64,000 nucleotides of DNA, from assembly GCF_028618695.1 (NCBI RefSeq), contig NZ_JAQIVI010000022.1:62001-126000 (forward strand), given 5' to 3'. A model generated the notes under the pieces. It made no database searches. It was not told the DNA's origin and saw only the letters and a list, made by a program, of their open reading frames with translations. Shown piece after piece: positions 1 to 64,000 of this stretch. The stretch is from Natrinema soli (lineage in GTDB: Archaea > Halobacteriota > Halobacteria > Halobacteriales > Natrialbaceae). The position numbers were made by a program, and so were the translations under genes. Within the stretch, counting starts at the first letter, position 1. Each line of letters begins with the position of its first letter.

Positions 1-1707
1 TTCATGGCCGGTGGGAGCGGTCGCGACGTCCTGTCGTCCGTCGAAGCGCTGCCGGAAGGCACGAACACAATACGGTGGGTGAACGTCGGCAAGAACGCGG
101 ACTCGAGCGGCTACAAAATGGCCCTGTACTCCCTTACGTTGCTCGACGAGGAAGACCGGGCCCGGAGAGACGACGCCGCCGAACTGGGCAACGCCAAACG
201 CGCGGTCTGGCTGTACTACGGACGGAACGGGATCGGCGGCGGCGGTACCCCACACGGCCACCGCGACGCGCTGAACATCGGGATCGCGGCCAACGAGATG
301 GAACTCGCGCGGGACCTCGGATACCCCGAACGGACCGGAACCTACGCGCCCCGGCAGTTCTTCACGGACAACACGCTCAGTCACAACACGGTCGTGGTCG
401 ACGAAGGGGGCCAGAAACACCACTGGGTCGGTGAGCCGCGACACTTCGAGGGGAACGACGAGCGCGTGAACCTGATCGACGTCGAGGCACCGAACGTCTA
501 CGACCAAACCGACGAATACCGCCGGACGACCGCCATGATCACCGTCGACGACGAGCACTCCTACGCGGTCGACTTCTTCACGGTCGAGGGCGGTGACGAT
601 CACCGCTTTAGCTTCCACGGAACGAAGGCGGACGTGTCGACCGAGGGGCTCCATCTCGTCGCCCAGGAGGGCGGTACTCTGGCCGGCGAGGACGTCCCCT
701 TCGGGGACGGCACGTACGACGAAGCGATGTACGATGCGGACGGCGCGCGCACGGCGGGTGCTGGCTTCAACTACTTCGACAACGTCGAACGCGATCGCGA
801 TCCCGGCGAAAAAATCGCGGTGGAATGGGACGTGGAGGATCACTTCGATGTCCGCGACGACGACGCCGAGGCCGTCCGCATGCGGCTGACCTCCTTCGGC
901 GACTTCGACGATGTCGCACTCGCGGACGGCTATCCGCCACAGAGCTCCAGCAGCGCTGAGCCCGAGCCCAGCATCCGGTACGCGTTCCTCAACCGCAGCG
1001 GGTCGGACCTCGAGAGCACGTTCGTTTCGACGATCGAGCACTACGAGGGTGAACGCGTCGTCGACTCCGTCGAGAAAGTCGACGTCACCGGCGGCGAGGC
1101 CCACGCGGTCAGGGTGGAACTCACGAGCGGGCGGACCGACTACATCGTCTGTGCGTTCGACGAGAACGCCACCCTCGTCGTCGACGAGACGTTCGAGTTC
1201 AAGGGGTTCTTCGGCGTCTACTCGGTCGAAGACGACGACCCCGAATACGCCTACGTCCACGACGGCAGACGGCTGGCTCCCCTCGGTAGCGGGCCGATAG
1301 TCCAGGAGGCGTACAGCGAAATCAAGGGGTTCGTCGAGGACTTCACGGAGGGAATGTCGCTCGAGAACGAACTCGCGGTTCGGATCGGCAGCGGCCACCC
1401 ACCGGAACTCGAGCGGCACGCCGGCTTCGTCTACGTCGACAACGACAACTCGGATCCCTGGCGCGGCGAGCCTGACCCGACGAACCCGATCGAAGGTCGC
1501 GACCAGCGCGGCCGAGGCAACGGCGCGTATCCGATCGAAGCGATCGGCGACGGCGGGGGGAACATCGTAACGGTCGACGTCGGCGATAAAACCTTCACCC
1601 GCGACTTCGTCGATTCCGAACAACTCGAAGCGGGCGGTTATAATTACATTATCGACGAGGACGACGATGTCAGGATCCCGTTGACGGCGACCTGGTCTCG
1701 CGAGTAA
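1..1707 (+). CDS. heparinase II/III-like polysaccharide lyase, C-terminal part (5' end outside window)
   Basis: The reading frame is open from the first base, so the N-terminal part, probably an alpha-helical toroid catalytic domain, lies upstream. The visible 568 residues contain the heparinase II/III C-terminal beta-sheet signature around residues 123-135 (LSHNTVVVDEGGQKHHW), followed by a long beta-rich acidic region. Members cleave uronic-acid polysaccharides such as heparin, chondroitin or alginate by beta-elimination. Two hexosaminidases and a sulfatase nearby favour an amino-sugar polymer. Signal peptide and substrate cannot be judged because the start is missing. Confidence 0.8.
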   Translation, partial: FMAGGSGRDVLSSVEALPEGTNTIRWVNVGKNADSSGYKMALYSLTLLDEEDRARRDDAAELGNAKRAVWLYYGRNGIGGGGTPHGHRDALNIGIAANEMELARDLGYPERTGTYAPRQFFTDNTLSHNTVVVDEGGQKHHWVGEPRHFEGNDERVNLIDVEAPNVYDQTDEYRRTTAMITVDDEHSYAVDFFTVEGGDDHRFSFHGTKADVSTEGLHLVAQEGGTLAGEDVPFGDGTYDEAMYDADGARTAGAGFNYFDNVERDRDPGEKIAVEWDVEDHFDVRDDDAEAVRMRLTSFGDFDDVALADGYPPQSSSSAEPEPSIRYAFLNRSGSDLESTFVSTIEHYEGERVVDSVEKVDVTGGEAHAVRVELTSGRTDYIVCAFDENATLVVDETFEFKGFFGVYSVEDDDPEYAYVHDGRRLAPLGSGPIVQEAYSEIKGFVEDFTEGMSLENELAVRIGSGHPPELERHAGFVYVDNDNSDPWRGEPDPTNPIEGRDQRGRGNGAYPIEAIGDGGGNIVTVDVGDKTFTRDFVDSEQLEAGGYNYIIDEDDDVRIPLTATWSRE

Positions 1708-1742
1708 ATGCGATTCGATCCCGTCGGTTTCGTGTGATCAAC

Positions 1743-3407
1743 TCACTCGATCTGGCGTTCGAGAGGGAGCGACTCGAGCGGTTTCGTCTCCCGACCGAGA
1801 ACCGTTACGAGAGCCCGGCCGGCCGTTTCAGGGATCGGTTCTGGCATGCCGAGTCTGTCCTGGACGTATGTCGCGACGTACGCGATGTCGTCGGGCAACC
1901 GCTCGTACTCGTTGGGCAGCCCGAGCGAGACGACGACGACCGGAAGCGCGTCGGACAGCGTGTCGACGACTCGTCGCTGTCCGTCCGGGAATTCCTCCCG
2001 GGTGTACGTCGTGACGACCGCGATGTCGACGGTATCGGCGATCGATCGAAGGGTTTCGAGGCGGGTATCGAGCGATTCGGGTTCGATCGGGGGTTTTGGA
2101 TCGGCGAGCGTCCGTCCGTCGCTCGGAGCGAGCGAACGGCCGACGACGTCGCCGAACGCGGCGTCGAACCGCGGTTCGAGTGAGCGAACGCCCCTGATAC
2201 CGGTCAGGAGGACGTCCACGTCGTCGGGCAGCGGCAGGACGTCCCCGCCGTCGAGAACAGTGTAGGACCGTTCGTACGCGGCCGCAGCGATCGATTCGTG
2301 CGCACGGCTTCCGGTCGTTTCAAGCGCCTCGAGCGGATCGACGCGCCGCCGCTCGGAGAGGTCATACGCGTCCTTTAGCGCCAGGATCCGCTCGACCGAC
2401 TCGTCGATGCGCGACTCGCGGATGTCGCCGGACGTGACCGCGTCGACGATCGCGTCGCGCATCTCGCGGAGGTCGGTGGCGGGGACGTACCCGGTGAGGA
2501 GGAGATCGACGCCGGCGTCGAGGGCTCGGACCGCGGCCTCGCCGACGCCGTAGTTGTCGGCGATCGCGTCCATCATCATCGCGTCGGTGATGACGACGCC
2601 GTCGAAGCCGAGGTCATCCCGAAGCAGGTCCGTGAGAACCGGCCGAGAGAGAGTCGCCGGCAGATCCGGATCAAGACAGTCGACGACGATGTGCGAGGTC
2701 ATGAGACAGTCGACGCCTTCCTCGATCATCGTCTCGAACGGCGGGAGGTGTACCCGTTCCAGCGTTTCCCGGTCGTAGGTGACGTGGGGCAACTCGTGGT
2801 GGGAGTCCTCGGCGGTGTCGCCGTGGCCGGGGAAGTGTTTCGCCACCGCGATCTGGTTCGTGGCGTGAATTCCGTCGAGCGCCGCCGTTGCGTACTCGGA
2901 GACCGTCTCGGGATCACTCCCGGGCGATCGGACGCCGATCACCGGGTTGTCGGGGTTCGTGTTGACGTCGACGACCGGTTGGTGGCTCGTGTTCAGTCCC
3001 ATCGCCAGCATATCGCGCGCGACGGCGGCGGAAACGTCTCTCGCGAGGTCGAGATCGCCCGCCGCGGTTCGACCCATGAGTGCCGGATACGCTCGAGTAC
3101 CGTGTTCGACGATGTCCACGGCCCCGTACTCGCAGTCACAGGAGAGTAACAGAGGGATTCCGTGGGATGTCCGCGTCGCCCACTGCTGGAGCCGGTTCGC
3201 GTACTGCGCCATGAAGTGCGGAGTCACCGCGTGCGAACCGTACACCCGGACCGCTCCAGGCTGAATCTCCTCGATGACGGTTTTCATCTCCTCGTCGGGC
3301 CACCCCGTTTCCGTCTCGAGGTGACCGAGGCCGATTCCCACGTGGAGCAACTGTCCCACCTTCGCTTCCAGCGATAACGCTTCGATCGTCGCTGTCGAAT
3401 CGTCCAT
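1743..3407 (-). CDS. beta-N-acetylhexosaminidase, glycoside hydrolase family 3 (NagZ-like)
   Basis: The 554-residue protein should remove terminal beta-N-acetylglucosamine. The GH3 TIM barrel fills about residues 1-345. It carries the NagZ-type loop KHFPGHGDTAEDSHHELP (190-207), which supplies the His-Asp acid/base pair, and the nucleophile Asp275 in VVITDAMMMD. The remaining 200 residues resemble the GH3 C-terminal domain, which short bacterial NagZ lacks. There is no signal peptide, so it is probably cytoplasmic and acts on imported oligosaccharides. It converges on the lyase gene with a 35-base gap. Confidence 0.92.
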   Translation of the reverse strand: MDDSTATIEALSLEAKVGQLLHVGIGLGHLETETGWPDEEMKTVIEEIQPGAVRVYGSHAVTPHFMAQYANRLQQWATRTSHGIPLLLSCDCEYGAVDIVEHGTRAYPALMGRTAAGDLDLARDVSAAVARDMLAMGLNTSHQPVVDVNTNPDNPVIGVRSPGSDPETVSEYATAALDGIHATNQIAVAKHFPGHGDTAEDSHHELPHVTYDRETLERVHLPPFETMIEEGVDCLMTSHIVVDCLDPDLPATLSRPVLTDLLRDDLGFDGVVITDAMMMDAIADNYGVGEAAVRALDAGVDLLLTGYVPATDLREMRDAIVDAVTSGDIRESRIDESVERILALKDAYDLSERRRVDPLEALETTGSRAHESIAAAAYERSYTVLDGGDVLPLPDDVDVLLTGIRGVRSLEPRFDAAFGDVVGRSLAPSDGRTLADPKPPIEPESLDTRLETLRSIADTVDIAVVTTYTREEFPDGQRRVVDTLSDALPVVVVSLGLPNEYERLPDDIAYVATYVQDRLGMPEPIPETAGRALVTVLGRETKPLESLPLERQIE

Positions 3408-3666
3408 AGTCTTCCTGTGCGGTGTGGTGTCAATATTCTACCGGTCGCGTGAGCCGATCGGACCGTAGAGAGCGCTGTGAGAGACGGTGTGCGGTCGAGC
3501 GTGATCTCCCTCGCTTGCGCGGGGTTTCGTTCGTGATTCCCACGACCTCCGCGGCGGTGGTCCGGTGACGTCGTCCGGACTATCGGCGTCCTCGACTGTA
3601 GGAGTCGCGAGCAGCGACGAGCCGAGTGACTCTCGAGCGAATCGAACTCGCGCACGTCGGTCCGGC

Positions 3667-4563
3667 TCAGTAGTACGGTTCGTAGTCGGCCAGAAACGGT
3701 GTACTGTCGACCGATGTCGCCGCGGGTATCACGTCCGCCTCGGACGAGACCGGCGTCCCCTCCTCGATGGCCGTCTGCACACCGAGATGCATCCGCGCAC
3801 CGTCGATCAGTCGATGCCGATCGTCGCGCTCACCGCGCGCCGCCGCGACGAACCCGTCGAGGAACGGGTCGTACATCCGCTCGAGTTCCGGAACTGTACT
3901 CTCGATCGTCACGGTATCCGTCCTGTCACCGACGGAAAGGAAGGCGAACGTGCCGTCCTGTTCTGACCCGTCGAAATCGAACGTGACGGTCGATCCGTCC
4001 TCGAAGTGGACCGCCGTCACGTGACCGTCGCTGTCGACCGGTTCGATCCGGATCCAGTCGACGCCGAGCACCGATCGAGCGGCGTCGATCAGGTGGACGC
4101 CGTAGTAAAACGGATCGCCGTAGCCCGAACAGAACAGCGTCTCCGGATTCGTCTCGGGCAACGCCGAAACGGCCGGATGAAACGGAACCGCCGAACCGCC
4201 GTACAACGGGGCGTCTCCCCGCTTGGCCGCGGCGGCGATCGCGTCGACGTCGGAAACGGAACCAGCGAGTGGTTTGTCGATCATCGTCGGCACGCCCGCC
4301 TCGAGGAAGGGGACGGCGAGCGGCCGATGCGTACACCAGTCGACGGTCAGGACCATCACGGCGTCGACCGCGTCGATCATCGCGCGGGAGTCGTCGTACC
4401 GGGTCGCATCGTGATCGGTACAAAACTCGTCTATGTACGTATCGTTTCGTCTGTCCCCGCTATCCCAGACTGCGCCGACGGTGGTATCGTCGCGGTCAGT
4501 GAGAACCGACGCAAACTTTTTGGGATGACTGGTGTCTAACCCGAGCATTCCGGTCTCGATCAT
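3667..4563 (-). CDS. Gfo/Idh/MocA family sugar oxidoreductase
   Basis: This 298-residue protein is an NAD(P)-dependent dehydrogenase of the glucose-fructose/inositol dehydrogenase superfamily. The N-terminal Rossmann fold lacks a textbook GxGxxG and has GLDTSHP instead, a variant seen in some members. The substrate-linker Lys lies in the MIDKPLAG segment (about 94-101), the equivalent of the EKP motif. Its place beside hexosaminidases suggests a sugar or amino sugar substrate; which one is unknown. It is separate from the GH3 gene by 260 bases that hold no recognisable gene, and it is divergent from the SDR at 4688. Confidence 0.85.
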   Translation of the reverse strand: MIETGMLGLDTSHPKKFASVLTDRDDTTVGAVWDSGDRRNDTYIDEFCTDHDATRYDDSRAMIDAVDAVMVLTVDWCTHRPLAVPFLEAGVPTMIDKPLAGSVSDVDAIAAAAKRGDAPLYGGSAVPFHPAVSALPETNPETLFCSGYGDPFYYGVHLIDAARSVLGVDWIRIEPVDSDGHVTAVHFEDGSTVTFDFDGSEQDGTFAFLSVGDRTDTVTIESTVPELERMYDPFLDGFVAAARGERDDRHRLIDGARMHLGVQTAIEEGTPVSSEADVIPAATSVDSTPFLADYEPYY

Positions 4564-4654
4564 CTATGATAAGTGATTTGGCATCCCATATAATTCTGCC
4601 CCCGTACGACGACCGTACTCGATTCTCGTCGCATCGTGATCGGTAACCCGATCA

Positions 4655-4664
4655 ATTAAGACGA
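4655..4664 (+). promoter_or_regulatory. TATA-like promoter element of the SDR gene
   Basis: ATTAAGACGA lies 33 bases before the ATG at 4688. The same ten bases lie 36 bases before the GH20 gene (6948-6957). The position fits a haloarchaeal TATA box with a short leader. The identity of both boxes suggests shared promoter strength or control; this is inference. Confidence 0.45.
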
Positions 4665-4687
4665 AAGCCACGTATATCCCGAGCGTA

Positions 4688-5551
4688 ATGTCCGCATTGC
4701 TCACGGAGAAAACGGTGATCGTCACCGGTGCCACTCGCGGAATCGGGAGAGCGATCGCCGAGCGGTTCGCAGCGGAGCGCGCGAACCTCGTCGTCTGCTC
4801 GCGAAGCGAAGACGACGTAACGACGGTCGCAGAACAGTTGCGTGTCGACCACGGCGTCGACGCTATCGGCCTTCCGTGCGACGTCACAGCCACCGACGAG
4901 ATCGAAGCGATGGTCGACGCAACTCTCGAGCGGTTCGACGGCATCGACGTCCTCGTCAGTAATGCCGGCGGCTCGATCGACGACGACAACCTTCACCGGA
5001 TCGACGAGGAAGCGTGGGACCGAACCGTCGAACTCAATCTCAAATCGCTGTTTCTGGTGTCGCGCGAGGTAGCCCCGGCGATGGTCGAAAGCGGCGGCGG
5101 TTCGATCGTCCACATGTCCTCGGTTAACGGCATCGACGGTATCGGCCAGATCGCCTATTCGTCGGCCCGGAGCGGCGTCCTCGGCCTCTCGCGGCTCATC
5201 GCGACGCAGTACGGTCATCACGGCATCCGTTCGAACGTCGTCTGTCCGGGAACCATCGAGACGGATCGCCGCGACAGAGCCATGAACGAGGTCGGTGAGA
5301 GCCGTGATTCCGCCGAACACGACGGCGAGTGGACCCAGCGCGATCAGTGGATCGACCAGTATCCCGCCGGGCGATTCGGGACCCCGGACGAAGTGGCTGC
5401 TGCGGCGCTCTTTCTCGCCTCCGAGATGTCCTCGTTCGTCAACGGAACCAGCCTCGTCGTCGACGGCGGACTGACAGCCGGACTGGACTGGAGCTTCCAA
5501 CGCCAGATCTTCCAGAGCGAGGAACGGCCGACTCGGCCCAGCAAGCGGTGA
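4688..5551 (+). CDS. short-chain dehydrogenase/reductase with Arg in place of catalytic Lys
   Basis: The 287-residue protein has the classical SDR cofactor motif TGATRGIG (13-20), the NAG motif (92-94) and Ser145. The catalytic YxxxK is changed: Tyr157-Ser-Ser-Ala-Arg161, with a clear CGG codon for Arg. The C-terminal SDR features (PAGRFGTPDEVA, VVDGG) are intact. It belongs to the catabolic island and may oxidise a sugar acid or 2-keto-3-deoxy acid, but the missing Lys could lower or change activity. An insertion of about 25 charged residues precedes the PAGRFG segment. Confidence 0.85.
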   Translation: MSALLTEKTVIVTGATRGIGRAIAERFAAERANLVVCSRSEDDVTTVAEQLRVDHGVDAIGLPCDVTATDEIEAMVDATLERFDGIDVLVSNAGGSIDDDNLHRIDEEAWDRTVELNLKSLFLVSREVAPAMVESGGGSIVHMSSVNGIDGIGQIAYSSARSGVLGLSRLIATQYGHHGIRSNVVCPGTIETDRRDRAMNEVGESRDSAEHDGEWTQRDQWIDQYPAGRFGTPDEVAAAALFLASEMSSFVNGTSLVVDGGLTAGLDWSFQRQIFQSEERPTRPSKR

Positions 5552-5588
5552 GCGCATTTCCGTCAGAGAGAGGGCGGGTCCCCCCTTA

Positions 5589-6737
5589 TCAGACGTGCTC
5601 CGTCGCCCACACGAAGAACCTGAGCGGGAGGACCGTCTCGAGGAACGGATCGGTCGCTCGCAGGGCTTCACACCGGTTCGGCAGGCCGAACAACAGCGAC
5701 GTCAGCGTCGTCCGCTCGAGTTCGAGATCCGGCGCTCCCGTCTCCGGTTCGATCGACACCGACGCAGGTCCGTAGGCGACGCGGACCGACTCGCCGTCCA
5801 CGATCCCGAACTCAATCGATCCCTGTTCCGTTCGACCGCTCTGGATCCACCGGTCTTCGAGCTGACCGCGGAACGCTTCGAGGAGCCCGTGGAGGTCACA
5901 GATGCGGAGCTTCCGATGCGGATGGGCCGACCAGATTCTACTGTGGCGAGCGAACACGGGCTCGAGGGGGTGCCACGGTGGCACGCGAGCTGTCAGTTCG
6001 GTCAGGTCGTACACAGCCAGCACGTGCGAGAGCAGCGCCTCGAGGCCGGCTTCCGAACCACCGAACTCTTCGATCGTTCGCTTCGGACTCTCGCGAGTGA
6101 AGCTCACGTACGCCGGGTCGTCGTCACCGCCGTCATCCTCGTAGACGAGCGTCTCCAGACCGCGCTGACCGAAGACGGTCCGAGCGTCCGTCCGGTCACG
6201 GACGACGCGATACGGTTCAGCCTCGTGGATCCCGTGGAGCGTCTCGAGCTGTTCGTCAGTGTCGTAGCCGACAACCGATTCGGAGGCGATCGGTTCGCCG
6301 TCGAACGACCGGTCATCGAGAACGTACCGGTGCTCGTTCCCCGACAGCTCGTAGCCGAAGTGACCGTAGCGCTGTCGGTTCCCACTGAGATCCGAGAGCG
6401 GAACGCCGCGTTCATCCATCCTGTCGAACCAGAACTCGAGGAGTTGACTCATGTAGCCGTTGCCCCGATACCGTCGGTCAGTCGCGACGCCGCCGATGCC
6501 CCAACACTCGATCGTTCCCGTTCCGATCGAGAGCGTCTGGGGGATTGCCGCGATGTGACTTACGATCCGCCCGTCTTCGACGATAATCGCATGCCGGTCG
6601 CTGTGATCTCGATCGTAGGCGAACGGGAGTCGTGCCGCCATGCCACCGCGCTCGTTGGAGAAGTACCGATCCAGGAGCGCCATCAGCTCCGGGAACTCGT
6701 CCGGCGTTGCGAGCCGCGGTCCGTCGGGGTCGGTCAT
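5589..6737 (-). CDS. GNAT family N-acetyltransferase, Eis-like
   Basis: The predicted 382 residues start at MTDPDG; a longer upstream frame overlaps the promoter of the GH20 gene and has no homology-like sequence. Residues about 20-140 form a GNAT domain with the acetyl-CoA loop RRYRGNGYMSQLL. The rest resembles the second GNAT and sterol-carrier-like domains of Eis proteins. Eis-type enzymes acetylate amino groups on drugs, polyamines or sugars. In this location an amino-sugar role is possible but not shown. It converges on the SDR with a 37-base gap. Confidence 0.82.
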   Translation of the reverse strand: MTDPDGPRLATPDEFPELMALLDRYFSNERGGMAARLPFAYDRDHSDRHAIIVEDGRIVSHIAAIPQTLSIGTGTIECWGIGGVATDRRYRGNGYMSQLLEFWFDRMDERGVPLSDLSGNRQRYGHFGYELSGNEHRYVLDDRSFDGEPIASESVVGYDTDEQLETLHGIHEAEPYRVVRDRTDARTVFGQRGLETLVYEDDGGDDDPAYVSFTRESPKRTIEEFGGSEAGLEALLSHVLAVYDLTELTARVPPWHPLEPVFARHSRIWSAHPHRKLRICDLHGLLEAFRGQLEDRWIQSGRTEQGSIEFGIVDGESVRVAYGPASVSIEPETGAPDLELERTTLTSLLFGLPNRCEALRATDPFLETVLPLRFFVWATEHV

Positions 6738-6947
6738 GCTTTGCTCCCCGTCTTCCGTTCGCGGCCGCAACGCGAGTCGGCCGGTGGCATCGTCGAGTTG
6801 GTCGAATCCTCGCCGAATAACACTGACTGGATCACCATTTGTCGTATTCTCTCTGCGGAACATCATAAATACTGGTGGGCGGTACCCCACGACGCGAGTC
6901 CGTGACGGCGACTCGAGCGTGGCGTCGATTCCGAAGCGGTGAAAACG

Positions 6948-6957
6948 ATTAAGACGA
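6948..6957 (+). promoter_or_regulatory. TATA-like promoter element of the GH20 gene
   Basis: ATTAAGACGA, identical to the element at 4655-4664, lies 36 bases before the ATG at 6984. It probably directs transcription of the hexosaminidase with a very short leader. Confidence 0.45.
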
Positions 6958-6983
6958 CCGCCCGTATTGGTGCCCGATAACGC

Positions 6984-8723
6984 ATGACAGCGACAGAGCG
7001 ACGCGCCGTTCCGCGACCGCGCCGAGTCGACACGACGGAGGGTGTCGTCCAGTTCGACGCTCCCGTCGTGATCGGGACGACTGAAGAGAAAGCGACACCG
7101 GTGGTCGGTCTGTTCGAGACGCTCCTCGAGCGAGAGATCGACGATCGGGTCGTCCGGGCCGATGAGGGCACGGAGCCGGACGTTCGGCTCACGATCGACG
7201 ACCGTCCCTCTTCGGAGTTCGACGACCCCGAGGGGTACGTCCTCGAAACCGACGACGATACCGTCACGATTCGCGCGTCGACTGTCGACGGGCTCCGATA
7301 CGGCTGCCAGACGGTCGTCACAGCGCTCACGGTTCGAGACGACCACGATCGACCAGTGTTCCCGGCCGGCGAGATCCACGACTGGCCGGCGACGAGCTGG
7401 CGGGGATTCATGCTCGACCCGGCGCGTGGCTTTCTGCCGGTCGACCGGGTGAAGCGCCGGATCGATCAGGCCGCGCGGGCGAAACTGAACCGGCTTCATC
7501 TCCACCTGCTCGACGACGAGTCCTACGCGCTCGAGTCCGAGGCACATCCCGAGTTGAATCGGGATTCGGACGGAACCGAACATCCGGCGTACTCGTCGGC
7601 GGACGTCGCCGAACTGGTCGACTACGCGGGGCGTCGCGGAATTAAAATCGTCCCCGAAATCGACATGCCGGCCCACGCGCGCCACATCCTCGAGACGTAT
7701 CCCGAACTCCAGTGTACCGTCGAGGACGGCGACGCCAGCGAGCGGACGATATGTCTCGGCAACCGCGAGACGATCGAGTTCGTCGAAACGTTACTCGAGG
7801 AGGTGATCGAACGGTTCCCGTTCGACGTGGTCCACATCGGCGGCGACGAGTGGGAGATGCTGGGCCACTCGTGGGACGAGTGCGTCGACTGTCGAGCGAA
7901 GATGGCAGCGGATGGGTCCGAGACGGCCACCGAACACTTCTACGCGTTCGTTCGCCACATTCACGAGTTCCTCGAGGAGCACGACCGGCGGACGACGCTC
8001 TGGAACGACCAGATCGACATCTCCGAATCACCGGACCTGCCGCGAGACGTCACGATCCAGTTTTGGCGCGTCGCGGGACCGGGTCGCGGTCCAATCGAGG
8101 GGTGTAGCATGGCGCGATTTCTGGAGGAAGAGTTCGATGTCGTCAACTCGTACGTTCACGCGGCCTACGTCAACGGGTGGATCACCGAGGAGTACGTCCT
8201 CGGCTGGGAACCGAAACGGCGACCGTCGGTTCCCGAGAACCGCGAGGAACGGGTTCTGGGCGGCGAGCTCCTCGCCTGGGAACCGTCCGACGAACCGGCT
8301 CGCGAGTACTTCGAGCGCGCACTTCCGTCGGCAATTCCCGTCTTTGCCGATCGGCTCTGGAACGGGGCTCCGATCACGGACCACTCGTCGTTCTCACGGG
8401 CGTTGACGCGACATACACTTGGGCCATACCTGCCCGACGGATTCGATATCTACCGCGAACTCGGCGGAACGATTCTGCCGACGGACTGGAAGCGGTCCGA
8501 CCCCAGTCTGCCCGCACACGCGAATCGCTCGCTTGGCGATCGAACGCCACGAGAGGCGGTGGCCGAGTACGAGGCGGCGATCGAGACGCTCTCCGCGCTC
8601 CGCGAGGCCGAAGAGACGGTGTATCCGGAAACCGCCGACGCGTACGTCGACTGTCTCGAGTGGCTCGTCGAGGTGGCCGAACGCGACGGACGGGGCGTGA
8701 TCGATCGTCCCTGGGAACAATGA
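6984..8723 (+). CDS. beta-N-acetylhexosaminidase, glycoside hydrolase family 20
   Basis: The 579-residue protein has the GH20b N-terminal alpha/beta domain (about 1-135) followed by the TIM barrel. Diagnostic segments are LHLHLLDDESYALE (substrate cleft), IVPEIDMPAHARHIL, and VHIGGDEW, in which Asp288-Glu289 is the catalytic pair used in substrate-assisted hydrolysis through the 2-acetamido group. This implies an N-acetylated GlcNAc or GalNAc substrate. No signal peptide or membrane segment is visible, so it is likely cytoplasmic like the GH3 enzyme. A palindromic operator-like site lies 51 bases past its stop. Confidence 0.95.
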   Translation: MTATERRAVPRPRRVDTTEGVVQFDAPVVIGTTEEKATPVVGLFETLLEREIDDRVVRADEGTEPDVRLTIDDRPSSEFDDPEGYVLETDDDTVTIRASTVDGLRYGCQTVVTALTVRDDHDRPVFPAGEIHDWPATSWRGFMLDPARGFLPVDRVKRRIDQAARAKLNRLHLHLLDDESYALESEAHPELNRDSDGTEHPAYSSADVAELVDYAGRRGIKIVPEIDMPAHARHILETYPELQCTVEDGDASERTICLGNRETIEFVETLLEEVIERFPFDVVHIGGDEWEMLGHSWDECVDCRAKMAADGSETATEHFYAFVRHIHEFLEEHDRRTTLWNDQIDISESPDLPRDVTIQFWRVAGPGRGPIEGCSMARFLEEEFDVVNSYVHAAYVNGWITEEYVLGWEPKRRPSVPENREERVLGGELLAWEPSDEPAREYFERALPSAIPVFADRLWNGAPITDHSSFSRALTRHTLGPYLPDGFDIYRELGGTILPTDWKRSDPSLPAHANRSLGDRTPREAVAEYEAAIETLSALREAEETVYPETADAYVDCLEWLVEVAERDGRGVIDRPWEQ

Positions 8724-8773
8724 CGTTGTCCGCGTTTTCGGGACGAGTACGCGGCAGCGGGCCTGCTGCACAG

Positions 8774-8794
8774 TCGTTTTGTGCTGTCAAACGA
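8774..8794. promoter_or_regulatory. operator-like palindrome, site 1
   Basis: The arms TCGTTT and AAACGA are separated by nine bases (TGTGCTGTC). Four related sites occur at 9036, 9265, 23463 and 23556, all in long intergenic gaps of the catabolic island. Site 1 and the site at 23556 agree at about 17 of 21 positions. The pattern suggests binding by one dimeric regulator. No such regulator gene is present in the island part of the window. Confidence 0.5.
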
Positions 8795-9264
8795 TGATAG
8801 CTGCGAGAACGCATCGGCGCCGTTGCCCTCCACCGTAAAACCAAACCCGCTCTCTTTGATTACACCCATAGGCACGTAATTGACTCTCGTCGAGTGATCG
8901 TATTTTCGTTCCGAAATCGCTTACTCACTTCACGGAATCGGCCGATATCTGGCTCGAAAGCCGATCAATCCCGTTTTCGCGTATCGAACTCGAGCGCCCC
9001 GGGGGGATGAACGACTGCTGCAAACGTCACGGTACTGTTTTGGAATGGTAAAACGAACCACGGTTCGATCGACGGAAATTCGAATCAATCGCCGTCCGAT
9101 CTATCGGAAAACAGTCTCGGGCTCTAGCGGCCGCTGAAAGTCACTGAACACCTGACCGCACGACAGCTGTGCGATCAGCGTGTGAATCGTTTCAGTGGCC
9201 ACCATCGAAGAACCACGACCCCTATTCGCCTTCTCGAAGCGGGTATCCGATTTAATTCCCTTCG
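8795..9264. other. long intergenic region upstream of the TIM-barrel gene
   Basis: No coding sequence is convincing here. The region contains the second operator-like site (9036-9056) and an AT-rich element (CGATTTAATT, about 9248-9257). I see no tRNA, repeat array or transposon remnant. Its length, unusual in this compact island, suggests a control region. Confidence 0.5.
9036..9056. promoter_or_regulatory. operator-like palindrome, site 2 (10-base spacer)
   Basis: TGTTT and AAACGA flank ten bases (TGGAATGGTA), one more than in the other four sites. It can also be read as GTTTT-N8-AAAAC. It is the weakest of the five. Confidence 0.38.
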
Positions 9265-9284
9265 TGTTTCATAGTGGTAAACGA
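9265..9284. promoter_or_regulatory. operator-like palindrome, site 3
   Basis: TGTTT and AAACGA flank nine bases (CATAGTGGT). The site lies just downstream of an AT-rich box at about 9248, where a transcription start would be expected, and about 70 bases before the chosen start codon at 9356. A bound regulator would block or affect that promoter. Confidence 0.48.
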
Positions 9285-9355
9285 TGAACTGTCGTCTTCA
9301 TTTCCGATTGTTCGGGGACCGAATACTTTTACCGTTCATCAGTGACTGTACTCGT

Positions 9356-10519
9356 ATGCCTGCAGTGTGGACGTACCCGTGGACGCTCTCCCGCGAAGGA
9401 ATCGCTGACGCGTGCGAGCGTCTCACGGAATGCGGCATCGACGCGGTGAACGTCGCCAGTCACTACCACTCGGTTCGGTCGATGCAGCCCCGGTTTCCGG
9501 CCGACCTGTTTCGGACCTACGCCGGCGGTTGTTACTTCGAACCGGACGAGGCGTTCGATCGCCTCCCGATCGACCCCACCGTCAATCGCGTCGGATCGTG
9601 GGACGATCCGCTGGCCGAAATCGTCGACGGTGTCCACGATCGCGGCATGGCCGTTAATGCGTGGACGGTCTGTTTGCACAACTCTCGGCTCGGAGCGACG
9701 AATCCCGAATATCGGATCGAAAGCGCGTTCGGCGATGCGCACGATCACTCGCTTTGTCCGTCCCATCCCGAGGTCCGGGCGTACTTCGCCGCGGTCGTCG
9801 ACTCGATTCGCGAGCGCGGCGTCGACGAAATTCAGCTCGAGTCGATCGGGTTTCCGAGCGCCTATCACGATCACGGTTCGCAGTTCGGTCACGACAAACA
9901 CCAGACGGTGACGACCGACGTCGAAGCGGCGCTCCTCTCGCAGTGCTTCTGTGACGGCTGTCGAGCGGCGGCGGCGTCACACCCGGTCGACCTCGAGCGG
10001 GCCCAGACGAGCGTGCGGGCGCTCGTTCGCAGATCGCTCGCCGATCCGACCGCGTCGCCGTCCTCTTTCGATGCCATCGTCGAACGCGAGCCGGTGCTCG
10101 GCAATCTCTTCGACTTTCGAGCGACCGTCGTCGAACGACTGCTCGAACGCCTCGCCGACGCCGCGGGCTCAGCGCCGCTCAACTATTACGCGATGGAAGC
10201 GTACGGCTCGGACCCGTCCGATCTGGCTCTCTCCGGTGTGCGACTTGCGGACCTCGAGGAGCATCTCGACCGGGTGACGGCGATTTGTTACGTCTCCGAT
10301 CCCGAACTCGCTCGCGAGCGGATCCGGACCCTCGACCACACCGGTGACCTCCCAGTCGATACCGGCATCACGCTCGATCCGAACGTCGTCGATCGACGCG
10401 AACAGCTGTGCGACCTCGTCGACGGCGTTCGATCGGTTACCGACGGCTCCCTCTCGATCTACCACCATTCGCTGGCGACCGAAACGCACCTCGAGTGGAT
10501 CGCGGACGCGCTGGCGTGA
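9356..10519 (+). CDS. uncharacterised TIM-barrel-like protein, putative glycoside hydrolase
   Basis: I chose ATG 9356 because an AT-rich box (AATACTTTTA, about 9320-9329) lies about 30 bases upstream and residue conservation seems to begin at MPAVWTYPW. An upstream in-frame ATG at 9284 would add 24 residues. The protein has alternating beta/alpha segments (GIDAVNVASHYHS, GMAVNAWTVCLHNS, GVDEIQLESIGFPSAY) and a C-F-C-D-G-C-R-A cluster after the fifth strand, a feature seen in some unclassified glycosidase-like barrels. No catalytic residues can be assigned. The context suggests action on a sugar polymer or glycoside. Confidence 0.7.
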   Translation: MPAVWTYPWTLSREGIADACERLTECGIDAVNVASHYHSVRSMQPRFPADLFRTYAGGCYFEPDEAFDRLPIDPTVNRVGSWDDPLAEIVDGVHDRGMAVNAWTVCLHNSRLGATNPEYRIESAFGDAHDHSLCPSHPEVRAYFAAVVDSIRERGVDEIQLESIGFPSAYHDHGSQFGHDKHQTVTTDVEAALLSQCFCDGCRAAAASHPVDLERAQTSVRALVRRSLADPTASPSSFDAIVEREPVLGNLFDFRATVVERLLERLADAAGSAPLNYYAMEAYGSDPSDLALSGVRLADLEEHLDRVTAICYVSDPELARERIRTLDHTGDLPVDTGITLDPNVVDRREQLCDLVDGVRSVTDGSLSIYHHSLATETHLEWIADALA

Positions 10520-10643
10520 TCGTCGCTCTGTGGTCGCTCGAGCGGAGTGACGCGGACCGACGACCGAAAGACATCGAATCTCGCGTTGTACGGGAATGCA
10601 AGCGGGCGGAACGTTTTTGCGCGACCGAAATCAATGTGCGCTC

Positions 10644-11465
10644 GTGTCGCACAGACTGTTAGTAATCGGTGCACACCCCGACGACCCCGACATTCGAGCC
10701 GGCGGACTCGCGTGCTCGTGTGCGGCGGCCGGCCACGACGTCCGATTCGTCTCGCTAACCGACGGGCGCGGGGGGCACCACGAACAACACGGACCGGAAC
10801 TCGTCGACCGGCGTCGCGAAGAGGCTGCTGCAGCGGCGGCGGCTGGCGGGATCGAGTACCGGATCCTCGAGAATCCGGACGGCCGACTCAGACCGACGCT
10901 GGAGAACCGAGTGGAGGTGATTCGACTGATCCGTGAGTACAACCCCGACGTCGTGCTAACCCACCGGCCGAACGATTACCATCCCGACCATCGGTACACT
11001 TCGCAACTCGTTCGCGACGCGGCGTACATGGTCACCGTCCCAAACGTCTGTCCTGACGCTCCGGCCCTCGACTCCAACCCCGTTTTCGCCTATCTACTGG
11101 ATACCTTCAAGCGACCGTATCCGTTCTCGCCGGACATAATCGTCCCGATCGACGAGGAGATGCTCGAACGGAAGTACGATATGCTTGATTGCCACGAGTC
11201 TCAGATGTACGAGTGGCTGCCGTACACCGAGGACAAACTCGCGGCGGTTCCCGACGATCCTGACGAGCACCGCGAGTGGTTGACGACGGATCCGATTTCG
11301 GGGCTCGAAGAGATGGGGAACACGGCCGATCGGTTCCGCGAGCAGTTGATCGAACGATACGGAGTGAAACGCGGCCGAGAAATCGAGTACGCCGAAGCGT
11401 TCGAAGTCTCCGAGTACGGTGGCGATCTCACGTCCGAGCTCGCTGGGGGTCTCTTTGCGCCCTGA
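10644..11465 (+). CDS. PIG-L/LmbE-family deacetylase
   Basis: The protein has the metal-binding motif AHPDD right after the first strand (VIGAHPDDPDIRAGG) and the second motif HPDH (about residue 115). These supply the zinc ligands and general base of N-acetylglucosamine de-N-acetylases. The GTG start at 10644 puts the first strand at the N-terminus as usual in the family; an in-frame ATG at 10596 is the alternative. In this cluster a free GlcNAc or GlcNAc-acid deacetylase would give the amino group later removed by the SelA-like enzyme (13168-14388). It follows the TIM-barrel gene. Confidence 0.9.
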   Translation: MSHRLLVIGAHPDDPDIRAGGLACSCAAAGHDVRFVSLTDGRGGHHEQHGPELVDRRREEAAAAAAAGGIEYRILENPDGRLRPTLENRVEVIRLIREYNPDVVLTHRPNDYHPDHRYTSQLVRDAAYMVTVPNVCPDAPALDSNPVFAYLLDTFKRPYPFSPDIIVPIDEEMLERKYDMLDCHESQMYEWLPYTEDKLAAVPDDPDEHREWLTTDPISGLEEMGNTADRFREQLIERYGVKRGREIEYAEAFEVSEYGGDLTSELAGGLFAP

Positions 11466-11562
11466 TCGTCGGTTCTGTGACGGCCCGATCGATTTCGCAT
11501 CGTTCTTTTCGACTCGGTCTCGCTAAACCTCGAGACCGCGCCGAACGCGACTACTGGTGCTG

Positions 11563-13041
11563 TCACCCGTGTCGCTCGAGCAGCTCCGCCGCGTGCTCGC
11601 TCCGGCCCGTGTGCCGGAGGTGCTCGACGTACTCCTCGAGCGCGTCCCACGTGTAGTACGGTCCGTTCTCGCGGAGGACCTCCCACATCGGGTCGGTAAC
11701 GCCGTTCTCGGCATCGGGGTTTCCGCCGCGCTCACCGCGAGCGGCCTCGAGCAGTCGCTCGTCGACCCACCGCTGGAGCGTGCTCAGCCCTTCGCGCACG
11801 ATCTCGGGTCGTTCGTCGGCGAGGTCCGTCGCCTCGTGTGGATCGTCTGCGAGATCGAACAGCATGACCTCCTCGAGATTACTCTTGAACGCGTCGTGGT
11901 AGGTCTTGAGCAGCAGCCAGTCGTTCCAGCGAACCGCCCGCTGGCACGTCCAGGCGGCGTGACTGAGCACCAGGTGATCACGGCCACTCTCGGTTCCGTC
12001 GGTGACCGTCTCGGCGAACGACCGTCCGTCCCAGCCCTCAGGGGCGTCGCCGCCGGCGAGATCGACGAGGGTCGGCGGCAGATCGAGCTGGTACCGGAGG
12101 GCCTCGTCTACGCCCGGTTCGACGGTGGGACCGCGGACGATCAGCGGGACGTTGCAGGTCTTGTCGTCGGCCGTCTGGTGGTCACCGTAGACGTTGAACT
12201 CGCCGAGGTTCTCGCCGTGGTCGGCGCTCACGATGATCAGCGTCTCCTCGAAGACGCCCGCCTCGCGCAGGCGGTCGAACAGCTTCCCGATGTGAGCGTC
12301 CATATAGTGGATACCCGCGTCGTAGCCGTCGATCATCGTCACGAAGTCGTCACGAGAGGAGATGTCGGGCGGCATCCGGGGCGCATCTCGCTTGCCGCCC
12401 CATCCGCACAGGTCCTGTGCGCTTTGTGCTCCGGTTTCCTGGTAGTGCCGATCGATCAGGTCGTCGGTCACCCACTCCGGAGCGGGATCGTCTTCGAACG
12501 GGGTGCCGTACTCGAGCGGTGTCGTGTACTCCGTGTGCGGGTCCCAGAAGTTGACGTGGAGGTACCAATCGTCCTCGGCGGCGTGCTCGACGAGCCAATC
12601 GCGGGCGTAGGAATACACCTCGTCGGCGGTTTCGGTACCACCGCCGCCGGTGTCGTGCAGTTCGCCGAATCCCTCGACGACCTGCCAGGCGTCGTGGCGG
12701 GCGGGAAACGGACTGATCATTGCAGTGTCGAACCCCTGTTCGTCGAGGATCGTCGCGAGAGTCCTGAAGCGACGCGGGTAGCGCTCGCCGCGGGTGGCGC
12801 CGTATCGACGCGGATCCGCGTTGCGGCCGCCATGGTTGACGACGCCGGTGTGGATCCCGAACCGGCCCGTGTAAAACGCCGTTCTCGACGGGAGACACGG
12901 TGCATCCGACGTATAGACGTTCGTGAATCGGCGTCCGTCCGCAGCGATCTCGTCGATGCTCGGCGACGTGTCCCGATGATACCCGTAGCAGCCGAGATGG
13001 TCCGGTCGCAACGAGTCGCAGTCGATGTACAGTATCCGCAT
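11563..13041 (-). CDS. sulfatase of the formylglycine type
   Basis: The 492-residue protein begins directly with the alkaline-phosphatase-like fold: YIDCDSLRPDHLGCYG gives metal ligands Asp7 and Asp9. Cys49 in CLPSR (49-53) is the residue that must be oxidised to formylglycine by a maturase encoded elsewhere. Further motifs are YLHVNFWDPHTEY and IVSADHGENLGEF. There is no signal peptide, so it is likely cytoplasmic and desulfates imported sugars, unlike secreted bacterial glycosaminoglycan sulfatases. It is the last gene of a ten-gene same-strand run and lies 126 bases after the SelA-like gene. Confidence 0.93.
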   Translation of the reverse strand: MRILYIDCDSLRPDHLGCYGYHRDTSPSIDEIAADGRRFTNVYTSDAPCLPSRTAFYTGRFGIHTGVVNHGGRNADPRRYGATRGERYPRRFRTLATILDEQGFDTAMISPFPARHDAWQVVEGFGELHDTGGGGTETADEVYSYARDWLVEHAAEDDWYLHVNFWDPHTEYTTPLEYGTPFEDDPAPEWVTDDLIDRHYQETGAQSAQDLCGWGGKRDAPRMPPDISSRDDFVTMIDGYDAGIHYMDAHIGKLFDRLREAGVFEETLIIVSADHGENLGEFNVYGDHQTADDKTCNVPLIVRGPTVEPGVDEALRYQLDLPPTLVDLAGGDAPEGWDGRSFAETVTDGTESGRDHLVLSHAAWTCQRAVRWNDWLLLKTYHDAFKSNLEEVMLFDLADDPHEATDLADERPEIVREGLSTLQRWVDERLLEAARGERGGNPDAENGVTDPMWEVLRENGPYYTWDALEEYVEHLRHTGRSEHAAELLERHG

Positions 13042-13167
13042 ATTCTAACAGGTCTTGCTCACCGATCATAACAGTTCTGCCGAGTACGAGTCGCTCGCCG
13101 AGTGGGAACGAGCCGCTCGAACACGTGCGTCGAAACTCGGCTCGGACCGAGAAACCCGAAACGGTGC

Positions 13168-14388
13168 CTATTCGGTGTCGACCTGCGCCGCGATCCGCTC
13201 GATGACGTAGTCGACCTCATCGTCGGGAAGACATCGAGGATTAATCGTGAACTGCGAGCGGTGAACGTCGTCGGCACCGACGAACACCCGCGGGTTCTCT
13301 CGGCGCAGCGCCAGCACGAGTTCCCCGGCGTCGACCGGTGACCGTGTCTCGTCTACCGTGACGGCGACCGTCGTGACGGCGTCGGTCTTCCCGGCGTTCT
13401 CGAGTTCCGCGTCGAGGCCGTCGACCCCCTCGAGGTCGGCGGCAATCCGTTCGGCACGGCCGTGCCACTCCGCGAGAACGGCCTCGTCGTCCTGCTCGAC
13501 GAACGCGTCGAGCGCCGCGATGAGGCCGGCAAGTTCCTCCTTGCCGACTTTCATCGATCGACCGATCCCCTGAAGGGGGACGCCAGGGAGAGTCGCAACG
13601 TCGACGAGGTCCTCGGGCGGCTCGTACACCGGTTCAGCGGCGTGCATGTCGAGGTGCTGACGCGCGACGGACGTGATCAGGTCTTCGCGACCCGCGAGAA
13701 TGCCCGACGACTGCGGCCCTCGGATCGCCTTGCCGCCACTGAACGCGACGAGATCCACACCTTGGTCGACGTATTTCGAGAGGTTCTCCGTCGGCGGCAG
13801 CTCGGCCGCAGCGTCGACGATGACTGGCACATCGTGTTCGTGGGCGATTTCGACGACTTTCGGTAACGGCGGTTGCGTGAAGGGTTTCTCCATGTATGCA
13901 ACCGCGATCGTCTCCTCGGTGATCGCGTCCGCGATCTGCCACGGTTGCGTGTTCTCCGAACCGGTTCCGAGGTGGTAGTCGTTGCCGCCGACGTCGACGA
14001 TGTCGGCGCCCGCAGCCCGGAGCGCATGATCGTACCCGTTCCGATGGGTGCGCGGCATGACGATTTCGCTCGGAATCCCGTCGGTATCGGGGAGTCGTGC
14101 CATAACGCCGAGGTCGTCACCAGCGATGCACGCCGCCGCAGCAAGCGTGAGCGCCGAGCTCGCGCCGTTGGTAACGTATCCCGACTCGGCGCCGGTTACC
14201 GCCGCGATCCGTTCCGAGGCGGCCGCCTGCAGATCCGAGATGCGGACGAACGCCTCGGCGGCGCGGTTCATCGCCTCGAGGGCTTCCTCGCGGACGAGAG
14301 TCCCGCCGATCCGGGTCTTGGTCCCGGTCGCGTTGATCACTGACGGTATCCCGAGGTCGTCGTAGATCGTGTCTCGATCCGCCGTCAT
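13168..14388 (-). CDS. SelA-like PLP enzyme, D-glucosaminate ammonia-lyase/DgaE type
   Basis: The 406-residue PLP-dependent fold-type I protein starts INATGTKTRIGG, as in SelA-like lyases. It has AFSGGKAIRGPQSSGIL, in which Lys220 forms the Schiff base, and VIVDAAAELPP, where Asp contacts the pyridine nitrogen. The family includes selenocysteine synthase and D-glucosaminate-6-phosphate ammonia-lyase. Archaeal SelA is not used for selenocysteine, so a catabolic lyase is more likely. With deacetylase, oxidoreductases and an aldolase nearby, conversion of glucosaminate to 2-keto-3-deoxygluconate plus ammonia is a reasonable inference. Its ATG overlaps the FAH stop by four bases. Confidence 0.85.
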   Translation of the reverse strand: MTADRDTIYDDLGIPSVINATGTKTRIGGTLVREEALEAMNRAAEAFVRISDLQAAASERIAAVTGAESGYVTNGASSALTLAAAACIAGDDLGVMARLPDTDGIPSEIVMPRTHRNGYDHALRAAGADIVDVGGNDYHLGTGSENTQPWQIADAITEETIAVAYMEKPFTQPPLPKVVEIAHEHDVPVIVDAAAELPPTENLSKYVDQGVDLVAFSGGKAIRGPQSSGILAGREDLITSVARQHLDMHAAEPVYEPPEDLVDVATLPGVPLQGIGRSMKVGKEELAGLIAALDAFVEQDDEAVLAEWHGRAERIAADLEGVDGLDAELENAGKTDAVTTVAVTVDETRSPVDAGELVLALRRENPRVFVGADDVHRSQFTINPRCLPDDEVDYVIERIAAQVDTE

Positions 14389-15119
14389 CGGGCGATCACG
14401 TGATTTTTGAGGGAGCCGACGCCGTCGAACTCGACCTCGACGGTGTCGCCGTCGCTGAGTCGATCGGGACCGAACGGCGTGCCGGTCGCGATGACGTCAC
14501 CCGGTTCGAGCGTGATCAACTCCGTGACGTCCGCGACGAGTTCGGGGACGGAGAAAATCATGCGCTCGCGGGTGGTCTCCTGTTTCGTCTCGCCGTTCAG
14601 GCGGAGCGTGAGCGTCGCGTCGGCGGGAACTTCGTCAGGGGCCGCGACGACCGGCCCCATCGGAAGCGAGGCGTCGAAGGCTTTGCCGCGCACCCAGTTG
14701 CGCTCTCGCTCCTGATCGTCGCGGTTCGAGATATCGTTGACGCACGTGAACCCGGCGACGACGTCCATGGCGTCCGCCTCCGGAACGCTGCGACACTGTT
14801 CGCCGATGACGATCCCGAACTCCGCTTCGAACTCGACGACATCCCGTCCCGGCGGCAGTTCGATGGTGTCGCCGTGGCCGACGACGCAGTTCGGCGTCTT
14901 CAGGAACAGTTCGGGGCGCTCGGGTCGCTCTTCGAACCCGGACTCTTCCCGGTGGTCCGTGTATCCGCCCGCCTGACAGACGATTTTCGTCGGGTCGGTC
15001 GGCGGGAGAACGTCCACCTCGTCGGGATTATACGTCCGCTCGTTCGCAACGATTCCGTCATCGGTCCACTCGCCGCGTCGAGTGTATCCGGTGGAGTCGC
15101 TGAATCGTACCATTCGCAT
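14385..15119 (-). CDS. fumarylacetoacetate hydrolase (FAH) family protein
   Basis: The FAH fold is shown by EFEAEFGIVIG (metal-binding acidic residues), FTCVNDISNRDDQ and GDVIATGTPFG near the C-terminus. I chose ATG 15119 (MRMVRF); ATG 15113 is two codons later. FAH members hydrolyse or decarboxylate 2,4-diketo acids and include 2,4-diketo-3-deoxy sugar-acid hydrolases. Translational coupling (ATGA overlap) to the SelA-like lyase suggests that it acts on the lyase product after oxidation, or on an isomer. Exact reaction is not determined by the sequence. Confidence 0.88.
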   Translation of the reverse strand: MRMVRFSDSTGYTRRGEWTDDGIVANERTYNPDEVDVLPPTDPTKIVCQAGGYTDHREESGFEERPERPELFLKTPNCVVGHGDTIELPPGRDVVEFEAEFGIVIGEQCRSVPEADAMDVVAGFTCVNDISNRDDQERERNWVRGKAFDASLPMGPVVAAPDEVPADATLTLRLNGETKQETTRERMIFSVPELVADVTELITLEPGDVIATGTPFGPDRLSDGDTVEVEFDGVGSLKNHVIAR

Positions 15120-15231
15120 TACGCCCCAACTGTTTTCGCGAGACGATAACGTTCTTTCGGTCGTCTCGTTACACTCGCCTCTCCCCACCGGTTCGGTGAC
15201 AGCCGCTCATCCTCGACTGGCGGACCCGCTC

Positions 15232-16830
15232 TCAGGCCCGGATCGCGGTTCCCGGACGCGCGTTGGTGTCCTCCCCGTCGCGGACGATGGCCGTTCCGTC
15301 GACGAACACGTGTTCAATACCGATCGGGTGACGCTGCGGCTCGTCGAACGTCGCACGGTCGGTGACGACAGCGGGATCGAAGACGACTAGATCAGCGTCG
15401 AGTCCGGGCCGGAGCACGCCCTTCGAGTCGAACCCCATCGCTCGAGCGGGCAGCGACGTCATCTTTTGGACGGCCTCCTCGAGCGAGAGCAGGTTCTCCT
15501 CGCGGACGTACCGAGCGAGCACGCGGGGGAACGACCCGTAGACGCGGGGGTGGGGTCGTGAACCGAACAGTCCGTCCGTGCCGACCGCGACGCGGTCGCT
15601 CCCCATGATCGTCCGGACGTCGGACTCGATCAACCCGTGGGCGATCATCGACGCGTCGAGATCCTCCGCCAGCAACACGTCACAGAGGACGTCGACGGGC
15701 GTGCTGTCTCGCTCGCTCGCGATCGTCGCGATGTCCCGACCCTCCTGGTCGCGGAATTCGTCGGACGTGAGGTTCGTCACGTCGATCCGGTCCCAACCGG
15801 TCTTCCCGCCGACGTTCTCCCAGCCGTCGATTCGCCACTCTTCGATGTCCTTGCGGACCGTCTCGCGCTGTTCGGGATCGGCGAGTAGCTCCCGAACCGC
15901 GTCGGCGTCGTCCGACTGCACCCACGGAGGCAACAACGACGTCAGCATGCTGCTTCCCGCAGTATAGGGGTACTGGTCGGCGGTCACGTCGACGCCGCGT
16001 TCGCGGGCGATCTCGACCTGTGCGAGCAGACGATCGGCCTTCCCCCGCTGTTCGCCGCCGGTGAGTTTGAAGTGGGAGATGTGTAGCGGGATCCCGCGTT
16101 CGGCACCGATATCGATGAATTCGTCGAGTGCCTCCCAGATCCACCGCCCTTCGCTCCGGATGTGCGCGACGAAGGGGCGGCCGTAGGGCTCGAGTTCGGC
16201 CGCGAGTCGGGACACTTCTTCGGTACTCGAGTACACCTGTGGCGTATAGACGAGACCCGTCGAGAAGCCGATCGCACCGTCCTCGAGTCCCTCCGCGACG
16301 AGCGCCGCCATCTCCTCGAGTTCGCGATCGGTCGGTTCGACGTCTTCCATCCCGAGCACCTCGTATCTGGCAGTGCCGTGGCCGACGAGCGTCGCGACGT
16401 TCGGCGCGATTCCCGCGGCGTCGATCTCGTCTAGGTACTCATCGACGGAGGACCACGTCCACTCGCGCTCGAGTCGGCCCGCCAGGCCGCTGAGATATTC
16501 CTGCCACGATTCGATGTCATCCCCGCAGTAGAGCGGTGCCATCGAAAACCCGTCCTGACCGAGGATTTCCGTGGTGATCCCCTGCCGCGTTTTCGGCGCG
16601 AGCGCGGGATCGGCGAACAACTCGAGGTCCGAGTGCGAGTGCGCGTCGATAAACCCCGGACAGACGACACTGCCGTCGGCGTCTATCGTCGTCGCCGCGT
16701 CGAGTCCGTGATCGGGGGCCCGACAGACGCGGCGTATCGTGCCGTCGGTGACACCGACTGCGCCGCGAAACCAGGGCGCTCCCGTACCGTCGACGATGCG
16801 CGCATTCTCGACGAGCAAGTCGAGGCTCAT
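15232..16830 (-). CDS. N-acyl-D-amino-acid deacylase-like amidohydrolase
   Basis: The 532-residue protein has the amidohydrolase start LLVENARIVDGTGAPW and metal site HSH (64-66, in FIDAHSHSDLE). The segments GITTEILGQDGFSMAP, VAHIRSEG and HISHFKLTG, and the C-terminal LDADLVVFDP, are typical of the D-aminoacylase branch. Members remove acyl groups from D-amino acids, and related proteins act on other N-acyl compounds. Next to the SelA-like gene it could deacetylate N-acetyl-D-glucosaminate or a breakdown product. It lies 112 bases before the FAH gene on the same strand. Confidence 0.87.
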   Translation of the reverse strand: MSLDLLVENARIVDGTGAPWFRGAVGVTDGTIRRVCRAPDHGLDAATTIDADGSVVCPGFIDAHSHSDLELFADPALAPKTRQGITTEILGQDGFSMAPLYCGDDIESWQEYLSGLAGRLEREWTWSSVDEYLDEIDAAGIAPNVATLVGHGTARYEVLGMEDVEPTDRELEEMAALVAEGLEDGAIGFSTGLVYTPQVYSSTEEVSRLAAELEPYGRPFVAHIRSEGRWIWEALDEFIDIGAERGIPLHISHFKLTGGEQRGKADRLLAQVEIARERGVDVTADQYPYTAGSSMLTSLLPPWVQSDDADAVRELLADPEQRETVRKDIEEWRIDGWENVGGKTGWDRIDVTNLTSDEFRDQEGRDIATIASERDSTPVDVLCDVLLAEDLDASMIAHGLIESDVRTIMGSDRVAVGTDGLFGSRPHPRVYGSFPRVLARYVREENLLSLEEAVQKMTSLPARAMGFDSKGVLRPGLDADLVVFDPAVVTDRATFDEPQRHPIGIEHVFVDGTAIVRDGEDTNARPGTAIRA

Positions 16831-17039
16831 GACCTATCCGTTCCCGGCCGCCACCCTAAATCCACCGACGGATCGCGACGGGGTTCGCAGTCCGCTGGGA
16901 CGTTTGGCACATCGCAGATGCAGTCGCCGAGCAGGTCTTTTCCGCGGGTGGTCCGTCCCGCGGTCGCCCGGTCGCACCCGTCGAGAACGTCGCCCTCGTT
17001 CGCGGAAAATGGATGCACCTCAGGGGTCTCGTGAGTCCG

Positions 17040-17804
17040 CTACTCGAGGATCGATCGGACGCACGCTACGTCAGCCTCGATGGCCTCGCGGTACGGCCGC
17101 TCGTCGGACACGAATTCGACGTTCGCGTAGCCGTCGAACCCGTGCTCGAGGAACGGGTTGAGGATCGCCGCGAGGTCGTAGTACGACTCGGCGAGCGCCG
17201 CCCGATCGCGTCCGGTCCGCTCGCGCGTCGTCTGCAGGTGTAACTGGTTCGAGAGCGGAGCGAGGGCCGCCGCCTCGCGCTCGAGTTCCGCCGCGGGGAT
17301 CGAGAATCCCGGCTGGTAGTTGAGTCCGCAACGCTCGTCTCCTATCGCCTCGATCAGGGCTTTCGCGCCCTCGAGACAGTTTGTCACCGTGTTATCGTGC
17401 TTCTCGACGGTAACCTCGATTTCGTGGTCGGCCGCCCTGTCGGTCACCCGTCGGAGGTCGGCGACGACCCGCTCCCAGTGTTCATCGTCGCGGCCGTCGT
17501 ACTCCTGGTTCCCCGCCCAGACGCGAATCGTCTCGGTTCCGAGCCGATCCGCGATCGCGAGTTCGTGCTCGAGCTCGTCGTCGAAGGCCTCGGTTCCGCA
17601 CCGTAGGTAGGAGCCGTAGGCGGCGATGTCAATCCCGTGTGCGGCCGCCGCCTCGACGATTCGGGTGCAGACTGGCTCGGAGCCGTCGCCGACGTGGTCT
17701 CGTCCCCAGATCTCGACGCCGTCGTACCCGACCTCGCTCGCGAGTTCGACGATTTCCTCGACGGGACGCTCTTTGGCGGAAACGGTACACAGTCCGACGT
17801 TCAT
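17040..17804 (-). CDS. sugar phosphate isomerase/epimerase-like TIM barrel
   Basis: The product starts MNVGLCTVSAKERPVEE and has 254 residues, the usual length of xylose-isomerase-like TIM barrels (AP endonuclease 2 superfamily). Segments GYDGVEIWGRD, TIRVWAGNQEYDG, EVTVEKHDNTV and GFDGYANVEFVSDE provide the Glu, Asp and His ligands expected for a divalent metal. An upstream in-frame extension to 18035 reads through intergenic sequence and is not used. Likely substrate: a keto sugar or sugar acid made by the neighbouring dehydrogenases. Confidence 0.85.
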   Translation of the reverse strand: MNVGLCTVSAKERPVEEIVELASEVGYDGVEIWGRDHVGDGSEPVCTRIVEAAAAHGIDIAAYGSYLRCGTEAFDDELEHELAIADRLGTETIRVWAGNQEYDGRDDEHWERVVADLRRVTDRAADHEIEVTVEKHDNTVTNCLEGAKALIEAIGDERCGLNYQPGFSIPAAELEREAAALAPLSNQLHLQTTRERTGRDRAALAESYYDLAAILNPFLEHGFDGYANVEFVSDERPYREAIEADVACVRSILE

Positions 17805-17949
17805 TCGTCGTTCTCCACTTCGATATGAGAGAGAGATGGGACTCTCAGGCTCAGGGCTATCGCGCCGAGTCGTCGGTGCTCCATGTATTCGTCCTGTCGC
17901 TTCAGCGGTAAAGCGATGGGGGATACGGCAGAACCCTCGCACGTGACGA

Positions 17950-19947
17950 CTACCGGAACCGGTTCGGATCGGTCCCGTCCCACACGACGTCACGGTCGGC
18001 GAGTGCAGGGAGCAACTGCGGAACATCGCAGACACCGACGAGGCCGTGAACCCGTAACCTGAAGTCGATCTCGAACTCGCGGTTCGTGGCGACCTCGTGG
18101 AACGAATACGGAAGCTCCTTGAGGCGGATCGAGCGAAACTGTGGTTCCGCTACGGCGGCGTACAGTGCGTGGAGCGCGCCGGCGCCGGTTCCCTCGAGCG
18201 CGAACGCGTCGGCGTCCTCGACGCGGTGTGCGAGATATTCACGTGCGCGGAGGACGTCGTATACCCGCATCCCGAACAGCGAGGTGCCGAGCATGAGCGC
18301 GTCGCTGCCGAGTTTGTACTCCGTCCCGTGATAGTCGAAGTACGTTCCGCCGTTGGCCAGCGGTGTGTTCACGTCCCGTGCCCGAACGGCGCCGACGCCG
18401 CGGGGATCGAACGCCATCGCCGCACCGCGCTCACGGGCGAGCGCCGCGATCCGATCGTTGCACTCGTCGAAGTCGTCGGTCCCGTGATCCGGCAACACGA
18501 CCGTCGGAAGAGATCGCGTCGGTCGCTCGAGCGAGCGAGCGAGGATCCCGGCGACGACGATATCGGGTTCGCTGAAGAAGAACACCTTCTCCCAGCGAAC
18601 ACCCGCCGCCTCGTCGATGTCCGTCTCGATTCGACGTGGGTGGAGTTCCTGACGGGGTTTCCCAAGAGAAAGTTCGTCGATCACCGTCTCGCGGATCGAG
18701 TTCGCGTACGCATCCGTGTCCTCGACCGAAGGCACACGTCCCGCGGCGTCGTATCGATCGTGAACGTACGCTCGGTTGCGGTCGACGACGTGCGTTTCGT
18801 CGGGGTACTCGCCGTGGACCTGTCCGGCGTCGGTACACAGGAGGTCGGCCTCGTCTTCGACGGGCGGGTCGCCGGTCTCGAACGTCGGATCGACGCCGCG
18901 GAGGTGCTCCCGGAACCAGTTGATCATTGCTTCTCGGAGCGGCGGCGTCAGCCCGTGCGTCCGCTCGGCCACCGCGAGATCGACGTTCTCGGGCCGGTCG
19001 TACAGTTCGTAGACGGATCGCGCCCGTTCGACGCTCTTTCGACTCCCCTCGATACAGAGGAAGTCCGACTGAGCTGCGCCGACGAGTACGGGTTTCGGCG
19101 CGAACGACGAGACGAAGTCGTCGTAGTTGAGACCGCGTTCGATCGCGCGGTAGACGATCTGTTCGCCGTCCTGGGCCTGCCCGGTCTTCATGTACTCCTC
19201 ACGGGAGGTGACGAAGCAGCACGGCACCGCCGCGTCGAGTCGGTCGTCGACCAGCATCAAGAACCCGGTCTGCATGCCGCCCCCCGAGTTCCCAGTGGCA
19301 CCGAGACGCGAGTCGTCGACGTCGGATCGTCCCTCCAGGTAGTCGAGCGCGCGGATCATGTCCCAGACGAAATACCGTGCCAGATTCGTCCCCGCGACCG
19401 CGCACTGCTGACCGAGGTACGTGTGTTCGATGACGCTCAATCGATCGACGTCGCCCGTTTCGGGGTCGTAACTCTGGATCCGCTCACCTTGGCCGATCGG
19501 ATCGATCGAGAGCGCGACGAACCCGTTTCGAGCGAGTTCGACGCAGGCCCGCTGGTATCCCGCCGCAGCCTTCCCGGTAGCAGTATGTCCACACAGGAAG
19601 AGGACGGCCGGAAACGGACCCTCGCCCGCCGGTTGGTAGAGATTTCCCGTCACGTGGAACGCCGGCAGGCTCTCGAAGACGACCTTCTCTATCGAGTACC
19701 CGTCGCGCTCGAGCGTTCCGGTCGTCCGCGCGTTTAGCGGCGTCCGGTCGTCCGGCAGTCCGCCGAGCCCGTCGAGGAACGCCTCGCGCACGTTCTCGAC
19801 GTGGCGTTCGTGACCGCCGACCGTCCGGATCGTCTCTTTGTGTGCTCGCTCCGCATCGAAGTGGTCGGTCGCCCGTTTCCGGAGGTAGCGCGGCAACTGG
19901 TTCTCGACATCGTAGAACCCGTCGAGGTTCTCATCGAACGCGTCCAT
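17950..19947 (-). CDS. two-domain alpha/beta hydrolase, acetyl-xylan-esterase-like; second domain lacks the nucleophile
   Basis: The 665-residue protein has a complete first alpha/beta-hydrolase domain (about 75-345): LFLCGHTATGK (oxyanion region), SIDPIGQGER, and GNSGG with nucleophile Ser221. A likely catalytic His is in ERTHGLTP. A second domain of the same plan (about 430-650: VLPDHGTDDF, FDPRGVGAV) has GTGAGA at the nucleophile elbow, so its Ser is missing. It may deacylate oligosaccharides before cleavage. No signal peptide. Tandem hydrolase domains of this kind occur in other polysaccharide clusters. Confidence 0.82.
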   Translation of the reverse strand: MDAFDENLDGFYDVENQLPRYLRKRATDHFDAERAHKETIRTVGGHERHVENVREAFLDGLGGLPDDRTPLNARTTGTLERDGYSIEKVVFESLPAFHVTGNLYQPAGEGPFPAVLFLCGHTATGKAAAGYQRACVELARNGFVALSIDPIGQGERIQSYDPETGDVDRLSVIEHTYLGQQCAVAGTNLARYFVWDMIRALDYLEGRSDVDDSRLGATGNSGGGMQTGFLMLVDDRLDAAVPCCFVTSREEYMKTGQAQDGEQIVYRAIERGLNYDDFVSSFAPKPVLVGAAQSDFLCIEGSRKSVERARSVYELYDRPENVDLAVAERTHGLTPPLREAMINWFREHLRGVDPTFETGDPPVEDEADLLCTDAGQVHGEYPDETHVVDRNRAYVHDRYDAAGRVPSVEDTDAYANSIRETVIDELSLGKPRQELHPRRIETDIDEAAGVRWEKVFFFSEPDIVVAGILARSLERPTRSLPTVVLPDHGTDDFDECNDRIAALARERGAAMAFDPRGVGAVRARDVNTPLANGGTYFDYHGTEYKLGSDALMLGTSLFGMRVYDVLRAREYLAHRVEDADAFALEGTGAGALHALYAAVAEPQFRSIRLKELPYSFHEVATNREFEIDFRLRVHGLVGVCDVPQLLPALADRDVVWDGTDPNRFR

Positions 19948-20096
19948 ACTCCCTATGTCAGCACCAACGGCATCAACGTTTTGCCGTTCGCCGCCATCGT
20001 CCTGTGTGGATCCTCGAGGCTCGCGGTCCGACGCTCGTGGCGGCCACCGATCGATCGCTCGAGGCGCCAGGCCCCAGCGGGACGAGTCGTCTGCTG

Positions 20097-21152
20097 TTAT
20101 CGAGAGTCCGGCGGCAGTTCACCGGATTCGACCAGCGCTTCCAGTGGGTTATCCTCGAGCTCTAGCGGCAGTTCCACGCGACCGCGGCGACGAGCTGACT
20201 CCCAGATACCGAAAACGATTTCGGTGGCCGCGAGCGCCGTCTCGCCGCTGCTGATTGGTTCTTCGCCGTTCGAGAGAGCGCTCACGACGTTCGCCATCGC
20301 CCTGTCCTGTGCGGGATCGTCGCCGACGTCGACCGTCCGCCACTCGCCCGTCTCGTCGGTTCGGATCCGGTACTCGTCGGCGAGTTGGTACTCGATCTCG
20401 CCGTCGGTTCCAACGAATCGATTCGTCTGCGCCCCGACCATGTCCATCGCCGCCCCGGTCGAACAGAGCGCATGAACCCCCGATTCGTACGCCCACGTAC
20501 CGAGGCTCTGTGCCTCCACGTGCATGTTCGTGTACCAGACGTGTTCTTCCGGATAGTCGATCTGGCCCAGTACCCACTCGACCGGTTCGTCGTCCATTAT
20601 ATAATTCGCGAGGTCAATATGGTGAAGGCCCGTCTGAAGCAGGTCTCGACGCCCGAATTCGATTCGTTCGAGGTCGCCGATAGCGCCATCGTCGATGACC
20701 GATTTGATCTCGGCGGCGGTATCGCGACAGCGGTTCTGTAGGTTGATCGTCAACTGGACGCCACAGTCATCGCACACATCGACGAGACGCCGACTCGCCG
20801 CGAGCGTCGGTGCCATCGGCTTCTCGCAGTGAATCGCATGCACGACATCGTGGCTGGCGCAGGTCTCGATCAGGTCGACGTGTGCGGACGGCGGCGTACA
20901 GATGCTGACGATGTCGGGCGCGGCAGCATCGAGCATCGCCTCGAGATCCGTAAAGACGCGATCGTTCGGAAGATCGAACGCGTCACCGAAGTCGGCGGCG
21001 CGTTCGGGATCGACGTCCGAACACGCGGTCAGCCGACACCCGTCGACGGTTTCGTAACTCCGCGCATGGCGGTATCCCATGGAGAACCCCTCGTGATCCG
21101 ATTTATCAGGGTGTGGTCCCGTGCCGACGATTCCGACTGTACGATCACTCAT
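20097..21152 (-). CDS. Gfo/Idh/MocA family oxidoreductase
   Basis: The 351-residue protein starts with a Rossmann motif (VGIVGTGPHPD) and has HCEKPMAPTLA, whose EKP Lys is the catalytic residue of the family. The N-terminal loop is longer than usual (HPDKSDHEGFSMGYRHARSY). The C-terminal alpha/beta domain is complete. It is one of three family members in the island; the next is upstream at 21259. Oxidation of an aldose at C1, or at C3 to start glycoside cleavage, are both known in the family. Confidence 0.88.
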   Translation of the reverse strand: MSDRTVGIVGTGPHPDKSDHEGFSMGYRHARSYETVDGCRLTACSDVDPERAADFGDAFDLPNDRVFTDLEAMLDAAAPDIVSICTPPSAHVDLIETCASHDVVHAIHCEKPMAPTLAASRRLVDVCDDCGVQLTINLQNRCRDTAAEIKSVIDDGAIGDLERIEFGRRDLLQTGLHHIDLANYIMDDEPVEWVLGQIDYPEEHVWYTNMHVEAQSLGTWAYESGVHALCSTGAAMDMVGAQTNRFVGTDGEIEYQLADEYRIRTDETGEWRTVDVGDDPAQDRAMANVVSALSNGEEPISSGETALAATEIVFGIWESARRRGRVELPLELEDNPLEALVESGELPPDSR

Positions 21153-21258
21153 GTTGAGTTGATGCGGAGTTGTCGTGAATCAACCATAATACTGCCGGTG
21201 AACGAGGCGCATCCGAGCGCAGGGACCGTGCTCGAGACGGAGGCGCGAACGAGCGGAA

Positions 21259-22329
21259 CTAGCAGCGATTAACACCGTCGACGGTGACCCACTCGCCGGT
21301 TTCCGCCGATTCGTAGGCGGCATCGAGGATGTGAAGCACGCCGAGTGCATCGCCGAGCGTGACCGGCGCCTCGCCATCACTGTTGCAGGCGTCGAAGAAC
21401 GCCTCGACGAACTCCTTCCCCCACGAGCCGCCGTATCCCGTTTCCGACTCGTACTCGTGCGTGATCGTCCGATGGGGCGTACTGGCCCAGTCACCGCTCG
21501 CGTCGTCGAGTTCGAGTGTCGTCTCGTCGTTGAATCCGAACTCCCGCCCCATCGGATCCCAGCTACTCCGGCCATCGCTTCCGTAAATCTCGAGGTGTGT
21601 ATCGTAGAGACCCTCGCCGAGGTAGTACCCGCACTGAAGCGACCCGAGGGCACCGGCTGCAGTCTCCAGCTGGAGCGTCGCCGCGTCTTCGACCTCGACG
21701 CCGTCGGTCCCCGCGGTCGTACTGGCGTTGACGCGAGTAATGCGTTCGTCGAGGAGCCAGGCGAACAACTGGAGCCAGTGGATGCCAAGCCACTGCAGAA
21801 TGCCGCCGCGGCTCGCGTCCTCGTCGAAGAGGAAGTGGGACGTGTCCCGGAAGCGAAGTTGGGACGCGACGTACCGCGCGTCGAACGATCGAACGTCACC
21901 GAAGAATCCATCGTCGATGAGCGTTCGGAGTTCGTCCGTGATCGGATGAAACTGCCACGGATAGGACACGCAGACGGTCGAATCTGACCGCTCGGCGCGC
22001 GATACGAGGGGTTCGAGGTCGGCGGCGGTACGAGCGGCCGGCTTCTCGGTATACACGTCGATCCCCGCATCGAGTGCCCGTTCGATGGCCGCTGGCGTTT
22101 CCCGGTTCGAGAGCGTCACGAACACGGCGTCGAGCGGTTCCGACGATAACAATTCCTCGAGATTGCCGTACACCGGCACGTCTCCGAGGGCGGATACCGA
22201 CGCTGCGTCGAATTCCGGATTCGGCTCGCACGCGCTCGTTACCGTCCCCGATACCGTCTCGAGCGTGCGCAAGTACGGCTCCGCGTGGTGGTGATCCAGC
22301 CCGACGTAGCCGATATTTCGATCCGTCAT
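21259..22329 (-). CDS. Gfo/Idh/MocA family oxidoreductase
   Basis: The product starts MTDRNIGYVGLDHHHAEPY and has 356 residues. A much longer in-frame upstream extension overlaps the LLM gene and is an artefact. YTEKPAARTAADLE holds the EKP motif. The nucleotide loop GLDHHHAE departs from GxGxxG, as in the family member at 3667. ATG 22329 overlaps the stop of the LLM gene by four bases (ATGA), so the two are translationally coupled. Confidence 0.87.
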   Translation of the reverse strand: MTDRNIGYVGLDHHHAEPYLRTLETVSGTVTSACEPNPEFDAASVSALGDVPVYGNLEELLSSEPLDAVFVTLSNRETPAAIERALDAGIDVYTEKPAARTAADLEPLVSRAERSDSTVCVSYPWQFHPITDELRTLIDDGFFGDVRSFDARYVASQLRFRDTSHFLFDEDASRGGILQWLGIHWLQLFAWLLDERITRVNASTTAGTDGVEVEDAATLQLETAAGALGSLQCGYYLGEGLYDTHLEIYGSDGRSSWDPMGREFGFNDETTLELDDASGDWASTPHRTITHEYESETGYGGSWGKEFVEAFFDACNSDGEAPVTLGDALGVLHILDAAYESAETGEWVTVDGVNRC

Positions 22330-23312
22330 TGGTTCGAAAACGGTGGCATGACTTCCTCGCCGAACCGTTCGAGGGTCTCGAGCGTCACGTCCTGCGGTTG
22401 ACCGGGAAACTGACACCGTAGATAGATCTGATCGACGCCGAGATCCTCGTACTCGCGGAGCTGCTCGATGCACTCGTCGGGCGACCCGAGCACGAACTTC
22501 TCCTCGAGTGCGTCGTAGTCGACTTCTACCTCGTGTTCGTCCAGGTATGTCTGGCCCCAGCGGGCGTACCACTCGTACAGCTGCAGGAGGTGCGGTTCGA
22601 TGGTCTCGCGTGCCTCCTCGACGGAGTCGGCGACGAAGCAATCGCGCATCAGGACGATATCGTGCTCGGAACGATCCTCGCCGAACTCCTCGAGTGCATC
22701 CTCGTAGACGGTGATCTGCTGTTCGAGATCGTCCGACGTCGAGGAGGCGCTGGCGATCCAGCCGTTCCCGCGGTAGGCGGCCCGCTTGATGGCGATATCG
22801 GCGTGGCCACCGATCCAGATCGGGAGGTCGTTTTCGGGCCGCGGACTGACGAACACGTCGTCGAACGACCAGCGTTCGCCGTCGTGAGTGACGCTGTCTT
22901 CGTTCCAAAGGCGCTCGAGAACGGTGATCGATTCGATAAATGCCTTCGACCGTTCGTCCATCGCGACATCGAACGGTTCGAGTTCTCGCTCCCGATAGCC
23001 GATCGCTGCACCGAAGTGCATTCGTCCGTTGGAGAGACGATCAATCATCGAAACCTGCTCCGCGAGAGAGAGTGGATTGCGGAGCATCGGCAACACGGCC
23101 ATGGTCGCCAGATCGAGCGTCTCCGTTCGTGCGGCGATCGCGGAGAGCGCAGTGATCGGTTCGATGAAACCCTCCTCATGGACGTGTCGCTCGCCGAGAG
23201 CCACACCGTCAAATCCGAGCCGCTCCAGCAGGTCGACTTGTTCGTATACGTCTGTCACTTCGAACTCACTATCAGGCGTGTAGTATTGATTCAAGAATAC
23301 ACCGAACTTCAC
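22326..23312 (-). CDS. LLM-class flavin-dependent oxidoreductase (luciferase-like)
   Basis: The 328-residue luciferase-like TIM barrel begins with GTG (MKFGVFLNQYYTPDSEF when initiated). Family segments include GFDGVALGERH, LATMAVLPMLRNPL, LAEQVSMIDRLSNGR and a long insertion with FVSPRPENDLPIWIGG. Members use FMN or F420, and F420 is common in haloarchaea. It is the first gene of the ten-gene run ending at 11563. Why a flavin oxidoreductase is coupled to a Gfo/Idh enzyme is unclear; oxidation of a sugar or of a substituent is possible. Confidence 0.88.
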   Translation of the reverse strand: MKFGVFLNQYYTPDSEFEVTDVYEQVDLLERLGFDGVALGERHVHEEGFIEPITALSAIAARTETLDLATMAVLPMLRNPLSLAEQVSMIDRLSNGRMHFGAAIGYRERELEPFDVAMDERSKAFIESITVLERLWNEDSVTHDGERWSFDDVFVSPRPENDLPIWIGGHADIAIKRAAYRGNGWIASASSTSDDLEQQITVYEDALEEFGEDRSEHDIVLMRDCFVADSVEEARETIEPHLLQLYEWYARWGQTYLDEHEVEVDYDALEEKFVLGSPDECIEQLREYEDLGVDQIYLRCQFPGQPQDVTLETLERFGEEVMPPFSNQ

Positions 23313-23462
23313 GGCGAATTCACCCCTCTACGGTTCGCACGACGAATTACCATGGTACTAGGTATCCCTAACGAGCCCGTTCATTATGTAATTTGTGATG
23401 AGGTATCCACCCTCATATCGACTGGCGCAGTGAAAACTACGGCGTGACCGACCGCGAGCGTT

Positions 23463-23481
23463 CGTTTGGGCGCATGAAACG
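23463..23481. promoter_or_regulatory. operator-like palindrome, site 4
   Basis: Perfect arms CGTTT and AAACG flank nine bases (GGGCGCATG). The spacer differs from sites 1, 3 and 5, so this site rests on arm identity and spacing only. It lies about 150 bases before the LLM start. Confidence 0.42.
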
Positions 23482-23555
23482 CATTCTCGTCAGTAACCGA
23501 TCTGAGAGAAGAGCGCTTCTCGTTACCCTCGAACGACGGTAATACGGGAGAAATT

Positions 23556-23575
23556 TGTTTTGTACTGCAAAACGA
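23556..23575. promoter_or_regulatory. operator-like palindrome, site 5
   Basis: TGTTT and AAACGA flank TGTACTGCA. The inner GTTTTG-TACTG-CAAAAC is itself a perfect palindrome. Together with site 1 (8774) it gives the consensus TyGTTTTGTrCTGynAAACG. It is the strongest of the five sites. Confidence 0.52.
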
Positions 23576-23974
23576 AACAGCATTCGCTCGAGAGTCGGCC
23601 GCTCCCAAGGTATACTGCAAGACCCGTTATGCGCAACCGACAGCGATCAGGATGCCATTACAACGCTACAAATGTAAAAATATCGCTCACGCAGCACCGA
23701 TACCGTCACGAGCGTTCGAGATCGAGGCTCAGAGGTTTGGGAGAGTGAAACGACGGTCAGCAGGATCTGGCTACTTCGATCGCCGTTCGGTGGCCCGTAA
23801 GTGGGTGAATTCGACGTCTCGATTTGTTCCCTGTCCGTCGAGCCAGTGTGACAAGAGTAGGAACTCGCCGTCCGTCGTTGCGGTGAGAAACTGAGTACGG
23901 TATCTCGTACCGAACAGCCACGGCTACCGTCGTCGGGTTTCACCGCGTTTTCGCTTTACCGAGAGCAGCTACCC

Positions 23975-23984
23975 AAAACTATAA
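23975..23984 (+). promoter_or_regulatory. TATA-like box of the aldolase gene
   Basis: AAAACTATAA lies 35 bases before ATG 24019, which would leave a leader of about ten bases. This supports the ATG over the upstream in-frame GTG at 24004. Confidence 0.45.
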
Positions 23985-24018
23985 TGCTTGGTGCCTGTGA
24001 ACAGTGGTTGTAGAGACG

Positions 24019-24957
24019 ATGGGACACGACAAGGTATCCGAAAGTCTGCGAAGCGTTGCCTTCACGACGACGACGCCGTTCAACGACAATTGCGACCAGA
24101 TCCGACACGAGAAACTCGAAGCCAATATCAAAGCGATATATGATGAAGGCGCACGCGTCTTCATCCCGTGTGGAAATACGGGCGAATACTATTCGCTGTC
24201 ACAGAAGGAACGGATCGACGTCGTCCGCTCGACGGTCAACGCCGTCCCCGACGATGCCACGGTTGTCGGCGGGGCCGGAGGGAGCACTAAGAACGCGATC
24301 GAACTGCTCGAAGCGTACGAGGATATCGGCGCGGACGCGGCAATGATCATGTACCCTCGGCACACGTACGTCCACGAACAGGGGCTGATCGACTATTATC
24401 AAACGCTCGCAGACGCAACTGATCTCGGCATCGTCGTCTACAAACGCGGTCCACTTCTTAGCGAGGCTGTCCTCGATACCGTTACAGCATTCGAAAACGT
24501 CGTGGCCGTTAAGTACGCCGTCAACGACGTAAAGGAGTTCTCACGATTGACCGAAACCGTCTCGGCGGATGTCGTCTGGCTCAACGGCGTCGCCGAACGC
24601 TACGCCCTCTCCTATGCCCTCGAAGGCGCAGACGGATTCACGACGGGCATCGGGAACTTCGTTCCACGACCGGTTCTGGCGCTATCGCGCGCCTTGTCGG
24701 CCGACGACTGGTCTCGCGCAAAAGAGATTCGAGATGCGCTCCGACCGTACGAAGCGTTCCGCGAGGAGGCCGGGGGTGGGGCAGCATTTGCATCGGCGAA
24801 AAACGTCCCGGTCGTAAAACGCGGGATGGATCTTCAGGGATTGTACGGCGGCCCCGTCCGCGTTCCCCTCGTCGAACTCTCGAATGATGACCGAAACCGC
24901 GTCGAACGGTACCTCGAGCGAATCAAAAACATCGACTATCAGGTACCGTCTAGTTGA
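24019..24957 (+). CDS. dihydrodipicolinate-synthase family lyase (KDG aldolase or deoxy-ketoglucarate dehydratase-like)
   Basis: The 312-residue Schiff-base lyase starts MGHDKVSES. Family features are TTTPFNDNCDQ, the GNTGEYYSLS loop, Tyr141 in VVYKRGP and the Schiff-base Lys165 in VVAVKYAVND. Substrates in the family include 2-keto-3-deoxygluconate and 5-keto-4-deoxyglucarate. KR in place of the usual RT or RD after the Tyr, and the GIGNFVPRPVLAL segment, fit neither subgroup exactly. As the likely final step it would cleave a keto-deoxy sugar acid to pyruvate and a three-carbon product. Confidence 0.87.
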   Translation: MGHDKVSESLRSVAFTTTTPFNDNCDQIRHEKLEANIKAIYDEGARVFIPCGNTGEYYSLSQKERIDVVRSTVNAVPDDATVVGGAGGSTKNAIELLEAYEDIGADAAMIMYPRHTYVHEQGLIDYYQTLADATDLGIVVYKRGPLLSEAVLDTVTAFENVVAVKYAVNDVKEFSRLTETVSADVVWLNGVAERYALSYALEGADGFTTGIGNFVPRPVLALSRALSADDWSRAKEIRDALRPYEAFREEAGGGAAFASAKNVPVVKRGMDLQGLYGGPVRVPLVELSNDDRNRVERYLERIKNIDYQVPSS

Positions 24958-25097
24958 ACCAGATTGAGGATGAATTTAGAAGAATCTTGGGAAAACGAGC
25001 GGACGGCGATTGCGTCAGGGCGTTCGCCGTCCGCTCAGACGCTGTTCAGAGCAGGGTTTGAAAGAGTGAGGCAGTAGAGTTCGAGGTGGGTCTGCAC

Positions 25098-25735
25098 GAA
25101 TCCAACCGCCTCGACGGAGCGAGCAGCGGAATCGAGTTGGATTTTGTGGAGCGCGAGCAGACACCGCGCGAACTACTGGCGCTCAGTATCCCGCTCCAGT
25201 TGTTCGGATTATCATTTTTATATACTGTATCTATTTTGGATGGTTCGGTATCGAACGGGCGCGCTCGACTGTTCATAACTGGATCCAGAAAGCCGCTTAC
25301 AACCGACAGACGGTGCCCGGCCGGATCACATCGCACTTGACGAGACCGTGATCAACCTCGACGATCAGCGCTACTGGCTGTACGCTGCTGTCATCCCGAA
25401 ACGAACGGATTCCTCGATGTCAGGCTGTTTTCGACGCGGAACGAGAGTGTTACTTCGATCTTCCGCTCCGAACTCACCGAGAAACACGATGTCGATGATG
25501 CCGTGGTTCTCGTCGATTCCGGACCCTGGCTGAAAGCTGCGCTCCACCGATACGGCCTCCGATTTCGACACGAGACACACGGAAATCGGAACGCCGTCGA
25601 ACGTGTCTTTTAGGAAGTAAAATGACGAACCTACCAGTGTAGAATTTGCTTCAGAAACGCCGAACAGAACACTGCCGAAATCTGGCTCCAGAGCGACGCG
25701 TACGCATGGAATCAGCTACTCTGAACACGGCCGTA
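25098..25735 (+). pseudogene. IS6-family transposase remnant
   Basis: Pieces of one transposase appear in order but in shifting frames: ELDFVEREQTPREL and TVSILDG (N-terminal), INLDDQRYWLYAAV, a DDE-core part with EKHDVDDAVVLVDSGPWLKA and RHETHGNRNAVERVF, then a tail AEIWLQSDAYAWNQL. Stops and at least three frameshifts make it inactive. The order matches haloarchaeal IS6-type transposases. Confidence 0.8.
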
Positions 25736-25848
25736 CTGAGGGGGCCGTACCGAGGGGTGTCACTCGAAGCTATTCTGTGGCGAAACATGGATACACTCAC
25801 GCGTGTATCCGACCGACTCTTAAGATATCTCAGCATAGAGTGATCGGT

Positions 25849-26109
25849 ATGAACCTACAGATCGATGGGAACGCAGCACTGATCACTACATCGAGCAGTG
25901 GACTGGGCAAGGCATCGGCCAAGGCACTCGCACGGGAAGGCGTTAACGTCGTCATCAACGGACGGAACGAAAAACGACTCGCCGATGCGGCGATGGAAAT
26001 CAGAGAAGTTGCGACGGGTGAGGACAGTACCTCCGGACGATTCGTGGACAGTTTCTTCGAATTCTTGTTTCTCTTTTCTGGTATTTTTCGTTTTCTCCCA
26101 GATCGGTGA
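25849..26109 (+). pseudogene. SDR oxidoreductase, truncated after the cofactor domain
   Basis: The first 66 or so residues are a good SDR N-terminus (LQIDGNAALITTSSSGLGKA, then NVVINGRNEKRLADAA). After about 26045 the similarity ends abruptly in a short unrelated tail. The catalytic part is absent. It is enclosed by two IS6 remnants, so insertion or deletion by those elements probably cut it. Confidence 0.75.
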
Positions 26110-26173
26110 GCATCAATAACAGCCTGCCCAAACGGCTCGTCGGTGTCGAGTCGATTGAGCCAAAAACGATTTG

Positions 26174-26490
26174 TACCATACAATGCTCGAACCGGTGAGA
26201 ACGAACGCTTTTCCTCGCGCGTTCTTCGCCGAGCGACGCGAGAAGCACGGCGTCATCGACGTCGTGTTTCTCGTCGATGGAGCGACACCACTCCAAGACG
26301 CCTGCTCTCGACACGGTCTCGATTTCAGAGACGAACGCCACGGAGATCGGAATAGCGTAGAGCGTATTTTCCGAGAGGGAAAGTGACGAGTTATCTCTTT
26401 CTCGAGTTGTTTTAGCAACCCCAAAGCAGAAACTGCCGACGAGTGGGTAAGATCGTTCGCCTTCGCATGGAACCAGCTATCTGAACACTA
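26174..26490 (+). pseudogene. second IS6-family transposase remnant
   Basis: Only the 3' half remains: EKHGVIDVVFLVDGATPLQD, FRDERHGDRNSVERIFRE, a stop, then AETADEWVRSFAFAWNQL. It is related to but not identical with the remnant at 25098-25735 (compare EKHDVDDAVVLVDSGPWL), so the two came from different copies. Confidence 0.75.
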
Positions 26491-26860
26491 CCTCCCGGAC
26501 CACACAGGTGGCGGTCCCCGTCAATTCGGAAGGGTGGGGATCTACGGGTTGCGACCGATGGCGCTGGCTCTGCCCCGAAGCCGGTACTCGTACCCCGTGT
26601 GGGCCTTCGAGGTATTTTGTTTTATATCGGTCCGCGCGGTCGGCTCATGTCTTTGATTTCGGCTCTCGCCGTGACAAACACCGGATCAACTCCCAGTTTT
26701 CCACGTACAGTCCTCGGTACACCGCGTTGGACTGTATTCATGCCGATTTACGCGAAAAACAGTCGATGACGGCACTGTATCCCCGCCCTCGAGGGCGGGA
26801 TTTTAGCGCCTGCAATTCAGATAATTCGATCGACCGTTCGTTCTGGTGAGTCGGTTCCGG
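26491..26860. other. non-coding stretch between IS6 remnant and origin repeats
   Basis: No gene is recognisable. The only clear structure is an 18-base perfect palindrome at 26783-26800. Confidence 0.45.
26783..26800. repeat. perfect 18-base GC-rich palindrome
   Basis: CCCGCCCTCGAGGGCGGG is followed by ATTTTAGCG. It may be a hairpin of a lost IS200/IS605 end, a terminator, or a boundary of the origin. Nothing next to it decides between these. Confidence 0.55.
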
Positions 26861-26880
26861 ACACCCCTCTATCGAAGTGT
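26861..26880 (+). repeat. ORB-like repeat 1
   Basis: ACACCCCTCTATCGAAGTGT, direct orientation, outermost upstream copy. Confidence 0.8.
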
Positions 26881-26951
26881 TTGTGGGAAATGGTCACTTT
26901 CACCGCGGGAAAACCGCTTCGAGACAAGTTGACCAAGAAGTTCGTGACAAG

Positions 26952-26971
26952 ACACACCGTTATCGAAGTGT
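26952..26971 (+). repeat. ORB-like repeat 2 (variant)
   Basis: ACACACCGTTATCGAAGTGT has G-T in place of the usual C-T-C before the TATCGA core. Confidence 0.7.
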
Positions 26972-27074
26972 CTTCCACGGTCTGCTTCGACACTACGTAC
27001 TCTCTACTGGAAGGAATGATATTTCCAAGTGTATTCAAGTGTATCCACGAAGGAGTACGGCCGTCACGGCACAG

Positions 27075-27094
27075 ACACCCCTCTATCGATGTGT
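27075..27094 (+). repeat. ORB-like repeat 3
   Basis: ACACCCCTCTATCGATGTGT, direct orientation. The T in GATGTGT makes it more palindromic than repeat 1. Confidence 0.8.
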
Positions 27095-27253
27095 TCTCTC
27101 TGGGAAAGGGCTGATAAAAAAAGACGAGAGATTGGAAAGGAAGAGAGCATGGACGTGAATTTCCGACTATAGACCGTATCATAGAGGGGATTTGGTGGTC
27201 TCTCCCTCGAGAAAGATCCACAGATCATACGAGTGGAGTTCAGAACACATCGA

Positions 27254-27273
27254 ACACTTCGATAGGGGTGTGT
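27254..27273 (-). repeat. ORB-like repeat 4, inverted
   Basis: ACACTTCGATAGGGGTGTGT is the reverse complement of the repeat. It is followed by a TGTGAGTGTGTG run. Confidence 0.78.
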
Positions 27274-27434
27274 GTGAGTGTGTGTTCTAGAAAGCTAGAA
27301 GAAGAGAAAGAAAAACACCCATTTACATTCCATTGAGTAGCCCGGTAATCGGCTCTCTCCCGTGATATTGCGCTGTATTACTGTTCTCGCTGATTCTATT
27401 CCGTCGATCGACCCCCTCCCCTTCGAGGCGTCAA

Positions 27435-27454
27435 ACACATCGATAGAGGGGTGT
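27435..27454 (-). repeat. ORB-like repeat 5, inverted
   Basis: ACACATCGATAGAGGGGTGT is the exact reverse complement of repeat 3. It is the copy nearest to the initiator start, about 160 bases away. Confidence 0.82.
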
Positions 27455-27610
27455 CTGTCTCAACACTCCCCTTTCTCATAACACATCGTCGGTCGTTTTT
27501 ACTATTTCGAGGGTTCGCTGTCCGAACCGGGTTAAATCGTTGAGGATCATCCGTCTAATCGGAGAAATACACATCGACAAAGGTGGGCAACACTTTTGGT
27601 CCCGCCCTGT

Positions 27611-29050
27611 ATGGGTCACCGTATGGATGACTTCGAGGATCCTCGAGATGAGGCGGGGACATCGAAGGACGAAACGATGGAGGAGGACATTTCCTCATTC
27701 GAGTCTTCTGCGCCTGAGACATCTTCATCCTCGAGTGACCCGCAGTCGTCCAATGATTCACAGTCGATCGAAGATATGTTGCTGGAATTCGACCAGCAAG
27801 AAGGGCTCATTCGTGATCGGTCGCTCCTCGACCCGAATCACATCGTCGAAGAGGATCGAATCGTCGGTCGCGACAAGCAACTCCAAGAAGTTACGAAGAT
27901 GCTCCGCGTCGCCCTCGGTGACAACCGTCCGCCGAATCTCTTTCTCTATGGTCCCTCGGGGACCGGTAAATCCCTCATCACCAAAGCTGTCTGCAAGAAC
28001 ATTAGCGCGATCTGCGAATCGCGTGATATCCGGTTCGGGACGATCGAAGTCAACTGCCAGGATCTCGACACCCTCGGCGTTGCAGTCTACGAACTAGCGA
28101 ATCGCGCTGCGGACGAAGCTCTCGTCGAGGTCGAGGTTCCGAAACACGGCGTTGCGACGAAGGAAAAGTGGGACGAGCTCTATCGGATCGTCAACGAGAA
28201 CTTCGATTCAGCAGTGTTCGTCCTCGATGAACTCGATATGCTCGTCGGTCGACGAGACAAACAGGAGCCGGCGTTCTCCCGCCTCCTCTATCAACTGTCT
28301 CGAGCCGGCGCAAATAATGAACTCACTGCGCACGTCTCAGTCGTCGCGATCTCTAACGATACGAAGATGATGGAATCCGTGGGGAGTCGGGCCCTGAGCT
28401 CCTTCACCCCCGAAGACGTCCACTTCGACGATTACGATGCGAATCAGTTGCAGTCGATTCTTCGTCGTCGACAGGACGCCTTCTACGACGACGTTCTCGA
28501 CGAGGACGTCATTCCGCTGGCGGCTGCCTTCGCAGCGCAGACCCACGGCGATGCTCGCAAAGCGATCGATCTAATGCGCGTCGCCGGTGAACTCGCTGAA
28601 CGCGAAGGCGACGGGGGTGTTCGTGAAGCGCACGTTCGCGAAGCGCAGGACAAAGTCGAGAAAAACCGCGTCCTCGAGGTCGTTCGAGGAATCAGCACAC
28701 AGAAGAAGCTCTGTCTCTATGCGACAGCAGCTGTCGCTGCCGAAACGGACGATGAATCTGCACGTAGCACGACCGGCTACAGGGTGTATCAGTTCCTCAC
28801 TGACGCGATCGAGGCCGACCAATATCACCAGGAGACCTACGTGAACAAGATGAAGGAGATGACGACGTATTCCCTCGTCGACTTCGAACGACGAAGCCAC
28901 GGACCGAGTTCGGGAATGTTCCTCGAGTTCCAGTTCGGCGAGCGCCCCGAGACGATCCTCGAAACGCTTCGCGAGGACTCGCGTATCGACATGGTCTCCG
29001 GGGACGAAGTATCGACCGTCGTCAAAGCACAGGTTCGAAACGAGAACTGA
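27611..29050 (+). CDS. orc1/cdc6: Orc1/Cdc6-type replication initiator
   Basis: The 479-residue AAA+ initiator binds ORB repeats and helps load the MCM helicase. It has a long acidic, Ser-rich N-terminal tail (about 1-60), Walker A GPSGTGKS (114-121), Walker B VFVLDELD with Asp206-Glu207, sensor-type segment VVAISNDTKM, and a C-terminal winged-helix domain (about 365-479). ATG 27611 is preferred; ATG 27623 is four codons later. Its own repeat field lies on both sides, so it is the cognate initiator of this origin. The N-terminal tail is longer than in compact archaeal Cdc6 proteins. Confidence 0.95.
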   Translation: MGHRMDDFEDPRDEAGTSKDETMEEDISSFESSAPETSSSSSDPQSSNDSQSIEDMLLEFDQQEGLIRDRSLLDPNHIVEEDRIVGRDKQLQEVTKMLRVALGDNRPPNLFLYGPSGTGKSLITKAVCKNISAICESRDIRFGTIEVNCQDLDTLGVAVYELANRAADEALVEVEVPKHGVATKEKWDELYRIVNENFDSAVFVLDELDMLVGRRDKQEPAFSRLLYQLSRAGANNELTAHVSVVAISNDTKMMESVGSRALSSFTPEDVHFDDYDANQLQSILRRRQDAFYDDVLDEDVIPLAAAFAAQTHGDARKAIDLMRVAGELAEREGDGGVREAHVREAQDKVEKNRVLEVVRGISTQKKLCLYATAAVAAETDDESARSTTGYRVYQFLTDAIEADQYHQETYVNKMKEMTTYSLVDFERRSHGPSSGMFLEFQFGERPETILETLREDSRIDMVSGDEVSTVVKAQVRNEN

Positions 29051-29092
29051 GCTTCCGGTACTATCGAGAGTTATCCGTTTGGATACTACACC

Positions 29093-29112
29093 ACACACCT
29101 CTATCGATGTGT
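29093..29112 (+). repeat. ORB-like repeat 6, downstream of orc1
   Basis: ACACACCTCTATCGATGTGT starts 42 bases after the initiator stop. Confidence 0.8.
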
Positions 29113-29248
29113 GATCGATCGAAAGAGGGTGTGTAGTGCGGAATTTATGGAGTTGTATCCATACCGACGTTTGGAGTGCTTCTTTCACCCATCATCCCGT
29201 ATATATCCTATTGAATCTCTCAGAAACTGCAATCCCACGCGGTAATCA

Positions 29249-29268
29249 CCACACCTCTATCGAAGTGT
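29249..29268 (+). repeat. ORB-like repeat 7
   Basis: CCACACCTCTATCGAAGTGT is separated from repeat 8 by only two bases. Confidence 0.78.
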
Positions 29269-29270
29269 CC

Positions 29271-29290
29271 GCGCACCTCTATCGAAGTGT
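29271..29290 (+). repeat. ORB-like repeat 8
   Basis: GCGCACCTCTATCGAAGTGT. Repeats 7 and 8 are in tandem on a 22-base period, about two helical turns, so two initiators could bind on the same DNA face. Confidence 0.78.
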
Positions 29291-29399
29291 TTTCAGCCGT
29301 TTCTTCCCGCTATCAATAGTCGATTCTTTCAATTCACGGATAACCTCATAACGGTGGCGAGACGGTCTGTCTCTGGCAATCCTGAACCATCAACCAAGA

Positions 29400-29872
29400 A
29401 AATCGACGGTGGCTACTCTGACTGGGTGATCATTGGAAGTCCACGGGCTCCGCGAGTACCGTGACCTTCCAGATCGACGGCTCCTTGATCACGATACTGG
29501 TGATGTACAGGTCATCGCCGCGACTGGCTTCGACCGACACTCTGTCAGACGCCAGTACGCAAACCGGACAGACTCACCTTCAGATCGGTGAACTACCCCG
29601 CCCTGCTCGACCTGACGGCCTCGCTGAGGACGAGGCTTCCTGTTTCTAAGACGCGCTTTGCAGTAATCAAACACCGAGTGTTCTACCCGCCGGATGTGGC
29701 ACATACCGCTCGCCATGACGAGGACACCTATCACCGACGGTCAATCATCGAAGCTGTGTTCTTCGCACTCGAGCAACGGTACGGTGACACGCTCCGGACA
29801 CGGACGTGGTTCGGTCAGTTCCGAGAACTCGTTCTGAAAGCAGCTGTGAGAAATGTCGAACTTGCTTCCTAA
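29400..29872 (+). pseudogene. IS5-type transposase remnant with internal deletion
   Basis: An N-terminal part reads EYRDLPDRRLLDHDTGDVQV and AATGFDRHSVRRQYANRTD. A C-terminal part in another frame reads HTARHDEDTYHRRSIIEAVF, ALEQRYGDTLRTRTWFGQFR and VLKAAVRNVELAS. The middle with much of the DDE core is gone. It closes the origin region on the right. Confidence 0.75.
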
Positions 29873-29960
29873 CATCGGTCAGTACAGAGGTGGCAGCTAT
29901 CATGTACGCCCGCGGGTAGGTTCGGGGCCGCTTACGGCTATCGCACTGGTTCGGGTTTCC

Positions 29961-30767
29961 TCACCAGCCCATCCCCGGATCGTTGGCGGCTTGCCGGACC
30001 CAAGAAGCGACCTGCTCCTCATCCAGCGTGTCCGTCTCCTCCACGTCCAGTGCCTGTCTGTTAGGACCTGTCCCGCTGGGCGGCTCTGGCTCAAGGTACG
30101 ATTCGCACACAAATGTCAGTTTCACGTGTTTCGAGAACGCGCTGAATGACGCGAACCATCCCTGGTCCTCGACGCCATAGAACGGCTGGTGATACTTCAC
30201 GGCACGGCGCACCTGGTGCACTTCGTCTTGAATGATCTCGTCGAATCGTGTCGCAACCTCACGCTTCCACCCCGGCAGCGCTGCAATGTACGCCTTCACC
30301 GCTGTCGATCCATCAGTATCATCATTCCTCCGCGCCGACTGGTATCGTTTACTTCGTTCCTCCCATTCTTCCTCCGTCGGAACCTGGTCCGACAGTTCGA
30401 TTTCCCCGAAGTCCTCGTCCCCGATTGTATTCTCCCCCTCTCGGCCTGATATCGAAGTCACGACCAAGATCGGGTCTGGCTCTTCGGGTTCAGAAAACAG
30501 CTCGAAGTCCAGCCGCAACGTCTCTCCTCGCCAGTGGCGAGCAAAGCCCACCCAGCCGTCGGGGTGGTCATCCCGGTTGTCTTGCTCGACCCGGAACAGA
30601 CCCTGCAAGGCCGGAATGGCGTCGGCACCCCACTGGAGCCCCCGTTCCAGATCCGTGAAACGAACCCCCTCGTCATGCTCGGTGTGGTAGTAGGGTGCTC
30701 TGATTGTTCGGTTCGCCATCACGAGTTCGGAGACCCGCTGGGTCGTAAGTGAGCCGGACACACTCAT
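29961..30767 (-). CDS. DUF1801 (YdhG-like) protein with N-terminal extension
   Basis: The C-terminal 120 residues form a DUF1801 domain (VKAYIAALPGWKREVATRFD, HQVRRAVKYHQPFYG, WFASFSAFSKHVKLTFV), a small fold of unknown biochemical role common in bacteria and haloarchaea. The first 150 residues are beta-rich and acidic and I do not recognise them. ATG 30767 is the first; ATG 30719 (MANRTIRAPYYH) is an alternative. A fusion or a strongly extended member is possible. Confidence 0.75.
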   Translation of the reverse strand: MSVSGSLTTQRVSELVMANRTIRAPYYHTEHDEGVRFTDLERGLQWGADAIPALQGLFRVEQDNRDDHPDGWVGFARHWRGETLRLDFELFSEPEEPDPILVVTSISGREGENTIGDEDFGEIELSDQVPTEEEWEERSKRYQSARRNDDTDGSTAVKAYIAALPGWKREVATRFDEIIQDEVHQVRRAVKYHQPFYGVEDQGWFASFSAFSKHVKLTFVCESYLEPEPPSGTGPNRQALDVEETDTLDEEQVASWVRQAANDPGMGW

Positions 30768-30773
30768 AATCAC

Positions 30774-31260
30774 TCACCAATATGCGGTATAGGTGCATCA
30801 ATATTTCTGCGGTCCTCAAGGGTGCGACGAGCCGAATTCCTCCTCTGGGAAAGGATAACGGGGCTTCACGGGAGCTTACTCGCCAAGCGATCCTTGCCGC
30901 TGTGGCCGCAGATCCTTACACCTCGCTTCATACTACTTTGAACGGACACTTAACCAGAAAGTCAACTAAGAGAGGTCGTATACTCAACCGGATGGTTGCA
31001 CAGAAGCCAGGCGATCTGGACCTCGACGGGTCTTCCACGCACTCTCTCCCGATACGTCGATCAATCCTCGAACAGTCGATCGACGGCCCGGAGCGTGTGG
31101 GCGCCCTTGAAGGATTCCGCATGCTCGCTACCCCTCGAATCATGTAGCACGTGATGAAACCAACGGTGTCTGCGGTCGGTTAGTCAGAGACGGCTAGGCA
31201 TGGCCCTTTGCAGGGCAAAGGGTCGAATCGAATATATCTACATAGCGCCAATGAAAACCG
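30774..31260. other. intergenic region without a recognised gene
   Basis: On the minus strand between about 31150 and 30960 a broken frame reads AESFKGAHTLRAVDRLFED, stop, then RPVEVQIAWLLCNHPVEYTT. It looks like the decayed end of a gene I cannot name. The rest is featureless. Confidence 0.35.
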
Positions 31261-31893
31261 ATGACAAAAGATACGACTGATGACTTGCCCCCTATCGAGG
31301 CTGTACAGGCTCTCACAGAGATTGAGGGGTACGACGAAAAACTGACTGCTCGGACGTTTGGTCTCACTCTCATGGTGTTCGCGTTCGCTATTGCAGCGAT
31401 TCCGATTTCCTATGCGGCAGCCGATTCGTGGCTCACTGCACACGAGTATGGCTCGTTCGTGCTGTCGGTTCTCTGGCTGCCCTGGATTGTAGCGGCTGTC
31501 GCTGTTACATCGGCAATCTGGACCACTCATTCGATTTCCCTTGGAAGGAACTCTACGACCGCCGATGATTGGTTACTGGGCATCGGATTTACGATTGTGT
31601 TCTTTCTGATTGCAACTGTTGTCTTGATTGCACTCGGCTCCAACATTACCATCTTCATTGTGATGGGGGTTTCGGGAGGGCTCTTCACGATTCTTCTCGG
31701 TGTCATTTTCTCCCACATATACCAAGCAAAATGGGTATTGCTTCCCTTGGTTGTGGCCGGTAGTGCGATCGTTCTCGGTAATATCTTTCTTTCTACTATC
31801 GACCTCACCCCCACCGGTGCGGGCTTTACGACCGGATTCCTCCAGGGAACAGTGTATTTTATCACTGGCTGGGCTATCTCAATTAGAGGGTGA
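31261..31893 (+). CDS. six-helix membrane protein of unknown function
   Basis: The 210 residues have about six hydrophobic helices (starting near residues 36, 64, 101, 125, 157 and 184) after a cytoplasmic N-terminal stretch. No conserved motif is recognised. The next gene, a winged-helix regulator, starts three bases after its stop, so they form an operon. Small membrane proteins paired with such regulators recur in haloarchaea. Confidence 0.75.
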   Translation: MTKDTTDDLPPIEAVQALTEIEGYDEKLTARTFGLTLMVFAFAIAAIPISYAAADSWLTAHEYGSFVLSVLWLPWIVAAVAVTSAIWTTHSISLGRNSTTADDWLLGIGFTIVFFLIATVVLIALGSNITIFIVMGVSGGLFTILLGVIFSHIYQAKWVLLPLVVAGSAIVLGNIFLSTIDLTPTGAGFTTGFLQGTVYFITGWAISIRG

Positions 31894-31896
31894 CAC

Positions 31897-32196
31897 ATGG
31901 ACCTTCCACCGGATCTTGCACTCGTCCACCAACCCACCCGACTTCGAATCATGGGATTTCTGTACAGGCATCGTGACGTCTCGTATACGCGAATCCGTGA
32001 TTTGTTGGACCTAACTGATGGTAACCTCGCCTCTCACGCGGAGAACCTCGAAGATGCAGGGTACATCGAAACCCGTCGAGCATGGACCCAGAGTGGCTTC
32101 GAAACCCGCTATCGAATCACCTCGAGCGGTGTCTCAACGTTCCAGACTTACCTGCAGGAACTGCGCCAGTTTTTGGACGAAGTAGAGCCAGAATGA
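31897..32196 (+). CDS. winged-helix transcriptional regulator (MarR/ArsR-like)
   Basis: The 99-residue protein is a single winged helix: HQPTRLRIMGFLYRHRDVSY, recognition helix TDGNLASHAENLEDAGYI, and wing ETRRAWTQSGFETRYRIT. It ends with a short dimerisation helix (YLQELRQFLDEVEPE). It probably regulates the membrane protein encoded immediately upstream in the same operon, or its own promoter. Confidence 0.88.
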   Translation: MDLPPDLALVHQPTRLRIMGFLYRHRDVSYTRIRDLLDLTDGNLASHAENLEDAGYIETRRAWTQSGFETRYRITSSGVSTFQTYLQELRQFLDEVEPE

Positions 32197-32311
32197 CCGG
32201 CTCGGTTGTGTTCAGTTGCGAACGGGAGAGAACGTGCATGACACATAAACAGGAAGCCCCGCTCTCACGGAGCCTGCGAAGCAGGCGAGTAGGGCGGGGT
32301 AAGTCACTTGA

Positions 32312-32740
32312 TTACGTTGTTTCTGTCTCTGATGGGCGTTCGACGAGGACGACGCCGTTCCCATAGAGGTCACGTGCGACGGCCTCGATACCGTAGGGCT
32401 GTTCTTGGGGCTCGGACGTGAACTCAACCCCGCGCTCGCGCAGGATTTCGTAGGTCGCGTGGCAATCGTCCACGGTAAAGGCGAGTGCCGGTTGTTCACC
32501 GACCAACGCGGCTCGACGGTCTGCCTCTTCCTCGTCCTCGGACCAGTCGGGGAGTTCGAGGACGATTTCCACGGTCTCGTCCTGTTCGGGGGCGACAGTG
32601 ACCCAGCGGTTATCGGGTCCGAACGATTCGTCCGCTTTCTTCACGAGGCCGAGCTTCTCAGTGTAGAAGCGCAGTGCTTCGTCCTGGTCATCGACGAAAC
32701 GGGTGGTAAGACGGAGCTTTTCGATCACGATTTCCTCCAC
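32312..32740 (-). CDS. VOC-family protein (glyoxalase/bleomycin resistance fold)
   Basis: The 142-residue protein (GTG start, VEEIVIEKLRLTTRFVDD; GTG 32728 is alternative) has two beta-alpha-beta-beta-beta modules: DEALRFYTEKLGLVKKADES and ALAFTVDDCHATYEILRERG, ending GNGVVLVE. VOC proteins bind a divalent metal and act in isomerisation, dioxygenation or drug binding. The substrate is unknown. A longer upstream extension is low-complexity and rejected. Confidence 0.85.
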   Translation of the reverse strand: MEEIVIEKLRLTTRFVDDQDEALRFYTEKLGLVKKADESFGPDNRWVTVAPEQDETVEIVLELPDWSEDEEEADRRAALVGEQPALAFTVDDCHATYEILRERGVEFTSEPQEQPYGIEAVARDLYGNGVVLVERPSETETT

Positions 32741-33019
32741 CTGTACCGACGCCGCGTACCAGCAAGTACGTTCGCCTAGCAGACTGAAAGTGATAGCTGC
32801 TCCTCTCGCAAGCAGCCACTCGATACTGGTCGGAACGACATTAATCGGAACGCGGGCTGGTCTCGATGGCCGCCGTGGAACCGCGAGAACTGTCGAGGAC
32901 GTTGCCCACAACGGCGTCGGAGTGCAGGCCCAAGCACCCGCGCAAGCCGCGTCGGCGTTCACGCGCGAAGTCACGGATTGACGACTGTCGATGTGACTGC
33001 CGCCTCTGTCGAGAAGCCC

Positions 33020-33428
33020 TCGGTTGTACGCACGTGGACAGATGCTGGCCGACGATTTCCCGATCCGAGGGAAATCTGGATCGACGACACGCTCGTCGCG
33101 ACATAGGAAGAGGTCCAGAACGTCAATCTGCTCGCCGACGGGAGCGCCGTTGGGATCGCACGATTCTGAGAGGATTCCGATCGGCTCGCGATCATCGAGG
33201 ACGAATTTCCGGAGATCAAATCGTGTCGGTGACGGGAGGGGAGACTGGCTGGCGTCCCTTCGTTACGAATCCGACGGGTTACAGCGAGCCTTGCTCGAGT
33301 TGATCGATACGAAAGCCTTCCGTATCGACTGGCCGTGTTGGGAGACTGCTGACGGGTTGGCGGTCACGTTCTTCGGCGAGGAGTCGTGCGTTCCACGGCT
33401 CGTATACGGCTTCTCACACCACCGGTAG
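33020..33428 (+). pseudogene. decayed HTH-10 (bacterio-opsin-activator-like) regulator
   Basis: Fragments in different frames resemble the N-terminal sensory part of this family: NVNLLADGSAVGIARF, stop, EDSDRLAIIEDEFPEI, then GDWLASLRYESDGLQRALLE and LIDTKAFRIDWPCWETADGL and AVTFFGEESCVPR. The C-terminal HTH is missing. Intact relatives are at 35993 and 47753. Confidence 0.6.
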
Positions 33429-33462
33429 GATATTGACAGCGTGACTCGTCGGTACTAGCAGT

Positions 33463-34164
33463 ATGGAACCGAACTGGACGATAGACGAAAAACGACACGC
33501 AGGCACGGAACACCTGGATCCCGAGGAGGTTGCCCGCTTCGACGAGAAGATGCCGTTCGATCCCGCCGGGGAGATCGGCGTGCTACGGGAGTCCGGTCTC
33601 TGTCGTGAGGATACAGTCGTCGATTTCGGGGCCGGAACGGGGGTGGTTCCACTCGCCGTCGCCGAACACTGTGATCGCGTCGTGGCCGTCGACATCTCCG
33701 AAACCATGCTCGCGGCGGTCGACGAGAAGGCCGAAGCGCGTGGCATCCGGAACGTCGAGACCGTCCACGATGGATTCCTGAGCTACGACCATCGGGGCGA
33801 GCCTGCGTCGTTCGTCTTCTCGAAGGACGCTCTCCACCACCTCCCCGATTTCTGGAAAGCCGAAGCGTTGAAAAACGTCGGGCGGACGCTCGAATCGGGC
33901 GGAATCTTTCGCTTGCGCGACTTCGTCTTCTCGTTCGATCCACACGAGAGCCGGCCCGAAATCGAGTCGTGGCTCGAGGAGAAGAAGCGATCGACGACAT
34001 TTACCGACGAAGAGCTGTACGTTCACTTTCGAGAGGAGTACAGTACGTACGGGTTCGTGCTCGAAGCCCTTCTCGAGCGGGTCGGGTTCGAGATTCTCGA
34101 ATCGACGTACGAAGATGATTTCTATGCCACGTATACCTGTCGGTGGCTGGGTTGTTCTGAGTGA
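33463..34164 (+). CDS. class I SAM-dependent methyltransferase
   Basis: The 233-residue Rossmann methyltransferase has motif I VVDFGAGTGVVPLAVAE (about 48-64), motif II VVAVDIS, and motif IV region FVFSKDALHHL. The C-terminal YATYTCRW is unusual. Substrate unknown. It stands alone between degraded sequence and a small membrane protein gene. Confidence 0.85.
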   Translation: MEPNWTIDEKRHAGTEHLDPEEVARFDEKMPFDPAGEIGVLRESGLCREDTVVDFGAGTGVVPLAVAEHCDRVVAVDISETMLAAVDEKAEARGIRNVETVHDGFLSYDHRGEPASFVFSKDALHHLPDFWKAEALKNVGRTLESGGIFRLRDFVFSFDPHESRPEIESWLEEKKRSTTFTDEELYVHFREEYSTYGFVLEALLERVGFEILESTYEDDFYATYTCRWLGCSE

Positions 34165-34357
34165 GCACGAGGTGTTTTTGAAATATTTCTCGCACTCGTG
34201 GCATCGTTTCGAGTAACTGGTTTCGGACGAACGCGAACGTCTGGAATCACGTCTCGCGGAGTCTACAGAGGTGCGACGGAGATGTTTTCAAGTTCACCGG
34301 TAATTCCTCGCCGTTCAGGAAGTATTTCGCATCTGCCGTCGAATTCACGTATGATTC

Positions 34358-34798
34358 ATGCCCAATAAAAGTGCTTCAAATGGAGTGAGCCGTTGGCGGC
34401 GGTGGACCGCCAGTGGCCTCTTACTCTTCGCCTCGCTCGGTGCAGTGTTCGCATTCGCGACGTCTCTCACAGCAGTCAGAACAGCGGGTCCCGGGACGGT
34501 GATCGCCGAAAGCTGGCGACTCTTCGGACTCCTCGTTTTTGCCGGGATTTTTCTATTGCTCGCCGCTCGTCCGAAACTGTACCCGGGCATTTGGGAACTC
34601 GCAATCTTCCATAAGGCCGCAACGGCGACGTACCTATTTGCCGTTACCAGCGATGTTCCGGAAGCAGCAGCCACGGCCGCCCTCGACGCCGGACTCGCAA
34701 TTCTGCTTGTCGTCGCGTATTTGCTCGGAAGGGCCGATAGAAACTGGGAGCGGTTCCGAAACCGATCAGCTGCCATCCCCGAGGATCGCTCGGTCTAA
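34358..34798 (+). CDS. small four-helix membrane protein
   Basis: The 146 residues begin with a basic N-terminus and have four hydrophobic helices (about 17-38, 54-68, 78-95, 104-122). No motif is recognised. The plan resembles small DoxX-like or uncharacterised haloarchaeal membrane proteins, but no function can be given. Confidence 0.65.
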   Translation: MPNKSASNGVSRWRRWTASGLLLFASLGAVFAFATSLTAVRTAGPGTVIAESWRLFGLLVFAGIFLLLAARPKLYPGIWELAIFHKAATATYLFAVTSDVPEAAATAALDAGLAILLVVAYLLGRADRNWERFRNRSAAIPEDRSV

Positions 34799-34933
34799 CG
34801 GTGATCCGCGACAGCGAGCGCCAGCACCACGCTCACAGAGGAGGCGAAGAAGAGCTCGGCAATGAGTCCGATCAGGACGGTCGACGAGGCTGGATCCGGA
34901 ACAGTACTTCTTTCACTCTCACGTGATTTCCAC

Positions 34934-35473
34934 TCACGCCGATCGAATCTCGTACTGGAGCTCGACGATTCCGTTGTCGTAGGCGGTTTCGTTCCGCAGA
35001 TGAAGCGCCCGTTCGATACCTGATCCGCCGAACAGCTCGATGCCGGTACCCAGCAGTGTCGGGATAATCGATAACCGGACTTCGTCGATCAAGTCCTCGC
35101 TCAGAAAGCTTCGTGCCAGCGCCGCCCCACCGACGAGCCAGACGAAATCGTGCCTGCCGGTTACGTCCTGGACGAGTTGCTCGACCTCCCTCTCATCGAA
35201 CTCGACGTGTTCGGTCACGCGGGGCAGGTCTCGGTGCGTCGTGACGACCGTGGGTGTGTCTCCATACGGCCACGCTTCGAACCCCAGCACTTGCTCGTAC
35301 GTGTTCGCACCCATGACGATGCAGTCGACGCCCTCGAAAAATCCCTCGAAGCTCCCGCCAGGTTCGCCGGCGTCGTACGTGTCCTCGAACGTCTCTAACC
35401 ACTTGATGCCACCGTCTTCGTCGGCGATGTACCCGTCGAGACTGGCGGCGATATAGAGTACGACTTGGCTCAT
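34934..35473 (-). CDS. dihydrofolate reductase-family protein (RibD C-terminal-like)
   Basis: The 179 residues begin VVLYIAASLDGYIADEDGGI, the family's cofactor/substrate strand. Further features are CIVMGANTYEQVLG, VWLVGGAALARSF and a C-terminal FGGSGIERALHL. Such stand-alone reductases are widespread; only some act on folate or riboflavin precursors. Folate specificity is not shown by the sequence. Confidence 0.87.
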   Translation of the reverse strand: MSQVVLYIAASLDGYIADEDGGIKWLETFEDTYDAGEPGGSFEGFFEGVDCIVMGANTYEQVLGFEAWPYGDTPTVVTTHRDLPRVTEHVEFDEREVEQLVQDVTGRHDFVWLVGGAALARSFLSEDLIDEVRLSIIPTLLGTGIELFGGSGIERALHLRNETAYDNGIVELQYEIRSA

Positions 35474-35734
35474 ACGCGAGAATGGCTTACTCGTAGTTTA
35501 CCCGTTCCGATTCGATCGGGTCGTACCGTTCTCGCAGTTACAAGCAAGTACACAGTTGACCGAAGCCGAAGTTGCTCGAGAACGGCCGGTCGGTTCAGAC
35601 GTTCGTTCTCACGGCGTTTCTCGGCTTCCGAGAACGTACTCGGCGCCCGCTTCTTAGGGGGTATCACTGTCTCGCACGACGCGGTCCTCTCGAGTGGCGC
35701 GAACGTCAGCGGAGCTCGGGATAGACGGGAGCTA

Positions 35735-35950
35735 TTATGCTTGGTGGTCGTCATCGAGGTTCAACTGCCAGGAAACCCCGAACTCGTCGGCAACCCAGCC
35801 GAATTTCTCGCTGAACGGATACGAGTCGAGTGGTATGAAGACGTCTCCGCCGTCGGATAGTTCGGCGAAGAGCTCGCCTCTCTCCGCTTCCGTCTCACAG
35901 TTCACGTACAGTGAGATGGCGGGCGTGAACGTCCACTCGTGCTCGACGTT
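35735..35950 (-). pseudogene. C-terminal fragment of a PhnB-like VOC protein
   Basis: Reading leftward: HEWTFTPAISLYVNCETEAE, ELFAELSDGGDVFIPLDSYP, then FGWVADEFGVSWQLN and a stop. This is the second half of a PhnB-type VOC protein. A stop replaces the first half, so the gene is truncated. Confidence 0.7.
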
Positions 35951-35992
35951 ACTACCAATAATTTTTGATACCTAGTTGAACAATGGGCGGTA

Positions 35993-36634
35993 TCAAACGA
36001 GTTCCATGATGACCTTCGATTCGATTTTCCGCAGGTGTTCACCAACCGTCCCGGCAGAGATATTCGCGCGCTCTGCGAGGTCGCGGAGGGTCGCACGCCG
36101 CGGCATCTCGTAATAGCCCTCATTGATCGCTAGTTCCAACAGTTCTTGTTGCCGATCCGTCAGTAGCGACGCAAGCTGGCGCATGTCTGGGTGATACTCG
36201 CCGATCGCTTCGAGCGTAATCCGAATCTCGTCTGGGATTTCCGTGATCGCCTCTCGGATCTTCTTGTCCTCTCCGATCATTGTTACCCGAAGCCCACCCT
36301 GAGCGGTGTATTCCATCGGCCAGTCCACAACGATCTCATATCGTCGGAATATACTGAGGAGGTCGGTCATGAGGGCATTTGCTCGAAAATGGAGGTAGAC
36401 TAGCCCTTCCGATGCCTCAGACCGCTCAACTGATAGCACCTCTGGATCCGCCTCTAATACTTCCGTACTCTGTTTCAGGTCACCACGGAGTTGATACAAT
36501 GCGACGCCGGTTCCGTCATCCAGGAGATTGATGTAGTGAATCGCTTCCCCTTTCACTGCTTGATCGGTGGCGGACTCACCGCTAGGACAGCGTTCATCGT
36601 CGACCTGCGGAATGACGAACGTAATATATCTCAC
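35993..36634 (-). CDS. HTH-10 family (bacterio-opsin-activator-like) transcriptional regulator
   Basis: The 213 residues have an N-terminal sensory part with no named domain and the HTH-10 domain at about 155-213: LLTDRQQELLELAINEGYYE, MPRRATLRDLAERANIS and AGTVGEHLRKIESK. The family controls diverse haloarchaeal genes. It shares plan and motifs with the protein at 47753. The divergent methyltransferase at 36830 may be a target. Confidence 0.9.
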   Translation of the reverse strand: MRYITFVIPQVDDERCPSGESATDQAVKGEAIHYINLLDDGTGVALYQLRGDLKQSTEVLEADPEVLSVERSEASEGLVYLHFRANALMTDLLSIFRRYEIVVDWPMEYTAQGGLRVTMIGEDKKIREAITEIPDEIRITLEAIGEYHPDMRQLASLLTDRQQELLELAINEGYYEMPRRATLRDLAERANISAGTVGEHLRKIESKVIMELV

Positions 36635-36829
36635 ACTATCGATCCGCCTTTTTGTCCACAGGGCCCTCGGATGACTGTATCCGGTCGCTCCGTCTAGTGA
36701 CGAGTTGATCGGGTTGGCTCTGATGGCAGTGGTGCATCACTGGAAGAGTACGCGGTATACGTATTTAAACCCGCCTCAGATGTATGGCGCTGTTCGCATG
36801 CATCGGCGGACCGTCTATATCACCAACGC

Positions 36830-37588
36830 ATGTCGAACAGAAAAGCTGAAAAACCCAACGCGAACCGGACGGAATCGAGACCATCAACTCCCTGTCATCG
36901 GGTCATCGCCGCGCTCGATGAGCGCTTCGACCTTGCCGAGCACCGGCGGTATCTCGCGCGCGACCTCGAAGGGGTGATACTGGATCTCGGCGCGGGGAGC
37001 GGTGCGATGTTTCCATACCTACGAACAGCCGCTCAACAGCAACCAGCGCTTCATCTGCATGCAATCGAACCAGATCCCGACAGGCGGCGGCAGGCGAAGC
37101 AAACAGCCAGCACGCACGAGTTAGATGTAGATCTGCGATCAGGACGGGTTGAATCCCTTCCCTATGCGGACGATACGTTCGACGTGGTCATCGCCTCCGC
37201 GGTGTTCTGTACGGTACAGGATCCCTCTCGTGCCCTCGAGGAAGTCCATCGCGTCGTGAAGCCGGATGGTGAATTCCGATTTTTCGAACACGTTCGGTCG
37301 GACGGACTACGTGGCTACGTCCAGGACGCATTGACACCACTCTGGAAACGGGTCGATAACGGCTGCCATCTCGACCGTCGAACGGACGACTGGATCGCAG
37401 CAGGTCCCTTCGCTCTCGACGAAATCGAAACGCTGAGTTTCGGTATTACCCCTGTCAGACCATTCGTGCGGGGAATTGCTACGCCAGTGGGTCATACCGA
37501 GACTGACGACCAAATCGAGAGGAGGACGTCCGTCTCTTCGGCCATCGTGAGATCCTCGAGTGATGACAGATTTCAGGAGGTGTCCTGA
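36830..37588 (+). CDS. class I SAM-dependent methyltransferase
   Basis: The 252-residue protein has motif I VILDLGAGSGAMFPYL (about 47-62), ALHLHAIEPDPDRRRQAKQT for the ribose-binding acidic residue, and FDVVIASAVFCTV. The plan is that of UbiE/phospholipid-type methyltransferases. The last 30 residues are Ser- and Asp-rich. A small membrane protein gene starts three bases after its stop. Confidence 0.87.
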   Translation: MSNRKAEKPNANRTESRPSTPCHRVIAALDERFDLAEHRRYLARDLEGVILDLGAGSGAMFPYLRTAAQQQPALHLHAIEPDPDRRRQAKQTASTHELDVDLRSGRVESLPYADDTFDVVIASAVFCTVQDPSRALEEVHRVVKPDGEFRFFEHVRSDGLRGYVQDALTPLWKRVDNGCHLDRRTDDWIAAGPFALDEIETLSFGITPVRPFVRGIATPVGHTETDDQIERRTSVSSAIVRSSSDDRFQEVS

Positions 37589-37591
37589 AAC

Positions 37592-37819
37592 ATGAACGCG
37601 AGATCGACCGTATCGATGATCCTCGGCGTCCTCGTGGCGCTTCTCGGAATGTTATGGATAGTGCAAGGCCTTGGAATCATCCAGATTGATCCCATCTTGT
37701 GCGTCGCAGACTGCGAACCGATCACTGGAAGATCGGTGCAGTGGACGGTCATCGGTGTGATAGCCCTATTGGTGGGAATCGTCACTGTCCGGGCGGGTCT
37801 GCGACGCGCGAATCGATGA
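37592..37819 (+). CDS. small two-helix membrane protein
   Basis: The 75 residues have two hydrophobic helices (about 5-25 and 50-68) joined by a short loop with two Cys (ILCVADCEP). It is in an operon with the methyltransferase. Unknown function. Confidence 0.7.
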   Translation: MNARSTVSMILGVLVALLGMLWIVQGLGIIQIDPILCVADCEPITGRSVQWTVIGVIALLVGIVTVRAGLRRANR

Positions 37820-38007
37820 CGGATCCTGTTAGCGCTCTCGCCACGATCAGTGAATGTGGATAAGTTACGGTGGTCTCACGTTTCGTCGTTCGTCATCCCA
37901 CATTTGAAATCGGTCGCCACTCCTCCGATGAGGGATATTCAGAACGGAGCGCCACTCGTCACCTGACCGGACGGCTATTAGTGGTCCTCCGCGAAACAGT
38001 GAATGAT

Positions 38008-38601
38008 ATGAACGAGATGGAACCGACGTTCTTCACGTCGATGGATGCCTTCCGCTCGTGGCTCGAGGAGAACCACGACACGACCGAAGAGCTGTGGGTC
38101 GGCTATTACAAGAAAGACGCCGAGGAAACAGGTATCAGCTACGGTGAATCGGTCGAACAGGCGATCTGCTTCGGCTGGATTGACGGCCTGATCAACGGGA
38201 TCGACGACGAGACGTACAAGCGCCGGTTCACTCCCCGCAACCCGGATAGCAAGTGGTCGAAGGCCAACAGAGAGCGTGCCCTGACGATGATCGAAACGGG
38301 GCAGATGACCCCGGCCGGGATGGAGCTGGTGGAGGCCGCGAAGGCATCCGGTGAGTGGAACGAGGCGTACCGACTGGGCGACGACCACGAGATTCCCGAC
38401 GAACTGGAGGCTGCGCTGAACGAAAACGAGGATGCCTGGGAAAACTTCCAGAACTTCTCGAACTCGGATCAGCATGCGTTCATCGCGGCGGTCGAGGACG
38501 CGAAAACGGCCGAGACGAAAGAGAGACGAATCGAGCGGACTGTAGAACTCGCGGCGCAAAATCTGACAGTATACGATGAGAACAACAAACGACGGCTGTG
38601 A
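38008..38601 (+). CDS. YdeI/OmpD-associated family protein
   Basis: The 197 residues, from MNEMEPTFF, match the family: FRSWLEENHDTTEELWVGYY, QAICFGWIDGLINGIDD, RRFTPRNPDSKWSKANRERA, and a C-terminal PDELEAALNENEDAWENFQN. In bacteria these proteins have been linked to bacteriocin or antibiotic tolerance. The upstream in-frame extension to 37870 is not used because the family starts near this ATG. Confidence 0.87.
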   Translation: MNEMEPTFFTSMDAFRSWLEENHDTTEELWVGYYKKDAEETGISYGESVEQAICFGWIDGLINGIDDETYKRRFTPRNPDSKWSKANRERALTMIETGQMTPAGMELVEAAKASGEWNEAYRLGDDHEIPDELEAALNENEDAWENFQNFSNSDQHAFIAAVEDAKTAETKERRIERTVELAAQNLTVYDENNKRRL

Positions 38602-38708
38602 GGGATCGTCGGTCTGATTCGTGGTGACCCCGTCCAGTATAGTCCCATAATCTATCGATGTAAACGCCTCTCAGTCGACTCGAGCGACTGCTGCGTCTTC
38701 TTTGCTCG

Positions 38709-39155
38709 TTATCGGCTGCGGATGTCCTCGAGAATCGCTCGGATATCCTCACTCACATCCATGCTCGCAAGCTCGTCGCTCACGTCGATTGCGGCGAGTT
38801 CGGCGTCAACGCCGCCGTGGCTCTGGAGCACCAACACTTGGTAGAGATATGAGAGCCGAAACAGTGTGACTGCCTGCTCGACATCGGCCGCTGCTTCGAC
38901 GTGGAAGGTGGTCGCGCGGTCCGACACGACGTGGTGTTCCCCGGTTTCACCTTCTGCAATCAACTGCTTTCGGAGTGCTTGTGGATACCCGATGTCCACC
39001 GGGCCCCACGAGTGAATGTGGCCGATGTCTCTGTCCTCCACCCGGAAGGTCGTCGAGCTGAACCGACCTTCATCCGTTACGATTCCCGGCCACGATGAAA
39101 CCGTTTCAGTGACCTGCTCGAGGTACGTCTCGTGTTGATGATCTTCGGTCGTCAT
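38709..39155 (-). CDS. luciferase-domain (DUF5519-like) protein
   Basis: From MTTEDHQHE the 148 residues carry the DUF5519 pattern: ETVSSWPGIVTDEGRFSSTT, DIGHIHSWGPVDIGYP, HHVVSDRATTFHV and AVTLFRLSYLYQVL. Molecular function is unknown; the name comes from sequence similarity to a luciferase region. ATG 39197 would add 14 residues. Confidence 0.75.
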   Translation of the reverse strand: MTTEDHQHETYLEQVTETVSSWPGIVTDEGRFSSTTFRVEDRDIGHIHSWGPVDIGYPQALRKQLIAEGETGEHHVVSDRATTFHVEAAADVEQAVTLFRLSYLYQVLVLQSHGGVDAELAAIDVSDELASMDVSEDIRAILEDIRSR

Positions 39156-39242
39156 CGTCTCGTAGTAGCGTTTTTCTCCATGTCGTTCCGATTGCATTGA
39201 CCTCGCCTCATACCTTCAAACCCTACTCTGAACAGCGCCTCC

Positions 39243-39560
39243 CACCGGGATGATCGATCTCAAATTCGAGGTTTGCAAGCGAGTGGCCTCGTTGACGAAC
39301 TCATCAAGATGCCTCGTATCCGTGGCGTCCTTGATCTTGACTCGATCCCTGCACCCTCGACACTCTGTAAGGCGTTCGACCGTTTGGAGATGGCTGTCTG
39401 GCGGGTGTTACTGAACGTCTCGCTCGCGGATTTGCCGGTCAACGGTGTCACCGGCATTGACGCGTCCGGATTTGAGTGGGCTCATGCAGCAACTCCATGT
39501 CGGAAACGGTCGGTATCTGATCGGTCAAATACGGCTCTGACCGGTCACATCGGACGACGA
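39243..39560 (+). pseudogene. IS5-type transposase N-terminal remnant
   Basis: The frame reads ELIKMPRIRGVLDLDSIPAP, STLCKAFDRLEMAVWRVLLN and VNGVTGIDASGFEWAHA, ending where the first catalytic Asp region starts. The rest of the DDE core is missing. A fragment of the same family is at 59093 (STLCRAFDRLAMAVW). Confidence 0.75.
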
Positions 39561-39597
39561 GGTGTGAGACACTGCAATGCGTTCGTCGCGCAAAGCA

Positions 39598-40518
39598 TTA
39601 CTCGCTCCCGTCGAGCGGGTGGATGTAGGTGTAGTAGTTGAACAGATCCGTGTACGACGGTTCATCCGTGTCGACGAGCGGCGTTCCCGATCGGTCTCGT
39701 AGCGCCAACTCTACACGCTTCACGTCGACGTCGGCCGGGAGAAATCCGCGGATCTCGTCTCCACGTCGAAACAGTCTGTTTCCAACGAGGAGGTTTTCGG
39801 AAGGAACCGCGCCGCGCACTCGCAACACCGGCGGGAGTCGCTCGAAGAGGTCGTCGGGATAGCCGTTCGCGATGATGTCCCCGTCCCGAAGGAACGCGAT
39901 CCGATCGGCTATCTGCGCGTCAAGCGGCGCGTGACTCGTGACGAGGAACGTTTTCCCGTCGGCGCGCAGTTCCAGGAGGATATCGTGAAGTTCTCGAATG
40001 GTCGCGAGGTCGAGTTCGACGGTCGGTTCGTCGAGAACGTAGAACGGGACGTCGATCGTGAGCGTGATCGCGATCTCGATTTTCCGGCGCATTCCGCCCG
40101 AGTACTCCCCGACGAGTCGATCGATCTCGTCCCCGATTTCGAGCCGTTCTACGAGATCGCGCCACCGATTCGTTCCGTTGGGATGGAGGTCCTCGTAGAA
40201 CCGCAGGTTCTCCTCACCGGTGAGTTCCGGATCGGCCATCGCGCCCTGAAACATCACGCTCATCGAAGACTGGGCGTCGACGGGGGGTAGTCCATCGAAG
40301 AGTCGAATCTCGCCGCTGCTCGGATGAGCGCTGCCCGAGAGACACGACAGGAACACGGATTTGCCCGCGCCGTTCGGCCCCATCAGGAGCAGTATCTCGC
40401 CCTCCGCGATCGATAGGTCGATTCCGGTGAGGACCTCGTGGCTCCCGAAGCGTTTCGTCACGTTCGACGCGTCGACGATCGACGTCGACGCCGTCGTTTC
40501 GCGTACGGATTGCGCCAT
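39598..40518 (-). CDS. ABC transporter ATP-binding protein (ABC-2 type exporter)
   Basis: The 306-residue protein has Walker A MGPNGAGKS, signature EYSGGMRRK, and Walker B FYVLDEPTVELD, with the switch His in TSHAPLD. Of note, Thr-Val-Glu replaces the common Thr-Ser-Gly after DEP. The C-terminal 80 residues form a small accessory domain. It is translated with the permease gene 2 bases upstream. Confidence 0.93.
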   Translation of the reverse strand: MAQSVRETTASTSIVDASNVTKRFGSHEVLTGIDLSIAEGEILLLMGPNGAGKSVFLSCLSGSAHPSSGEIRLFDGLPPVDAQSSMSVMFQGAMADPELTGEENLRFYEDLHPNGTNRWRDLVERLEIGDEIDRLVGEYSGGMRRKIEIAITLTIDVPFYVLDEPTVELDLATIRELHDILLELRADGKTFLVTSHAPLDAQIADRIAFLRDGDIIANGYPDDLFERLPPVLRVRGAVPSENLLVGNRLFRRGDEIRGFLPADVDVKRVELALRDRSGTPLVDTDEPSYTDLFNYYTYIHPLDGSE

Positions 40519-40520
40519 CG

Positions 40521-41342
40521 TCAGTCACCTCCGTACGCGATTCGTCGAATGACCGCGATCGAGACCGCCAGCGAGGCGGTGGCGTAGCCGAGGAGAATTC
40601 CGACGTACTCGATCGAGTCGGGCGCTTCCGGCGGCGTCATCGACCCGAAGTTTTCGGCGCCGACCCAGTGGGCGATCTGCAGCCGCGTCGCGAGCGAGTT
40701 CGGCAGGTAGTTCACCATCTCCGCGCCCTCGGCGAGCATCTCCGGCGACGAGCCGTTGAAGCCGGTCACGAAGTAAGCCATCAGCGCCATCACGATGGCG
40801 ATCGTCGTCATCTGTTCGGGTTTCGTGACGACGAGCGCGATCATCATCGCGAGCGCCATCGCGATCAGGCAGAAGGAACCGAGCGTCAGCGCGAGGATTG
40901 CCACCGTCTCGATCGTCAGCGGTCCGAACGCCCCGCCGTGGGCGTACGCGACGAGGATCGTCACGAGGTACGACGCGACGCCGAGTACCGCGCCAGCAAC
41001 GAACCGACCGGCGAGATCGGCCGTCGGTGCGATCGGCATCGAACGGAGTTTTCGATACCGGTTCCCCTCGAGGTCGCGGGCGAACGCGCCCGCGAAAACG
41101 GCGACGGTGACGGTGAAGGCACCGAACAGCCCGTAGTTGATCCCGTTTACCGCTTTCATCGGCCCGAGATCGGTTCCCGGCGGGAGGTCGACGAAAAATT
41201 CGATCGTCAGGAAGTACCACAAGACCGGCCACGCGACGGTGAGGAAGACGATCATCTTGTTTCGACGCAGTTGCTGTAACTGTCGGCGCGCGAACGTCCG
41301 CGTCTGGGCCATCCACGGCACGCTGGTTCGTACAGTCGTCAT
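40521..41342 (-). CDS. ABC-2 type transporter permease
   Basis: From MTTVRTSVPW the 273 residues contain six hydrophobic helices (first at about RRNKMIVFLTVAWPVLWYFL), as in ABC-2 membrane subunits, and end IRRIAYGGD. It forms a half-operon with the ATPase. Substrate unknown; such pairs export lipids, drugs or peptides. A longer upstream extension is rejected. Confidence 0.88.
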   Translation of the reverse strand: MTTVRTSVPWMAQTRTFARRQLQQLRRNKMIVFLTVAWPVLWYFLTIEFFVDLPPGTDLGPMKAVNGINYGLFGAFTVTVAVFAGAFARDLEGNRYRKLRSMPIAPTADLAGRFVAGAVLGVASYLVTILVAYAHGGAFGPLTIETVAILALTLGSFCLIAMALAMMIALVVTKPEQMTTIAIVMALMAYFVTGFNGSSPEMLAEGAEMVNYLPNSLATRLQIAHWVGAENFGSMTPPEAPDSIEYVGILLGYATASLAVSIAVIRRIAYGGD

Positions 41343-41554
41343 CGTAGCTTCACGAGGAAACGGAGGAGTGAGACGAGAATAAGACGTCCAGCACGATCTC
41401 CAGGGCGGCATTCGTGCGAAACGATTATAAGGGGAAGTGGCTGCACCGTCACCGAGCCTCGTCGGCAGCAATTATGCGTCGATACGAAATCGTGCTGACG
41501 CGATCGAAACGAGCGCGTTCGTCGTTGAACGACTACAGCGGAATCCATTCGGTA

Positions 41555-41965
41555 TCAGTCAGCGGTTCGCCGCACCGCCCGACTCACCGCACCGTCCGAT
41601 CGGGGCCACGAGCGCTTCGTCGCGACGACCGCGAGCCAGAAGATTACGACGGCGACGACCGGGTGAATCGCGGTGGCCATCGACCCGAACGCGTGGGCCG
41701 TCGCGTACTGGACACTGATGAGCGCGAACAGCCCGATGGGGAACAGCCGCAACGGCCAGGAGAGCCGCCCCAGAAAGGCGACGAGTACCATGAGAATAGG
41801 AACGATCTCGAAGAGGTGGATGAACGTCCTGTGAAGTCCCCAGTTCGCCGGATCGACGAAGATCGCCATGCCGGCGATGTAGGTCTGGACGAGGACGCAC
41901 GCGGCGAACAGTCCCGCCAAAGTGCAGTAGCCGTAGCGTCCCCACGGCCGTTCGGACGCCGTCAT
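41555..41965 (-). CDS. DUF6220-like four-helix membrane protein
   Basis: The 136 residues from MTASERPWGRYGYCTLAGLF have four hydrophobic helices, with conserved His in WGLHRTFIHLFE and in QYATAHAFG, as in DUF6220 and related heme-A-synthase-like four-helix proteins. The His residues could bind heme; this is inference. Confidence 0.75.
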   Translation of the reverse strand: MTASERPWGRYGYCTLAGLFAACVLVQTYIAGMAIFVDPANWGLHRTFIHLFEIVPILMVLVAFLGRLSWPLRLFPIGLFALISVQYATAHAFGSMATAIHPVVAVVIFWLAVVATKRSWPRSDGAVSRAVRRTAD

Positions 41966-42322
41966 CCGATCACCCCGTCGGTCCACGCGTACAGAAAGTA
42001 GTTCTCCCCTGCTGTACTCGCTGCACCCGTCGGAATTCGAGTTGTCAGCGCCGTTCCATCGATCGCAGTAATCGGAACCATGGTCACTAGGCGACCCGGA
42101 GGAACGGTGGGGGATTAATCCGGATAGCACAGTCGCTGGAGCGGCGACCGTGCGTAAATGTTTATACCGCTCCCACGGGGTATCGACGTATGTCCCGAAC
42201 GAGGCCCCGATCCTCTCGCGGTTCGCAGCCGTCGCGGCGTCCGTCCGCAGGGAGGTGCAACCGACGGAGACGCGTACCGTAACGCGCGGGTCTCTCCCAT
42301 CGCAGACGTAACCGTCGTACTC
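41966..42322. other. divergent promoter region with possible leader ORF
   Basis: A TATA-like TTTATACC at about 42161-42168 lies about 25 bases before an ATG at 42190, which opens a 30-codon, Arg-rich ORF (42190-42282). The sensor-domain gene starts at 42323. No other gene is visible. Confidence 0.45.
42190..42282 (+). CDS. possible leaderless Arg-rich leader peptide
   Basis: The 30-residue ORF starts MSRTRPRSSRGSQPSRRP and has about 12 Arg. Its spacing from the TATA-like box fits leaderless initiation, and it ends 40 bases before the sensor ATG. It may be a chance ORF. If real it could couple translation of the sensor gene to Arg-tRNA supply. Confidence 0.25.
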   Translation: MSRTRPRSSRGSQPSRRPSAGRCNRRRRVP

Positions 42323-43075
42323 ATGTCTACGAAAAACCCCCCGGAAACACACTCTCTCGGCGGATTCCTCGGCCGCTGGATCGGCGCCCCCGCGAGGCTC
42401 CAGACGTATCGAAACCTCCTGTACGTACTGTCGATGTTCCCGCTGGGTATCGCGTATTTCAACGTTCTCATTATCGGGTTCACCACCGGGCTCGGACTCA
42501 CGATCGTTCTCGTCGGCGTCCCAATAGTCGTCGGCGTGCTCGCGGTCGCGACCGGGTTGGCCGGCTTCGAACGGACGCTCGTCCGCGTCTTGTTGGACGT
42601 CGAGGTTCCCGTCGAACGCGTTCCGAACGACCGGGGGCTGTGGACGATCGTAAAACGGCTCGTAACCGATCTCCGAACGTGGATGGCCGTCGCGTATCTC
42701 GTCAGCGTGTTCGTATTCGGGTCCGTCGCGTTCGGCGTGATCGCGTCGCTGGTGGCGACATCGTGGAGCTTTCTCTCCGCGCCGCTATACTACGAGGACG
42801 CGCCAGTCGTCGCGTACGGGCCGATTCCGCGCGGCGATTTTGCGCTCGACATCCTGTTCGGCTGGGATACGTTACTGGTCGGACTGCGAACGACGTTTCG
42901 CCTCGGTTCGTGGCAGGTAGACACCCTTCCCGGTGCGCTGTTCGTCGCCTGTCTCGGACTCGCCCTCCTGTTTCTCGTGACGTTGCCGCTCGTCAACGTA
43001 CTCGCCTCGGTGTGGGGCCGGTACGCCCGGGTCATGCTCACCGTTCCGCGATACTGGCGGCGGTTAGCGGACTAA
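42323..43075 (+). CDS. sensor-domain membrane protein without kinase domain
   Basis: The 250 residues from MSTKNPPETHSLGG form the putative-sensor domain that precedes histidine kinases or HTH domains in other archaea: PARLQTYRNLLYVLSMFPLG, IAYFNVLIIGFTTGLGLTIV and four to five membrane helices. No kinase or DNA-binding part follows, so it is a stand-alone form. The adjacent convergent operon (43115-44140) carries a regulator that might work with it. Confidence 0.78.
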   Translation: MSTKNPPETHSLGGFLGRWIGAPARLQTYRNLLYVLSMFPLGIAYFNVLIIGFTTGLGLTIVLVGVPIVVGVLAVATGLAGFERTLVRVLLDVEVPVERVPNDRGLWTIVKRLVTDLRTWMAVAYLVSVFVFGSVAFGVIASLVATSWSFLSAPLYYEDAPVVAYGPIPRGDFALDILFGWDTLLVGLRTTFRLGSWQVDTLPGALFVACLGLALLFLVTLPLVNVLASVWGRYARVMLTVPRYWRRLAD

Positions 43076-43114
43076 CCGTGGTCGAAGTTCGAGTATCGGC
43101 CGCGGCGACGGCGC

Positions 43115-43426
43115 CTACGCCTTCGTCAGTGCGTACAGGATCGCGAGCACGCCAGCGAGGTGGGCGATGGTGATGGCGAAGAGGATCTCCGCGTCCGTCG
43201 CCGGAAGCAGCGCCCCCACCCCGTAGTCAATGACGACCGGAACCGCGGTCAGGAAGGCGATGCCGACGGCGAGGTACAGCATCGGTCGGCTCCCGTTGCG
43301 CCGGTAGCCGTGGTAGGCGAGGAACGCGACGAACGATCCGACGATGGCGACCGCTGCCGCGAACGCGGCGATCGTCGCTTCCGCGTTCGCGATCGGGCCG
43401 ACGCCGTACAGGAGTAGGCCGATCAT
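43115..43426 (-). CDS. small membrane protein (DUF7521-like), copy 2
   Basis: The 103 residues have three hydrophobic helices and the pattern YLAVGIAFLTAVPVVIDYGV. The membrane protein encoded just upstream has a similar YLALGLVLLTTGPILIQFVL, so they are paralogues. Its start overlaps the stop of that gene by four bases. Function unknown. Confidence 0.75.
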   Translation of the reverse strand: MIGLLLYGVGPIANAEATIAAFAAAVAIVGSFVAFLAYHGYRRNGSRPMLYLAVGIAFLTAVPVVIDYGVGALLPATDAEILFAITIAHLAGVLAILYALTKA

Positions 43427-43791
43427 TTTCTCACCCGTTTCGATCGCGGAGAATCGCCGGACGCTCGGTTGCGCGAAACCCCATATATCGCGTACAGCGT
43501 GGCAGCGAGTCCGAGGAGTTTACTCGTATTCGCGGCTGCCGACCGACCGAGCGCGGAGACGTCGGTCAGGTTCGCGAGCACGAACTGGATCAAGATCGGT
43601 CCGGTCGTGAGAAGGACGAGCCCGAGCGCCAGGTAGAGCCGTCCCCGATCTCGGGAGTCGCTGTATCGACGAGCGACCAGATATGCTATCCCGAGCGACA
43701 GAACGGCGGTGACGACCAACCCAAGGAGCGTGAGGAGGACGAGGATCCTCTGGCCGCCCGTCGTCACTTGAAGGAGCACGAACGAACGCAT
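43423..43791 (-). CDS. small membrane protein (DUF7521-like), copy 1
   Basis: The 122 residues from MRSFVLLQVTTGG have three helices, a short basic loop (ARRYSDSRDRGRLYLALG) and a basic C-terminus. It follows the HTH regulator (stop at 43793) and overlaps it by none or a few bases. A HTH gene plus this type of membrane protein is a recurrent haloarchaeal pair. Confidence 0.75.
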   Translation of the reverse strand: MRSFVLLQVTTGGQRILVLLTLLGLVVTAVLSLGIAYLVARRYSDSRDRGRLYLALGLVLLTTGPILIQFVLANLTDVSALGRSAAANTSKLLGLAATLYAIYGVSRNRASGDSPRSKRVRK

Positions 43792-43792
43792 G

Positions 43793-44140
43793 TTAGCGCA
43801 ACCCCTCGAAGAGATCGGTGAATCGGTCGGCGGCGGTTTCCTCTCGGTACGTGACTCGGAGCTCGAACGACCCGTCGACAAGTTCGATCTCGATCCGTTC
43901 GAGCCGTGCGGCGTACGTGTGATAGTGGTGGCCGTCCTGATCGATTTGCAACCGCTCATCGACGAGATCGTGCTTCTGGAGGCGTTCGATGCGCCGGTAG
44001 ATCGTGGACACGGACGCATCGCACGCTTCGCTCAGTTCAGGTACGGACATTTCTCGTTCGCTGGTCTGGATGAGTATGTCGTGGGCGTATTCGTCCTCCA
44101 GGAGGGCGGCGATCTCTCGAACATCACTGTCCCCGGTCAT
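43793..44140 (-). CDS. winged-helix transcriptional regulator, first gene of a three-gene operon
   Basis: From MTGDSDVREIAALLEDEYAH the 115 residues form a winged helix with recognition helix ACDASVSTIYRRIERLQKHD and wing DQDGHHYHTYAARLERIEIE. The C-terminal half is beta-rich. It starts a compact operon with two membrane proteins and probably responds to their signal, or controls the operon. The in-frame extension upstream to 44287 is rejected because similarity begins at MTGDSD. Confidence 0.87.
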   Translation of the reverse strand: MTGDSDVREIAALLEDEYAHDILIQTSEREMSVPELSEACDASVSTIYRRIERLQKHDLVDERLQIDQDGHHYHTYAARLERIEIELVDGSFELRVTYREETAADRFTDLFEGLR

Positions 44141-44454
44141 TCCGCACGTCGGTGCCGAAATCGATCGGTGCCCTCGGGAGTGCTCCGTGCGGTGATCGAG
44201 GCGGCCATGCGATGTGCAGTATCGATCCGCGGCGGACATAAAACGAGCGTTGTAAACACCGCGATCGGCATCGGTGCGTACTCCCAATCCGCGAAACGCG
44301 ATTTCGCTCGCGGAGTTTCGGGTCCGATCGCTCGTCCGAAGCGCTGACGATGAGATACCTGATGACGGGAGCGGTCGTCAGTGGCCGGAGGGAGTGGCCG
44401 GAACCGACGGCGTTCGAGGTTGAGTGTCATCGGTGGACGCGTCACGTTCGGACG
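44141..44454. other. intergenic region without recognised features
   Basis: I see no gene, repeat or RNA here. It holds the promoter of the HTH operon. Confidence 0.4.
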
Positions 44455-44850
44455 TCAGTCGGCTCGCGATCGGTCGATTCCAGCAGCGGCGATACCGGCG
44501 AGCACACCCCACACGGCGTTGGTTAGGATGATAGCCGGGATCGCAAAGACGGGGGCCGAGAGCCCGCCCTGGAGAACGATACTCACGCCGATCGCGAGGA
44601 CGCCGTACGTCCCGCCCGCAATCGCCAGCGTCGGGATAGGTCGTCGGTCGCCGACCAGGACGACGACGCCGATCCAGAGGATCGTGATCACGACCATCGT
44701 TAGAACCGGTACCCAGGGCCGGCCATCTGAAACGCCGAAGACGCTCAGAAGCGGCATGACGAGGGCGAAGCCGCCGAGAAGCGAGCCGAGCTGCCAGTTT
44801 CTGGTCGAACGTACGGCGTTCGGGACGCGTTTCGCACGGAGTTGACTCAT
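44455..44850 (-). CDS. four-helix membrane protein of unknown function
   Basis: From MSQLRAKRVPNAVRSTRNWQ the 131 residues have a basic N-terminus and four hydrophobic helices (LLGGFALVMPLLSVF, VLTMVVITILWIGVVVLV, LAIAGGTYGVLAIGVSIVL, IPAIILTNAVWGVLAGIAA). No family is recognised. Confidence 0.65.
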   Translation of the reverse strand: MSQLRAKRVPNAVRSTRNWQLGSLLGGFALVMPLLSVFGVSDGRPWVPVLTMVVITILWIGVVVLVGDRRPIPTLAIAGGTYGVLAIGVSIVLQGGLSAPVFAIPAIILTNAVWGVLAGIAAAGIDRSRAD

Positions 44851-45203
44851 ACTGTTCGTGAATCCAGAGGTCGGCGCCGCAGGTAATCCGTATCCGCGAG
44901 TCGCTCGGCCGACGACTGTGCCCGTAGACATATATAGGAGTTCGCAGGAGACGCGGCACGGCCGTGCGAAGCGGGAGTCGGTTATCGGACCGATCGCCGT
45001 GTCGTTTCACAGCGCTATCGACATCCGGGGGAAATGCTCATGCCGATTTCCGACACCGGTGCTATCAGTAGCGTGCATGGAATCTAACCGCGGAGAGGGG
45101 AGGACGCTCATCGTCGGCGGTACCGGCACTTGAACTTCAGGCCGACCAATCAGAGGGTGTCGTAGAACGTTCCACACACCAACTGTGCTCAGCGTGACGG
45201 TCG
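44851..45203. other. intergenic region with a truncated gene start
   Basis: The region is non-coding except for an 18-codon ORF at 45077-45133, listed separately. Base composition shifts to more AT-rich from here through 47.6 kb. Confidence 0.4.
45077..45133 (+). pseudogene. N-terminal stub of a Rossmann-fold (NmrA/epimerase-like) gene
   Basis: MESNRGEGRTLIVGGTGT is followed by a stop. The LIVGGTGT strand-loop is the NAD(P)-binding start of NmrA/atypical SDR proteins. The rest of the gene is absent; the cut is at the left border of the AT-richer TetR/ABC segment. Confidence 0.5.
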
Positions 45204-45842
45204 TTAGTTTTCTACGGTGAGGCCTCTCGAAAGGGTAGCTATCATTTCCTCTTGCAGATGATAATAGATCCCGTCTTGGATCTCCTCAAGATTAGCACCG
45301 ATTTCGTCGTACTCGTCCTTATGAAGGATTAGCAAACCGAGAGACGATCCCATAAGCCCAAGTACGGTTATTGGCTCCATCTCTGAGATCGGGCCTTCGC
45401 TTCGTGCTTGGATATCTTTGATAGGGGGAACCAATACTTCCATCTCTTTCCGCTCTATCTCGGTAAGCTGATCAGACGAGACATTCCCAAGAACCTCTTG
45501 ATAGTCCCGTTTAATGAACACCTCCTGGATGAACTCATTTCCTTCACCAAATTCAACATAACAGCAGAAGAATTGCTCAAGCCGTTCTTGGGCATCGTTA
45601 CTCCCCTCCAGTTCCGACTGCAGTGTCTTCGCAAACTCGTCTAATTCCTGTTCGAATATCTCCACATAGAGATCAGACTTGGCGTCGAAAAATTGGTAGA
45701 ATGTGGGTTTAGCAATACCAACTGGTTCAGTAATATCCTTCACCGTTGTCTTCGCAGGCCCGTACTTCAACAACAGCTCACGCGCAGTTTCAAGAAGTTC
45801 CGCTCGTATCCGCTCCCGGTCTTCATCACTGAACTTTCGCAT
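45204..45842 (-). CDS. TetR-family transcriptional repressor
   Basis: From MRKFSDEDRERIRAELLETA the 212 residues have the TetR DNA-binding domain (YGPAKTTVKDITEPVGIAKP, TFYQFFDAKSDLYVEIFE) and an all-helical ligand domain. It is divergent from an ABC exporter operon, and a nested palindrome lies between the two starts. The likely role is repression of the exporter and of itself until a ligand is bound. Codon use is AT-richer than in the island to the left, consistent with transfer. Confidence 0.92.
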   Translation of the reverse strand: MRKFSDEDRERIRAELLETARELLLKYGPAKTTVKDITEPVGIAKPTFYQFFDAKSDLYVEIFEQELDEFAKTLQSELEGSNDAQERLEQFFCCYVEFGEGNEFIQEVFIKRDYQEVLGNVSSDQLTEIERKEMEVLVPPIKDIQARSEGPISEMEPITVLGLMGSSLGLLILHKDEYDEIGANLEEIQDGIYYHLQEEMIATLSRGLTVEN

Positions 45843-45871
45843 ATCTATCCGTCGGGCTTGAAAACTCATAA

Positions 45872-45918
45872 CTAAATTGGTTTTCGGTTATTACTCCATA
45901 ACCAAAATAGATATTTAG
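45872..45918. promoter_or_regulatory. nested palindrome, probable TetR operator
   Basis: The inner palindrome GGTTAT-N6-ATAACC (45886-45903) and the outer arms CTAAAT (45872-45877) and ATTTAG (45913-45918) share one centre. The left arm overlaps the TATA-like box of the TetR gene and the right arm that of the ABC operon (ATATTTAG, about 25 bases before ATG 45940). One bound complex could block both promoters. Confidence 0.65.
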
Positions 45919-45939
45919 TCATAGTATGTACGTTAGAGT

Positions 45940-46857
45940 ATGGCGACAATCGAAGTGAACGACCTAACAAAAGACTACGGGAGTGTCCGTGCGGTAGACT
46001 CCCTTTCGTTCACCGTAGAAAGCGGGGAGGTATTCGGCTTTCTCGGTCCAAACGGAGCCGGCAAGACAACGACGATTCGATCGCTTCTCGGGTTACTCGA
46101 ACCAACAGCTGGCACTGCGTCCGTCCTCGGCGCAGATATCCATGATGAGGGCGCGCTCATCGGGGCAAAACAACGAATCGGATATCTGCCTGCGCATCTC
46201 GGATTCGACGAGGAAGAGACGGGTGAAGGCGTCCTCGACTATCACGAATCAGTGAAAGGGGGGTCCCGTCGGGACGAACTCCTCGAGATATTTACCCCTC
46301 CAGTTGAGCGTCGGATCCGCGAGTATTCAACCGGGAACAAGCGTATGCTTGGTATCGTCCAGGCATTTATGCACGATCCCGAACTCGTAATCATGGACGA
46401 GCCAACCTCCGGCCTCGACCCCCTCAAACAAGAAGAGTTCAACGAGTTCATCAGGAACGAGCGCGAGCGTGGCAAGACGCTATTCTTTTCATCACACGTG
46501 CTGAGCGAAGTTCGCCGCGTGTGTGACCGCGTTGGTATCCTCCGTGAAGGGACGCTTGTTGGTCTGGAAGACATCGAGACGCTGCTTCAGCAAGGCGGAA
46601 AGCGGGTGCAACTCCAGACGACGGACGGGGCCAGAGCGGATCTCGCAGAGATCGACGGGGTAATAGACGTTCAGACGTTCGCGGAGGGAATCCAGTTCAT
46701 CTACACTGGAGAATATAACGCGCTGCTCCGTGAGCTTGCGACCCATGATGTCCGTGAGATAGAAATTAGCGAACCACCGCTGGAGGATATCTTTATGCAC
46801 TACTACGGGACAGACGGTGCAGTCGAAACCAGTCAGGGGGTGCAATCCGATGTTTGA
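45940..46857 (+). CDS. ABC transporter ATP-binding protein
   Basis: The 305 residues have Walker A GPNGAGKTT, signature YSTGNKRML (Ser-Thr-Gly-Asn replaces the usual Ser-Gly-Gly-Gln), and Walker B LVIMDEPTSGLDP, with switch His in FSSHVLSEV. The C-terminal 90 residues are a CcmA/NatA-like extension. Its stop overlaps the permease start by eight bases. Confidence 0.94.
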   Translation: MATIEVNDLTKDYGSVRAVDSLSFTVESGEVFGFLGPNGAGKTTTIRSLLGLLEPTAGTASVLGADIHDEGALIGAKQRIGYLPAHLGFDEEETGEGVLDYHESVKGGSRRDELLEIFTPPVERRIREYSTGNKRMLGIVQAFMHDPELVIMDEPTSGLDPLKQEEFNEFIRNERERGKTLFFSSHVLSEVRRVCDRVGILREGTLVGLEDIETLLQQGGKRVQLQTTDGARADLAEIDGVIDVQTFAEGIQFIYTGEYNALLRELATHDVREIEISEPPLEDIFMHYYGTDGAVETSQGVQSDV

Positions 46858-47635
46858 AACCACCAGGTATGAGATGAGCCGTCGAGTCCGTGGAACAGTA
46901 ATTCTGACTGTCGGTCTCAGTCTCTACGTGGCCTTCATCATCTGGTACTTCTCCCTCTTGGACCCGTCAGCATATGAGCAGATAGCGGAGTCGTTGCCGC
47001 CAGCGATGTTAGATGCATTCGGTATGCAGTCAATCGGTTCCATTGAGGGGTGGCTCGGAGGACAGATCTATACGTTCCTGTGGTTGCTGGGACTCGGGAT
47101 ATACTTCGCGTACGCATCGGCGGGAGTGATCGCGGGTGATATTGAGAGTGATCGAATGGATCTGTTGCTTTCGTTCCCCGTTTCTCGAAGCCAGTTACTC
47201 GCCGAGAAGTTTGCATCGTTTCTCCTCCCGGTAATTTCGCTAAACGTGGTTGTGGGCGGTGTCACGTACGGCCTCGTGTTGGCGATCGGTGAGACGATTG
47301 ATCCGATGCATCTCGCGTTGGCTCACCTCCTCTCGATTCCGTATCTCCTCGTCTGTGCAGCAATTGGTATGGTTCTCTCCGTTCTTGTGGATCGGGCAGC
47401 AGTTGCAGAACGAGCTGCCATCGGGCTGATATTCGTGCTCTGGCTCGTTGAGTCTGCTGTTGGTGCGGCAGAGGGCTTCGCGTGGATACAAAATATTAGT
47501 CCGACCCACTATTACTCTCCGACGCCGGTTCTCATTGATGGGTCGTACGAACTGGTTGATATAGGGATTTTGATTGCTACGTTCCTGAGCTTACTCATCG
47601 TGAGTCAGATCCTGTTCGAACGTCGAGATATATAA
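46850..47635 (+). CDS. ABC-2 type permease
   Basis: From MFETTRYEMSRRVRGTVILT the 261 residues carry six hydrophobic helices. Motif SDRMDLLLSFPVSRSQLLAE after helix 2 is characteristic of the NosY/ABC-2 family coupling region. It is translationally coupled to the ATPase and controlled with it by the TetR protein. The likely substrate is a hydrophobic drug or a lipid. Confidence 0.9.
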   Translation: MFETTRYEMSRRVRGTVILTVGLSLYVAFIIWYFSLLDPSAYEQIAESLPPAMLDAFGMQSIGSIEGWLGGQIYTFLWLLGLGIYFAYASAGVIAGDIESDRMDLLLSFPVSRSQLLAEKFASFLLPVISLNVVVGGVTYGLVLAIGETIDPMHLALAHLLSIPYLLVCAAIGMVLSVLVDRAAVAERAAIGLIFVLWLVESAVGAAEGFAWIQNISPTHYYSPTPVLIDGSYELVDIGILIATFLSLLIVSQILFERRDI

Positions 47636-47752
47636 GATGCCTTCTCGATTACATCAACAGACTTCTCGTTACCGTCAATTTGCCTAGGCAACGGATCTCC
47701 ACCGTCGTGCGGTTGTGTTCGGAGTCGGGCCGCCCGCTTATGCTGCATAGAT

Positions 47753-48415
47753 TCAGCGACTGGTGGCGCCGACGTGGAGCGACGAGAACACGGTCGCCTC
47801 GATCTTCCGGAGGTGCTCGCCGACGGTCGTCTCGGCCAGGCCGATCGCCGCCCCGATCTCGTCGTGGGTCGCCTCGCGGGGCTCCTGGTAGTACCCGAGG
47901 TCGACCGCCGCTTCCAGCACCTCGCGCTGGCGCTCGGTCAGCCGAGAGACGACGTGGCGGGGGCCGGGCGTGTACGGGCCAGTCCGTTCGATCTCGACCC
48001 TGATGCCCTCCGGCTGCTCGAAGAGGGTGTCAGCGAAGGCTGCCTCCGTCCCGATGTAGGTCACCCGGAGGCCACCGTCTTCGGTGTACTCGATCGGCAT
48101 GTCGATCAGGGAGGACGACTCGCGCCGGTTCTCCATGAGCATCCGGCTCAGATCGTCCACCGCATAGCGCGTATATGAGAAGAACCCGGAATCGTCGCCG
48201 GTGATCGAGAACTCGAAGACGTCGGGCGACTCCGACAGGATTCCGCGGAGTTCCTCCACGTCGCCACGACCCTCGGCGAACATCGCGACGGTGTCGTCGT
48301 CGAGGAGTTCCATTCGGTGGATGGCTCGGTACGCCAGGCCGAGTTCGTTGACCTGCCGGTCGAGCCGGTTGATCCCACCGTCCTCGGGATAGCCCACGAA
48401 TGTGACGTAACGCAT
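47753..48415 (-). CDS. HTH-10 family transcriptional regulator
   Basis: From MRYVTFVGYPEDGGINRLDR the 220 residues show the family sensory segment (YTEDGGLRVTYIGTEAAFAD) and the HTH-10 domain: SRLTERQREVLEAAVDLGYY, QEPREATHDEIGAAIGLAET and TVGEHLRKIEA. It is divergent from the glycosyltransferase at 48513 and may control it. Its N-terminus (MRYVTFV) also resembles that of the protein at 35993 (MRYITFV), so they are paralogues. Confidence 0.9.
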   Translation of the reverse strand: MRYVTFVGYPEDGGINRLDRQVNELGLAYRAIHRMELLDDDTVAMFAEGRGDVEELRGILSESPDVFEFSITGDDSGFFSYTRYAVDDLSRMLMENRRESSSLIDMPIEYTEDGGLRVTYIGTEAAFADTLFEQPEGIRVEIERTGPYTPGPRHVVSRLTERQREVLEAAVDLGYYQEPREATHDEIGAAIGLAETTVGEHLRKIEATVFSSLHVGATSR

Positions 48416-48512
48416 ACGTTCGTGATTGACTGCGACCGACAAAGACGTTGACCATAAGCGTCCATGGATCACCGGCAGCGCGCTCATCGCCCCCGGGAGA
48501 GGAGGGATACCC

Positions 48513-49427
48513 ATGTCTGAGCGGCCGCCGACGAGTATTCTCCTCCCGACGACGAAGTGGACCGACGCATGCGCGGAGGTCACTGTCCAGCTCGGAGACG
48601 GCGACGAGTTATTGGTCATCCACGACGGCGCGGAGGACCCCGTCACCGAGCAGAAAGAGAGCCACGAGGGCGTCAGGCTCATCGCCGCCGGTGAACCCGA
48701 GGGCTGCTCGGGGAAGGCCAACGCCATCGTCGCCGGGATGGAGGCCGCGCGCCACGACCGCATCGTCTGGACGGACGACGACTACCACCATCCCCCGGAC
48801 TGGCTGGCGACGATGAACGCGGACTACGAGGAACACGGCCCGGTGTCGGAGGTGCCGTACTTTGTCGGCCAGGACCCCCTCTCGGTGGTGCTCGAACCGC
48901 TGTACGCTTCGGGGGGCTCGCTCGGCCTCTACCTCGGCGACCAAATCTGGGGTGGTTCGGTCGTGTTCGAGCGAGGGGACATCGACGAGGCAGCGTTCCT
49001 CGACGAACTCCGGCGCACCGTCAGCGACGACGGCCTCCTCATGGAGTACCTCGAGGTGACGACGGTCGGCCGGACGCGAATCGTCCCCATCGGAGGGAGC
49101 GTTCGCGAGGCGGTTGAGCGCCCGGTTCGCTGGACGCAGATCCTTCGGTGGCACTTCCCCGGTACCGTCGCCGGGATCTGTCTCGTCTCGCTGCTCGTAC
49201 TCGCAGGGGCGGTTCTGGCCCCGCTCCCTGCGGCGGCAATCCTCACGGTGGCACATTTCGCCGTCTACGAGGTCCTGGGCATCCGCCGGTGGACGGCCGT
49301 GCTGGCGTATCCGTCGCTGTTCGTGTTCGTCCCACTTCTCTTCTACGCGCTCGCCCGCCGGACGTTCGTCTGGGGCGGCCGGCGATACCGGTGGCGAGGG
49401 AAGTTCGACGTGGCGGTCATCGAATAG
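48513..49427 (+). CDS. family 2-like glycosyltransferase with C-terminal membrane helices
   Basis: From MSERPPTSILLPTTKWTDAC the 304 residues have a GT-A fold: HDGAEDPV, the acidic metal motif WTDDDYHH, a sugar-pocket segment SLGLYLGDQIWGGSVVFERG, and two or three C-terminal helices (about 217-285). The plan resembles ceramide glucosyltransferase-like enzymes, so a membrane lipid or polyprenyl acceptor is likely. It is shorter than most such enzymes. Confidence 0.83.
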   Translation: MSERPPTSILLPTTKWTDACAEVTVQLGDGDELLVIHDGAEDPVTEQKESHEGVRLIAAGEPEGCSGKANAIVAGMEAARHDRIVWTDDDYHHPPDWLATMNADYEEHGPVSEVPYFVGQDPLSVVLEPLYASGGSLGLYLGDQIWGGSVVFERGDIDEAAFLDELRRTVSDDGLLMEYLEVTTVGRTRIVPIGGSVREAVERPVRWTQILRWHFPGTVAGICLVSLLVLAGAVLAPLPAAAILTVAHFAVYEVLGIRRWTAVLAYPSLFVFVPLLFYALARRTFVWGGRRYRWRGKFDVAVIE

Positions 49428-49749
49428 CGACCTGTCCGAAGACGATACGCTAAACGAGGTGTGTTCGCGATTCGCTCACCCCATTCGAAGTGACCGAGTT
49501 CCACCCGAAACCGCGTGAGCCGGGCGGGACCTTCGGTCCGCTAGAAGCCGGCGTGAAACGCCCGCGATGCCGTGAGCGCGTCAACGACGAGTCCACAGCC
49601 GCGTCGCAGACGTGATGGTCGCGATAGTCGAGATCCAGGCACGCCTGGACGGCACAGGCAACGCAAATCGAGCGGGAGACGGGGTTGTTCTGTTCCCCGG
49701 TTTGCGCTGTACCGGATCCGGTATCATCGTTGACACTAGCAAGGGTTGC
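49428..49749. other. intergenic region without recognised features
   Basis: I see no gene or repeat. It follows the glycosyltransferase and precedes the 3' end of the decayed toxin gene. Confidence 0.4.
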
Positions 49750-50089
49750 TCAGGAGGAGATGTAGCCGATCGATTGTCTTGCCACGTCCTCGGCGCGTTC
49801 GTCGACGAGGGAGGTCATATGGAGATCGACCTCTGCAGCACTATTGAGGGTCGCGAGCGACCACGGAAGGACGTCACTGCGTTCTCCGAGTGGGTCGCCC
49901 TCGTAGTCGTCGTCTCGAAGCGGGAGTGATTCTTCGTAGTAGGTCCTCGTGGAGATCAGGACCGAGATGAGTTGCACGCCGTGGTTCGGACTGAGGTGTT
50001 TCCAGAACGAGCATCGGGCGACCTTTATCCGAGAGCGGATCAGCCCCCCAGACAATGTCGCCTCGCTCCAGTTCTTTGAACGCGGTCAC
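49750..50089 (-). pseudogene. frameshifted PemK/MazF-like toxin gene
   Basis: The start reads MTAFKELERGDIVWGADPLS and DKGRPMLVLETPQ, the PemK/MazF-type first strands (RGDIVWGADP, GRPMLVL). After a frameshift near 49990 it continues HGVQLISVLISTRTYYEESL, SDVLPWSLATLNSAAEVDLH and a conserved tail. The frame break kills the gene unless it is a sequencing error. Its ATG overlaps the upstream gene's stop by four bases, as in toxin-antitoxin pairs. Confidence 0.7.
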
Positions 50090-50345
50090 CGAACTTCCTC
50101 CATTTCATCGGTTTTCAACTCCTCGAGATGCTCCTCCCCATATTGCTCGTCTCTACCCCTTGGAGGACCACCATATACTTCTTCCCGCCCTGGCTCACGA
50201 CCAGATAGAGGACGACAGAGCCCTTCACACGACCGATACTGTTCAGGATGATGAAGGTACTGCGTCAGTGCCTTCACGTCGTGTTCTTTGAGCGCTGCAA
50301 AGCCCTTGATCCCGATTACGTCGCTGGTCGCGAACCTAGCAATAT
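50086..50345 (-). pseudogene. frameshifted partner (antitoxin-like) gene of the PemK-like toxin
   Basis: One frame reads GIKGFAALKEHDVKALTQYL and later GRDEQYGEEHLEELKTDEME. The middle is in another frame: SIGRVKGSVVLYLVVSQGGK. Both belong to a small haloarchaeal protein usually found directly before PemK-like toxins. Frame changes at about 50240 and 50165 make it non-functional. Confidence 0.55.
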
Positions 50346-50399
50346 AATTGAAATATCAAGCCGACATTTTATATATTCCCTCGAAATTGTGATCTGACG

Positions 50400-50639
50400 A
50401 TGGCAGAGAAAACACTCAAGGAGGAAAAACTGGCGCGAGATGAGGCTGCAGAAGAACTCAGAACACTTGCCGATGAAATTGAAGGGGACGGACCAGCAGA
50501 TGTCCAAATAGGGAATAAGACTGTCTCCCTCTCTCCACCATCAACTATTGCGTATGAAGTCGGAGTCAGGGAAAGCTCCTCAATTTTGCGAGGAAATCGT
50601 GAAACAATCACAGTTAAAATGGACTGGAAGCCAGAGTAA
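50400..50639 (+). CDS. amphi-Trp domain protein
   Basis: The 79 residues match the amphi-Trp domain: LARDEAAEELRTLADEIEGD, DVQIGNKTVSLSPPSTIAYE and a final beta strand TVKMDWKPE with the conserved Trp. It is a small conserved domain of unknown role. The gene is AT-richer than its surroundings. Confidence 0.85.
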   Translation: MAEKTLKEEKLARDEAAEELRTLADEIEGDGPADVQIGNKTVSLSPPSTIAYEVGVRESSSILRGNRETITVKMDWKPE

Positions 50640-50666
50640 TATATTCCAATCAACGGTAGTGTCTAG

Positions 50667-50760
50667 TCATCGTTTCACCACTTCCTCGGCGGGAGTGCGG
50701 TTGTCGAGCGTCTGATTCGGTCGTCGTGTACTGGAATAGTAGACGAAGCGGCGAGCCAGC
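50667..50760 (-). pseudogene. 3' end of a DDE transposase (minus strand)
   Basis: Read leftward: ARRFVYYSSTRRPNQTLDNR, TPAEEVVKR and stop. This is the C-terminal end of an rve-type transposase (consensus RPNxxLDxRTPAEEV). Confidence 0.65.
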
Positions 50761-50785
50761 GCTGGCTCACCACTATCCACATCTG

Positions 50786-50872
50786 ATGGAACCGATCGAT
50801 CCACGTCGTAACCGTGAACGTCCGAATTTGGCATTAGATGAACGAACTCCTGCCGAGGAGGTGTTCATCTAG
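50786..50872 (+). pseudogene. 3' end of a second related transposase (plus strand)
   Basis: Reads MEPIDPRRNRERPNLALDER then TPAEEVFI and stop. It repeats the motif of the opposite-strand fragment at 50667 with different residues, so two elements of one family ended next to each other in opposite orientation. Confidence 0.65.
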
Positions 50873-50978
50873 ACAGTGGCGTCCTCGCGGGGGCTCGACG
50901 TAGAATATGAAGATTGACATCGATGCTACCCCTGTTCACCGTAGTGTCTGAAATCAACGCAGAATAATTGTTCAATCC

Positions 50979-52124
50979 ATGATTAATACACTCCATATGG
51001 AAATAATCTTCGCGCTAAACATTCCGGAGATTCCGCTGACTGAACATCCATGGATACTCGTCGGTGGCATTCTCGTCGGCTCGTATCTTCTCTCTCGGTT
51101 CATAGAGTGGATCGGACATCACTTCTTGAGTCAGTCGGATCGATGGCCGGACGATTCAATGAGTCAGGTCTTTTTGAACGAATTACACACACCGCTACAC
51201 GCCTCTATCATCCTTGGTGGCGTCTACCTTAGCCTGAATACGTTAGGAGTTATCCAGTCGAGCTATTATCTTGTCAATGGGATCCTCTCTATACTCATCA
51301 TATTATGGATGAGGGCAACTATCGGATTCGGATCTCAATGGATCGAAGTCGTGAATGCGAACGAAAGTGAGTATGAATTCTCGCCTGTATTCAAGAATTT
51401 TTTAACTATCACCTCTCTCATTCTAACATTACTATTCGTCCTTGTCATCTGGGAAATCAACGTTACACCGATTTTCGCCTCTGCAGGAGTCCTTAGTATT
51501 ATACTCGGCCTGGCCGCACAGGACACAATCGGGAATTTGATCGGCGGTGTCTCGCTCTACTTCGACGATACGTATAAAACGGGCGACGTTATCCTCCTTG
51601 AAGACGGTCGTCGTGGGACGGTCACCGATATCGGGATACGAAGTACGACGGTTCTCACACGCGACAACATCCTGATTACGGTCCCGAACTCAGTGTTGAA
51701 TTCTGCATCTGTGATCAACGAATCCGCTCCGCAGCGGCGAAAGCGAATTCGGGTGTCAGTTACGGTTGCTTATGGAACGGACCATGAGGATGTCGAAGAA
51801 ATTCTTCTAAAGATCTGTGACGAAGTCGCGCTAATACTGGACAATCCGGCACCACAAGTGCTGTTTCGGGAATTTGGCGATTCCGCACTCGTATTCGAGC
51901 TCTGGGCCTTCGTTGCTCATCCCTTCAGCGAGCCCCGCGCCGTCGATCAGATCAACCGTCTCGTGTACGAAGAGTTCGACGAAGCCGATATCGATATTCC
52001 ATTCCCGCAACGTGAGATCAGTTATCTTTCGCAGGAAAATGATCCGACGAAGGAGATGATGCAAGCGGGTGATGAGCGAGTCTCTGAGTATTCAGAAGAA
52101 CACATACACGGGAAAGACTCGTGA
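50979..52124 (+). CDS. MscS-family mechanosensitive ion channel
   Basis: The 381 residues have four membrane helices (about 26-45, 62-85, 88-110, 140-160) and the pore helix and beta domain: GVLSIILGLAAQDTIGNLIG, GVSLYFDDTYKTGDVILLED and RSTTVLTRDNILITVPNSVL. The C-terminal cytoplasmic domain is complete. It should release solutes on hypo-osmotic shock. A second family member is at 53329 on the other strand. Confidence 0.93.
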   Translation: MINTLHMEIIFALNIPEIPLTEHPWILVGGILVGSYLLSRFIEWIGHHFLSQSDRWPDDSMSQVFLNELHTPLHASIILGGVYLSLNTLGVIQSSYYLVNGILSILIILWMRATIGFGSQWIEVVNANESEYEFSPVFKNFLTITSLILTLLFVLVIWEINVTPIFASAGVLSIILGLAAQDTIGNLIGGVSLYFDDTYKTGDVILLEDGRRGTVTDIGIRSTTVLTRDNILITVPNSVLNSASVINESAPQRRKRIRVSVTVAYGTDHEDVEEILLKICDEVALILDNPAPQVLFREFGDSALVFELWAFVAHPFSEPRAVDQINRLVYEEFDEADIDIPFPQREISYLSQENDPTKEMMQAGDERVSEYSEEHIHGKDS

Positions 52125-52341
52125 AGTACCACGGGTCGGCTGACCCGTGGCGTCCGTGTCTACCCAGTAGTCAGGGCAACGATCTTTAATTCCTCTCGCG
52201 CTTGTCTCTCACCTTTCGCCGACGTTCCGTGTCGGGTACCGCCCGAACCCACTATCAGTACCTCGCAAAGTTTGGTGTTATGCGGAATACAGTCTGGATA
52301 CTGGTTGATTTCCACTCACTTTCGAGTACCCTATTCTGGTG
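52125..52341. other. intergenic region without recognised features
   Basis: A short AT/GC-mixed gap between the channel and the next small membrane gene. Nothing recognisable. Confidence 0.35.
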
Positions 52342-52641
52342 ATGTGGCAAGATCTCGTCTTCCTTGGTGGAAGTGTTCTCTCGATCGTCTTCCTCGCTCC
52401 GACACTGCGAGACAAAACAGCACAGATCCCGCTTGGCTCGAGTATGCCGTCCATGACCATCGGCAGTCTCTATACTATCACGTCCGCCACGCTGAGGATG
52501 CGGTTCTCGGTGCTCGGCTCGGCCGCCGTCGCCATCATGTGGTCGCTGATAGTCTGCTACCGCTCGCCCAGCCCACACGACGGCCCGTCAACATCCCGCA
52601 CTTCCTCAACGATCTCTCCCGGCGAGTCCGCCGACTCATGA
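52342..52641 (+). CDS. small membrane protein, haloarchaeal conserved type
   Basis: From MWQDLVFLGGSVLSIVFLAP the 99 residues contain three hydrophobic stretches (FLGGSVLSIVFLA, MTIGSLYTITSATL, VLGSAAVAIMWSLIVCY). I recognise the start as a recurrent haloarchaeal small protein, but it has no known role. Confidence 0.6.
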   Translation: MWQDLVFLGGSVLSIVFLAPTLRDKTAQIPLGSSMPSMTIGSLYTITSATLRMRFSVLGSAAVAIMWSLIVCYRSPSPHDGPSTSRTSSTISPGESADS

Positions 52642-52766
52642 CCGACTTCCGAACGGAAGACCATTCAACTTCGTCCAGTCATAGTCAATCGGCTGACTAA
52701 TCGTACTTACTAATCGCCTGACTCTAGGCAGACTGCGACCTCCTCTCGGGGATACAATTAAGCAGT

Positions 52767-53081
52767 ATGGTATTGAGCTATAGACATACGGATGAAATGA
52801 TAGATGCCATTGGTCGACGATCCACGCCCCCACTTCCCGACTGGGTGACCGATGCCGACACCATCCTCTCCACCCACATGGCAGACACGGAGACCGGTGA
52901 CAGCCAGTGTCGCGTTCCAACCATCAGCCGTGAGAAGGCGGTAGACGTACTCAATGCGTCAGACGAGCTGGCGCTCGAACCAGAGGATGCAAACTACGCG
53001 ATCACACGCCTGCTTGAACGTGGATACTTCTACGTGGTCGATGACGAACTCCGTGTAACCCTTCCGTCAAGGGAGCAGTGA
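52767..53081 (+). CDS. small acidic protein of unknown function
   Basis: The 104 residues have LPDWVTDADTILSTHMADTE, CRVPTISREKAVDVL, and LEPEDANYAITRLLERGYFY then VVDDELRVTLP. The last part has a winged-helix look (helix, helix, hairpin). Similar small proteins occur in haloarchaea. DNA binding is a guess. Confidence 0.6.
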   Translation: MVLSYRHTDEMIDAIGRRSTPPLPDWVTDADTILSTHMADTETGDSQCRVPTISREKAVDVLNASDELALEPEDANYAITRLLERGYFYVVDDELRVTLPSREQ

Positions 53082-53328
53082 CGATTCACTTTTCGATACT
53101 TCGTCCCTAGTGGACGATCCAGTCAATCCGCACCCAGTTAGGGAACTGATAGATGGGGGCGACTCTTGGCAGCGGAGTGCTCCCCTCCTCGTGTCTGCCG
53201 TGAGACTCGCTACGTGACCGGGTAGGACCTTACTGGATGGCCCACTAGCAGTGCCGTCCTGATTATATTCTCACATACAAGACGATATTTATCAACTTAA
53301 ACTGAAGGATCCCACAGCAGCGTCGTCG

Positions 53329-54210
53329 TTAAGCCGCTTCAGCGACAGTTTTCCGATCGGCAAGCTCGAGGTCCCCTTCAAGCGTTCGGACTGGGTAGGG
53401 GATATCAATTCCCTCCTCATCGAACCGCTGTTTAACTGCTGTGATGTACTCTCCCTTGGTACGCACGAAGTCTGCTCTCGATGGATTAGCAATCCAAATT
53501 CGCGACTGGAGGCCCACATCAGAATCATTGAGTTCGGTCAGGCGGACGGAAGGAGCGGGGTCGTCCATAATTTCAGAATTTCTTCTAGCTTCGTCAATGA
53601 TAATATCGGTCGCTTCCTGAATATCGTCATTATAGCCGATTCCGAAGACGAACTTCAGCCGGAGCTTGTCTCCGTCAACAGGGTTTTTTATCACTCCTTC
53701 AGTAAGCGTAGAGTTGGGGACTGTCAACAGTTCGTTGTCAAATGTACGGACACGAGTAACGCGTAGAGAAATATCTTCGACGACGCCCGAGTAATCGCCG
53801 CCGTCCCATTCAATCCAATTACCAACGCGGAACGGCTTATCAATATAGATGAACACTCCCGCAACAAAGTTTGCGATGACGTTCTGCAATGCAAACCCGA
53901 CTGCAAGTGCTCCAGCTGCAGTAATGCCAGCTAATGATACCAGGAAATTGCCGTAGCCAGCGAAACCGAACGCAATTGCAACTCCAAGAAAGAGGATACC
54001 AAACCTTGTGAGCATCAGTAATGGATTACGGACGTGTGCGTCCAATCCCCGTTTGTTAAGCGCTTGTTCTACGAGGGGGACTCCAACGAATCGACCGGCC
54101 AGCCAGATCACACCGAATGCGGCGATAAACCGAAGCGCTGCGACCGCACTTGCGATAAGTGCGTCCGAATCGATGACATCTATCTGTAATAACGACAATT
54201 CAAAATTCAT
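53329..54210 (-). CDS. MscS-family mechanosensitive channel, short form
   Basis: The 293 residues have three helices, as in small-conductance MscS, followed by ITAAGALAVGFALQNVIANF (pore helix), FIYIDKPFRVGNWIEWDGGD and VRTFDNELLTVPNSTLTEGV, and a C-terminal domain ending in SLTP-like charged residues. It is distinct from the longer channel at 50979. Confidence 0.93.
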   Translation of the reverse strand: MNFELSLLQIDVIDSDALIASAVAALRFIAAFGVIWLAGRFVGVPLVEQALNKRGLDAHVRNPLLMLTRFGILFLGVAIAFGFAGYGNFLVSLAGITAAGALAVGFALQNVIANFVAGVFIYIDKPFRVGNWIEWDGGDYSGVVEDISLRVTRVRTFDNELLTVPNSTLTEGVIKNPVDGDKLRLKFVFGIGYNDDIQEATDIIIDEARRNSEIMDDPAPSVRLTELNDSDVGLQSRIWIANPSRADFVRTKGEYITAVKQRFDEEGIDIPYPVRTLEGDLELADRKTVAEAA

Positions 54211-54565
54211 TATTATTTCTTTTCAATTTCCAGCCCCACATAGCGACGCCAATAGTTTGAATTTTCCGAGTCAGGGTATACCAAATCACAAGACCACAAA
54301 TGCTGTACCACCTCGAAGAAAAGTCCAATATGGAAACAATAAGATTCGATGCTGCTCACAGGGGAAGACGATTCCTTTTCGAATAGATCTACAGGCGGAG
54401 TAGGCTGAGTGCCTCGGGGCTTGACCCCGAAGCGGTTCACAAGCGGGAGCTCCTCAAGTGGGGACAGGACGACAGTAGTTATACATTTCACATTTCTTGG
54501 GACGAGAGGCAAAATGGAGTGAGTGTATGTCCAACTTTTATTATTTGAAGGATCTAGAATAGAGT
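54211..54565. other. intergenic region without recognised features
   Basis: No gene or repeat is recognisable. It contains the divergent promoters of the short MscS and YihY genes. Confidence 0.4.
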
Positions 54566-55393
54566 ATGGACAAAGAGACACTCACGGCAATTCATGAGAT
54601 GGCCCAGGACCGGGACATTACTTTATTGGCAGCGGGGTTCGCCTACTATGCGTTCGTCTCACTTATTCCCCTCGTCATACTTGGGCTCGTAATCGGCTCA
54701 ATCGTCGGGGGTGCAGATCTGGCTGAGCGGCTGATTGAGACGGCAGGGGACGCCATGCCTGCGGCTGGTGACGAACTTCTAACGGACGTGTTAACCACGG
54801 AATCCGGTCGAGCGGAAGCGACCGTGCTTGCACTGGTAGTAGGGGTTTGGGGTGGTCTGAAGGTCTTTCGAGCACTGGGCCAGGCATTTGACATCGTCTA
54901 CGGGACGACAGAAGAAGATTCGATCGTCGATCACATTCTCGATGGGGTCGTTATGATCCTCGCGGTGGCTCTTGCGCTGACGCTCATGGTCGCGCTGGGA
55001 ATCATCATCAGAGTTCAGGGGGGACAGGTTCCCTTTGCTCGACTGTTGAGTACAGTCGTGTTGCTTGTTGGCCTATTCTTCGCCTTTCTGCCGATGTATC
55101 ACCGCCTGCCACCGATCCAAGTCACTGTTCGTGAGGTTATTCCTGGGGTGGCATTCGCGGCTGTCGGATGGCTTGTCCTTCAAGGTGGGTTTCAGCTGTA
55201 TGCGGCAAACGCGGCTCATTACGAGGCCTACGGTACCGTCGGCGGCGTCCTCGTTTTCGTCACGTGGCTCTACTTCGCTGGGATTCTGATTCTGTTTGGC
55301 GCCGTTATTAACGTCGTGCTCTCTTCCCCTGATACAGTTAGTGGCGAGCCCGATATACCAGATGTTGATGACAGTGTCGGACTGAACGCCTAA
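54566..55393 (+). CDS. YihY/BrkB-family membrane protein
   Basis: The 275 residues match the family: FAYYAFVSLIPLVILGLVIG (first helix), GVWGGLKVFRALGQAFDIVY, FLPMYHRLPPIQVTVREVIP, GVAFAAVGWLVLQGGFQLYA, HYEAYGTVGGVLVFVTWLYF. The role is debated (transport or envelope). Six helices are predicted. The two MscS-type channels are its neighbours. Confidence 0.92.
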   Translation: MDKETLTAIHEMAQDRDITLLAAGFAYYAFVSLIPLVILGLVIGSIVGGADLAERLIETAGDAMPAAGDELLTDVLTTESGRAEATVLALVVGVWGGLKVFRALGQAFDIVYGTTEEDSIVDHILDGVVMILAVALALTLMVALGIIIRVQGGQVPFARLLSTVVLLVGLFFAFLPMYHRLPPIQVTVREVIPGVAFAAVGWLVLQGGFQLYAANAAHYEAYGTVGGVLVFVTWLYFAGILILFGAVINVVLSSPDTVSGEPDIPDVDDSVGLNA

Positions 55394-56103
55394 GATACTG
55401 TTTCTCGTTGTGAGCGGAGGATATACTATGTATTACTTAGTGACGGGGCGAGACTCACTTCTCCGGGGTATCCGACCCTTCAATGACCCCTTCAAGATAC
55501 TTGGAGCAACCCTCAATATTGTCGTCTTTACTCCGGGAGAAGGCTTCCTCGCGCTCGCTTGTAATCAGGTCAGGAGGAAGCGCCTGCAGTTCCTCAATGT
55601 TCCGTTCACAGCGGAGACGAGAAACCATGAACGTATGTTTTGATGGTGATCTCTAAATCCTGTTAAGAATGGTGTAATTTTAACCAGTTTGAGTGGCTAC
55701 GTAGGTACGCCCCGAGAGTATCACCGCATTCTGTGATAGGTGGGGGATTCAGAGTTCGTCAAGTAGCAGCTGGTATCGGACTGAGATCACGCCAAGTGGG
55801 AACTCGTCTCCGGACAGAAACGTATATTCTCCGTTCGCATTGGAAAGCACGTTGTTGATGAACTCACGATCATCATACAATGAGACCACTACTGTCTGAT
55901 ACTCTGGATCTGCTCCTAGACGTTCTGTCTCACCGGGGGATCCTCACCTCCAATACGGATTCTACAGCGAGCGTCACCGAAATTAGCCGAGTTGTGATCA
56001 GCACTCTAAATGAGGACATCTTTTACCACCGATTGCATTGCCTCACGGTAAGAGTCATTATTCACTATATGGCATCGAATCTGACCCAACACGGTGACGA
56101 GTC
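55394..56103. other. intergenic region with a decayed ORF on the minus strand
   Basis: From 55926 to 55749 a 59-codon frame without a start reads LGADPEYQTVVVSLYDDREF, INNVLSNANGEYTFLSG and DEFPLGVISVRYQLLLDEL, stop. It looks like the end of a lost gene that I cannot name. Nothing else is seen. Confidence 0.4.
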
Positions 56104-57432
56104 ATGAGGATCGTTGAGATCATGTTTCCCGCCAAAAAGCGAGACGCTATCGTCGAAGTGCTTGAGGACGAAAATATCGACTACGTCCTCGTCGAAGAAG
56201 CAAGCCATCGTCCTCCCGACATGATCATCTCCTTCCCGCTCCCAACGCCCGCAATCGAACCGGTGTTAGATCGGCTTCGGAGTACCGGACTGAAAGAAGA
56301 TACCTACACGGTCGTTGTGAAGGCCGAAACCGTCGTTTCACATCAATTCGAAGAACTCGAAGAGCGGTATGGACATCGCCGGCGGACCCGCGACCGTATT
56401 GGGCGTGACGAGCTCTTGGCGCGAGCACGGGAGATGATGCCGGCATTCAGCACATACATCCTATTACTGGTTTTGAGTACTGTCGTCGCGACAGCCGGTC
56501 TCCTTGTAAATTCGCCGGCTGTCGTCGTCGGATCGATGGTGATCGCGCCACTCTTAGGCCCGGCAATCGGATCAAGCGTCGCCTCAGTATTAGACGAATC
56601 AGAACTGTTTCGCCGTGGTGTTAAATATCAAGCAGTTGGTCTCATCGTTGCTGTCATCGCTGCAGTGATCTTTGCGTCCATTGCACAGGCTACAAGCCTC
56701 TTGCCGCCGGGGATAGACATTCTCGGCATTGATGAGATTCAAGGGCGTATTCGCCCTGATTTCCTTTCACTGGTCGTTGCACTTGGAGCGGGGATTGCGG
56801 GGGCCTGGAGCCTGGCAACGGGGGCATCTACGGTCGTTGTTGGGGTGATGATCGCCGCAGCACTTGTGCCACCGCTTGCGGTCATCGGGATCGGTATCGC
56901 CTTCGGGTTGCCTCGAATCGCTCTCAGCGCGTCCGTATTGGTGTTAGTTAATATATTCACAATCAATCTCACAGCTCTCGGTGTTCTCTGGTATCAAGGG
57001 TATCAACCCGAAGAGTGGTTCCAGATTGAATCAGCTACGCGAGCGACTAAACAGCGGGTTATTTACCTCGTTATTGGTATCGTCATTTTGTCGAGCTTTC
57101 TCACCGTAGTGACATACGATTCATACCGGACAGCAATGTTTGAAACTCAGGCTACCGAGGATGTGTCCGCTCTTATTGACACTTCCTATGAAGATCTCGA
57201 CCTGATCGACGTAGAAGTCCAGTATACCGATCCGTTGCCGTTCCAACAACCAGAACGGATTATCGTAACCGTTGGGATCTCGCCGGATACTGATCCACCG
57301 CCGCTTGCCCAGACGCTCGAAGAGCAGGCAAACGTGTACATCCCTCCCGCCTTCGATCTACCCGGAATGGGACCGGTTGTTGAGGGAAAACAGGTAGACG
57401 TTGAAGTGGAATACGTTCAGAGGCAATCCTGA
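56104..57432 (+). CDS. DUF389 / TIGR00341 membrane protein
   Basis: The 442 residues have an N-terminal ferredoxin-like domain (1-95, FPAKKRDAIVEVLEDENIDY) and five to six helices with the family repeats SPAVVVGSMVIAPLLGPAIG and ATGASTVVVGVMIAAALVPP, then a periplasm-facing C-terminal domain. Function is unknown; the repeats suggest a transporter-like fold. The overlap with the previous fragment is none. Confidence 0.9.
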   Translation: MRIVEIMFPAKKRDAIVEVLEDENIDYVLVEEASHRPPDMIISFPLPTPAIEPVLDRLRSTGLKEDTYTVVVKAETVVSHQFEELEERYGHRRRTRDRIGRDELLARAREMMPAFSTYILLLVLSTVVATAGLLVNSPAVVVGSMVIAPLLGPAIGSSVASVLDESELFRRGVKYQAVGLIVAVIAAVIFASIAQATSLLPPGIDILGIDEIQGRIRPDFLSLVVALGAGIAGAWSLATGASTVVVGVMIAAALVPPLAVIGIGIAFGLPRIALSASVLVLVNIFTINLTALGVLWYQGYQPEEWFQIESATRATKQRVIYLVIGIVILSSFLTVVTYDSYRTAMFETQATEDVSALIDTSYEDLDLIDVEVQYTDPLPFQQPERIIVTVGISPDTDPPPLAQTLEEQANVYIPPAFDLPGMGPVVEGKQVDVEVEYVQRQS

Positions 57433-57531
57433 TTCTGAACACCTCCGCCCTCCCGCGCTCGGCCCTCCCCGGCTCTCGCTTGGTGAGGACGGAACTTCCT
57501 GCTCTATTGAAAATGCGGTGGGGTGGTGCGA

Positions 57532-57755
57532 TCATGGCTTCGCGGTGATCTTCTCACTGTTGGTAATCGCAAATTTGACATCCTCCACCTGCCCAAAGGC
57601 AGGGGGATCCCCAACATGGGGAATTTGAGTAGAACGCTTCGGCCATCCAGCGTTGCGTGTAGCCGTTCGTTCGAATGAAGGCGTTGTGCGCAACTGCCTT
57701 CGGTGTTGATCCACGATGGTGAACAAGCGGTTCAACGCCCAGAGCGACCGATCCG
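57532..57755 (-). pseudogene. IS5-type transposase C-terminal remnant
   Basis: Reading leftward: GVEPLVHHRGSTPKAVAHNA, FIRTNGYTQRWMAEAFYS, then in another frame VEDVKFAITNSEKITAKP and stop. The pieces fit the C-terminal end of an IS5-type transposase with an internal deletion. The 12-base direct repeat GCTCTATTGAAA at 57501 and 57756 flanks it. Confidence 0.6.
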
Positions 57756-57985
57756 GCTCTATTGAAATCCTCTTTTTTAGAGTCTCGATCTAGTTAAACT
57801 ACGTATTATCCCACGACGACTATACTATCTGAATATCTAAATGAAGTGATGAAACAATCACGTTGACAATCGCACTCGACTCACCAACGGGCCTTGTGGG
57901 CTCCCGGCTTTCTCGATCGGGAATCAAAGCGGTTTCTCACTGCCGTCTTCGAAAGACGTGTATGTCTTAGCATGCTTCCGTGCGG

Positions 57986-58927
57986 TTACGGGGTCACCTG
58001 GGTGCGGCGGCGGACCGCCTGCGCAGTTATCGCGATCAGCACGAGCCAGACGAGCCAACTCATTCCCGTATACGCCCAGAACGTCATGTCCGCGCTCGAA
58101 CCGATAGTCGTCGTGAAGTTCGAGTATACGAATACCAGGACCGTGTTGAAAAGGGAGTGACCGACTACAGCGGGCCAGACAGATGCCGAGAGATACCGGA
58201 CCCCGCTGAGGACGAACGCAGCCAGAAAGAGGTTCACCGACGTCGAGACTAGATCGCGGACGAGCATATCGCCCGAGACCACATAGCCGATTGAGAATGG
58301 AATATGCCAGAGCGACCAGAACGCACCGATCGCTGCACTCGAACGCCAATACCCCCACGGCGCGAGCAGCGTCTGAATATACCCACGCCAGGCGAATTCC
58401 TCGCCGGCCGCAAGGACGGCGTACGCGAGGACAAACAACGGAATTGCTGGGAGTAACGCCCACGCATCCGACGAGACGGCGACCGACTTTAGCCCAAAGA
58501 GAACTGCGAGTGCCTCCGTAAGAACGGGAAGCACGCACAACGCCACAATCACGAAGAGACTCGTGACGATGATGGGACGTACTGGCCGGACCGGTTTGAT
58601 AGCCGCGACATTGAGGAATGACTCATCACGCCGGTTGAGCCGGTGAAGACCGAACAGGATGACCGTCGGAACCCACGCCATCACGGGCGTGAGCATTCCT
58701 AACACGGCACTATCAAGGACTCCGAGAAGCATCGGAACGGCGACCAGCGTTGGAAGTGCCACCACAACGACCGCAAACCAGCCGAGATGTCGTATGGTCT
58801 CACTATCGATCGATCCGGCCCGCTGGTACGGTAGATCGTGACGATCAGACGCTGTAGAGCCGCCGGCAGATCCTTGCTCGAGAGACCTCTTTTCAGGCAT
58901 AATCGAGATGTCGGAGGTATACATCAT
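57986..58927 (-). CDS. CPBP-family intramembrane metalloprotease
   Basis: The 313 residues have eight helices and the family motifs GEEFAWRGYIQTLL (EExxxR) and FWSLWHIPFSIGY (FxxxH), plus GHSLFNTVLVF with the third motif HxxxN. Members cut membrane proteins, for example CAAX-prenylated ones; some protect against bacteriocins. ATG 58927 is used with a TATA-like ATTACATAT about 25 bases upstream; ATG 58900 is alternative. Confidence 0.92.
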   Translation of the reverse strand: MMYTSDISIMPEKRSLEQGSAGGSTASDRHDLPYQRAGSIDSETIRHLGWFAVVVVALPTLVAVPMLLGVLDSAVLGMLTPVMAWVPTVILFGLHRLNRRDESFLNVAAIKPVRPVRPIIVTSLFVIVALCVLPVLTEALAVLFGLKSVAVSSDAWALLPAIPLFVLAYAVLAAGEEFAWRGYIQTLLAPWGYWRSSAAIGAFWSLWHIPFSIGYVVSGDMLVRDLVSTSVNLFLAAFVLSGVRYLSASVWPAVVGHSLFNTVLVFVYSNFTTTIGSSADMTFWAYTGMSWLVWLVLIAITAQAVRRRTQVTP

Positions 58928-59092
58928 AAGCTTATGGTGCTACACATATGTAATGAAATATAGGGAAACGGAGACCTATTCGGTGAGATGATACGTACAG
59001 TGCTTCGAGGCGTGACTACGGTCGAAGCACGAGGCATCACTCCCTCCAGCACCGTTAGTCGGGAGCAGTGAAACAGAGAGATTGAGAAACAC

Positions 59093-59165
59093 TCACCAGA
59101 CGGCCATAGCAAGTCTATCGAACGCTCTGCACAACGTTGACGGAGCAGGAATTAGTATTTGGTAT
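59093..59165 (-). pseudogene. IS5-type transposase fragment
   Basis: Read leftward: LIPAPSTLCRAFDRLAMAVW. It matches the remnant at 39243-39560 (STLCKAFDRLEMAVW) and comes from a different copy. Confidence 0.6.
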
Positions 59166-59400
59166 GACAGCCCTGGAAGCCGGTGTCTGCGGCAACGGAC
59201 CGCAGTCGCCCGCCGAAACGCGGACGACCTGCGGTCCAACCTTCGTGTCATGTTCACGTTCGAGACAGCAGTGAACGTCCGTCGAGATATCGTTTCCACA
59301 GCCGGCTGAACCGTCCGCTTTAAGGAGAGAAGGAGAATGAAGATGATCACTGGCTCGTGAAACCACGAGACGCGGGCCGTGGAAATGATACGGGGAGGCC

Positions 59401-59898
59401 ATGTCGAACCACTACATTACAGCAGAGGAGAATCTGCCTGGCGACGAGCGTACAGAAACGACACTCCAGATAACCGACGCAGAGACGAAGCGGATCTTCG
59501 AGGCTCGAGTACGGATCGCTCGTGAACCCGACGACCTCACTGATCCACATCCACTGACTGTCGTCACTGGACCACACGAAAACGTCAGCAAGGAACTGCA
59601 CATCGAACTCATAGACGAGATCGACTCGGCGGGTATCAACGAGGATTTCCTTCGTCGGCTCGCAAACGATCAAGAAACGACCTCGAACATCGTCAACACT
59701 CGGTCGGATGACCTCAAAGTAGTGCTTCGGTATCTCGTCGAATCCGGCCAGTACAACTCGACTGCTGAAGCCCTCCGGGAGATATCGTTTCAGTATCTCG
59801 CGGAGAACCAGCCTGCACTGCTGGATGCATACGAGAACGTTCGAACCGAATTCGAGGCCGATCCGCTCCGACGCGCCCTCTCAGAGAACGAGTCATGA
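59401..59898 (+). CDS. uncharacterised protein, first gene of the UbiD operon, possible RHH-like end
   Basis: The 165 residues split into an N-terminal beta-rich part (about 1-95: TETTLQITDAETKRIFEARV) and a helical C-terminal part (LKVVLRYLVESGQYNSTAEA, LREISFQYLAENQPALLDAY) that recalls the two helices of ribbon-helix-helix regulators. Its stop overlaps the next gene's ATG by four bases, so it belongs to the UbiD operon. It may be a regulator or a small subunit. Confidence 0.65.
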   Translation: MSNHYITAEENLPGDERTETTLQITDAETKRIFEARVRIAREPDDLTDPHPLTVVTGPHENVSKELHIELIDEIDSAGINEDFLRRLANDQETTSNIVNTRSDDLKVVLRYLVESGQYNSTAEALREISFQYLAENQPALLDAYENVRTEFEADPLRRALSENES

Positions 59899-61397
59899 CG
59901 GTTGATTCGTTCAGGGATTTCCTCCGGTGTCTCGACGACGCGGATGCTCTCGTCTCGTTCGGCGATGACATATCGTGGGACCTCGAGACGAGCGCGGTCA
60001 CGATGCTCGCCAACCAGACGGATGGCGAAGTGCCGATATTCGAGTCGATCGAGGAGACGTCCGTCGATGCGACGCTCGTCGGCGATCCGTACCGCGGTCC
60101 GGGGACCCGACCGTGGGATCACCTCGCCCAGGCGTTCGGGCTGCCAACTGGCCTGACCGGAGCAACGTACTACGAGCGAATTATCGACCGACTCCGATCG
60201 CCCCGCGAGCCACAGGTCCTCGGGCGTGACGTGGCGCCCTGTAAAGAGGTCGTTCATACCGGGGACGCCGTCGATCTCCTCTCGCTTCCGTGGCCGTACA
60301 TCCACCAGGGCGACGGCGGGCGGTATTCGAATCTCCACACCGTCGTCGCACCGGACTCGAAGACGCGGTGGGGGCGCTGGTCGAGTCATCGGATGATGAT
60401 CCACGACAATCGAGTCGCCAGTCTACTGTTTCTGGGGGGTGAACAGGTGCCGAATCAGTATTACTACGAATACGAGTCTCGTAACGAGCCGATGCCGGTG
60501 GCGGTCGTCATCGGTGCCGAACCAGTTGTCCAGTGCACTACGGAGATGTGGATCCCGACGGGCCGGAGCGAAGCAGCCTTCGCGGGAGGGGTGAAAGGTC
60601 GGCCCGTCGACCTCGTTCCGTGCGAGACCAACGACCTGTACGTCCCGGCGACGGCAGAGGTAATCATCGAAGGCCGTGTACTCCCGAACGAACGGCTCGA
60701 CGAAGGACCGTTCGGCGATTATTTCGGGTATATGAACGGACCACGGCGATCGATGCCCGTGTTCGCGATCGACGCGATAACTCGGCGGACAGAGCCGCGA
60801 GTGCCGTTTTGCGTCGAGGGGACCGGCGTCGGATACGGTCAGAACTCCAGCAGCACGCTCCAGCTCGTCGCAGCCGGCCCCGACGCGACCCTCGGTCTTC
60901 AGGCGGCTGACTTCGATGTCGAGTTGGCCGTTCCGTGGCGCTTTACGTCTCGGACCGTCTGGGTCATCGCGACGGACTGTCCCTATCCAGGGTACCTCCA
61001 CCAACTGGCCAACTTCGTGTTCACTACGTGGGGAATGCTCCATATCGATTTCTTCGTGTTCGTAGACACTGACGTCGATCCGTTCGACTCGCGGGCCGTG
61101 CTGACGGCGATCGCGCTGGACGCCGACCCGGACACGGACTTTCATCAGTTCGGCCTCGAGCGGATGCCCAAAGTTCCGCTCAACATCTATCAGACTCTCG
61201 ACGAAAAGGGCAGTGCTGACGTGGGAACCTCGAAAGCCAAGACTGCGAAGGCGTACATCGACGCGACCAGTGATGGGGCGGAAGCGGACAGGACGGCCGA
61301 CGAAGAACGGCGAAAACGAGCACAAAAACGGCTCGTAAACGCGGGCATGTCATCGGACCGGTTCGATCTCCTCGATGAGCGTGGTGAGTGGCGATGA
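59895..61397 (+). CDS. UbiD-family decarboxylase
   Basis: The 500 residues have UbiD features: KEVVHTGDAVDLLSLPWPYI, SSHRMMIHDNRVASLLFLGG for the cofactor pocket, and VLPNERLDEGPFGDYFGYM with Glu266, Arg267 and Glu270 of the catalytic Glu-Arg-Glu network. UbiD enzymes use prenylated FMN from UbiX for reversible decarboxylation of unsaturated or aromatic acids. No ubiX is in the window. The C-terminal 65 residues are Lys/Arg- and Glu-rich. Overlaps both neighbours by four bases. Confidence 0.88.
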   Translation: MTVDSFRDFLRCLDDADALVSFGDDISWDLETSAVTMLANQTDGEVPIFESIEETSVDATLVGDPYRGPGTRPWDHLAQAFGLPTGLTGATYYERIIDRLRSPREPQVLGRDVAPCKEVVHTGDAVDLLSLPWPYIHQGDGGRYSNLHTVVAPDSKTRWGRWSSHRMMIHDNRVASLLFLGGEQVPNQYYYEYESRNEPMPVAVVIGAEPVVQCTTEMWIPTGRSEAAFAGGVKGRPVDLVPCETNDLYVPATAEVIIEGRVLPNERLDEGPFGDYFGYMNGPRRSMPVFAIDAITRRTEPRVPFCVEGTGVGYGQNSSSTLQLVAAGPDATLGLQAADFDVELAVPWRFTSRTVWVIATDCPYPGYLHQLANFVFTTWGMLHIDFFVFVDTDVDPFDSRAVLTAIALDADPDTDFHQFGLERMPKVPLNIYQTLDEKGSADVGTSKAKTAKAYIDATSDGAEADRTADEERRKRAQKRLVNAGMSSDRFDLLDERGEWR

Positions 61398-62818
61398 TCC
61401 CGTTCGCGCAGTACGTGCGGGGACTGGCGAGCGATGGAGATTTGCTGACTCTCGAGGCCCCGATCGACGTTCCACCGGCTGTCGTCGCGGCGGAAGCCCT
61501 TCGTGCGAGCGGACCAGCCCTCCGGTACGAACGGGCTGACGGCGCCGATCTCACTAGCGGTACGTTCAGCGGACCCGACCAGATGCAGCGTCGAGAATCG
61601 TACCCGTGGTCGCGGCTGGCACTGGGTCTCGGACTGGAACCCGAGGCATCGTTCGTCTCCGTACTCGACACGATCACGCAACTGGGGCCGGCAGGCGAGC
61701 GGGGAGAACCGACGTACGCCGAGCAGGCGGCGTCACGTACCGTCGACAGCGTGCAGGGACTGAATTTGCCGAGCGACACCGAGGACGTTTGGCCCTCGCT
61801 GACGCTGGGCGTGGCATCGATATCGACGGCAGAGGGAACCCACTGGGCGCCGATTCACGGTGCCGTCGTCAGCGACGACAAGCTCAGAGTGCGCACTCCT
61901 GTTGCAGTGTCGTCGCTGCTAGACGACGGGACGCTTTCCATCGCCCTTGGCGTACCACCGGCAGCCATCATGGCCGCCTATCTGCTCGCCGTCAGAGGAT
62001 GCGTCGAGGTGCCGGTACAGGCCAGTGGTGTCGCGGATACCGTTCCACTCGTCCCGACGAACGGCGGTCTCGTCCCGAGCGCGACGGAGGTAGTGATCGA
62101 AACGACGGTCGCCGATCGCCACCCTGATTTCCAGTCGGACCGGCGTGAAGCGTGGGAATACGGTATCGAGAGCACGCCGTTAGCCCTGTCCGTCGAACGG
62201 ATAATCGCGACCGATGACCCGGTGATCCCGTTCTCGCCCGTCGGGCGACCGCTTGCCGACGACCTGCAACTGACGGGGTTGGCGACGGCGGCGACGCTGT
62301 ACGACCGCGTTAACGACTACTGGGGGATCTCACCCGTCGAGTGGATTCTGTTACCGGTGGAGGCCGAACTCGGGATCTGTTTCGTCGCTACTAACGTACT
62401 CTACGCCGGGTTCGAGTGGCAACTCGCCAATATTATCTTCGCGTTTTCGTCGCTGTTCGATACGGTCGTCATCGTCGACGAAGACGTCTCGCCACGGGAA
62501 CTCGGACGCGTCCTCGGAGATATCTGGGTCAAAGCACATCCCTCTCGAGACTGGATCTTCAGCGAATCATCAGCGCCGACGGCGAAACGGCCCCGATATC
62601 GACGAGATGGGCAGACCGGCTCCCGGCTGTACGTAAACGCAGCGTGGGATCCTCGGTGGGAGGACGCGTATATCGCTCCGCGAGTCACGTTCGAACAGTC
62701 GTTCCCGTCGTCCGTTCGTGACGTCGCTCAACGGATGTGGAACGCACGTCATAGTGGGGCAGCCGACGATGAGAACCGTGGCGAAAACGAGAAGGCGAAT
62801 ACGGACGCTCGACAGTAA
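61394..62818 (+). CDS. divergent UbiD-family protein lacking the catalytic motif
   Basis: The 474 residues from MIPFAQYVRGLASDGDLLTL keep the UbiD plan at both ends (IPFAQYVRGLA, FEWQLANIIFAFSSLFDTV, VDEDVSPRELGRVLGDIWVK). However the E-R-x-x-E-G-P-F-G region of active UbiD proteins is not visible; the equivalent stretch around TVADRHPDFQSDRREAWEYG is unrelated. It is probably a non-catalytic partner of the upstream UbiD, or a changed enzyme. It overlaps the previous gene by four bases (ATGA). Confidence 0.78.
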   Translation: MIPFAQYVRGLASDGDLLTLEAPIDVPPAVVAAEALRASGPALRYERADGADLTSGTFSGPDQMQRRESYPWSRLALGLGLEPEASFVSVLDTITQLGPAGERGEPTYAEQAASRTVDSVQGLNLPSDTEDVWPSLTLGVASISTAEGTHWAPIHGAVVSDDKLRVRTPVAVSSLLDDGTLSIALGVPPAAIMAAYLLAVRGCVEVPVQASGVADTVPLVPTNGGLVPSATEVVIETTVADRHPDFQSDRREAWEYGIESTPLALSVERIIATDDPVIPFSPVGRPLADDLQLTGLATAATLYDRVNDYWGISPVEWILLPVEAELGICFVATNVLYAGFEWQLANIIFAFSSLFDTVVIVDEDVSPRELGRVLGDIWVKAHPSRDWIFSESSAPTAKRPRYRRDGQTGSRLYVNAAWDPRWEDAYIAPRVTFEQSFPSSVRDVAQRMWNARHSGAADDENRGENEKANTDARQ

Positions 62819-62981
62819 TTCAAAACACATCTAGTATATTACTACACGAAAACGGAACCGTTTACGCACGACAATATCGGTAGAACGCTCCCTATCACGA
62901 GAGTTGTGTATAGTATGTGGTTGATATAACTCCATAATTTACCGGTGCTATTATATTGGGGAACGGGATCCGGTGCGGTGT

Positions 62982-64000
62982 ATGGTGTCTAACCACAACC
63001 TTGCGGACTACGAGACTGAGCGGGAGCAGTTCTCGTGGGACGAGATCTACGCGGAGGCCGACTGGGATGCACCGGCGGAACTGAACGTTGCACACGAAGT
63101 CGCCGACCGACACGCCGGCGACCGCGAGAAAGTCGCGCTCTATCAGGTCGACACCGACGGAGAGCTTACGAAGATGACGTTCTGGGAACTGGCCGACCGC
63201 TCGAGCCAGTTCGCGAACGTCCTCGAGGATCTGGGCGTCGAGCAGGGTGACCGCGTGTTCTCGTACATGCCACGGATTCCGGAACACTACGTGGCGCTGA
63301 CCGGGACGCTCAAGCGGGGCGCCGTCTGGGGAAGCGTCAACGAGCGATTCGGTCCGGACGGCATTTCCTACCGACTCGATGACTGTGAGGCGAAAGTCGT
63401 CGTGACGACGACCGACAACCGCGACACCGTCAAAGATGCGCTCGACGACGCGCCGTCGGTCGAACACGTCATCACCGTCGACCGCGGCGGCGGTGCGCCA
63501 CCCGACGACGTCGTGTTCAATACGGCGCTCGACGGCGCGAGCACGGCGTACGACGCCGCCGAGACCGGCGGCGAGGACGACGCCTTGCTGTACTACACGT
63601 CGGGGACGACCGGCCTGGCGAAAGGCGTCCTACACAAACAGCGCTGGGTGGCCGGCGTCGCCGCGACCCAGAAGTACGCCGTCGACCTCCAGCCCGATGA
63701 CCTCTACTGGAGTACCGGCGACCTGGGCTGGCTGACGGGCGCGATCAACACGCTCGGGGCCTGGTTCTGGGGGGCCTCGCTGTTCACGTACGAAGGCGAG
63801 TTCGACCCGGAGGAGTGGGCCGACCTGCTCGACGAATACCCGATCACCGTCCTGTTCTCGGTCCCGACGGCGTACCGGATGCTGCGGGAGAAAGAGGAGG
63901 TGCTGGCGGACGTCGACCTCGACCTGCGCCACGCGCTTTCGATCGGCGAGCCGCTCAGCGCCGGCGTCGTCGAGTGGGGTGAGGACGAACTCGGCGTCAC
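62982..64000 (+). CDS. AMP-forming acyl-CoA (acetyl-CoA-like) synthetase, 3' end outside window
   Basis: The frame is open to the window end (339 residues seen). It starts MVSNHNLADYETEREQFSWD and has the adenylate-binding loop YYTSGTTGLAKGV (about residue 204), followed by QPDDLYWSTGDLGWLTGAIN and FSVPTAYRMLREKEEVLADV. This is the ANL-superfamily plan, closest to acetyl-CoA or medium-chain acyl-CoA synthetases. With the UbiD operon upstream it may activate the acid that the decarboxylase makes or uses; a 163-base gap allows a separate promoter. Confidence 0.93.
   Translation, partial: MVSNHNLADYETEREQFSWDEIYAEADWDAPAELNVAHEVADRHAGDREKVALYQVDTDGELTKMTFWELADRSSQFANVLEDLGVEQGDRVFSYMPRIPEHYVALTGTLKRGAVWGSVNERFGPDGISYRLDDCEAKVVVTTTDNRDTVKDALDDAPSVEHVITVDRGGGAPPDDVVFNTALDGASTAYDAAETGGEDDALLYYTSGTTGLAKGVLHKQRWVAGVAATQKYAVDLQPDDLYWSTGDLGWLTGAINTLGAWFWGASLFTYEGEFDPEEWADLLDEYPITVLFSVPTAYRMLREKEEVLADVDLDLRHALSIGEPLSAGVVEWGEDELGV

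What the first reader, a model, noticed from the sequence alone, without database searches (positions are those of the whole stretch)
1..24957. Candidate haloarchaeal cluster for intracellular breakdown of sulfated amino-sugar oligosaccharides without phosphorylation
Seen: a heparinase II/III-like lyase, GH3 and GH20 N-acetylhexosaminidases, a sulfatase, a PIG-L deacetylase, a D-aminoacylase-like amidohydrolase, a SelA-like lyase, an FAH enzyme, dehydrogenases and a DHDPS-family lyase in one block. Known: GH20 needs a 2-acetamido sugar; SelA-like DgaE makes a keto-deoxy acid from glucosaminate phosphate. Inference: lyase and glycosidases give GlcNAc or GalNAc, deacetylation and C1 oxidation give glucosaminate, the SelA-like lyase gives 2-keto-3-deoxygluconate, and the aldolase-like enzyme gives pyruvate. 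No sugar kinase and no transporter is seen in the window, and no signal peptides on the hydrolases. A complete non-phosphorylated route of this kind in archaea is not one I know.
Basis: partly seen in the sequence, partly recalled or inferred. Interest (0 to 1): 0.78.

Follow-up and report, generated by a model that had tools for sequence, protein, structure and literature searches.

The report
Salt-loving archaeon's amino-sugar-polymer breakdown gene cluster
A plasmid-type gene cluster in salt-loving archaea looks built to cut an amino-sugar polymer outside the cell, import the pieces and deaminate the sugar acid without first adding phosphate, a step that a published prediction had assumed to need phosphate.

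Summary
The genes are real; 1-24940 matches a Natrinema zhouii megaplasmid at 94.8%. Corrections: in that relative an Opp-type ABC importer lies just outside the window's edge and the heparinase-like protein has a Tat signal, so cutting is probably extracellular, while GH20, GH3, sulfatase and deacetylases lack signals.

The SelA-like protein belongs to a large haloarchaeal family tied to PIG-L deacetylases. It keeps the PLP lysine but lost the three-arginine phosphate site proposed for DgaE (all three in 116 of 116 DgaE-type rows; at most one in any of 120 close relatives of the window protein). NagB was found in 0 of 8 genomes. I favour a non-phosphorylated 2-amino-2-deoxyhexonate ammonia-lyase making a 2-keto-3-deoxy acid.

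SelA, FAH, a D-aminoacylase-like enzyme and the isomerase-like gene occur in the window and all six relatives' regions examined. What follows is unproven: PfkB kinases exist elsewhere; the FAH partner suggests a diketo-acid split to pyruvate plus glycerate. An amino-sugar route was predicted in print in 2025, with a kinase step that this evidence argues against. 'Sulfated' is weakly supported. New variant of a known kind.

The parts
1..1707 (+). C-terminal part of a heparinase II/III-like protein (start lies outside the window); candidate exported polysaccharide lyase
   Evidence: Pfam PF07940 25.8 bits, cut-off 24; full-length N. zhouii homologue has Tat motif RRSFL
1743..3407 (-). GH3 glycosidase with a NagZ-type motif; candidate beta-N-acetylhexosaminidase, no signal
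   Evidence: Pfam PF00933 E 2.7e-80; motif KHFPGHGDTAEDSH (meaning recalled)
3667..4563 (-). Gfo/Idh/MocA-like oxidoreductase 1
   Evidence: Pfam PF01408
4688..5551 (+). SDR dehydrogenase; candidate sugar 1-dehydrogenase, or 2-keto-3-deoxy acid dehydrogenase/reductase
   Evidence: Pfam; NCBIfam 'glucose 1-dehydrogenase' subfamily model 226.2 bits over cut-off 215
5589..6737 (-). GNAT acetyltransferase, role unknown
   Evidence: Pfam PF13527
6984..8723 (+). GH20 beta-N-acetylhexosaminidase, no signal
   Evidence: Pfam PF00728 E 1.5e-62; PDB GH20 matches, GGDE pair kept
9284..10519 (+). glycosidase-like TIM-barrel protein (DUF4015-like), unidentified
   Evidence: Pfam DUF4015 24 bits, below cut-off 27; weak Foldseek matches to glycosidases incl. 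Cwp19 and PgaB C-domain (model pLDDT 72)
10596..11465 (+). PIG-L (CE14-type) de-N-acetylase
   Evidence: Pfam PF02585 E 1.3e-29; beside SelA across haloarchaea
11563..13041 (-). type I sulfatase with CLPSR motif; accessory
   Evidence: Pfam PF00884; close counterpart in 1 of 6 relatives' regions
13168..14388 (-). SelA/DgaE-like PLP enzyme; proposed non-phosphorylated 2-amino-2-deoxyhexonate ammonia-lyase
14385..15119 (-). FAH-family protein overlapping SelA by 4 bases; proposed 2,4-diketo-3-deoxy acid hydrolase
   Evidence: Pfam PF01557; PDB matches; HxxE and metal-ligand-like motif
15232..16830 (-). D-aminoacylase-like amidohydrolase; candidate de-N-acetylase of the N-acetylated sugar acid
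17040..17804 (-). AP_endonuc_2 / xylose-isomerase-like protein (role unknown)
   Evidence: Pfam PF01261; in 6 of 6 relatives' regions at 52-94% identity
17950..19947 (-). AXE1/S9-like esterase
   Evidence: Pfam
20097..21152 (-). Gfo/Idh/MocA oxidoreductase 2 (best NCBIfam hit haloarchaeal xylose dehydrogenase Gfo6, 75 bits, cut-off 350)
21259..22329 (-). Gfo/Idh/MocA oxidoreductase 3
   Evidence: annotated in N. zhouii
22326..23312 (-). LLM-class (luciferase-like) oxidoreductase
   Evidence: Pfam PF00296
24004..24957 (+). DHDPS-family lyase, closest to 5-dehydro-4-deoxyglucarate dehydratase models
   Evidence: in 5 of 6 relatives' regions

Best explanation
A polysaccharide-utilisation cluster, plasmid-borne in its closest relative, for an N-acetylhexosamine-containing polymer. 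An exported (Tat) heparinase-like lyase cuts the polymer; an Opp-type ABC importer just outside the window takes up oligosaccharides; cytosolic GH20 and NagZ-type GH3 release GlcNAc or GalNAc. Deacetylation (PIG-L on the sugar, or the D-aminoacylase-like enzyme on its C1-oxidised acid) and C1 oxidation (the SDR, a Gfo enzyme or an unlinked glucose dehydrogenase) give the free 2-amino-2-deoxyhexonate. The SelA-like PLP enzyme then eliminates ammonia from the unphosphorylated acid, giving a 2-keto-3-deoxyhexonate such as KDG. The FAH enzyme, whose gene overlaps selA, may act after oxidation of this product, splitting a 2,4-diketo acid to pyruvate and glycerate. Tested here by computation only: families, motifs, gene linkage, loss of the proposed phosphate site, absence of NagB. 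Inferred: substrates, order of steps, and everything after the keto-deoxy acid.
For: [quoted passage not shown] PLP lysine kept in 120 of 120 close relatives, while the Arg-301/332/346 cluster that the DGL paper places by manual docking at the substrate phosphate (PMC9529869) is complete in 116 of 116 DgaE-type rows and in 0 of 120 close relatives (89 have none, 31 have one); a second set of 61 haloarchaeal sequences gives 52 with none and 9 with one. PIG-L within 3 kb of 7 of 10 SelA genes in 8 genomes; in the 4 genomes with a single PIG-L it is the SelA neighbour in 4 of 4. Among 58 haloarchaeal SelA loci: PIG-L in 34, RidA in 27, galactonate-dehydratase-like in 27, IclR in 26, glucose-dehydrogenase-like in 21, ABC sugar-binding protein in 19 (families, counts). 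RidA would fit an enamine/imine-releasing lyase (inference). NagB (PF01182) in 0 of 8 genomes, while it rings in 9 of 14 controls (completeness of the 8 is not given). SelA, FAH, D-aminoacylase-like and AP_endonuc_2-like genes in 6 of 6 relatives' regions; their SelA proteins and the window's form one clade (SH-aLRT 100, 7 rows). FAH keeps HxxE, like the hydrolase of the bacterial SDR+FAH route (PMC6336799).
Against: No substrate is tested. The fold does not fix the reaction: 8t7j, an equally near fold, is the oxygen-dependent Cap15, and it keeps all three arginines. The DGL site rests on manual docking, and the DgaE rows are close relatives of one query. The window keeps one of the three arginines, and its family has conserved arginines of its own (R26, R33, R49, R116, R223, R311, R367) that might make another anion site. 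RidA and glucose dehydrogenase, typical of the wider family, are not within about 10 kb of SelA in L001-L004. The D-aminoacylase-like protein lacks the cysteine metal ligand of OngB and AfDam (GQDG for GNCG), and its relatives of about 60% identity sit beside amino-acid or peptide genes in 3 of 5 regions viewed. No GH88 is in the cluster (nearest in N. zhouii about 75 kb away). SDR (at 81-97%), heparinase, GH3 and GH20 are missing from 2 of 6 relatives' regions, so they are not part of the invariant core, and the Natrononativus isomerase-like gene is only 52% identical and about 16 kb from selA.
Confidence: 0.55

Rival explanations
1. Phosphorylated route: a sugar kinase elsewhere phosphorylates glucosaminate, the SelA-like enzyme is a true glucosaminate-6-phosphate ammonia-lyase and KDPG enters the Entner-Doudoroff pathway, as proposed for Natrarchaeobius.
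For: Published prediction (PMC12343721); PfkB-family genes in 4 of 4 genomes searched (none assigned a substrate).
Against: The three DgaE phosphate arginines are never present together in the 120 and 61 sequences examined, including the Natrarchaeobius loci L032, L037 and L038; scores far below the DgaE cut-offs (215.9 of 385.3, 212.2 of 600).
Confidence: 0.15
2. KDG is made without phosphate but then phosphorylated by an unlinked KDG kinase and split by KDPG aldolase (semi-phosphorylative Entner-Doudoroff). FAH, Gfo and DHDPS genes then serve another sugar of the polymer, for example a uronate.
For: DHDPS-family gene about 3 kb from a glucose-dehydrogenase-like gene on contig C1 (3.8 Mb) of N. 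zhouii; PfkB-family genes present; window DHDPS protein resembles 5-dehydro-4-deoxyglucarate dehydratase.
Against: FAH overlaps SelA by 4 bases and is kept with it in 6 of 6 relatives' regions, which argues for a shared substrate line.
Confidence: 0.4
3. The D-aminoacylase-like/SelA/FAH/isomerase core handles N-acyl-D-amino acids or an unrelated acid, and lies beside a glycan cluster only by plasmid shuffling.
For: D-aminoacylase relatives at about 60% identity include copies beside amino-acid or peptide genes; two relatives' regions lack GH20, GH3 and heparinase.
Against: PIG-L or glycosidase genes are in 6 of 6 relatives' regions, and SelA's wider family is tied to PIG-L, ABC sugar import and GH3.
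Confidence: 0.15
4. Gfo and AP_endonuc_2-like proteins form a 3-keto-glycoside module: oxidise C3 of an amino-sugar glycoside, then cleave it by elimination; SelA and FAH process the product.
For: Two of the three window Gfo proteins show weak matches to a glycoside 3-dehydrogenase model (the third does not); an AP_endonuc_2-like match and a Gfo gene (by match or annotation) are in 6 of 6 relatives' regions. The module itself is recalled.
Against: All these matches lie far below the curated cut-offs; GH20 and GH3 already offer hydrolytic release.
Confidence: 0.12

Closest known systems
Predicted GlcNAc route of Natrarchaeobius chitinase clusters (PMC12343721, 2025)
   Same: CE14/PIG-L deacetylase, sugar dehydrogenase and a SelA-like lyase beside glycosidases and ABC import, in haloarchaea.
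   Different: That cluster has chitinases, glucose dehydrogenase, a RutC/RidA-type gene and IclR, and the authors insert an unknown kinase; the window type has heparinase-like, FAH, D-aminoacylase-like and isomerase-like genes instead. The SelA-like proteins of both lack the three-arginine site.
ong pathway of chitin oxidation, Pseudoalteromonas (PMC9537276)
   Same: Deacetylation of an N-acetylhexosaminic acid by a D-aminoacylase-type enzyme, then PLP-dependent deamination of free glucosaminate to KDG.
   Different: OngB keeps the Cys ligand (PMC12017989); RidA and KDG kinase are in the cluster; bacterial; substrate made with an LPMO. Whether OngC is SelA-like was not tested.
[quoted passage not shown]
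   Same: Among the two nearest folds and the nearest sequence family; PLP lysine.
   Different: Phosphate arginine cluster lost, a 27-residue insert, scores far below the family cut-offs.
Route III SDR + FAH hydrolase of L-fucose, L-rhamnose and pentoses (PMC6336799)
   Same: A 2-keto-3-deoxy acid oxidised by an SDR and split by an FAH hydrolase with a His/Glu pair; no phosphate.
   Different: Described there for deoxyhexoses and pentoses; here it would be a C6 acid from an amino sugar; not assayed.
Haloarchaeal glycosaminoglycan loci (PMC13260240, 2026)
   Same: Plasmid-borne, Tat-exported lyase, ABC import, sulfatase, intracellular finishing.
   Different: Those use PL8, GH88 and GH154, and the authors send the amino sugar to fructose 6-phosphate.

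Membership tests
DgaE (TIGR01437 / NF047797) | score over the curated cut-off | tested here: not met
   215.9 of 385.3 and 212.2 of 600
DgaE (TIGR01437 / NF047797) | PLP-binding lysine and SelA-type fold | tested here: met
   K220 aligned with K213; 7lc0 first by E-value, TMq 0.79
DgaE (TIGR01437 / NF047797) | Arg-301/332/346 phosphate site and His-163 proton donor | tested here: not met
   window T, G, R at the three sites; F170 or a gap for His-163, depending on the alignment
OngB-type GlcNAc1A deacetylase | subtype V metal ligands Cys97/His222/His252 | tested here: not met
   Cys replaced by Asp (GQDG); both His kept
OngB-type GlcNAc1A deacetylase | Ser292 and Gln298 in place of Thr and Leu/Arg | tested here: inconclusive
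   Ser294 in the window but Thr in 2 of 6 relatives (Halovivax, H. rarus); Gln298 site is Leu300 in an ungapped reading
Haloarchaeal GlcNAc cluster (Natrarchaeobius type) | SelA-like with PIG-L | tested here: met
   5 of 6 relatives' regions plus the window; in Natrononativus the nearest PIG-L is about 28 kb from selA
Haloarchaeal GlcNAc cluster (Natrarchaeobius type) | glucose dehydrogenase, RidA and IclR alongside | tested here: not met
   no member of the RidA or glucose-dehydrogenase groups in L001-L004; IclR group in L002 only (about 10 kb each side)
Route III 2,4-diketo acid hydrolase (FAH) | His/Glu pair and metal-ligand motif | tested here: met
   HREE at 57; E.E...D motif; HpaG-type decarboxylase 1gtt also shows HxxE
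Route III 2,4-diketo acid hydrolase (FAH) | activity on a diketo-deoxy acid | not testable with these tools
   needs enzyme assay
PL8 glycosaminoglycan locus of haloarchaea | PL8 lyase with GH88 and GH154 | tested here: not met
   no PL8 or GH88 match among the scanned cluster genes; GH88 about 75 kb away in N. zhouii; GH154 not tested
GH20 beta-N-acetylhexosaminidase | Pfam cut-off and Asp-Glu pair | tested here: met
   212.4 bits, cut-off 22.3; GGDE

The most novel reading that the evidence does not exclude
A fully kinase-free amino-sugar route in archaea: the N-acetylated hexonate is deacetylated by the D-aminoacylase-like enzyme, the free aminohexonate is deaminated by the SelA-like lyase to KDG, KDG is oxidised at C4 by the SDR or a Gfo enzyme, and the FAH enzyme splits the diketo acid to pyruvate and D-glycerate.
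Probability: 0.22. Interest if true: 0.72.

Novelty: new variant of a known kind. Interest (0 to 1): 0.52.

Why it matters
In the 8 haloarchaeal genomes searched NagB was not found, so their way of using GlcNAc is unassigned, though some haloarchaea grow on chitin and glycosaminoglycans. A large haloarchaeal SelA-like family without DgaE's phosphate pocket would supply the missing step, would correct the published kinase-dependent prediction, and gives one assayable protein that settles it. The FAH/D-aminoacylase variant would add an aminohexose branch to the known kinase-free diketo-acid routes.

Tried and rejected
Filing the SelA-like protein as DgaE: rejected on cut-offs and lost arginines. 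Filing the amidohydrolase as OngB: rejected on the metal ligand. Taking the DHDPS protein as KDG aldolase: not supported. Glycosaminoglycan locus of the published PL8 kind: not matched. Sulfated substrate: weak; moreover an FGE (PF03781) was found in 2 of 8 genomes and not in N. zhouii, so how the CLPSR sulfatase would mature is open. The structure of the DUF4015-like protein gave only weak glycosidase-like matches. I first thought the D-aminoacylase might replace PIG-L in Natrononativus (none in 49 kb), but the same plasmid has PIG-L genes about 28 and 44 kb from selA. Literature searches for prior reports; only PubMed Central papers under open licences are covered.
Full report
What is there. 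Pfam and NCBIfam scans confirm the listed enzymes in window 1-24957 and add an SDR, a third Gfo gene and others. The heparinase assignment is marginal (25.8 bits, cut-off 24) and its start lies outside the window. The block matches plasmid unnamed2 of Natrinema zhouii YPL30 from base 1 to 24940 in two pieces at 94.8%. The next 24 kb of the window match that plasmid only in scattered pieces elsewhere, 7% of the query, so the shared stretch ends with the cluster. No whole genome is held for the window, so genome-wide statements are about relatives.

Corrections to the observation. In N. zhouii an ABC ATPase, two permeases and an SBP_bac_5 binding protein precede the heparinase gene. The full heparinase has RRSFL followed by a hydrophobic stretch. 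The binding protein has a lipobox, and from a longer start an RRKMM motif that I read by eye. GH20, GH3, sulfatase, PIG-L, SelA-like, FAH and D-aminoacylase-like proteins show no such signal, and neither does the second, PKD-type heparinase of N. zhouii (a simple motif and hydropathy test, not SignalP). So cutting outside and finishing inside is the better reading.

The SelA-like protein. In a PDB sequence search DGL/DgaE 7lc0 is first (E 2.1e-44) and 8t7j second; Foldseek with the predicted model (pLDDT 88) gives the same two. 8t7j is Cap15, an oxygen- and PLP-dependent enzyme, so the fold does not by itself prove an ammonia-lyase. The FEBS Letters paper on DGL (passages read) docks the substrate phosphate by hand at Arg-301, 332 and 346 and names His-163 as proton donor. 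My alignment held 116 of the 120 listed DgaE-query hits (filter 355-380 residues; 2565 were found), the 120 listed hits of the window's protein (of 6655 found; 62-97% identical, those with names haloarchaeal), 21 of the 22 non-haloarchaeal loci (20 bacterial, 1 Nitrososphaerales) and one PDB chain. All three arginines are present in 116 of 116 DgaE rows and in Cap15, in 0 of 120 of the window's relatives (89 none, 31 one) and in 0 of 21 non-haloarchaeal rows (21 none). The window keeps only the Arg-346 equivalent. A separate alignment of 61 haloarchaeal sequences (58 loci, window, H. rarus, Natrononativus) gives 52 none and 9 one, with the lysine kept in 61 of 61. A histidine sits at the His-163 site in 3 of 120 rows and in none of 61, where the site is a gap. 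The H163A mutant of DGL releases an enamine, and RidA lies in the loci of 27 of 58 haloarchaeal SelA genes. That link is an inference. Against it: the family has conserved arginines of its own.

Neighbourhoods. In the 58 haloarchaeal loci of these 80: PIG-L 34 (29 within 3 kb), RidA 27, galactonate-dehydratase-like 27, IclR 26, glucose-dehydrogenase-like 21, ABC binding protein 19, GH3 10, GH20 5 (families). My simple gene caller misses some genes: FAH and the D-aminoacylase-like gene are seen by tblastn in L001-L004, fewer by the caller. This wider type resembles the cluster described for Natrarchaeobius (PMC12343721, section 11 read in full), where the authors propose CE14, glucose dehydrogenase, an unknown kinase and a DGL homologue.

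The window type. Over regions of 42-80 kb in six relatives (N. zhouii, Halovivax, Halalkalicoccus, Saliphagus, H. rarus, Natrononativus), SelA, FAH, D-aminoacylase-like and AP_endonuc_2-like genes are in 6 of 6 (the last at 52-94%, and in Natrononativus about 16 kb from selA); PIG-L and DHDPS in 5 of 6; heparinase, GH3, GH20 and a close SDR (81-97%) in the same 4 of 6 (Saliphagus has only a 33% SDR); a close counterpart of the sulfatase in 1 of 6, though H. rarus has another sulfatase-family gene and Natrononativus an annotated sulfatase at the edge of its region. Two sister loci keep GH20, S9, AP_endonuc_2-like and heparinase but show no FAH or D-aminoacylase-like gene within about 10 kb (L005, L008); their genomes G005 and G006 have no D-aminoacylase match at E 1e-60. 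In the tree (67 rows, quick method) the window type is one clade with SH-aLRT 100. SDR going with the heparinase could mean that it serves the lyase branch (for example reducing a uronate-derived diketo acid) and not the FAH step.

Genome background. In 8 genomes reached through the loci (completeness not given), NagB was found in 0 of 8; a single-copy PIG-L sits beside SelA in 4 of 4 such genomes. PfkB-family genes are in 4 of 4 genomes searched, so a later KDG kinase step cannot be excluded.

After the keto-deoxy acid. FAH overlaps SelA by 4 bases. Its HxxE pair and metal motif match C-C bond hydrolases, as in the bacterial SDR+FAH route (PMC6336799, passages), but an HpaG-type decarboxylase shares HxxE. 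The DHDPS protein resembles 5-dehydro-4-deoxyglucarate dehydratase, below cut-off.

Deacetylation. PIG-L is the better-supported deacetylase. The D-aminoacylase-like enzyme is of the AfDam/BbDam/OngB kind but has Asp for the Cys ligand, and its Ser294 is not fixed in the clade. Its relatives of about 60% identity were viewed in 5 regions: 3 lie beside amino-acid or peptide genes (52, 54, 55), 2 tell little (51, 53).

Verdict. A real, conserved cluster for an amino-sugar polymer, whose most testable claim is a phosphate-free SelA-like ammonia-lyase. It is a variant of a route already predicted for haloarchaea; I found the FAH/D-aminoacylase core in no paper that I opened after the searches named in Tried and rejected. 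Papers: PMC12343721 passages and section 11; PMC9537276, PMC9529869, PMC12017989, PMC6336799 and PMC8305020 passages; PMC13260240 abstract, outline, passages and section 14.

Noticed in passing
window 17804-17950 against L081 27084-31761: N. zhouii has a PKD-heparinase gene of about 3.7 kb between the isomerase-like and S9-like genes; the window and the Natrialba locus L008 have these two genes side by side, so the extra gene may be an insertion in N. zhouii.
   Followed up: partly
window 27596-29050: Orc1/Cdc6-type replication protein soon after the end of the cluster, where the shared stretch with the N. zhouii plasmid ends and G+C falls to about 52-56%; several of its best matches are orc1/cdc6 genes of other Natrinema plasmids, which suggests another plasmid arrangement.
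   Followed up: partly
window 59895-62818: Two adjacent UbiD-family decarboxylase genes, the second a weaker match.
   Followed up: no
window 11563-13041: Sulfatase with a CLPSR maturation motif, yet no FGE (PF03781) match in the N. zhouii genome; how such sulfatases mature there is unexplained.
   Followed up: partly
L056-L066, L068, L069, L072-L078, L080: SelA-like relatives at 38-48% identity, mostly in Chloroflexi/SAR202, Acidobacteria and Alphaproteobacteria MAGs, also lack all three DgaE phosphate arginines (none in 21 of 21 rows); a wide family without a named function here.
   Followed up: partly
L010:8853-9878 and relatives: An unassigned protein of about 341 aa beside SelA in 9 of 58 haloarchaeal loci (8 within 3 kb); no Pfam match at E 0.01 and no NCBIfam match at E 1e-10.
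   Followed up: no
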